Shown: piece after piece, positions 1-33,630 of the stretch
Numbering within the stretch: the stretch's first letter is position 1
Layout: every line of letters starts with the position of its first letter
From: Acetobacter okinawensis JCM 25146
GTDB taxonomy: Bacteria > Pseudomonadota > Alphaproteobacteria > Acetobacterales > Acetobacteraceae
NCBI RefSeq assembly: GCF_000613865.1
Contig: NZ_BAJU01000029.1
Span: 1-33,630, forward strand
Reading direction: 5' to 3'
DNA length: 33,630 nucleotides
Made by a program: the position numbers and the translations under genes
The notes under the pieces: generated by a model
What the model was told of the DNA's origin: nothing
Database searches by the model: none
The model's input: only the letters and a program-made list of their open reading frames with translations

Positions 1-2
1 GA

Positions 3-122
3 ATTATAGTGGGACAGCTACCCTGCTGCGGGTATGAAGGTGGTTTTAGCGCGTGGCTGGGCCATCAGTCTCCGCTGGTTGTGAAGGATGTTTCACAGCC
101 AGTGGAGGATGTTAAACCCTGA
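3..122 (+). CDS. Possible C-terminal end of an unknown gene (5' truncated)
   Basis: The third forward frame is open from the window edge to a TGA at 120-122, giving about 39 residues that end in ...VSQPVEDVKP. The other two forward frames close early. The stop would lie 17 bases from the stop of the convergent receptor gene, which is a natural tail-to-tail spacing and the main reason to list it. I do not recognise the sequence and can assign no function. A strong hairpin (70-107) falls inside this stretch, so the open frame may instead be chance reading through an untranslated structured region. Confidence 0.3.
   Translation: MIVGQLPCCGYEGGFSAWLGHQSPLVVKDVSQPVEDVKP
70..107 (+). other. 16-bp stem hairpin
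   Basis: Positions 70-85 pair with 92-107 around a six-base loop. Two of the sixteen pairs are G-U wobbles when read as plus-strand RNA but become mismatches on the minus strand, so a plus-strand transcript folds better. No T-run follows, so this is not a classic intrinsic terminator, though it could end transcription or protect the 3' end of an upstream transcript. Confidence 0.5.
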
Positions 123-139
123 AGGACAAGGCCGCTGTG

Positions 140-2297
140 TTACCAGCGGTACTGTATGTTCCCAAGAATAGTGCGGCGCGTGCCATAAAAGCAGTTTATG
201 GAAGAGGCGCATGCAACAACATATTTGTTGTCGGCAAGGTTGGTCGCATTGACCTGGAGCAGGAGGTTTTTCAGTGAGGAAAAAGCACCGCCCAGATCAT
301 AATGGGCTTCTGCTTCACCCAGAACGTAACCGGGCACCTTAAAGGAGTTTGCGTTGTCCCCGTAGGTGAAGCCATTGTAACGCACGCCGCCACCCAGACC
401 GAACCCTTTGGCCCTGCCGTTCTGGAACGTATAGCTGACCCAGCCGGAGGCAGTGTTGGAAGGTGCAGCAAGCAGGCGGTGGCCAATGTTGCTTGCGGTT
501 GTGTCGTGCCTGATCTGAATGTCGTTATAGGCGTAAGAGGCAATCAGGTTCAGGCCGGGAAGAGGGTGTGCACGTGCTTCCAGCTCAAAGCCACGGGAGC
601 GTACCGCGCCAGTCTGGATATTGTAAGTTGTGTGCACGGGGTCTGTGGTCAGAACATTTTCCTGATGAATGGTATAGGCTGACCCGGTGATGGTCATGGG
701 TATTTTGCTGGGTTGGTACTTCACCCCCACTTCGTACTGGTTGCCCGTGGTGGGTTTGAAGGATGCCCCCGCATAGCTTGTACCAGCCGTTGGCATAAAC
801 GACGTGCTATACGAAAAATATGGCGAAATACCATTGTCAAACGAATAGACAATGCCGCCGCGATAGGTTGGTTTTCTGGCGGAGGAGGAGACCGATTTTC
901 CACCCCAGCGGTAGGTTGTGTCGAGTGTTGTCCAGTCAAACCGCCCGCCCAGAATAAACGAGAAGCGCTTCCACTTTGCCTGATCCTGAATGTAGAGGCC
1001 AAGCTGGTTGAGAATTTGCGATGCGTCGCTTGTCGCTGTTGGGTAAAAATGTGCGCCATACACTGGATTATACAAGTTAAGTGAGGGCACGGTGCCGTTA
1101 CCCAGAATACGGTTGGAAGCGTTGTGCAGGTAATCTATGCCAGCAATAAGCGTATGTTTGACATGACCGGTGTGAAAATGGGTTTCCAGACTGTTATCGC
1201 TGTTGAATGCATCCATATGCTCGCGTGATATTGTGTACATCCGCGATGCTGTTGCCTGATTACTGGCCAGTGCGCGCAGGGAAATGGAACGGAAATCTGA
1301 ATCAAGGTGCAAATAGCGGAAGTTCTGCCGCCATGTCAGAGCATCGTTAAATTGATGGCGGAAGGCAATTTCCGTCATATATTCCGTGCGCCGGTACTGG
1401 TCAAAGCCCGGTTCACTTGTAAACAGGCTGGTCGGGAGCTTGCCATTTTTGTTGGGGAGCACCGTGCCTGCGGCAGGCAGGGCCATGCCGTAGAGTGAGG
1501 ATGGATCGTTTTGATAAAAAAGCCGGACGTTCAAATCCGTATGATCCGTCGGGCGCCACGCAATCTGGGGCATAACACCAATACGATGGTCCTGCGTGTA
1601 GTTGACCTGCGTATTGCCGGTCCTGCCAACGGCAGTCAGCCGCGCGCTCAGTGTGCCGCTTTTGTTGATGCGGTCAGACATATCGAGCATGGCCTCCCCA
1701 TAATCATATGACCCGGTGCCGAGCCGGACCTCATGGTATGGGGTTGCTGTCGGGGTTTTCATGGTCATGTTCACAAAACCGCCGGGGCTGGACTGGCCAT
1801 ACAGAACCGATGCAGGCCCCCGAAGAACCTCCACGCTTTGCATGAAGTATTCATCAAACGACGGTACGGCATAGGAGATACCCTGTGTCAGCCGCGTACC
1901 ATCAAGGAACTGCACATAGTTGGCACTTCCGCCAAATCCGCCAAAGCCACGAAGGTAAATACTGTCAAACCTGCTGCCCGGGCGGCTCCCGGCGGAAACA
2001 CCGGCAGAATAGTTCAAGGCATCGGAGATGCTGCGTGCGTGCTGTTCATCCATCTGCATACGGGTAATGACCGTAACGGACTGGGGTACTTCACGCAGGG
2101 GGACATCTGTTTTTGTGGCAATGGATGTACTGCCCGCCACATAGCCCGAGCGCTTGGCCTTGACTTCAACATACTCGTCTTTTGTGGTTTCGGAATCCTG
2201 CGAGAGTGAAGTCTCTGCCTTTGTGGCAAGCGGGTAGGCCAGACAGATCCCTGCTGTAAACACTCATAACGCCGATTGAGGGACGGGCGAAAGTCAT
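140..2297 (-). CDS. TonB-dependent siderophore receptor (FhuA/FoxA-like), start region apparently frameshifted
   Basis: Outer-membrane receptor for a ferric siderophore, energised by TonB. The readable frame (GTG at 2263) gives 707 residues: a TonB-box-like segment near residue 30 (DEYVEVKAKR), a plug domain (DVPLREVPQSVTVIT, then EVLRGPASVLYGQSSPGG near 150) and a 22-strand-type barrel ending in the aromatic residue W after GTRRTILGNIQYRW. The GTG start is unconvincing: a TGA directly precedes it, there is no ribosome site, and the leader has no basic n-region. A better start is ATG at 2295-2297, with AAAGG upstream and basic leader MTFARPSIGVM, but it is in another frame. Joining the two near 2255-2265 makes a normal signal peptide ending LATKA, so a +1 frame change is likely. 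Unlike the other breaks here, it needs one base removed or two added. A Fur-like box lies just upstream, consistent with iron control. Substrate is unknown. Confidence 0.88.
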
Positions 2298-2309
2298 GCG
2301 AAGACCTTT

Positions 2310-2332
2310 AATGAAAATGACAATGATTCGCA
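2310..2332 (-). promoter_or_regulatory. Putative Fur box upstream of the siderophore receptor
   Basis: Two overlapping partial matches to the 7-1-7 Fur inverted repeat (TGATAATNATTATCA) lie at 2312-2326 and 2318-2332, each matching roughly 10-11 of 14 informative positions. The site lies between the probable receptor start (2297) and the divergent catalase gene, where an iron-dependent repressor would block the receptor promoter. The assignment rests on motif and context only. Confidence 0.55.
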
Positions 2333-2519
2333 CCTATAAAGTGAGGCTGTCAGTTTGTATCCGTCGCAAATATTAAAAATTGAATATGTGACACACGGGC
2401 CACAGGTCGTTCTGGCGCTGGTTCCTTGCTTGTCGCCGGAAAAAGTGATGCAGGGTGGGTGAACATCTGGCACGGACCGCGCGTTCTAATGTCTCTATGG
2501 CGAATACGTAAAGGAAACC

Positions 2520-3986
2520 ATGGTGGCACACGACCCGACCGCGAAAAGACATACAACGGAATCCGGTATTCCGGTTTCCAGTGACGAACATTCGTTGAGC
2601 GTTGGCGCAGATGGGCCAATTGTGCTGCACGACCATTACCTGATCGAGCAGATGGCTGCGTTCAACCGTGAGATGATCCCGGACCGCCAGCCACATGCCA
2701 AGGGGAGCGGCGCTTTTGGCACGTTTGAAGTCACGCATGATGTCAGTGCGTATACCAGCGCGCAGTTTTTGCAGCCGGGTGCCAAAACCGAGGTGGTGGC
2801 CCGTTTTTCAACCGTTGCGGGGGAGGCTGGCAGCCCGGACACATGGCGTGACCCGCGTGGTTTTGCCCTGAAATTTTATACTGGTGAGGGGAATTTTGAC
2901 ATGGTCGGCAATAACACGCCGATCTTTTTTGTGCGTGACCCGCTCAAGTTCCAGCACTTCATTCATTCACAAAAACGCCGGGTCGATAACGGCCTGCGCG
3001 ATAACGACATGCAGTGGGACTTCTGGACCCTTAGCCCGGAGACAGCCCATCAGGTCACATGGCTTATGGGCGATCGTGGTATTCCCGCAACATGGCGGCA
3101 TATGGATGGGTTTTCCAGCCATACCTATATGTGGGTCAATGCAAAGGGGGAGCGGTTCTGGGTGAAGTATCACTTCAAAACCGATCAGGGCATCAAGTTT
3201 CTGACTCAGGAGCAGGCAGGCAAGATTGCCGGTGCAGATGCGGACTACCACCGCCGTGACCTGCATATGGCCATCAAACGGGGGGATTACCCCAGTTGGA
3301 CGCTGCGCATGCAGGTTATGCCGTATGAAGATGCGATAACTTACCACATCAATCCTTTTGACCTGACCAAGGTGTGGCCACACGCAGACTATCCTTTGAT
3401 TGATGTTGGCAAGCTGACCCTTGATCGCAATCCAACGGATTTTCATTCCCAGATTGAGCAGCTTGCCTTCGAGCCGAATAATTTTGTGCCGGGTACGGGC
3501 CTCTCCCCGGACAAAATGTTGCTTGGGCGCTCATTTGCCTATGCGGATGCACACAGGGCGCGGCTGGGTGTGAACTATAAGCAGATCCCGGTTAACGCGG
3601 CCAAATGCCCTGTTCATGGCTATGTCAAAGGTGGCGCCATGCGCGTGCAGCCAGCGCACGACCCGGTTTATGTGCCAAACTCCAAGGGTGGCCCGGTGGC
3701 AGATACACAGCATTTCCCCGAAAATGCCGTGTGGGAGGCAGATGGCGCGTTCATGCGGGCCGCCTATACCCTGCGCCGTGATGATGATGACTTCAGTCAG
3801 GCCAATGTATTAATCAACCGTGTTATGGATGCTGCGGCCCGCGAGCGGCTTGTTGATAACATTGTTGGTCATGTACTGCAGGGGGTTGAAGAGCCGGTAC
3901 TGTCTCGGGTCTTTGACTACTGGACGCATATTGATGCGGATATAGGTAAACGTGTCCGCGATGGCGTGCTGGCTGCCAGAGTCTGA
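2520..3986 (+). CDS. katA: Monofunctional haem catalase (small-subunit, clade 3 type)
   Basis: Converts hydrogen peroxide to water and oxygen. The 488-residue protein is the length of small-subunit catalases. Visible active-site residues are His59 (in RQPHAKG), Asn132 (in [13 protein letters not shown]) and the proximal haem ligand Tyr341 (in [14 protein letters not shown]). The His-Asn spacing of 73 equals that of bovine and human catalase. The ATG at 2520 follows AAGGA by five bases. The gene is intact, reads away from the siderophore receptor and converges on the purine permease, with a hairpin between them. Catalase is expected to protect an obligately oxidative, ethanol- or sugar-oxidising cell; an OxyR-type control is possible, but I see no clear site. 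Confidence 0.96.
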
Positions 3987-4010
3987 GAGTCTGGCATGGT
4001 GCTGGTCACA

Positions 4011-4034
4011 CGGGCTGAAGCGCTTTTCAGCCCG
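4011..4034. terminator. Hairpin between convergent katA and permease genes
   Basis: A nine-base inverted repeat (CGGGCTGAA / TTCAGCCCG) with a six-base loop sits between the two convergent stops at 3986 and 4059. No clear T-run follows on either strand, so it is a probable bidirectional terminator with some uncertainty. Confidence 0.5.
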
Positions 4035-4058
4035 GAGTGGCAGGAGCACGTAGTGTGC

Positions 4059-5420
4059 TCATGCGGTAAAGGCGGCCTCTTTTCTCTCACGGAATGAAAA
4101 GAGAATGTTGAGCACAATGGCGCTTACACAGCCAGCCACAACGGGGGATTGCAGGACGGGTTGGGTCCAATCAGGCATGAACATAAAAAAATCTGGCTTC
4201 ATGACAATTGCCATGGCCAGAACAATGCTGACAGAGGCAACAATAAACGGCTTGTTCCCCGGTTCCAGCCCAAGGGATGCCAGCATCTGTATGCCCACCA
4301 TCATCAGGGTTCCAAAAATCATCAGACCGGCGCCTCCGGCTACGGCAGGGGGGAGGGCGGCCACTGCCGTAGCCAGAAAAGGCGAAAGGCCCAGAACACA
4401 TAAAATTCCCCCGGCCAGTGCGACAATCCACCGGCTGCGCACGCCCGTAATGCTTAAAAGCGCAACATTTTCGGAAAAAGCGGTGTAGGGGAAAGACCCC
4501 ATAATCCCGCCCAGCAGTGTTGCCAGCCCATCTGCCCGCAGTAGCCTGCTCACCAGTTTTGGGGTTGCGTGGCGTCCTGTCATTTCCCCCACAACAACCG
4601 CATCCCCAATGGATTCAACCCACGTAATCGCCACAATGACAATCATGCTCAGGGAAGGCATTAACTGAAAAATCGGCCAGCCAAAAGGGAGCGGTCTGAC
4701 AGCTGCCAGCAGCGGCGGCATACCGCTCAGGTGCGGGGTAAACTGGCCTGCCGCAAAGGCCACCACAAGGCCGATCCCCACGCCAATAATGACGGCCAGA
4801 TTTTTAAAAACACCACGCCCGGTAATGGATAAAAAAATCGCACTGGCAAATACGCTCATGGCGACAAGCATGTTCCGACCCGCATGCACGCCAGCGCCGG
4901 AGGCGATCTGGTCAATGGCGACTGGTAGAAGGCTGAGCCCCATGATGGCAAGGGACGTGCCAACCACAACCGGCGGAAAAAACCGCATGATATGGCGGCC
5001 CAGTGGCGCTGCCAGCATGGCGGCCAGACCCGCCACAATGACCGCACCATAAACCGTGCGTAACCCTTCATTGTCATGGCTTGTGGCTAAAGTGGCGGAG
5101 GAGGCAATACCGATCACGCACGACACGGTTGCAAACGAGACGCCCTGCATCAGCGGCAGGCGCGCTCCCAGCCAGCGCGTGCCAATGGTCTGCAATAATG
5201 TGGCGGCACCACTGGTCAGCAGGTCTGCCTGAATAAGGGTTGCAGTTTGCGCTGCGGGAAGAGCCAGAACACGGCCGATGACAAGTGGGGTGGTAATGGC
5301 TCCCATATACATGACCATGACGTGCTGCACGGCCAGTGGGACCATGCGGGGGAGCGGCAGAACTTCATCCACTCCGTTTTTGCCGTTCATGGCGCCTGCT
5401 GGGGGTGTTTGCTGTACCAT
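4059..5420 (-). CDS. NCS2-family purine permease (xanthine/urate type)
   Basis: Inner-membrane symporter that imports purine bases. It is about 453 residues from ATG at 5418-5420, with many hydrophobic segments typical of the 14-helix UraA/XanQ fold. NCS2 hallmarks include the first-helix motif LAVQHVMVMYMG with His33, which is conserved in xanthine permeases, and the substrate-site motif TWVESIGD in the second half. The frame is open to 5513, but the chosen start lies five bases after the TAA of the upstream deaminase gene and is preceded by GGTAAG, indicating translational coupling. The two-gene unit with a deaminase, plus a divergent LysR regulator, supports import and breakdown or salvage of purines. 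Xanthine, urate and guanine cannot be separated from sequence alone. Confidence 0.88.
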   Translation of the reverse strand: MVQQTPPAGAMNGKNGVDEVLPLPRMVPLAVQHVMVMYMGAITTPLVIGRVLALPAAQTATLIQADLLTSGAATLLQTIGTRWLGARLPLMQGVSFATVSCVIGIASSATLATSHDNEGLRTVYGAVIVAGLAAMLAAPLGRHIMRFFPPVVVGTSLAIMGLSLLPVAIDQIASGAGVHAGRNMLVAMSVFASAIFLSITGRGVFKNLAVIIGVGIGLVVAFAAGQFTPHLSGMPPLLAAVRPLPFGWPIFQLMPSLSMIVIVAITWVESIGDAVVVGEMTGRHATPKLVSRLLRADGLATLLGGIMGSFPYTAFSENVALLSITGVRSRWIVALAGGILCVLGLSPFLATAVAALPPAVAGGAGLMIFGTLMMVGIQMLASLGLEPGNKPFIVASVSIVLAMAIVMKPDFFMFMPDWTQPVLQSPVVAGCVSAIVLNILFSFRERKEAAFTA

Positions 5421-5424
5421 GATC

Positions 5425-5928
5425 TTACCAGAATCCTTCGTGCACATGGGCAATTCGGGCTTCCATCTCTTCAACGGGGCCGACAACCACAACCTTGCGC
5501 TGGCCTGCGTCAAACACCTGCGTGCAGGGCATGTTCATGGTCAGGTTTTCGGGGTTGTCGCCGGTCAGGGTTGCTAGGCGCTTTTCGGTCATGCCGTAAA
5601 CAAGGCGGCCAATACCTGCCCAGTAAATGCCGCCCGCGCACATGCAGCATGGCTCTACCGAGGTGACCAGTGTGCATGATGCCAGAAATTCTGGTGCATA
5701 TAGCCGTGCTGCCTTGCGGGCGACATTGAGCTCCGCGTGTCCGGTACCCCGGTCTGTCGCAGCACTGTTGCCGGATTCAAGCAGGATTGTTCCATCCTCT
5801 GCCGCCAGCAGGGCACCAAAGGGGTGGTTGCCAGCCAGCCTGCTTTCCTGAGAAATCTGGAGTGTTCTCTCGAGCAGTGTTCGGTCCGAGGCAGTCAGGT
5901 TGTGCTGGGGTGACGGGTCGGTGGACAT
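5425..5928 (-). CDS. Nucleobase/nucleoside deaminase, cytidine-deaminase fold (guanine-deaminase-like)
   Basis: Zinc-dependent hydrolytic deaminase of 167 residues. The zinc site is visible: His64-Ala-Glu66 (HAE) and Cys94/Cys97 in SVEPCCMCAGGIYWAG. The overall pattern NHPFGA...HAE...PCCMC...AIYW-like matches the short GuaD-type guanine deaminases more than tRNA adenosine deaminases (TadA), and it sits in an operon with a purine permease. It starts at ATG 5926-5928 and ends five bases before the permease start. The likely role is cytoplasmic deamination of guanine to xanthine. Other purine or pyrimidine substrates are possible, so no gene symbol is given. Confidence 0.85.
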   Translation of the reverse strand: MSTDPSPQHNLTASDRTLLERTLQISQESRLAGNHPFGALLAAEDGTILLESGNSAATDRGTGHAELNVARKAARLYAPEFLASCTLVTSVEPCCMCAGGIYWAGIGRLVYGMTEKRLATLTGDNPENLTMNMPCTQVFDAGQRKVVVVGPVEEMEARIAHVHEGFW

Positions 5929-5976
5929 GAGTGGGCTCCCATAAAATATGCAGCAAGGAAGCTTCAGACTTTAAAA

Positions 5977-6005
5977 CATTGCATTTATGTTCCTGTAGCG
6001 CAATG
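5977..6005. promoter_or_regulatory. Inverted repeat in the LysR/deaminase divergent promoter region
   Basis: CATTGC at 5977-5982 is repeated inverted as GCAATG at 6000-6005 with 17 bases between. It lies in the 126-base gap between the divergent deaminase and LysR genes, where LysR-type regulators usually bind an interrupted palindrome. The arms are short, so this is only a candidate operator. Confidence 0.35.
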
Positions 6006-6054
6006 AGTTGTCAACGGTGTTCTGATTTTTCATACACGGGAGTATTTTTAAAAA

Positions 6055-6951
6055 ATGTCTGCATTTTCACGCGAACTGCTATCTTTTGTGGAAATCAGTC
6101 GCCACAATTCGGTTCGGCGTGCAGCGGAGGTGCTGAATGTTGCGCCCTCCGCACTGATCCGACAGATGCAGATGCTTGAGCGTGCATTTGGTGCACCGTT
6201 AATGGCCCGCACCCCACAGGGCAGCCGCCTGACGGATGCGGGTAAAAAACTGCTGGAACAGGCAACCCAGTGGATTGATGCAGAGCGCCGCCTGCGCGCC
6301 ACAATTGCACGGCCCGGTGCCGCAGGGGTGCGTTTGGGCATTATGGAATGTCTGCTGCCATTTGTTACGGCCCACCCGGACCTGCGTGACCACAAAACGG
6401 CTTTGAGGCTGATTGTCTCGGACACCAACACCCTTGTGCGCCAGTTACGCGCGGGGGAACTCGATGTGATTATTGCCTTTAATGTTCTGGACGATCAGGA
6501 CATATTAATTCAAAAAACACGTGATTATGACATTGGTTTGATTGCAACGCCGGGAGTGCTCCCTGCCGGGGGTAAGGTGGCGGATCTGCTGTGTGCCTGT
6601 GCGGACTTTCCACTTTGCCTGCCGGATAGTTCGCTCTCTCTCTGGCCCAGACTGGACGGGGAGTTCACACGTATGCGCGTGCAGCCCAATGGTCTGGTCA
6701 ACACCAACTCTGTGGAACTTATTCGCGCTTACATCAGGCGTGGGGAATATATGGGAGTGCTGACATGGCTGGATGTTGTGCACGATGTTTCCGCTGGCGT
6801 GTTGTGTTTTCATGCCCTTGATAATCTGCGACTGCGTGAAACACTATGTTTGTGCACCCGCCATGGTGGTGGTGTGCCCGCTGCGGTTATGGCGGAGTTG
6901 TCGCAGATGTTTGAGGCTTTGCCACAAACCGGGCAACGCCTTAACGTCTAG
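6055..6951 (+). CDS. LysR-family transcriptional regulator
   Basis: DNA-binding regulator of 298 residues. The N-terminal winged helix-turn-helix covers about residues 5-65 (FVEISRHNSVRRAAEVLNVA then QMQMLERAFG), followed by a periplasmic-binding-protein-like effector domain that includes the typical RLIVSDTNTLVRQLRAGELD stretch. It is divergent from the deaminase-permease pair with a short shared promoter region, the classic arrangement for a local purine-responsive activator. A weak GGGAG lies about 12 bases before ATG 6055. The effector is unknown. A shallow hairpin with a short T-rich tail follows near 6978-7012. Confidence 0.9.
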   Translation: MSAFSRELLSFVEISRHNSVRRAAEVLNVAPSALIRQMQMLERAFGAPLMARTPQGSRLTDAGKKLLEQATQWIDAERRLRATIARPGAAGVRLGIMECLLPFVTAHPDLRDHKTALRLIVSDTNTLVRQLRAGELDVIIAFNVLDDQDILIQKTRDYDIGLIATPGVLPAGGKVADLLCACADFPLCLPDSSLSLWPRLDGEFTRMRVQPNGLVNTNSVELIRAYIRRGEYMGVLTWLDVVHDVSAGVLCFHALDNLRLRETLCLCTRHGGGVPAAVMAELSQMFEALPQTGQRLNV

Positions 6952-7115
6952 CGCTGCCATTGGTGGTGCTAGGTCACGCACGCCATGACGGCAGGCCGTC
7001 GTGCACACGCGCTTTTCATACCAGCAGGGTTGGGCTGTGTAGGTGTGTGGCAGGGGAATGTGGTATGCTGCCCACCATGCCGCGCATCTGGCATGGAGGA
7101 TGGAAGGCGCAGACC

Positions 7116-7499
7116 ATGCGTAAACAGCTTATAGGTCTTGTTATGGGTAGCCTGCTGGCCATGTGCTCAGTGCCGGTTATGGCGCAGGACACGGAAGAGG
7201 ACGGCGATTACAAGGCGCTGATGCAGAAAACCACGCAAAATGCCAATGGCATCTGCATAGATTACCTGAACTCCGAGCATGGCGATTATTCTGGCGATAA
7301 AATGAGTGAATCCCGTATGCCAGATGAGGTGACCAGAGGTCTGTCCAAAGCCATACGCGACGAGTGCCAAAAACACCCCAAGGAGCGGGTCGGCAAAGCC
7401 GTGAACAATGTTAAAACCGCCTATGCGCGCGAGCTTGAACAGATTGTCAGGCACATGAAGCTGAATGATGACCCGCTACGCACAAACGGCGGGTCATAA
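7116..7499 (+). CDS. Small exported protein with two cysteines, possibly HdeA/HdeB-like
   Basis: The 127-residue protein begins with a clear signal peptide (MRKQLIGLVMGSLLAMC..., cleavage likely after SVPVMA), so the mature form is about 104 residues in the periplasm. ATG 7116 is preceded by GGAAGG at 7102-7107. The mature part is charged and mostly helical in appearance, with just two cysteines in it, in GICIDYL and DECQKHPKERVGKAV. This arrangement (Cys-x-x-aromatic-Leu, then I-x-x-x-Cys-x-K/x-x-P followed by a basic tail) resembles the disulfide-linked acid chaperones HdeA/HdeB. The cysteine spacing (about 37) is shorter than in those proteins (about 48). The function is inferred from pattern only. 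Confidence 0.72.
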   Translation: MRKQLIGLVMGSLLAMCSVPVMAQDTEEDGDYKALMQKTTQNANGICIDYLNSEHGDYSGDKMSESRMPDEVTRGLSKAIRDECQKHPKERVGKAVNNVKTAYARELEQIVRHMKLNDDPLRTNGGS

Positions 7500-7510
7500 A
7501 AAAGAGGCTC

Positions 7511-7544
7511 TTCCCGAGACATGGAGCATTGCCCTGCTCGGGAA
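7511..7544. terminator. Convergent terminator hairpin
   Basis: TTCCCGAG at 7511-7518 pairs with CTCGGGAA at 7537-7544 in the 53-base gap between the exported protein gene and nfsB, which converge. On the minus strand a run of T (complement of the A-run near 7497-7503) follows a few bases after the stem, so it may serve mainly the nitroreductase transcript. Confidence 0.5.
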
Positions 7545-7552
7545 AAAAGCTG

Positions 7553-8202
7553 TCAGATATGTGAGAAAACCGATTTTTCCGGCAGGCGGGATTTGGGGAG
7601 GCTGGCGTTGAAGTCGGCATCCGAATGGTAGCCCAGAGCGACAATAACGGCCGGAGACAGGCCGTTTTCTGCCAGTCCCAGTTCCGTGCTTAAAATGCTG
7701 GCGTCAAAGCTTCCATGGGGGTGGCATCCACACCAAGGAGTGCTGCGGACAAGAGCAGGAACCCCTGCGCAATATAGGTTTGCTTTTGCGTCCATGTCGG
7801 CACGTCCCCGGCCTGTTCATGGAGCCCCACAAAACCGGAGCGGCCTTTGTGCGCCAGAGCGCGTGCCTCCTCATTGGCATAGCGGCCATCGGCCTGTTCC
7901 TGATCAGCCAGCGTTTGCAGGTAGTCGGCAGGCAGGCTGTTGCGCGCACTCAGCACCACCACATGTGATGCGTCCATGACCCGTGGGGCATTAAAGGCGA
8001 ATGGACCACTGGTGGCCTTGGCAATCCGGGCTTTGCCCGCGTCATTGTCTGCGACAAAAAAGTGCCACGGCTGGGAGTTGACGGATGACGGGCTGTAACG
8101 CAGGGATTCCAGCAGTTGCGCCGCAATTGGGGCCGGTATCTTGCGCTCTTTGTCGTAAGCCTTTGTCGTGTGGCGGTGCTTGAGAATGTTAATCAGATCC
8201 AT
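7553..8202 (-). CDS. nfsB: NAD(P)H nitroreductase, NfsB type (frameshifted)
   Basis: Flavin-dependent oxygen-insensitive nitroreductase/dihydropteridine reductase. The N-terminal 165 residues match NfsB closely (ILKHRHTTKAYD, YSPSSVNSQPWHFFVA, FNAPRVMDASHVVVLSA, DQEQADGRYA), then the frame ends early at 7690. The rest (FDASILSTELGL..., LGYHSDADFNASLPKSRLPEK) continues in another frame to 7553. At about 7709-7711 the coding strand reads GAAGCTTT where the family needs GAAGGCTTT (Met-Glu-Gly-Phe-Asp). One missing G explains the break, and its restoration gives about 216 residues, the normal NfsB length. As written, the product lacks its C-terminal quarter. It is either a recent inactivation or a sequencing deletion. 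Confidence 0.9.
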
Positions 8203-8346
8203 GGTGCTGTCCTAACCTTTGCCCAATTTGCCACTGGCACAGACCGCAGCAGATGCTGCCGTCGCAGTGCCGATTGTGCATTACAGTGGGTTGGATGGGC
8301 AGGGAGATCAAGGGGGTAAAGCTGCACCCCATGGCACAGGGCCGGT

Positions 8347-10139
8347 CTAGGCGATGACAATCCTGTCCCGTCCATCTTTTTTGGCCTGATAAAGCGCCAT
8401 GTCGGCCTTGCGGATAATGGCCGATGTTTCTTCTGGCAGAGACTTGTCCCACATGGCAATGCCAAAGGACATGGTTATCTTGCCAAGGGTGCGGCCATTA
8501 TAGTGCAGTTCCAAGCGGGACAGGTTGTTACGCAGGCTTTCCACCCGCTGGACAAGTGCATCCAGCGGGTGGGACGCGTGATGATAAGGAATTCCTCCCC
8601 CCCAAAGCGGCAGACAATATCCTCGCTTCTGAAGGAGTTCTGTATTTCGTTGGCAATGGTGCGCAGGACCATGTCACCGGCGTCATGCCCGAACTCGTCG
8701 TTAATATGCTTAAAATGGTCAATATCGGCCATAATCAGGCCAAGGGCAGTGTGGTTCCTGTTGGCTGTAGCAATTTCCGCGTTCAGGCTTTCTTCCATAT
8801 GTCTGCGGTTGTACAGGCCGGTCAGCGGGTCGTGGATTGTCTGTTCAAGCAGGTTTTTTTGCAGGTTCTGGTTCACCAGAGCAGAGGCTATGTTTTCCAC
8901 CAGTGCGACAAGGCGGAAGCGGTTTTCCTCCGCGACAAGGCTTTGCAGGTACAAAAGCCCAACGACCTCACCACTCGCAAACAGCGGCTCGCAATGGTAG
9001 ATGCTGACATCATTCCCCACATGCTGGCAGACCACATCTCCCCCGCTGGTGGAAACGGCATGGCTCTGCCCTAACCGCAATGCCCAGCATGATGACGGGT
9101 GCAGCACGTCGCATCCCACAGCAATGGCACCCCATTGTGCAATGCGCTCAAGCTGGTTGGTTGTGTGGTTGTACGTGTACAATGCGCCGGGAATGTTGGG
9201 CAGCACACGTGGCACAAATGCGCAGATAATGGCTGATAGTTCATTACTGGTGCGCGCGGCCTGCAAGCGGTGAGCCATTTCGCCCAGCAGTTCCATGGCT
9301 TCGTTGTTGCGTTTGAGCTCCGCGTTGGCCTGGAGCAGCTTATGGTCACTTGCCTCCTGCGCCTGCATGGCGGCGTCCATCCGCTCGGCCATGGTGTTGT
9401 AGCCCTGAGCCAGCATGTCAAACTCGGTGCAGCCCATTTTGTCATCCACGCGGGCTGCGCGGTTGCCGTTCCCAAAGTCGGCCATGGCGCGCACGATCAG
9501 GCTGACAGAGCGGCGCATGCCGTTAAGCACAAGATACAGGAGGCCATTGACCAGCAGCACAATAATCAGGCAGCCACCAAGGACCAGCTTTCTGTTCCAG
9601 CTGACATGGGCTTTGGCGGTTGCTTCCCGCGCAATGAGCAGTTCTTGTTCCGTCTGCCGGATTTCTTCCGCCTTTTGCACAATAATGGCCATGTCCACAC
9701 GGCCCTGCCCCAGAACAACGCGGGATCTGGCCTCTTCAAACCGTCCCTGACGGGCGAGTGCTATCTGCTTGGTCAGGGTGTCTATGCGTTCATTGGTGGC
9801 AATTTGCAGGCTTTGTGCGCGCTCGTGCTGGACAGGATTGTCCTGCACCAGTTGTTCCAGCATGTTGACCTTGGACAGAGCTGCGGCAACGCGGTCGTCA
9901 AAATCCTTGGCAAAGGACGGGTCGGTGGTCAGGAGGTAGCCCCGTTCCTCGGCCTGTGCCTCGCGCAGGTCGGACAGGGTCTCGGAGACGATTTCTGTAA
10001 TTTTCTGCTTGTGGGTGTTCCATTCAAAGCTGGCAATCATGCTGTTGGAGGCAGAAAGCAGCAGACCCGAGAGGCAGACCAGATTAACGCTGACAATGGA
10101 GCCGACAAAGACGATCCGAGATGTAAGGGAATGGAGCAA
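8347..10139 (-). CDS. Membrane diguanylate cyclase CHASE3-HAMP-GAF-GGDEF (frameshifted)
   Basis: Makes the second messenger cyclic di-GMP. Order: TM helix (about residues 8-30), periplasmic CHASE3-like sensor with EAQAEERGYLLT, second TM (about 187-210), HAMP (to about 262), GAF-like domain (about 290-430), then GGDEF. The catalytic motif is GGEEF (about 512-516). An RSED inhibitory I-site lies five residues before it, so product feedback is expected. About five codons after GGEEF the frame breaks at 8574-8577: one missing base there separates it from the remaining part (HPLDALVQRVESLRNN... MSFGIAMW... ADMALYQAKKDGRDRI) that ends at 8347. The start is a TTG at 10137-10139, because a stop lies shortly upstream and the next ATG would lose TM1. 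The signal sensed is unknown. Confidence 0.88.
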
Positions 10140-10148
10140 AATAATCTC

Positions 10149-10173
10149 TTTGCACTATAAAATTTTGTGCAAA
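10149..10173. promoter_or_regulatory. Inverted repeat just upstream of the diguanylate cyclase
   Basis: TTTGCAC at 10149-10155 is perfectly repeated inverted as GTGCAAA at 10167-10173 around an 11-base AT-only spacer. It lies 10-34 bases before the cyclase start and overlaps the -10 side of the promoter candidate, a position suited to a repressor operator or a 5' leader hairpin. Confidence 0.4.
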
Positions 10174-10199
10174 ATACAGTATCTATTTCATCCATTCAA
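10171..10199 (-). promoter_or_regulatory. Candidate sigma-70 promoter for the diguanylate cyclase
   Basis: On the minus strand TTGAAT (10194-10199) and TATTTT (10171-10176) are separated by exactly 17 bases, upstream of the TTG start at 10139. The match is moderate and was found by eye. Confidence 0.4.
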
Positions 10200-10474
10200 T
10201 TCTGTTTTAGATGTCTTGTAAGAATATTCTGTGACTATGCAGCCTGATTTAATTCATTATTAAAGATCAGATAAAGCCTTTACGTATAAGTTGTGGTGTC
10301 AGCTCCGGCCGGGGATTAATACTCCGCATGGATTGCACGGGGGGCATCCGCGCGTGGAACCATGGTCGGCAGGCCGGAGTTTACAGGGTGTGGGTGCCAT
10401 AATGGTGCCGCAAAAGTAGCCAAACCTCGCTGGGTAAAATTGCGTAGTGGCTTAGGCCCAAAGGAATAAATCTG
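10200..10474. other. Intergenic stretch without recognised gene
   Basis: This divergent gap between the cyclase and the RcnB-like gene holds no convincing open frame on either strand. Its first part is AT-rich (about 10200-10290) and probably carries promoters for both genes. The rest is mixed sequence in which I see no clear terminator, RNA or repeat. Confidence 0.4.
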
Positions 10475-10903
10475 GTGAATACAAAGCTCCTTGTCGCCGT
10501 TATGTTGAATGGCTTTTTACTGGCCGGGTCTTCTGCCTATGCGCAGGGCATGGGGCCGGGTGGCCCCGGTGGTGGCCCACAGGACCAGCGGGGTAATCCG
10601 GGCCTGCATAATCCGCCGCCATCACAGGGTGGACCGGGCCGTGGGCGTGGCGGCCGTGGCGGTCCGGGGTTTGATGGCGACCATTATGACATGAACCGAC
10701 GCTGGAAGCGTGGAGACCGCTATGACGGGCCAGTGAATAATCGCTGGTATGTGCAGGACTGGCGTAGCCAGCGCGGGCTGTATGCTCCACCGCCGGGTTA
10801 TCGCTGGATGCAGTATGGTAACCAGTTCCTGCTGACCAGCATTGCCAGTGGGGTTATTGCGGGTGTGGTCAGCGGTGTTATCTCCTCGGGTATGGCGCGC
10901 TGA
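10475..10903 (+). CDS. RcnB-family exported protein with Gly/Pro-rich linker
   Basis: Predicted periplasmic protein of 142 residues. It has a signal peptide (MNTKLLVAVMLNGFLLAGSS, cleavage near AYA-Q), a glycine/proline-rich low-complexity segment about 25-68, and a C-terminal RcnB-like domain (RWKRGDRYDG, VQDWRSQRGLYAPPPGYRWM, then a hydrophobic stretch with SIASGVIAGVVSGVI). The family is named after E. coli RcnB, which influences nickel/cobalt homeostasis, but most homologues are uncharacterised and often carry such Gly-rich inserts. The start is GTG 10475, with AAGGA at 10461-10465. Next to it are a manganese exporter and a zinc chaperone, so a link to metals is possible but unproven. Confidence 0.8.
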   Translation: MNTKLLVAVMLNGFLLAGSSAYAQGMGPGGPGGGPQDQRGNPGLHNPPPSQGGPGRGRGGRGGPGFDGDHYDMNRRWKRGDRYDGPVNNRWYVQDWRSQRGLYAPPPGYRWMQYGNQFLLTSIASGVIAGVVSGVISSGMAR

Positions 10904-10909
10904 GTGCGC

Positions 10910-10945
10910 GCACAGGCTGGTATCCGCCGGACTGCCAGCCTGTGC
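10910..10945 (+). terminator. Hairpin after the RcnB-like gene
   Basis: GCACAGGCTGG (10910-10920) pairs perfectly with CCAGCCTGTGC (10935-10945), beginning seven bases after the stop codon. No T-run follows, so it may be a weak or factor-assisted terminator or a 3' stabilising stem. Confidence 0.5.
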
Positions 10946-10955
10946 GGCCATGGTG

Positions 10956-11002
10956 TTATCCACAGATTCTGAGGATGCTTGCGTGGGTAAGCCTGTGGAT
11001 TA
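10956..11002. repeat. Inverted pair of DnaA-box-like 9-mers
   Basis: TTATCCACA at 10956-10964 is an exact DnaA-box consensus. TGTGGATTA at 10994-11002 is its inverted partner with one deviation (TAATCCACA on the other strand). The eight-base cores (ATCCACAG / CTGTGGAT) form a perfect inverted repeat. The pair lies just before the manganese riboswitch, probably in its promoter region. Confidence 0.45.
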
Positions 11003-11049
11003 AAAGCGAATAAACAAAGGGTTGCAATCCGGAGCGGTGCTTGGTAGGC

Positions 11050-11211
11050 ATCGCCCCGTCCTTGGGGAGTAGTTACCCTCAGTCATGAGGGGCCTTCATC
11101 AACACACTTGGCTTTCGGGCCATGGTGGAGGCAGCGTTTTGGTAGCAAAACGCCAGGCAAGACCAACGGCAGCGGAACCTCCAGATGTGGCCGGGGGAGT
11201 TCCGTCTGCCG
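11050..11211 (+). ncRNA. yybP-ykoY manganese riboswitch with downstream hairpin
   Basis: The leader of mntP carries the hallmarks of the Mn2+-sensing yybP-ykoY element: CTTGGGGAGTAG at 11061-11072, TCATCAACACACTTGG at about 11097-11112, a small GGC..TTTCG..GCC stem, a second stem-loop (GGCAGCGTTTTGGTAGC...) and the closing GGCAAGACC near 11155-11163. A long imperfect hairpin (CGGCAG at 11167-11172 with CTGCCG at 11206-11211, plus inner GGAA/TTCC and CTCC/GGAG) follows and is probably the expression platform. The gene behind it is a manganese exporter, exactly the expected target: Mn binding should switch it on. Confidence 0.9.
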
Positions 11212-11241
11212 TGTGAGTCTCTTGCGGCCCTTGGAATTTTC

Positions 11242-11829
11242 ATGACCGGTATTTTCACGCTGGGTATTCTTGGTCTCAGCCTGTCTGTTGATGCTTTTGC
11301 CGCAGCGGTTGGCAAAGGTGCAACAGTGCAGAACGCCCGTTTGAACGATGCTGTACGTATTGGTGCCGTGTTCGGTTTTTTTGAGGCGATAACCCCCGTC
11401 ATTGGCTGGGTGCTGGGGCTGGCACTCAGCACATGGATTGCCGCAGTCGATCACTGGATCGCGTTTGGCCTGCTTTTGGTTATTGGCGGCAACATGATCC
11501 GCCTTGCCTGTACAGGGCATGATGCAGATACCTCCGAACGCGATGTCAGGGAGGCCCGGCATAATCGTGGCGTGCTGGGGTTGGTGACAACAGCACTGGC
11601 CACCAGCATAGACGCAACGGCTGTGGGGGTCAGTCTGGGTGTTATGCGGGTGAATATTCTGGCGGCCTGTCTGGTCATTGGTGGGACGACTACGGTGGTG
11701 GCTACGCTGGGCGTTATTATTGGCCGGCATGCCAGCGTGTGGATCGGCCGTTATGCAGAAATTCTGGGGGGCATAGCCTTGATCGGTATTGGCTGCTCCA
11801 TTCTCTATACGCATCTGAGCGCACCATAA
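11242..11829 (+). CDS. mntP: MntP manganese efflux pump
   Basis: Inner-membrane manganese exporter of 195 residues with about six hydrophobic helices in two repeated halves. Characteristic pieces are GLSLSVDAFAAAVGKG near the N-terminus and the matching second-half motif TTALATSIDATAVGVSLG, each with a membrane-embedded aspartate. I chose ATG 11242 because the family starts directly with the first helix. The frame is open to 11185, but that would extend into the riboswitch hairpin. Control by the manganese riboswitch at 11050-11211 fits perfectly. The ribosome site is weak (GGAA), as expected if it is masked by leader structure. Confidence 0.93.
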   Translation: MTGIFTLGILGLSLSVDAFAAAVGKGATVQNARLNDAVRIGAVFGFFEAITPVIGWVLGLALSTWIAAVDHWIAFGLLLVIGGNMIRLACTGHDADTSERDVREARHNRGVLGLVTTALATSIDATAVGVSLGVMRVNILAACLVIGGTTTVVATLGVIIGRHASVWIGRYAEILGGIALIGIGCSILYTHLSAP

Positions 11830-11838
11830 TTCTGGTTG

Positions 11839-11868
11839 GGTGCGGCATGGTCCGGGCCATGCCGCACC
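11839..11868 (+). terminator. Perfect 12-bp hairpin after mntP
   Basis: GGTGCGGCATGG pairs with CCATGCCGCACC around a six-base loop, nine bases after the mntP stop. It lacks a T-run, but the stem is strong and well placed to end the mntP transcript. Confidence 0.55.
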
Positions 11869-11902
11869 GACAGGAGCGGGAGATTTCTTCTAGGCGATGA
11901 TT

Positions 11903-11920
11903 GTTATGTTATAATATTAC
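11903..11920. promoter_or_regulatory. Putative Zur operator with embedded TATAAT
   Basis: GTTATGTTATAATATTAC is a near-palindrome (14 of 18 positions symmetric) and resembles the zinc-uptake-regulator box (ATGTTATANTATAACAT type). It contains a perfect TATAAT -10 element at 11910-11915, so a bound repressor would block RNA polymerase. It lies 46 bases before the COG0523 GTPase gene, a common Zur target. Confidence 0.7.
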
Positions 11921-11965
11921 CTATATGGAGGAGGGTGACCTGTTACAAGCAGTAAGGCCCCGCTC

Positions 11966-13183
11966 ATGCCCAGCAGATTGCCCGTTACCGTTCTATCCGG
12001 TTTTCTAGGTGCCGGAAAAACAACGCTCCTTAATCATATCCTCAATAACCGTACCGGCCGACGTGTCGCGGTGATTGTGAATGACATGAGCGATGTGAAC
12101 ATTGATGCCGATCTGGTGCGTGGTGGCAGCAATTTATCCCGCACGGATGAAAAACTTGTTGAAATGAGCAACGGTTGCATCTGTTGCACCCTGCGCGATG
12201 ACCTTTTGCAAGAGGTGCAACGTCTGGCCAGCGAGGGACGGTTTGATTACCTGCTGGTGGAATCAACAGGCATTGCGGAGCCTCTACCGATTGCCGCAAC
12301 ATTCGAGTTCAGGGACGAAGAAGGACGCAGCCTGTCTGACATAGCCCGACTGGACACGATGGTGAGTGTTGTGGACGCAGTAAATTTATTGCGTGATTAC
12401 AGCTCAACGGATTTTCTCAGGGACCGGGGAGAGGTCGCGGGGGATGAGGATGACCGCGCGCTTGTGTCTCTTCTGGTTGAGCAGATCGAATTTGCTGATG
12501 TTGTGGTGCTGAACAAGGTCTCCAGCGCTACGGCGGAGCAGCGCATGGCTGCACGCCAGATTATTGCGAGCCTGAACCCCGATGCCGATATTGTAGAGGC
12601 GGACCATGGCGCTGTTCCTTTGGAACGGGTGCTGGATACGCACCGCTTTGATTACGAAAAAGCACATAAAAATCCGTTATGGTACAAAGAACTTTATGGT
12701 TTTTCTGATCATGTTCCCGAGACGGAAGAATATGGAATCCACAGCTTTGTCTTTCAGGCAAGGCGGCCTTTTGACCCTGTAAAGTTCAAGGCTTTTATTG
12801 ACCACTCATGGCCGGGCGTTGTGCGGGCCAAAGGTTACTTCTGGCTGGCAACGCGCCCTAGGTGGGTGGGTGAACTGGGGCAGGCGGGAGCACTGGTGCG
12901 CACCGAGGCCGCAGGGCACTGGTGGGTGGCCATTCCGCCTGAGCACTGGCCGGACGATAAGGAGTGGCAGGATATGCTGGTCTCCCGCTGGGACCGGGTG
13001 TACGGCGACCGACGGCAGGAAATGGTGTTCATTGGCACTCCGGCTATGGACGAGACCGCCATCAGCGCAGCTTTGAATGCATGTCTTGTGCCCGATACTG
13101 GGAAAACCCTTTTTGATGCGCAGGAGTTTGCGCACCTGCCAGACCCGTTTCCTGTCTGGCAGACAGAGCCTGCGGCACAATGA
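11966..13183 (+). CDS. COG0523 (CobW/ZigA-like) GTP-dependent zinc metallochaperone
   Basis: G3E-family GTPase of 405 residues thought to deliver zinc to client enzymes under zinc starvation. Visible motifs are the P-loop GFLGAGKTT (12-20), the metal-binding GCICC (Cys71, Cys73, Cys74), ESTGIAEP in the switch/Walker B region and a guanine-specificity motif in the variant form NKVS. The C-terminal CobW_C domain contains [13 protein letters not shown] and GHWWVA, typical of the YciC/ZigA branch. ATG 11966 follows AGTAAGG by eight bases. A Zur-type box upstream supports zinc control and makes a cobalamin role unlikely. The next gene overlaps its end by four bases (ATGA). Confidence 0.92.
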
Positions 13184-13515
13184 CCCACCAGTCGGCACAC
13201 ACCAACGAACGTACCCTGCGCCATGAGGTCTGGCGCAGGTATGATGGTAATGACTGGCAGGCGTTTGATGCGCTTCCACCGAGCATCAGACTGCGTGTGA
13301 GCCAGCACAGTTATGATGCATGGTCAGTGAATGTGCTGATGCTCTGGCGGCATTACAAGCGGAGCTATGGGCGCACAGTGCGGGCTGAAAAAGCGTTGAT
13401 CCGTTATCTGGATTATTGCGAACGGCTTGAGCGCGATGTGTTCGCTGCCCATTACGGGGAGCGGTATGGCATGGAACTGCCGCATCTGGCGGCGCAGGGG
13501 ACCGTGCAAAGGTAA
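13180..13515 (+). CDS. Uncharacterised small basic protein coupled to the COG0523 gene
   Basis: 111 residues, starting at ATG 13180 inside the stop of the metallochaperone gene (ATGA overlap), so it is translationally coupled and likely in the same zinc-controlled unit. It is rich in Arg, His, Tyr and Trp, with the block [20 protein letters not shown] followed by [18 protein letters not shown]. This recalls the small alphaproteobacterial domain of unknown function around a 'AFD-LPP-R' motif (I think DUF6525), but I could not verify it. There is no signal peptide or membrane helix. The role is unknown; the coupling suggests partnership with the GTPase or with its client. Confidence 0.8.
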
Positions 13516-13563
13516 GGCGGTCTGCATGGCGACCTGTTGTAATGTCTTGGCCCGGTTGCTGGA

Positions 13564-13590
13564 GTATGTTAGAACAAAAATAGAACATAC
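13564..13590 (+). promoter_or_regulatory. LexA (SOS) box, GAAC-N7-GAAC
   Basis: GAAC at 13572-13575 and GAAC at 13583-13586 are spaced by exactly seven bases, the alphaproteobacterial LexA operator. The flanks also form a perfect inverted repeat (GTATGTT at 13564-13570, AACATAC at 13584-13590). It lies 18 bases before the small gene at 13608. Confidence 0.75.
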
Positions 13591-13607
13591 TGACGTGGGA
13601 GGCAAAT

Positions 13608-13856
13608 ATGGCCGTAGCCGAGCGTATCGTGTTTCAACCTTTTGTATGGCAGGGCGCGGCATTGCGGGCAGGTGCTCCGATTTTATGCCCCAACGTGGAT
13701 GATGCACGCAGGCGGGTGGACAAAATTCGGGCAGGTGTCCTGCGGGTGGCCGGTGCTGTTGTCGTACGCATGCAGGTGGATGAGGACATAGGCGATTACG
13801 GCGAGCCCGAATATCTGGAGCAGGTGGGGGATGTCCCCGCAGTGGAGGAGGACTGA
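13608..13856 (+). CDS. Small unknown protein under SOS control
   Basis: 82-residue soluble protein with no recognised domain, starting MAVAERIVFQPFVWQG and ending in an acidic tail (VDEDIGDYGEPEYLEQVGDV...EED). The start is well supported by GGGAGG at 13597-13602 five bases before ATG. The LexA-type box directly upstream predicts DNA-damage induction. It is not SulA, RecA, LexA, UmuD or ImuA, as far as I can see. A 33-codon frame overlaps its stop (TGATG). The strong ribosome site, the regulatory box and the normal amino-acid mix argue that it is a real gene; the function is unknown. Confidence 0.72.
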   Translation: MAVAERIVFQPFVWQGAALRAGAPILCPNVDDARRRVDKIRAGVLRVAGAVVVRMQVDEDIGDYGEPEYLEQVGDVPAVEED

Positions 13857-13957
13857 TGAACCCCACATCTGCGAAGGCAAGCGCCAGCAGCCAAACTGAC
13901 ACAGGGGTGATTGCGCAGAGGCAACACGATGTAGGAACTGGCGCATCTTCCTGCTAA
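13856..13957 (+). CDS. Possible 33-residue peptide coupled to the SOS gene
   Basis: ATG 13856 overlaps the TGA of the preceding gene and is preceded by GGAGGA, which is ideal for translational coupling. The peptide (MNPTSAKASASSQTDTG...) is polar and Ala/Ser/Thr-rich, with no hydrophobic helix. It ends at TAA 13955-13957. The ribosome site and overlap are the only evidence; it may equally be a chance frame. Confidence 0.3.
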   Translation: MNPTSAKASASSQTDTGVIAQRQHDVGTGASSC

Positions 13958-14020
13958 AGAGGGCGCGTAAAGGCAAGGGGCAACGCCCGGTCTGCCAGTG
14001 GATGGTAAAGGATTGTGTTT

Positions 14021-14506
14021 ATGGCTGTGCATTATGCCACGGTAACATGGGAGCAACTGCATCGGGATGCCCGGGCACTGGCGGCGGCTCTTGTGCCCAG
14101 AATGCCTTTTAAGGGTATTGTCGCGGTAACCCGTGGCGGGTTGATCCCCGCAGCCATTGCGGCAAGAGAGCTTGGATGCCGGCTGATCGAGACCATTTCG
14201 GTCGTGACATATGATGAAGAGGAAATGGGACAGCCCCAGATTATCAAATCCCCCGATGCCGCAGGGGATGGAGAAGGCTTCCTGATTATTGATGATCTGG
14301 TCGATTCCGGTGTGACCGCACGCTTTGTGCGTGAGCGCCTGCCCAAAGCCTATTTTGCCTGCCTGTATGCCAAACCAGCAGGTAAAGCCCTGACAGACCT
14401 GTTTATTACGGAAGTTCCGCAGGATACGTGGGTTCTGTTCCCGTGGGATACGGCTCCGTTGTTTGTGCCGCCACTGGTCAGCAACAAAAAAGAGTGTGCG
14501 GAGTAA
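14021..14506 (+). CDS. gpt: Xanthine(-guanine) phosphoribosyltransferase
   Basis: Salvages xanthine and guanine (and weakly hypoxanthine) to nucleotides using PRPP. The 161-residue protein aligns by eye with E. coli Gpt along its length: VTW near the start, AVTRGGLIPA (Arg38-Gly-Gly), the PRPP-binding loop IIDDLVDSG (89-97), AKPAGKALTD, and VPQDTWVLFPWD near the end. I chose ATG 14021, with AAAGGA eight bases upstream, rather than GTG 14015. It complements the purine permease/deaminase locus 8 kb away. Confidence 0.93.
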   Translation: MAVHYATVTWEQLHRDARALAAALVPRMPFKGIVAVTRGGLIPAAIAARELGCRLIETISVVTYDEEEMGQPQIIKSPDAAGDGEGFLIIDDLVDSGVTARFVRERLPKAYFACLYAKPAGKALTDLFITEVPQDTWVLFPWDTAPLFVPPLVSNKKECAE

Positions 14507-14564
14507 TTTTTTTAGCGCAGCAGGGTTGCCAGTTTGCGATTAGACGCCTAGTTTCCCGCTTGTT

Positions 14565-14641
14565 CGGGGCGTGGCGCAGCCTGGTAGCGCGCGTGTTTTG
14601 GGTACACGAGGCCCCCGGTTCGAGTCCGGGCGCCCCGACCA
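14565..14641 (+). tRNA. tRNA-Pro (anticodon TGG)
   Basis: 77-base cloverleaf with acceptor stem CGGGGCG/CGCCCCG, D-arm with AGCCTGGTAG, anticodon stem CGTGT/ACACG enclosing TTTGGGT (anticodon TGG), T-arm with GGTTCGAGTCC and an encoded CCA at 14639-14641. Confidence 0.96.
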
Positions 14642-14663
14642 TAAATAAAGCGGGAGGCACATC

Positions 14664-14969
14664 ATGCCAGCGCGTATTTATAAGCAGTCCAAGCCAGCAG
14701 GTCAGTCCGGCCTTATCGGCACCCGTCAGTGGGTGTTCGAGTACGGGCAAAGTGCTCCGCGCAAGCAGGATGCCCTTATGGGGTGGTCTGGCAGTGCGGA
14801 TACAAATTCCCAGCTTAGGCTTTTGTTTGAGACATGCGAGGCCGCAGTGGCCTATGCCCAGCGTGAGCAGATTGCTTACGAGGTGGAGCAGCCTGCGCAG
14901 CGCCTCCGTCGCCCCAAGGTTTATGCCGATAATTTTGGCTATACGCGGGTGCAGAACTGGACGCATTGA
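14664..14969 (+). CDS. NDUFS4-like NADH dehydrogenase (complex I) accessory subunit
   Basis: 101-residue protein of the ETC complex I subunit conserved region family (18-kDa NDUFS4 type), found in alphaproteobacteria and mitochondria. Recognisable blocks are MPARIYKQSKPAGQSG, TRQWVFEYG, DALMGWSGSADTNSQLRL, AVAYAQREQIAYEV and the C-terminal KVYADNFGYTRVQNWTH. ATG 14664 follows GGGAGG by six bases. It would sit at the peripheral arm of complex I and assist its assembly or stability. It stands alone between two tRNA genes, away from any nuo genes in this window. Confidence 0.93.
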   Translation: MPARIYKQSKPAGQSGLIGTRQWVFEYGQSAPRKQDALMGWSGSADTNSQLRLLFETCEAAVAYAQREQIAYEVEQPAQRLRRPKVYADNFGYTRVQNWTH

Positions 14970-15008
14970 TTTTTAGCCCTTTTCCCCTTATGCGGGAGGG
15001 GCTGTTTA

Positions 15009-15085
15009 GCGCCCTTAGCTCAGTTGGATAGAGCAACAGCCTTCTAAGCTGTGGGTCATTGGTTCGAATCCAATAGGGCGCACCA
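15009..15085 (+). tRNA. tRNA-Arg (anticodon TCT)
   Basis: 77-base cloverleaf: acceptor GCGCCCT/AGGGCGC, D-arm AGCTCAGTTGGATAGAGC, anticodon stem CAGCC/GGCTG-like with TCT in the loop (CTTCTAA), T-arm GGTTCGAATCC and an encoded CCA at 15083-15085. Confidence 0.96.
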
Positions 15086-15104
15086 GTTTTTTCAAGTCAA
15101 ATGC

Positions 15105-15332
15105 ATGATGATGGTCAGGGTGGGGTTATGCTCCGCCCTTTTTTGCATGATGCTGGGTGTAACGGCCTTGTTTATGGCGGGCTTTGTCAGCTTTCTCTGC
15201 TTGCACGTGCTGAGAGAGGCCTTGAGCCTGTATCTGCCGCAGCCACAACCTATGTGGGCATCGAATTCCCAAACGTCTTTTGCAAGGTTCGTTGTCTTGC
15301 AAAGCCCGTCTGGGCAGGGGCGGGAAAAATAA
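15105..15332 (+). CDS. Doubtful small membrane peptide
   Basis: Between tRNA-Arg and the cysE terminator (about 325 bases) the only frame with protein-like character is this 75-codon one. It starts MMMVRVGLCSALFCMMLG and has one long hydrophobic segment, followed by a polar tail. No ribosome site precedes it and I know no homologue, so it may be chance. I see nothing else coding in this stretch. Confidence 0.2.
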   Translation: MMMVRVGLCSALFCMMLGVTALFMAGFVSFLCLHVLREALSLYLPQPQPMWASNSQTSFARFVVLQSPSGQGREK

Positions 15333-15354
15333 GGCAGAGCGTCTTTATGCGGGA

Positions 15355-15395
15355 GAAAAAACACGTAGGAGCAGGTGCCGCCGTGCTCCCACGTG
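15355..15395 (-). terminator. Intrinsic terminator of cysE
   Basis: On the minus strand CACGTGGGAGCA pairs with TGCTCCTACGTG (one wobble) around a ten-base loop and is followed by a run of six or more T (complement of the A-run at 15355-15361), 17 bases after the cysE stop. Confidence 0.85.
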
Positions 15396-15411
15396 GGTTT
15401 TGGGTCTTGGG

Positions 15412-16265
15412 TCAGATGATGTAATCAATAGGTGGGAGTGTCTGGTCCATGTTCAGGGCGGGCATGCCCTTGTGGCGTACACCTACCTTGCGGGCAGGGT
15501 TGCCCACCACTGTGGTAAACGGGGGGACGGGTTCGAGCACTATGGAGCCTGCGCCAATTTTGGCACCTTCGCCAATTTCAATGTTGCCCAGCACCTTGGC
15601 TCCAGCCCCAATAAGCACGCCTCGACGCACCTTGGGGTGGCGGTCCCCGCAGTGCTTGCCAGTGCCACCTAGGGTGACATTTTGCAAAATGGATACGTCG
15701 TCTTCAATAATGGACGTTTCCCCCACGACTATGCCAGTGCCGTGGTCGAATAGAATGCGTCGACCAAGTTGGGCAGCGGGATGAATGTCCACTCCAAACA
15801 GTTCCGATGCCCGGCTTTGCATGTGCAAAGCCAGATGCCGCCGCTCGCACAGCCAGAGCCAGCGCGCAACCCGGTAGGTCTGCACCGCATGATAACCCTT
15901 GAAGAACAGGAAAGGGGTTACAAAGTCCGGGCAGGCCGGGTCACGTTCACGAATAGCCAGCAGGTCTGCGGCTGCTGCGCACACAATATCGGGCTCTGCG
16001 TCAAAACTTTCCTTGACCAGTTCGGATAGAGCATCCGCAGCCACGGAACGGTCCCCCAGCTTGCGGCCGATCAGGCCGCAAGGGCCGAGGCAAAGCTGGA
16101 ATGGCTGCGCACACCAGTGGCCAGTAGCCCGCGCACCAGCGGGTCATGGCAACTGCATGCCTCTTGGGTCATCTGTTCCCACAGCACGGTAAGCTGTGGC
16201 GCGCACAGCATGCTGCTTTCCTCAAAATGGCTGGAACTGACTGAGGCAATCTGAGCGTCGCTCAT
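15412..16265 (-). CDS. cysE: Serine O-acetyltransferase (frameshifted near residue 62)
   Basis: Makes O-acetylserine from serine and acetyl-CoA, the first step of cysteine synthesis. The C-terminal left-handed beta-helix with hexapeptide repeats is clear (VDIHPAAQLG, FDHGTGIVVGET, VSILQNVTLGGTGK, DRHPKVRRGVLIGAGAKVLG, NIEIGEGAKIGAGSIV). The N-terminal helical domain starts at ATG 16263-16265 (MSDAQIASVSS; LWEQMTQEAC...SHSSFASALA), then a stop appears at about 16071. One missing base at about 16077-16079 restores FASALAGLIGRKLGDRSVAADALSEL and the normal family order. Restored length is about 284 residues. The gene follows ubiH by 16 bases, so the two probably share a transcript ending at 15355. 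Confidence 0.92.
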
Positions 16266-16281
16266 CCCGGCTACTCCGTTA

Positions 16282-17535
16282 CTACAAACCCATGGCGTGC
16301 TTTACAAAAGCTTTCCGTAGGGCGGGAAAGCGATGCACGCCAGCAATACCCAGATCACGCGCAAGGCGGAGGACCGGGTTGTCATTACTGAACAACCTGT
16401 CCAGCGCATCTGTAGCGGCCAGCATGAGCATATTGGCCGGTCGGCACAAGGCCTGATACCGCGCGACAACGGCGGGAGCGCCGGGGTCTTTGCCCTGTGC
16501 GTGTATGTCCAGCAGCAATGGGCTCAGGTGGATGATATCCCGGTAGCCAAGGTTGAGCCCCTGACCTGCAATGGGGTGAATACCATGTGCGGCATCGCCC
16601 ACCAGAATAAGCCGTGTATCCGTATAACGCGCCGCGTACTGGGCGGAGAGCGGGTACGTCCAGCGCCGCCCCACGGGCGTTACGCGGCCAAGGCGGGTGT
16701 TGCCCATGCGGCGCTCCACCTGACGGGCGAAGGCATCGTCAGGCAAAGCGGCAAAGCGCTCGGCCACGCCGTCCTTGTCGCTCCACACAATGGCGGACAT
16801 GTAGGGGTGCTCATCCGTGCCAGTCATGGGGAGTTGTGCAAACGGGCCAGCAGGCAGGAAGTGCTCCAGAGCGCTGTTGTCGTGCGGGAACTCGTGGGCA
16901 ATGGCACACACAATGGCGGTCTGCCCGTAGGGTAGGCGGGTCAGGGGGATGCCAGCTTCGGTGCGCAGGCGGCTCCGGCGGCCATCGGCGGCCACAATCA
17001 GGCGGGCGTTAAAGCTGCGGCCATCAAGCAGTTGCACATGCGCGCTCTGGGCCGTGCGGGTAATTTTGGCTTCAGCCGGGGCCAGAACGGTCACGCCCGG
17101 AGTAGTGCTCAGGCATTTGTTCAGGGCAACACGCAGGGCGCGGGCTTCTACCATCCAGCCAAAAGGCTGTGTTGCATCCTCACGCGTGAACTCAAGGAAG
17201 AGGGAGGATGCAGGCTCACCCGGCCGACCATCGGTGACCAGGATTTCCTCAATAGGGCAGGAGGTTGTGGGGAGCTCGTCCCATATCCCTGCGCTTTCAA
17301 GGTATTCCTTTGGACCTGCGGCAATGGCATAGGCCCGCCCGTCCAGATCGGGGTGTTCCATGGGGGGGAGGGCAGCCTTGTCCACAACGGCGACCTGCAT
17401 GCCGCCACGTGCTAGACGGCAGGCAAGGGCCGCGCCAACGGGGCCCGCGCCAATAATGCACACGTCCACATCCGCGACAGGCGGGAGATGGGGGCTGGCG
17501 TGTTCTGCCGTGGCGCGGGGTGGGATTGGGCGCAT
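16282..17535 (-). CDS. UbiH/UbiF/VisC-family FAD-dependent hydroxylase (ubiquinone synthesis)
   Basis: Flavoprotein monooxygenase expected to hydroxylate the ubiquinone ring during coenzyme Q synthesis at the inner membrane. It is about 417 residues from ATG 17533-17535, preceded by AAGGAT. The frame is open to 17583 with a GTG/TTG-type start, but that extension is not family-like. The FAD-binding motif is Gly29-x-Gly31-x-x-Gly34 (CIIGAGPVGAALACRL). The second FAD motif near 310-328, VGDAAHGIHPIAGQGLNLG, is the UbiH family signature. Which ring position it modifies cannot be told from sequence. It is divergent from glnB and upstream of cysE. Confidence 0.9.
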   Translation of the reverse strand: MRPIPPRATAEHASPHLPPVADVDVCIIGAGPVGAALACRLARGGMQVAVVDKAALPPMEHPDLDGRAYAIAAGPKEYLESAGIWDELPTTSCPIEEILVTDGRPGEPASSLFLEFTREDATQPFGWMVEARALRVALNKCLSTTPGVTVLAPAEAKITRTAQSAHVQLLDGRSFNARLIVAADGRRSRLRTEAGIPLTRLPYGQTAIVCAIAHEFPHDNSALEHFLPAGPFAQLPMTGTDEHPYMSAIVWSDKDGVAERFAALPDDAFARQVERRMGNTRLGRVTPVGRRWTYPLSAQYAARYTDTRLILVGDAAHGIHPIAGQGLNLGYRDIIHLSPLLLDIHAQGKDPGAPAVVARYQALCRPANMLMLAATDALDRLFSNDNPVLRLARDLGIAGVHRFPALRKAFVKHAMGL

Positions 17536-17750
17536 GGGGTGTTTATCCTTACAATTCACGCATCTGGCAGGCGGCAGGCCCAAAAAGCCCGCACAGGCTG
17601 TTGCAGGTCATGCCCCCTATATGCGCTCTCCTTTGCGACAAAACCAGCCGTCTTGCCTTGAGGTGCATCAAAGCTCTTGGCAATTGGTGTTTAACTGTGC
17701 CAACATCGTAACGTCATGGAAATGTTTTGCAGCAAGGAGTTGCAGGCAGT

Positions 17751-18089
17751 ATGAAGCTGATTACCGCCATTATAAAGCCCTTTAAACTTGATGATGTCCG
17801 CGAGGCACTCGCGCCGCTGGGCGTTCAGGGGATTACTGTTTCCGAGGTCAAGGGTTTTGGTCGCCAGAAAGGGCAGACGGAAATCTATCGTGGAGCTGAA
17901 TACCGCATCAGCTTTCTGCCCAAGATCAAGGTGGAAGTTGCTGTCAGCGATGCCCTGCTCGATCAGGTGCTTGAAGCGATTCTAGATGCTGCCCATACGG
18001 GCAAGATCGGGGATGGCAAAATTTTTGTCAGTGACCTTACCCGCGTTATCCGTATCCGCACGCGGGAGACGGGGGACGCCGCTCTCTAA
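17751..18089 (+). CDS. glnB: Nitrogen regulatory protein PII
   Basis: Small trimeric signal protein (112 residues) that senses 2-oxoglutarate and ATP/ADP and is uridylylated when nitrogen is scarce. The T-loop with Tyr51 (RQKGQTEIYRGAEY) is intact, as are the B-loop (HTGKIGDGKIFV) and C-terminal RIRTRETGDAAL. ATG 17751 follows AAGGAG at 17734-17739. In many alphaproteobacteria glnB precedes glnA, but here it is followed by about 220 bases and then ispDF, so glnA is elsewhere. PII would act on the NtrB kinase encoded 3 kb downstream. GlnB and GlnK are hard to separate by sequence; absence of amtB favours GlnB. Confidence 0.93.
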   Translation: MKLITAIIKPFKLDDVREALAPLGVQGITVSEVKGFGRQKGQTEIYRGAEYRISFLPKIKVEVAVSDALLDQVLEAILDAAHTGKIGDGKIFVSDLTRVIRIRTRETGDAAL

Positions 18090-18109
18090 TGTTAAATTTG
18101 GTGGCGTAT

Positions 18110-18129
18110 CCTGCCTGCCGGTAGGCAGG
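18110..18129 (+). terminator. Short hairpin after glnB
   Basis: CCTGCCT (18110-18116) pairs with AGGCAGG (18123-18129), 20 bases after the glnB stop. No T-run follows. Downstream to 18312 I see no gene, only probable promoter sequence for ispDF. Confidence 0.4.
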
Positions 18130-18312
18130 TGCGGGGTGCGCGTGATCGCTCCTTGTGCATGGTAACCGGTCTGGGGGCGTTGTTCGCGGCAGTGTGCTGC
18201 CGTGCGGGCCGATGCATGCTGTGTTGCTTGCCGTACAGTCTGCTGTTTTAGGTCATCTTCCCTGCTATTTTGAGGCTTGACGGAGCGGGGGTGTGGTTCC
18301 ATTGCTTCGTAC

Positions 18313-19466
18313 ATGCGAGTAGCTGCCATTCTACTGGCTGCCGGTACAGGCAGCCGCTATGCCGCCACCACGGGGTGCGCCACGCCCAAGCAGTATGTGC
18401 TGCTTGCTGGCCAACCCGTTATCCGTCATGCCGCGCAGGCTCTGCTGCCGCATGTCTCCTCTATTCAGCCTGTAGGTGATCCGACCTCTCTGGCCGAGGC
18501 ACTGGATGGTTTGACCGTCCTGCCGCCCGTACAGGTGGGCAGACACGTCAGGCGAGTGTGCGCGCCGGGCTGGAAGCGCTTGATGCGCTCCCCCCTGAGC
18601 AAAAGCCCGATCTGGTGCTGGTGCATGACGGTGCCCGCCCGTATGTGAGCGCTGCGCTGGTCAGTGCCGTTGTGGCGGCTCTGACGGAGCATCCGGGTGC
18701 CATTCCCGCAGTGCCTGTGGCTGATACCCTCAAGCGTGAAAAAGACGGCGTTATCGACGGGACTGTCCCGCGTGATCACCTGTTCCGTGCGCAAACGCCT
18801 CAGGGCTTCCGCTTTGGTCTGTTCTTGGACCTGCACCGTGCTGCGGCATCGCTTGATGCGACCGACGACGCCGCCCTGCTTGAGGCCGCGGGTATGAGTG
18901 TTGCACTCGTGCACGGGGATGAAGATAATATCAAACTGACATACGAGGCAGATCTGGTGCGTCTTGAAAGGCTGATCGGCCCCACATTGCTGCCGCGTGT
19001 GGGTCTTGGGTATGATGTGCATGCTTTTGAGGAGGGGCGTCCGCTCATTATGTGCGGCATTACCATCCCGCATACACATGGCCTTGCCGGGCATTCCGAT
19101 GCCGATGTGGGGATTCATGCGTTGTGTGACGCCATTTATGGCGCGCTGGCCGAAGGGGATATCGGCAGGCACTTCCCCCCCAGCCAGAACGAGTGGAAGG
19201 ATGCGGATAGCGCCCGCTTTCTTATCCATGCAGGGCAGCGTATCCGCGAGCGGGGTGGCATGCTTGTCAATGCCGATCTGACCCTGATCTGTGAACGCCC
19301 CAAAATTGGCCCCCATGCGCAGGCCATGCGCGAGCGTCTGGCAGCATTGCTGGAAGTGGATGTGGATCGTATTTCGGTCAAGGCGACAACCTCGGAACGG
19401 CTCGGCTTTACCGGGCGTGAGGAGGGCATAGCCTGTGCCGCCACGGTGAGCGTGCTGGTGCCGTAA
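18313..19466 (+). CDS. ispDF: Bifunctional IspD/IspF isoprenoid enzyme (frameshifted in the IspD part)
   Basis: Fused enzyme of the MEP pathway: the IspD half (CTP-dependent cytidylylation of MEP) starts [18 protein letters not shown] and includes [13 protein letters not shown] and [10 protein letters not shown]; the IspF half (cyclodiphosphate synthase) starts near [14 protein letters not shown] and has the metal ligands Asp/His of GYDVHAF and His of GHSDADVG. Such a fusion is typical of alphaproteobacteria. At 18538-18542 the frame changes. One extra G in the GGG run would give [16 protein letters not shown], the conserved IspD segment. Since MEP-pathway enzymes are normally essential, a sequencing deletion is likely. 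ATG 18313 lacks a clear ribosome site; TTG 18277 is an alternative. Confidence 0.92.
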
Positions 19467-19544
19467 GGTTTTTACTGCTCAACCGTTACGAAAAACATTG
19501 CACAGGGGCGCGTGGATCGGTATTTCTGCCTAATTCGTAGGCAA

Positions 19545-20627
19545 ATGGAAATGACTGTGCAAACGCAACCCCTGCTGCGTCCCATTGATCTGGGCGGTGT
19601 TGTCCTTGATACGCCGGTAATTCTGGCTCCCATGTCCGGTGTGACCGACCTGCCATTCCGGCGGCTGGTGCGCAGGCTTGGCGCTGGCCTTGTTGTTTCT
19701 GAAATGATTGCCTCATGGGCCATGGTGCGTGAGAACGACACCACGCTGCGCATGGCCGAGGTGGCCGATGCCGGTGGCCCCAACGCAGTGCAGCTTGCCG
19801 GGTGTGACCCGCAGGCCATGGCCGAGGCTGCCCGCATTGCCGTGGACCGTGGCGCGGACCTGATTGACATCAATTTTGGTTGCCCGGTCAAAAAAGTAGC
19901 CGTGGGGCAGATGGCAGGCTCCGCCCTGATGCGGGATGAGGCCGCAGCGCAGCGTATGCTGCAAACGGTGGTCAAGGCCGTGTCTGTGCCGGTCACGCTT
20001 AAAATGCGTATGGGCTGGGACCACGCACACCTGAACGCTCCGGTGCTGGCCCGCATTGCACAGGATGCGGGTATTCGCATGATTACAGTGCATGGGCGCA
20101 CCCGCCAGCAGTTCTACAACGGTACGGCTGACTGGGCCTTTGTGCGCAACGTCAAGGATGCGGTGGACCTGCCCGTTATCGTGAACGGGGACATCCTGAC
20201 CACGACTGACGCACGCAATGCCTTGGCCCAGTCTGGTGCGGATGGGGTCATGATCGGTCGCGGCTGCTATGGGCGGCCGTGGTTTTTGGCGCAGGTCGCG
20301 CATGCCCTGCGCACGGGGGAGGAGATGCCTGACCCCTCCTTGGAGCAGGAAAAAGCCATTGTGCTTGAGCATTATGGCATGATGCTGGAGCATTTTGGTC
20401 CACGCCCCGGTCTGCGGCTGGCGCGCAAGCATGTGTCCTGGTATTCGGCCGGTCTGCCTGCCTCGGCTGCTTTCCGTGCGGCCTTCAACAAGGTGGAAAC
20501 GCCAGAGGAGGCCGTGGCCCGGATTGCCGAATTCTATGACCAGCAGATGGCCGTGGGTGCACAGCGTGAGCCACGTGCCTCCCGGCAGGAGTTGGCCCGC
20601 CAGCAAGAACAGGCCCACGCGGCGTGA
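19545..20627 (+). CDS. dusB: tRNA-dihydrouridine synthase (NifR3/DusB type)
   Basis: Flavoprotein that reduces specific uridines in tRNA D-loops to dihydrouridine. Conserved parts are [42 protein letters not shown] with catalytic Cys113, [27 protein letters not shown] and [13 protein letters not shown] prefer ATG 19545 (AGG just upstream); ATG 19551 and GTG 19512 are alternatives. As in Rhodobacter and rhizobia (nifR3), it heads the ntr cluster. Its stop overlaps the GTG start of ntrB by four bases, so ntrB is translationally coupled to it. Confidence 0.93.
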
Positions 20628-21729
20628 GCACACCGGCGCCAGACAGGGCAGAGCCTGACGCGGCGCTACTACTGGACAGCCTGCCCGTGCCCTTGCTGGA
20701 AGTGGGGGCGGGGAATGTGGTCCTTGCGGTCAATATGGCTGCGGAGGAGTTTTTTGGCATGTCCCGCCAGCAGATCAAAGCTGGCGGCATGGCGGAAATT
20801 GCACCACCAGACCACCCGATCTATCTTCTGCTGACCCACCTGCGCCAACGTGGCGGCAGTGTAACGGAGCATGACCTGTTATTCAGCTCTCCGCGTTTCC
20901 ACCATGAAGGGGTGAGCGTGCAGGGGGCGGAAGTGCTGGACCATCCCGGCCATCTGCTGCTGACATTCCACCTGCCGTCCACAGCGCGTGTGCTGGACCA
21001 GCAGCAGGTGTACCGCTCGGCGGCACGGAGTGTGTCTGGTATGGCGGCCATGCTGGCGCATGAGGTGCGTAACCCGCTCTCCGGGATCAAGGGGGCGGCC
21101 CAGCTGCTCGAGCAGGCCGTAAGTGATGCCGACCGCGACCTTGCCACCCTGATCTGTGATGAGGTGGACCGTATAGACGCGCTGGTCGAGCGTATGGGTA
21201 TGTTTGGCGAGGCACGGATGGACTACCGTGCGTTAAACATCCATCGCCTTTTGGAGCATGTCAAACTGCTGGCGGGCAATGGTTTTGCCAAAGGCCTGCG
21301 GATTATCGAGTGCTATGATCCATCCCTACCCCATGTCTGGGGGGACCGGGACAGGCTGGTACAGGTCCTGCTCAATCTGGTTAAAAACGCGGCGGAAGCT
21401 TGCAGGAAGCCGGTAAGGAGGGGGACATCACGCTCATGACCAGCTACCGTCCCGGCATTCGCGTGACTGCGCCGGGCACCACCCAGTGGCGGCATCTGCC
21501 GCTCGTTGTCACAATAAGGGACACGGGGCCGGGTATTTCCGAAACGGTCAGGCCACATCTGTTTGAGCCATTTGTCTCTACCAAGGTGAATGGCAGCGGG
21601 CTGGGCCTTGCGTTGGTGGGTAAGGTCATGGACGACCACGGTGGGGTCATGGAAGTGGAAAGCCGACCCGGCCGCACCGAAATCAGCCTTTTTCTTCCAC
21701 TTGCGGAAGAAAGGGGTGGCCTCCCTTGA
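20624..21729 (+). CDS. ntrB: Nitrogen sensor histidine kinase NtrB (frameshifted)
   Basis: Cytosolic kinase/phosphatase of the nitrogen response, controlled by PII. It has an N-terminal PAS domain (about 15-110), the H-box [21 protein letters not shown] with the phospho-accepting His, N-box [15 protein letters not shown], then G1 DTGPGI and G2 GSGLGLAL. Between N-box and G1 the frame breaks at 21398-21401: one base added after GAAGC gives [14 protein letters not shown] and joins the two parts. Restored length is about 368 residues. GTG 20624 overlaps the dusB stop. As written, the kinase would lose most of its ATP-binding domain. Confidence 0.92.
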
Positions 21730-21790
21730 CGATCAGCTTGCCTGAGCCTGATAAGCCTCTCCCTGTTGTTTTTCCTCTGGTCCAGAACGC

Positions 21791-23232
21791 ATGACACCGC
21801 TGCCCACCATTCTTGTCGCCGATGATGACCGGTCCATTCGCACAGTGCTGGGGCAGGCACTTGGCCGCGCGGGGTATCAGGTTCAGTTGACCCCCTATGC
21901 CTCGACCTTGTGGCAATGGGTGCAGGAAGGGGAGGGGGATCTGGTCATTACCGATGTGGCCATGCCAGATGGTAACGGGCTGGAGCTTGTAACCCGCATC
22001 CGCCAGATCCGCCCTGACCTGCGGGTTATTGTGATGAGCGCGCAGTCCACACTGACAACCGCAGTCAAGGCCACCCAGCGCGGGGCGTTTGAATATCTGG
22101 CCAAGCCGTTTGATCTTAAGGAACTGCTTGCCGTTGTTGCCCGTGCGCTCACAACCCCCGTGCAGGCTGCGGAAAAAACCACAGCCCCCCAGACGCCCGA
22201 AGAACGCCTGCCCCTGATCGGGCAGTCCGTAGTCATGCAGGGGATTTACCGTAGCATTGCCCGGCTGACGACTTCGGACCTGACCGTGATGATCACGGGG
22301 GAAAGCGGGACCGGCAAGGAACTGGTGGCCCGCGCCCTGCATGAATATGGCCGCCGCCGCAACGGGCCTTTTATTGCCGTCAATATGGCAGCCATCCCGC
22401 GTGAGCAGATTGAGAGCGAATTGTTCGGTTATGAGCGTGGCAGCAACCTGGGGCGTATGCCCGGCAGGTTTGAGCAGGCATCTGGTGGCACGCTGTTTCT
22501 GGACGAAATCGGGGATATGCCGCAGGAGGCCCAGACCCGCCTGCTGCGCGTTCTGCAGGAAGGGGAGTTTACAACCGTTGGCGGTTCCACCCCCCTGCAC
22601 GCCGATGTGCGCATTGTGGCTGCCACCCACCGTGACCTGCGGCAGGCCATTCAGGCAGGCACCTTCCGCGAGGACCTCTACTACAGGCTGAATGTGGTGC
22701 CGCTGCGCCTGCCCCCCTACGGGAACGGCGTGAGGATATTCCCCTCCTTGCCCGGCATTTTCTTGCACAGTGCCGGGAGGCTGGTGGAGGTTACCGGACG
22801 CTGGATGAGGAGGCCATGGACCGTCTGCAGGCATGGCGCTGGCCGGGCAACGTACGTGAGCTTGAAAACCTGATCCGCCGCATTGTGGCCCTGTATTCTC
22901 AGGAGACCATTACAGCGGATCTGGTGGACGCGGAGTTGGCGGACCCTCTGGGGAGCGAGTTTGAGCCGGACAGGGCGCCTGTGGCCGAACCGCTGGTCGA
23001 TTCAGTCTCCCGCCATATTGCCCGCTACCTTGAAGCCGGGCGCGAAGGCATGCCGCTACATGACCTGCATGCCCGCATTATAGCCGAGGTGGAACGCCCG
23101 TTGATCCAGATGACATTGACGGAAACACGGGGCAACCAGATCAAGGCCGCCGCCATGCTGGGGCTGAACCGTAACACCTTGCGCAAAAAAATACGCGATC
23201 TTGAAATTCCAGTCGTGCGCGGTGTGGTCTAG
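21791..23232 (+). CDS. ntrC: NtrC response regulator lacking GAFTGA (frameshifted)
   Basis: Receiver domain with phospho-acceptor Asp55 ([14 protein letters not shown]), AAA+ domain with Walker A GESGTGKE (about 170) and [13 protein letters not shown], and a C-terminal Fis-type helix-turn-helix ([20 protein letters not shown]). The loop that contacts sigma-54, normally GAFTGA, reads GSNLGR and the segment is shorter, so this protein probably does not activate sigma-54 promoters. A break in the run of six C at 22712-22717 (seven expected: [20 protein letters not shown]) separates the last part, with [16 protein letters not shown]. Restored length is about 480 residues. It lies 61 bases after ntrB. 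Confidence 0.92.
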
Positions 23233-23240
23233 TCTTGCCC

Positions 23241-25506
23241 ATGCCCAAAATGCCCCGGCTCCCCTTCAGGCATCTTTTCTCACGTGCACGGCTGCACTGG
23301 CTCCTGCGTGCCCTTGAGCGCAGGAGTGTTGCCGTAACTCTTGTTGCTCTGGCGCTGTGTCTGGTGTTTGCAACCTTTGTGGTGCTTTCCGGTGGCATGT
23401 CGTTCGGGCATTATGCCGTGGTCGAGCCGCTGGTGCTGGGCATTAACGGGCTGGTTCTGCTGCTTCTGCTCCTGGCCATGGGGGTGCGTGGCTGGCCTAT
23501 GCTGGTGGAATATCGCAAGGGACTGGCAGGTACGCGCCTGCATGTGCGCCTTGTAACCCTGTTTGGCATTGTGGCAGTGGCACCGACTGTTGTGGTTGGC
23601 GTGTTTGCTACCCTGTTCTTCCATTACGGAATCCAGATATGGTTTTCCGACAGGGTGAACACCGCCCTGAATGAGGCGCTACAGGCCTCTCGCGGGTATT
23701 TGCAGGAGCATAACGCCAATATCCGTACGGATGCGTTCTCGATGTCCAACTACATCATGAGCGCACAGAACGAACTGGCCGCCAGCGGGATGGAACTGCT
23801 GCAGGACACGATGCCCTGTCCCAGATGCTGGACAGTCAGGCCACCATACGCGGGCTGACAGAAGCACTTGTGTATGACCCCATTACCAACCGCGTTGTAG
23901 CCGCAGGCGGGTTGATGAGCCGCACGGGCTATTTGCAGGACCTCCCCCCACCCGCGGCAACACTTATGGCGCGCTCGAACGACGTGGCTATTCTCGACTC
24001 CCCCGATGAGCGCACGGTGCGCGCGGTTGTGGAGTTGTCGCAAACACCAACCCTGATGCTGGTGATTACCCGGCTGGTGGACCCGTCCATTCTGGAGCAC
24101 ATGCACCGGACGGAAAACGTGGTGGCGGATTACAAGCACCTCAACAGCAACAAGGCCAAGATACAGCTTACCTTTGTCATGATCTTTGTGCTGGTCGCGC
24201 TGCTGGTGCTGGCTGTTGCCGCCCTGATCGGCTTTGCGCTGGCAACCCAGATTGCCCGTCCGCTTGGCCTGCTGAGCATGGCCGCGCGCAGGGTGAGTGA
24301 GGGGGACCTGCGCGTGCATGTGCCCGAAACCGACCGGGATGATGAGGTGGCGGGCCTGTCACGCGCCTTTAACCGCATGACGGAGGAACTGGATAGCCAG
24401 CGTTCGGAGCTTATGGCCGCTTATGGTCAGATCAATGAGCGCAGGCGCTTTACGGAGGCTGTTCTGTCTGGCGTGTCCGCCGGGGTAATCGGGCTGGATG
24501 TGGAGCAGCGGATTGAACTGCCAAACCGTGCGGCCAGCGTGCTGCTCCAGACCAATCTGGCAGACGCCACGGGCGAACCACTGGCGACCCGTGTACCAGA
24601 GTTTGCTGCTCTGCTGGAGGAGGTGACCCGTGCGCCAGAGGCCGTTTTTACGCGGGAAATTCAGATTGGTCCGGCCAGCAGCCAGCGCACCCTGCTGGTG
24701 CGTGTGGGCGCGGAGCTGCGCGGCACCGTAACCGAAGGGTATGTCATGACGTTTGATGACATTACCGCCCTGCAACAGGCCCAGCGCAAGGCCGCATGGG
24801 CGGATGTGGCCCGCCGCATCGCGCATGAGATCAAGAATCCGCTGACCCCCATCCAGCTTGCGGCGGAGCGGCTCAAACGCCGTTTTCTCAAGGAGATCAC
24901 CTCCGACCCCGATACATTCGCCCAATGTGCGGACACAATCGTGCGTCAGGTCGGCGATATCGGGCGCATGGTGGACGAATTTTCGGCTTTTGCCCGCATG
25001 CCCCAGCCAATTATGAAGGATGAGAACCTTTCCCGTATTGCGCAGGAGGTGCTCATCCTGCAACGTAATGCCCATCATGAGATTACATACCACCTTGATT
25101 TGCCCGATCATGGGCCAATGGTCCGGTGTGACCGTCGGCTTATCAGTCAGGCCTTGATCAATCTGCTGCAAAACGCGGCGGATGCTATTGCCATGGTTCC
25201 CCGGCAGGCTGCCTCCCCCGAGCAGGGGGGCGGATCTGCGGGGAAGTATGGGTGCGTATTGCGCAGGAGGCGGAAAACATTGCTATTGTCGTTGCTGACA
25301 ATGGGGTGGGCCTTCCAAAAGACGACCGGAATCGCCTGACGGAACCCTATGTAACGCATAAGGCCAAGGGAACGGGACTGGGATTGGCTATTGTGAAAAA
25401 AATCATGGAAGACCATGGTGGAACCGTGCGTCTGGAAGACAGGGCAGGAGAGAGAGGAACGGTGGCTACTCTGGTTTTGCCGGTGAAAGACGACCATGGC
25501 GCATGA
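23241..25506 (+). CDS. ntrY: Membrane nitrogen/redox sensor kinase NtrY (two frameshifts)
   Basis: Large membrane kinase paired with NtrX. Order: three N-terminal TM helices (about 30-55, 65-85, 105-130), an extracytoplasmic segment, TM4 ([20 protein letters not shown]), HAMP, PAS (about residues 410-520), H-box [21 protein letters not shown]-box [14 protein letters not shown]1 DNGVGLP and G2 GTGLGLAI. Two frame breaks: one base missing at about 23808-23811 (ACG|ATG; restoring gives [17 protein letters not shown]), and one in the G-rich stretch 25225-25243 (restoring gives ...[17 protein letters not shown]). Restored length is about 755 residues. It starts 8 bases after ntrC and its 3' end overlaps ntrX by 11 bases. 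Confidence 0.92.
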
Positions 25507-26887
25507 AATCCTGATCGTTGATGACGAACCCGATATCCGGATGCTGATTGAAGGCATTCTGTGTGATGAGGGATATGAGGCCCGCGTGGCTTCCAGTTCC
25601 GAGGCCGCGTTGGCGGCGTTCAGGGTACGCAGGCCATCGCTGGTCATTCTGGACGTGTGGTTGCAGGGCTCGGACATGGATGGGCTGGAAATCCTGCAAA
25701 CCATGAAGGCGGAGGAAGCCTCCGTCCCCGTGGTCATGATCTCGGGCCATGGCACGATTGAGACCGCAGTAGCGGCACTCCAGCACGGGGCTTATGACTT
25801 TATAGAAAAGCCTTTTCAGGCAGATCGGCTTCTGGTCATTGTCCGGCGTGCGCTCGAAGCCTCCCGCCTTGCGCGTGAAAATGAGGAACTGCGCCTGCGG
25901 GCCGGGCATGATGCCGAGCTGTATGGCAATAGCGCGCAGATTGTGGCCATTCGCAACCAGATTGAAAAAGTGGCCCCCACCGGCTCGCGCGTGCTCATTA
26001 GTGGCGGGCCGGGGTCTGGCAAGGAGGTGGCTGCGCGCATGATCCATGCCCGCTCCCGCCGGCCCGACGGGCCGTTTGTCGCACTGAACTGCGCAACACT
26101 GGCACCGGGCCGTTTTGAGGAGGAACTGTTCGGGCTTGAGGGCGGGGTGGATGGCGTGGGCCGCCGTACCGGTGTGCTCGAGCGTGCCCACGGTGGCACC
26201 CTGCTGCTGGATGAAGTGGCCGACATGCCGCTGGAAACACAGGGCAAGATCGTACGCGCCTTGCAGGACCAGACATTCGAACGCCTTGGCGGTGGGGCGC
26301 GGGTTAAGGTGGATGTACGCGTACTGGCGACCACCAACCGTGACCTTCAGGCCGAAATTGTGGGTGGGCGCTTCCGCGAGGATCTGTACTACCGTCTGGC
26401 GGTTGTTCCCCTGCGTATGCCCGCACTCAAGGAACGGCGGGATGATATTCCCGGTCTGGCCACGCTCTTTTTGCACCGTGCAGCGGAAATGGCGGGCCTG
26501 CCCTCGCGCGATCTTTCGCCCGATGCGGTTGCCGTTTTGCAGGCGTATGACTGGCCGGGCAATGTGCGCGAACTGCGCAACCTGATGGAACGGGTGCTGA
26601 TTATGCAGCCCGGCAGCAGCCAGGACCTGATCCGCGCGGATATGCTGCCTTCCACCATCGGGGAGAACGCGCCGGGGCTGCTGAAGTTTGATGCCTCGAC
26701 CGATGTGATGAGCCTGCCCCTGCGAGAGGCGCGTGACCTGTTTGAAACCCAGTACCTTCAGGCGCAATTGTTACGTTTTGGAGGGAACATAAGCCGCACT
26801 GCGTTGTTTGTAGGCATGGAGCGGAGCGCTTTGCATCGCAAACTCAAGCAGCTTGGTGTAACATCGGACGAGCGGAACACTGGCTGA
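25496..26887 (+). CDS. ntrX: NtrX response regulator
   Basis: Intact 463-residue regulator paired with NtrY. The receiver contains Asp53 ([13 protein letters not shown]) and EKPF near 105. The AAA+ domain has GGPGSGKE as Walker [14 protein letters not shown] as Walker B and [15 protein letters not shown]. The C-terminal Fis-type helix-turn-helix is [20 protein letters not shown]. As in other alphaproteobacterial NtrX proteins, no GAFTGA is present (the loop reads GGVDGVG), so sigma-54 activation is not expected. It probably governs nitrogen, respiratory or envelope genes with the housekeeping polymerase. Next is hfq, 79 bases downstream. Confidence 0.94.
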
Positions 26888-26966
26888 TCAGTGAGTTGTT
26901 GCGGGGCATGCAGGGCGTTACGTCTGGCTCCCAAGAAAAAAAGAAAATGGAATAGGGTCGCACACA

Positions 26967-27251
26967 GTGGAAAAAGAGAGTGCACACAATGTGCAGGATG
27001 CATTTTTAGGCCAGATTCGTCGTTCCCGGGCGGCAGTGACCGTATTTTTGGTCAACGGTGTCAAACTTCAGGGATTTATTACGTGGTTTGATGATCAGGT
27101 CGTACTCCTGCGGCGTGATGAGCAAACCCAGCTTATTTACAAACATGCCATAAGCACTGTTATGCCCAGCATTCCCGTAGATATAGCAGAACCCACCGGA
27201 GCGGGCGCAAAGGCGGACAAGGAACCATCTCTTGGCGACGAGTTTTACTGA
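26967..27251 (+). CDS. hfq: RNA chaperone Hfq
   Basis: Hexameric Sm-like protein that pairs small RNAs with mRNAs. The 94-residue sequence has the Sm1 region ([40 protein letters not shown]) and the Sm2 signature YKHAIST, then a short acidic tail. Translation starts at GTG 26967, with AGGG about 10 bases upstream. Its end overlaps the likely TTG start of hflX by 20 bases, the usual hfq-hflX pair. Confidence 0.95.
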
Positions 27252-28550
27252 GAAAAAACAAACGGTTGCAACGCGTGCTGCCGTTATTCTGCCGTGGGAG
27301 CGCTCAGCCCACGGGCAGGACGTAAGGGCGGCCGAGGCACGGCTGGAAGAAGCCGTGGGTCTGACGGCTCCATTGGTCTGGTTATTGTTCGCAAAGCCGT
27401 GCTTCTCCTGCGGATGCGCCGCTCGGCCACATTGCTGGGCAAAGGGCAGATCGATTCCCTGCGCATTGCCATCAAGGCCGACAATATTGACGTGCTGGTG
27501 GTTGATACCAAACTGACCCCCGCCCAGCAGCGTAATCTGGAAACAGAGTTCGGGTGCAAGGTTATTGACCGTACGGGTCTTATTCTGGATATTTTTGGCG
27601 CTCGTGCCGCCACGCGGGAAGGGACGTTGCAGGTCGAGCTCGCCCATCTGGAATACCAGCGCTCGCGCCTTGTCCGCCTGTGGACCCATCTTGAGCGCCA
27701 GCGGGGTGGTTTCGGCTTTCTGGGCGGTCCGGGTGAAACCCAGATCGAAGCTGACCGGCGTATGATTGGCGAGCGCATTGTGCGCCTTAAAAAGGACTTG
27801 GAGCAGGTGCGCCGCACCCGTGGGCTGCACCGGCAGGCCCGCAAGCGTGTGCCATTCCCCGTTGTGGCGCTGGTTGGCTACACTAACGCAGGCAAATCCA
27901 CCCTGTTTAATGCCCTTACGGGGGCGACGGTCTATGCGCAGGATCAACTGTTTGCAACGCTGGACCCGACCATGCGTGCTATTGCGCTGCCATCGGGGCG
28001 GCAGGTTATTCTGTCTGACACGGTGGGGTTTATCAGCGATCTGCCAACGGAACTGATTGCCGCCTTCCGCGCAACGCTGGAGGAGGTCGCCGAGGCGGAC
28101 ATTATTCTGCACGTGCGTGACATAGCCCACCCAGACAGCGCGACCCAGAAGAGGGACGTGCTGGGTGTGCTGCAAAGCATGGCCAAGGATAACATGCTGG
28201 AGCAGGACTGGCCGACCCGTGTGATTGAGGTGCTGAACAAGGTGGACCTGCTAGGTGAGCAGGCAGCAGCCTTGCAGGGGGATGAAACGGTAGCCATTTC
28301 CGCCATTACGGGGGATGGGCTGGACCGGCTTCTGGCCCGTATTGACCAGCGTATTACAGCGGGGATGGAAATGGTGCGCTACGCCATGCCTCTGGCCGAA
28401 GGGGCCGCTCTGGCATGGTTGTACCAGCATGGTGAGGTGACGGACCGCCATGACCGGGAGGAGGAGACGGATATTACCGTGCGCCTTCTGGCCGAAGACC
28501 GTGCCCGTTTTGAACGGCAGTTCCGCCATATTATTCCCCAACTGGCCTAA
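27232..28550 (+). CDS. hflX: GTPase HflX, ribosome-splitting factor (frameshifted)
   Basis: Binds the 50S subunit and splits stalled ribosomes, notably in heat stress. The N-terminal domain ([20 protein letters not shown]...[44 protein letters not shown]) is followed by the GTPase domain: G1 [15 protein letters not shown]3 DTVGF, G4 NKVD. Near 27364-27366 the frame changes; one more G (CTGACGGGCTCC) gives [19 protein letters not shown] and joins both parts. The start appears to be TTG 27232 inside hfq, with AAGGA eight bases upstream, as no ATG or GTG is available in frame. Restored length is about 439 residues. Confidence 0.92.
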
Positions 28551-28579
28551 AAGGGGCCGGAGCAGGGGGTGCAAAACGG

Positions 28580-28613
28580 GGTGCGGGCGCGTTATGCGCT
28601 CCGCACCTTTTTT
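28580..28613 (+). terminator. Intrinsic terminator of the ntr-hfq-hflX cluster
   Basis: GGTGCGG plus GCGC pair with GCGC and CCGCACC (single T bulge) around GTTAT and are followed by six T, 29 bases after the hflX stop. It may also slow transcription of the convergent Nudix gene. Confidence 0.88.
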
Positions 28614-28616
28614 GTG

Positions 28617-29249
28617 TCAGTCAAATTCTGTTATCAGGCTCAGGTCAGCATGGTGTGCGAACAGCCGGTCAATCTGGGCGCGCGATATACGCCCGGTTGA
28701 GAGGTCGTGCGGAATTTCATTGCGTGCAAAAAAGCGCACTTCGCTGGTTTCAATGCTGGTGGCAGGTGCGCCACCGGTGAGTTCTCCCAGAAAAAACAGC
28801 TTGGTGATGGAAAAAGCCTCAGGTGGCTCATGCCCCTGCCTTGCGCGGTCCAGCGCCATGGCAAGGCGGGTAATCCTTACTGTATAACCCGTTTCCTCCC
28901 AGACCTCCTTGGCTGCGGATTCCGAGGCGGTGAGGTTCACATCCGCCCAGCCGCCGGGTACGGTCCAGCGGTTCTGGTCCAGCACTTCGCGCACCATGAG
29001 CAGGCGGTTATCTGCATCAAACACCCCGGTGCGCACTTCCAGCTTGGGGGTGGCGTACCCGGCCTGCTGGGCAAACAGGTTTTCAATCTGCTGCACAGGC
29101 GTGCCACTGCCCAACGCCATGGCTTTGGCGGCCAGAGTGCGCAGCATGGTGTAGCGTTCACGGTCAAACGGGTCTTTGGTAAAGGTCAGCCCGGTCTGGG
29201 CAATGGCCTGTATCTCTCTGGCCCAGACAAGCCATTCAGGCTCGGACAT
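28617..29249 (-). CDS. Nudix hydrolase with N-terminal Nudix_N_2-like domain
   Basis: 210-residue hydrolase of nucleoside-diphosphate-linked compounds, substrate unknown. The N-terminal helical part (EWLVWAREIQAIAQTGLTF, DPFDRERYTMLRTLAAKAMA) matches the small domain that precedes certain ADP-ribose-type Nudix domains. The Nudix box is degenerate: GWADVNLTASESAAKEVWEE, then TGY, carries Leu where the first Glu is usual and Lys for the conserved Arg, while the metal-binding E-x-x-EE core (EVWEE) is kept. It starts at ATG 29247-29249 and converges on hflX, with a shared terminator region. Confidence 0.88.
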   Translation of the reverse strand: MSEPEWLVWAREIQAIAQTGLTFTKDPFDRERYTMLRTLAAKAMALGSGTPVQQIENLFAQQAGYATPKLEVRTGVFDADNRLLMVREVLDQNRWTVPGGWADVNLTASESAAKEVWEETGYTVRITRLAMALDRARQGHEPPEAFSITKLFFLGELTGGAPATSIETSEVRFFARNEIPHDLSTGRISRAQIDRLFAHHADLSLITEFD

Positions 29250-29339
29250 GGTTTTTGTTCCCCTCTCTCAAAATAAAAAACGGGAAGGCGCGTGCCCTCC
29301 CGTTTTTCGCGTGGTGTTATGTCAGGCGTTAAGCCCGGT

Positions 29340-31952
29340 TCAGTAGGCGGGTTCGGGTTCTGCCGCTGCGTGCCCGTTAATCAGCAGGCCATCGCCATTG
29401 GCGGAGATGTTGACCGTCTCCCCGTCATGGATTGCCCCTTCAAGCAATTGCCCTGCCAGCGGGTTTTGCAGGCTGCGCTGGATAACCCTTTTAAGCGGAC
29501 GTGCGCCGTAAACCGGGTCATAGCCCTCGTTTGCCAGCCATGTTTCGGCCAGTGTATCAAGGTGCAGGGCAATTTTGCGGTCTTCAAGCAGCTTTTGCAG
29601 CCGGCTGACCTGAATTTCCACAATCCGCGCCATGTCCACCCGCTGAAGACGGGAGAAGAGGATTACCTCATCCAGCCGGTTCAGGAATTCGGGGCGGAAG
29701 TGTTCACGCACCACTTTCATAACCTGTGCCTGCACCATGGCCGGGGTGTCGCCATCGGGCTGGTTTGCCAGATATTCCGAACCAAGGTTGCTGGTCAGGA
29801 TGATAAGCGTGTTGCGGAAGTCCACCGTGCGGCCCTGCCCATCGGTCAGGCGACCATCATCAAGGACCTGCAACAGGATGTTGAACACATCCTCATGCGC
29901 TTTTTCCACCTCGTCAAACAAAATGACCTGATAGGGGCGGCGGCGCACGGCTTCGGTCAGCACGCCCCCTTCTTCATATCCCACATACCCTGGAGGCGCG
30001 CCAATCAGACGTGCCACGGCGTGTTTTTCCATGAACTCGCTCATGTCAATCCGCAGCAGGGCTTTGTCATCATCAAACAGGAAGCGGGCCAGAGCCTTGG
30101 TCAGCTCCGTTTTGCCAACGCCCGTTGGGCCAAGGAACAGGAACGACCCAATCGGGCGGTTGGGGTCCTGCAAACCTGCGCGGGCACGGCGCACGGCATT
30201 GGCCACGGCACGCAGGGCAGGCTCCTGCCCCACAACCGACTTGCGCAGTTCGTCCTCCATGCGCAGGAGCTTGGCGCGTTCACCCTCCAGCATCCGGTCC
30301 ACCGGCACACCCGTCCAGCGGGAGACAACGGAGGCAATGCCCTGATCCGTCACCGCTTCGGAGACGAGGCTGGCATTTTTGGCTTCTTTTTCTTCCGTCT
30401 GCTGGGCCGCGGCAATCTGGCTTTGCAGGTTGGGGATCACACCGTACATCAACTCGGATGCGCGTTGCAGGTCGCCTTTACGCTGGGCCACCTCCACATC
30501 GGAGCGGGCCTGATCAAGCTGCTCCTGCAACTTCTGCACGGCATGCACACGGTCTTTTTCCGCATGCCATGTTGCGCTGAGCGTGTTGGATTTTTCCTCC
30601 AGATCAGCCAGTTCAACCTCAACAGATTCCAGCCTGTCCTTGCTTGCGGTGTCATCTTCCTTGCGCAGGGCTTCACGCTCGATCTTGAGCTGGATAATGC
30701 GGCGGTCCAGTTCGTCCAGCTCTTCGGGCTTGCTGTCGATCTGCATGCGCAGCCGGCTTGCGGCCTCGTCAATCAGGTCAATGGCCTTATCGGGCAGGAA
30801 GCGGTCGGTAATGTAGCGGTTGGACAGGGTGGCAGCGGCTACAAGTGCACCATCGGTGATGCGTACACCATGATGGAGTTCGTATTTTTCCTTGATCCCG
30901 CGCAGGATGGAAATTGTGTCGGGCACCGAGGGCTCACCCACATAAACGGGCTGGAAGCGCCGGGCGAGAGCCGCATCTTTTTCAATATACTTGCGGTATT
31001 CATCCAGCGTGGTCGCACCAATGCAGTGCAGCGTGCCACGGGCCAGTTCGGGTTTGATCAGGTTGGAGGCATCCATTGCACCGTCGGTTCGACCTGCGCC
31101 AACCAGCGTGTGCATTTCATCAATAAACAGGATCACCTGACCTTCGGCGGTCTCAATTTCCTTGAGCACGGCTTTTAGGCGTTCTTCAAACTCACCACGG
31201 TATTTGGCGCCAGCACCAGTGCACCCATGTCGAGCGAGAGGAGCTTTTTGTTCTTGAGCGCTTCAGGCACGTCACCATTGACAATACGCTGGGCCAGCCC
31301 TTCCACAATGGCGGTTTTGCCCACACCGGGTTCGCCAATAAGCACGGGGTTGTTCTTGCTGCGCCGTGCCAGAACCTGAATGGCGCGGCGGATCTCCTCA
31401 TCCCGGCCAATGACCGGGTCGAGCTTGCCCTGTTGGGCGACCTCGGTCACATCCCGTGCGTATTTTTGAGCGCATCAAATTGGCCTCAGCGTTTTCACTG
31501 GTCACAGTGCGCCCTTTGCGGATGGTGGTAATGGCCTTGTCCAGCGCGTCCGGGGTGGCGCCATTGTTTTTGAGCGCCTGACCAGCCGGGCTGTCGGTTG
31601 CGGCCAAGGCTGCCAGCAGGCGGTCCTGAGCAACAAAGCTGTCCCCCGCTTTTTGTGCGATCTGCTCAGCGGAATCCAGAGCACGCACCAGATCGGGGGT
31701 TGCCGCGGGCTGGCCAGCGCCGCCGCCCTGCACTTTGGGCAGTTTGGCCAAAGCCTGCTCGTTTGCGGCGCGCACGCCATCGGGGTTGCCACCGGCTGCG
31801 CGGATCAGGGCCGATGCGGCACCTTCCTCATCATCAAGCAGGGCTTTAAGCAGGTGTTCGGGGGTAAGCTGCTGGTTGAAGTCACGCAGGGCAATGGTCT
31901 GTGCTGCCTGCAGAAAACCGCGTGAGCGTTCGGTAAATTTTGTAATATCCAT
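29340..31952 (-). CDS. clpB: ClpB disaggregase (three single-base deletions)
   Basis: Hexameric AAA+ chaperone that pulls apart heat-aggregated proteins with DnaK. The start is ATG 31950-31952 with GAGGG. Order: N domain ([18 protein letters not shown]), NBD1 with GEPGVGKT and ILFIDEMH, the coiled-coil M domain (about 400-530), NBD2 with GPTGVGKTE and [11 protein letters not shown]. Frame breaks: a T and an A appear missing 10 bases apart (coding-strand runs at 31477-31479 and 31463-31467; restoring both gives [17 protein letters not shown]), and one base near 31214 (restoring gives [19 protein letters not shown]). Restored length is about 871 residues, normal for ClpB. The three clean fixes point to sequence error. 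Confidence 0.94.
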
Positions 31953-32049
31953 AATATCCCTCTTGTCCCTTTATGGTAGGCGACTGAAGGCCGAGCCCCG
32001 TCCCGCTTTGCGGCAACGGAGGGCAGGGTCTGTCGTGTTGACAGTTCTA

Positions 32050-32078
32050 AGATTGGAAGGCCCCGGAGCACAGTCAAG
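32050..32078 (-). promoter_or_regulatory. Candidate RpoH (sigma-32) heat-shock promoter of clpB
   Basis: On the minus strand CTTGAC (32073-32078) is followed after 17 bases by CAATCT within CCAATCTTA (32050-32055). CTTGAC-type -35 boxes are the alphaproteobacterial heat-shock signature; the -10 match is only fair. The start of clpB is about 100 bases downstream. Confidence 0.5.
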
Positions 32079-32123
32079 GGGTGTGTGTGCATAAGCCGCA
32101 CACTGTGCGGAATGGCGGATATG

Positions 32124-32156
32124 AAAAAAGGCGAAGCGCAAGGGAGCTTCGCCTTT
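32124..32156 (-). terminator. Intrinsic terminator of sodB
   Basis: On the minus strand GGCGAAGC pairs perfectly with GCTTCGCC around an eight-base loop and is followed by six T. It starts about 35 bases after the sodB stop. Confidence 0.92.
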
Positions 32157-32190
32157 GTCCGCGCCGGGCCGTGTTGGCCGGGCTTTACAC

Positions 32191-32798
32191 TCAGGCCGCG
32201 TTCAGCTGGGCTTCTGCAAATTCGTAGTTTGCCAGCTTGTCGAGGAAGTTGGTGATGTAGTCAGGACGACGGTTGCGGAAGTCCAGATAGTAGGAGTGTT
32301 CCCACACGTCGGCGGTCAGCAGGGCCGTGCCCTGACCTTCGGCCAGCGGGTTGGTGCCGTTGGGGGTTTTGGTAATGGCCAGCTTGCCATCCTTGCCCAG
32401 AACGAGCCATGCCCAGCCAGACCCGAACTGGGAGATGGCGGCCTTGCGGAATTCGTCCTTGAAGGTGTCGATGCTGCCGAAGTCGGCGGTAATTTTTGCG
32501 CCCAGTTTTTCGGGCATGGCACCACCGGAGGTGGACAGGCTGTTCCAGAAGAACGAGTGGTTCCAATGCTGACCAGCGTTGTTGAACAGGCCGGTCAGAT
32601 CAGCCTTGCCGTGCGCGGCCAGAATGATCTCTTCAAGGGACTTGCCAGCAAGCTCAGGCTTGCCTTCAAGCAGCGTGTTCAGGGTGTTGACGTAGGTAGG
32701 TGGTGCTTGCCGTGGTGGAACTCGAGTGTTTCCTGGCACATGCCACGGGCGGCCAGAGCATTGGGTGCGTAGGGGAGGGTTGGCAGTTCAAAAGCCAT
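32191..32798 (-). CDS. sodB: Superoxide dismutase, Fe type (frameshifted near the N-terminus)
   Basis: Converts superoxide to oxygen and peroxide. The N-terminus from ATG 32796-32798 (MAFELPTLPYAPNALAARGM) reaches metal ligand His28 in FHHGKHH. Then one base is missing at about 32697-32699 (CACCACCT-ACCTACGTC). Adding it gives HHLTYVNTLNTLLEG and the rest of the enzyme, including NNAGQHWNHSFFWNSL, GSGWAWLV and DVWEHSYYLDFRNRRPDY (Asp and His ligands). Gln at the NNAGQHW position favours the iron form over manganese. GGAG lies nine bases before the ATG. Restored length is about 202 residues. Together with katA it clears superoxide and peroxide. Confidence 0.94.
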
Positions 32799-32823
32799 GA
32801 CATAACTCCGTCATATAAAGCAG

Positions 32824-32844
32824 GGCGTGTTAAAAAAACGCGCC
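32824..32844 (-). other. Hairpin in the sodB leader region
   Basis: GGCGTGTT pairs with AACGCGCC (one wobble) around five A, 25 to 46 bases before the sodB start. On the sodB transcript the loop would be U-rich, so it could bind Hfq or act as a leader stem; this is speculative. Confidence 0.35.
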
Positions 32845-32860
32845 TGTCCAGAGCTATGGG

Positions 32861-32876
32861 TGCGCCATATGGCACA
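32861..32876. promoter_or_regulatory. Palindrome in the sodB upstream region
   Basis: TGCGCCATATGGCACA is a palindrome apart from one pair, with the perfect core GCCATATGGC at 32864-32873. It lies about 65 bases before sodB, within the 242-base divergent gap to the next gene, and may be a regulator site. Confidence 0.35.
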
Positions 32877-33040
32877 AAGGCAACGGTTTGGGCCGCTGTC
32901 TCTTTCCCTTGCTCACGGAAACTTGCCCTGCTGGTGGGGGTGGGGTGGCGCGGCAGTCCGTAAGGAAAGCTATATGTGCATTACGCATGAAACGGCATGA
33001 ATTTGCAACATGCACCCGGTAAGAGCAACAGGATACAGCC

Positions 33041-33630
33041 ATGAACATTGCGCTCTCCCCCAGTGATATGCAGGCATTGGTGCTGCTGGCGGAAGGGGAC
33101 GTGGACAGGCTGCTCTGTATGCGTTTTCTGCCTGCTTCCGCCCAGAGCGGGGGGCTGGTGCTGCTGGCGTTCCATAATGAGCTGATTCGCGCGCTGGCCC
33201 CGGCCCGCTCGGCTGCGGTTGCCGGGCCAATGGCCGGGCTGATCCGCCTGCAATGGTGGCGCGAGGTGCTGGAGCAGACACGCCCGCCAGAGCATGTTCT
33301 GGCACCTTTTTTGCTGGATATGGTGGCATGCGGGCAGGTCCGGCAGGATACGCTACTCCGCCTTGTTCACTCTTGCGAGAGCGAGCTGAGTGGCCCGCGT
33401 GACCCCGCTGCATGGCAGAGCATGATGCGCGATGGAGCCGGTGCGCTGCAATGCGCAGTGGGCGAGCTACTGGGGGTGGAAGACGCAGCAACCCTGCTCA
33501 GGCTGGAGGCATGCGGCATGGCCTATGGTGCGGGCGCCATGCTGCGGCACTGGCCAGTGCTCCAGCAGTCAGGCCGCTTTGTCTGCCCACAGGGGGGGGA
33601 GGCGCTCAGGCAGCATGGGGCAGCATGGCT
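33041..33630 (+). CDS. Squalene/phytoene synthase family protein (3' truncated by window end)
   Basis: The frame starts at ATG 33041, with AGGA eight bases upstream, and stays open for about 196 codons to the edge. The sequence is helical and Ala/Leu-rich, and contains LVLLAFHNELIRAL and, near residue 70, GLIRLQWWREVLEQ, the hallmark of the short prenyl-synthase-like proteins related to mitochondrial NDUFAF6 (a complex I assembly factor) and to hopanoid/carotenoid head-to-head synthases. The first DxxxD-type motif of true synthases is not visible here (FHNEL instead), so it may be the NDUFAF6-like type. The frame is unbroken. It is divergent from sodB. Confidence 0.8.
   Translation, partial: MNIALSPSDMQALVLLAEGDVDRLLCMRFLPASAQSGGLVLLAFHNELIRALAPARSAAVAGPMAGLIRLQWWREVLEQTRPPEHVLAPFLLDMVACGQVRQDTLLRLVHSCESELSGPRDPAAWQSMMRDGAGALQCAVGELLGVEDAATLLRLEACGMAYGAGAMLRHWPVLQQSGRFVCPQGGEALRQHGAAW

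Follow-up and report, generated by a model that had tools for sequence, protein, structure and literature searches.

The window, i.e., the whole stretch of 33,630 nucleotides analysed here from Acetobacter okinawensis JCM 25146, runs from base 1 of contig C99 in an assembly (G000) of 3.16 Mb in 127 contigs. Among the contigs sampled from this assembly the length climbs with contig number, from a minimum of 531 bases, which suggests a short-read product. Ten genes of the window are broken by deletions private to it, and in all ten the reading ends prematurely as assembled:

7553 to 8202, minus strand, nitroreductase (first read as nfsB; Pfam nitroreductase); break near 7711, 170 of 216 codons readable
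8346 to 10139, minus strand, CHASE3-HAMP-GGDEF protein, a diguanylate cyclase (Pfam); break near 8578, 554 of 597 codons readable
15412 to 16265, minus strand, cysE, serine O-acetyltransferase (Pfam and NCBIfam); break near 16075, 64 of 284 codons readable
18277 to 19466, plus strand, ispDF (Pfam and NCBIfam); break near 18535, 123 of 396 codons readable
20624 to 21729, plus strand, ntrB (Pfam and NCBIfam); break near 21398, 271 of 368 codons readable
21791 to 23232, plus strand, ntrC (Pfam); break near 22711, adjoining a C run, 360 of 480 codons readable
23235 to 25506, plus strand, ntrY (Pfam); breaks near 23806 and 25239, 207 of 757 codons readable
27232 to 28550, plus strand, hflX (Pfam and NCBIfam); break near 27367, 94 of 439 codons readable
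29340 to 31952, minus strand, clpB (NCBIfam); breaks near 31476, 31462 and 31213, 184 of 871 codons readable
32191 to 32798, minus strand, sodB (NCBIfam); break near 32696, 39 of 202 codons readable

The three clpB deletions total one codon, yet a stop is present in the shifted stretch. The window also holds a manganese (yybP-ykoY) riboswitch (11052–11154) directly upstream of an mntP-type manganese exporter gene (11185–11829), which is an ordinary arrangement, and the genes for tRNA-Pro (TGG; 14565–14641) and tRNA-Arg (TCT; 15009–15085), for which no internal indel was listed against the sister genome G022.

G022 is collinear with the window over almost its entire length at 94–95% identity. 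Positions 15408–33630 were compared in a seven-way alignment of the window and six relatives, while the nitroreductase and GGDEF sites were read from an alignment of positions 7115–10288. A sequence-only reading of this DNA had claimed at least 13 deletions of a single base, spread over the ten named genes, and no clear insertions. All 13 were recovered and each was polarised as a deletion in the window, private insertions being found only outside the named genes. The comparison with relatives that this reading had proposed as a check placed none of the 13 in G022 or in any outgroup scorable at the site. The neighbouring katA, dusB and ntrX, which it had listed as intact, are indeed so, and the gene it named ubiH is without a private indel. 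With queries taken from G022, 92 of 93 gene-by-genome checks in 11 relatives found the orthologue unbroken (one tblastn match with at least 93% coverage and no stop); a further 17 combinations gave no match within the relatives' stretches examined. The single failure was clpB of G013 (L102), split away from the three sites of the window; this split, too, may be an error of the G013 assembly. For katA (2508–3986), G022 had the only match among the stretches of the 11 relatives, several of which end short of the gene.

Over positions 15408–33630 the window carried 12 private deletions (11 one-base and 1 two-base) versus 0 to 3 in each of the six relatives, an excess that is more than chance, while its private insertions numbered 2 versus 0 to 6 per relative. 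Beyond the named genes, private one-base deletions were located near 5946 and 13593, and another near 6989, where an unnamed ORF starts, was private among the three rows aligned there. The gap of two bases near 32136 was private in the seven-way alignment and ambiguous when polarised; a one-base gap near 32077 was ambiguous as well. Private one-base insertions lay near 8258, 11948, 18102 and 32832, all beyond the named genes; the last was counted as coding, since a mechanically called ORF covers it in G022. A six-base in-frame deletion near 10646 in an rcnB-like gene was also private to the window and may be real variation.

The remainder of the assembly was sampled with six stretches from four contigs (three from C118 and one each from C127, C85 and C98; 118 kb aligned), which were set against G022 and up to four outgroups to polarise the indels. 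Contig C110 was dropped from the count, its first 20 kb having no match in G022. The ORFs used for the indel counts and for dN/dS were called mechanically (longest, non-overlapping), and some of them are antisense or intergenic. The polarised one- and two-base coding deletions were distributed as follows:

Window, 13 deletions in 29.7 kb
C118, 11 deletions in 51.3 kb
C127, 3 deletions in 16.6 kb
C85, 9 deletions in 18.7 kb
C98, 3 deletions in 17.5 kb

The same type of deletion was thus present on all five comparable contigs (of the 127 in the assembly), at about 0.29 per kb of coding sequence in the sampled contigs and with no significant difference in rate among the five (chi-square 7.1, P = 0.13). 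The window as a special decaying locus was rejected, the other contigs being alike. The direction was strongly one-sided: in 133,718 coding bases on the five contigs, the JCM 25146 assembly accounted for 39 deletions of one or two bases and 4 insertions (39 of 43; P = 1.6e-8 by sign test), versus 0 deletions and 1 insertion for G022 over the same bases. Another 20 coding events of this size remained unassigned, 19 of them unpolarised (12 deletion-like and 7 insertion-like in the JCM 25146 assembly) and one ambiguous.

By size, the polarised coding deletions comprised 35 of one base, 4 of two bases, none of three and one of six; the only three-base coding events, three in number, were all unpolarised. 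This scarcity of in-frame deletions against 39 frame-breaking ones points to a missing filter against frameshifts. Outside the called ORFs, this assembly accounted for 15 deletions of one or two bases and 2 insertions, and G022 for 4 deletions, with many further events unpolarised; non-coding events that were unpolarised, ambiguous or realigned were left out of the counts. Hence 15 of the 54 polarised one- and two-base deletions fell outside called ORFs, at a per-kb rate above that within ORFs, which counts against an origin in sequencing error, since real indels are tolerated outside ORFs.

On the other four contigs 22 ORFs were hit. A family scan of 20 of them gave a match for 14 at the thresholds used. 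These included DNA polymerase III alpha, ribosomal protein S2, elongation factor Ts, part of RecN, class II DAHP synthase, a copper-resistance multicopper oxidase and a copper ATPase, while a CckA-like kinase was also hit, with a score under the cut-off of that model. A single copy of rpsB was found in the assembly, on C118, split across two overlapping frames; the best DnaE match lies in two frames and tsf carries a two-base deletion. In polA, two deletions sum to three bases and the frame is open to almost full length. The broken ispDF of the window is the sole IspF match of the assembly, and a search of the assembly for a second intact copy of rpsB or IspF found none. Two more DnaE-like genes, on C110 and C73, had lower scores than the best DnaE and are probably error-prone polymerases. 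The one on C73 (G000:C73:11614-14093) appears split across frames, perhaps by another deletion of the same kind. C110 (L132) is plasmid-like: its first 20 kb had no match in G016 and G013 either, and it resembles, at 82.5%, a plasmid of Acetobacter orientalis with type IV secretion and pilus genes. The best named matches of the window's NtrX, in a search from which near relatives may be missing, belong to Acetobacteraceae; together with the plasmid match this makes Acetobacter the probable genus.

Numerous broken genes and a preference for deletions, a bias typical of real bacterial decay, would both be expected if a host-restricted or relaxed lineage had undergone real, very recent and genome-wide gene decay. 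Such decay, however, predicts that essential genes are spared, while the deletions were blind to gene function, with rpsB, tsf, dnaE and ispDF all broken; S2, EF-Ts and DnaE are indispensable to a viable cell, and the near absence of in-frame deletions speaks against decay as well. It also predicts that selection on the broken genes is relaxed or that nonsense changes are in excess there, and neither was found. For the ten broken genes of the window compared with G022, dN was 0.0035, dS 0.141 and dN/dS 0.025, with no nonsense substitutions. Over the 30 broken ORFs of the five contigs dN/dS was 0.081 before the first break and 0.062 after it, with three nonsense substitutions in total; as assembled, two of these ORFs have no stop and three stop ahead of the first polarised break, points that, like the nonsense changes and the open polA frame, speak against sequencing error. 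Purifying selection past the breaks is therefore strong and undiminished. The 19 'intact' ORFs (pooled dN/dS 0.19, five nonsense changes) are an unfair control, because antisense and intergenic ORFs among them raise dN/dS. The assembly size of 3.16 Mb, in addition, falls between the extremes of the listed members of the genus. Frame breaks in indispensable genes without accompanying decay are best read as data errors, and real decay appears highly improbable.

The deletions depended on homopolymers, although not in a simple way. Of the 48 one-base deletions, 46 were within runs of at least two identical bases, and the enrichment at run lengths from 1 to at least 7 was 0.08, 0.91, 2.96, 1.86, 4.48, 11.7 and 19.7, i.e., not strictly monotonic (2.96 at three versus 1.86 at four). 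Since 15 of the 48 were in runs of one or two and the enrichment was uneven, homopolymer undercalling is not a clean account of every site. Homopolymers are favoured by real slippage mutations too, so that deletions tracking run length might equally come from a hypermutable, mismatch-repair-deficient strain whose genuine slippage mutations were caught in the assembly. Against this, 28 of the 48 were in runs of two or three bases, which are short for slippage, insertions were few, and lethal targets such as rpsB were among the genes hit. A mutator of this kind is no more credible than real decay.

Still less probable is programmed or slippage frameshifting that would join the broken frames during expression. 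The two rpsB frames do overlap at the break, which would suit such a mechanism, but after exclusion of G022, the source of the queries, 82 of 83 checks across the ten remaining relatives found the orthologue unbroken in a single frame, and the sites are private and spread over unrelated genes, in contrast to the conservation of the shift site among relatives that programmed frameshifting predicts. The least plausible possibility is a living strain with hundreds of real frameshifts, including those in rpsB and dnaE, tolerated because slippage at short homopolymers, during translation or transcription, is unusually efficient.

The deletions are, with a probability of about 0.97, base-calling or consensus errors of the draft assembly. 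The sequence-only reading had already interpreted them as sequencing or consensus error, and this is supported by their being private, present on five contigs, one-directional, homopolymer-linked and indifferent to essentiality, with no relaxation of selection. In the proposed course of events, the reads would report runs of identical bases as too short and the assembler would retain the shorter count, so that the coding sequence of the sampled contigs would contain about 0.3 false deletions of one or two bases per kb; the reads would then be expected to contradict the consensus at the sites. The short contigs together with the distribution of run lengths hint at flow-based short reads, possibly from Ion Torrent or 454. 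Single-base, frame-breaking indels that are commoner in longer runs resemble the output of such flow-based sequencing (Ion Torrent, 454).

Ion Torrent is prone to homopolymer indels, and its genomes are overrepresented among the RefSeq exclusions for 'many frameshifted proteins' (PMC12046094). That paper differs from the present data in that adenine was most affected there, with a mean run of 5.5 (runs of at least three only), whereas here the missing base was C or G in 36 of 48 cases and the mean run was 3.6 (runs of one and two included). The Kastor study of long-read assemblies found mostly false deletions among the indels, associated with homopolymers 2–8 bases long, and one pre-correction completeness of 92.2, close to the 92.1 of the assembly analysed here (PMC12007338). 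Unlike those long-read assemblies, the present one has 127 contigs, sampled down to 531 bases, which fits short reads better, and it is from such features that we tentatively infer an Ion Torrent-like source in preference to a long-read one.

The broken genes are almost certainly an ordinary data-quality problem and not real mutations, and the actual genes of the organism are most likely intact. If the rate of 0.29 per kb were uniform over 3.16 Mb, several hundred reading frames would be broken in this assembly. False deletions could also explain its low completeness score (92.1, versus at least 99 in 31 of the 36 listed genomes of the same genus). Claims of gene loss or pseudogenes made from this assembly are unsafe, for example for NtrBC nitrogen control, ClpB and SodB.
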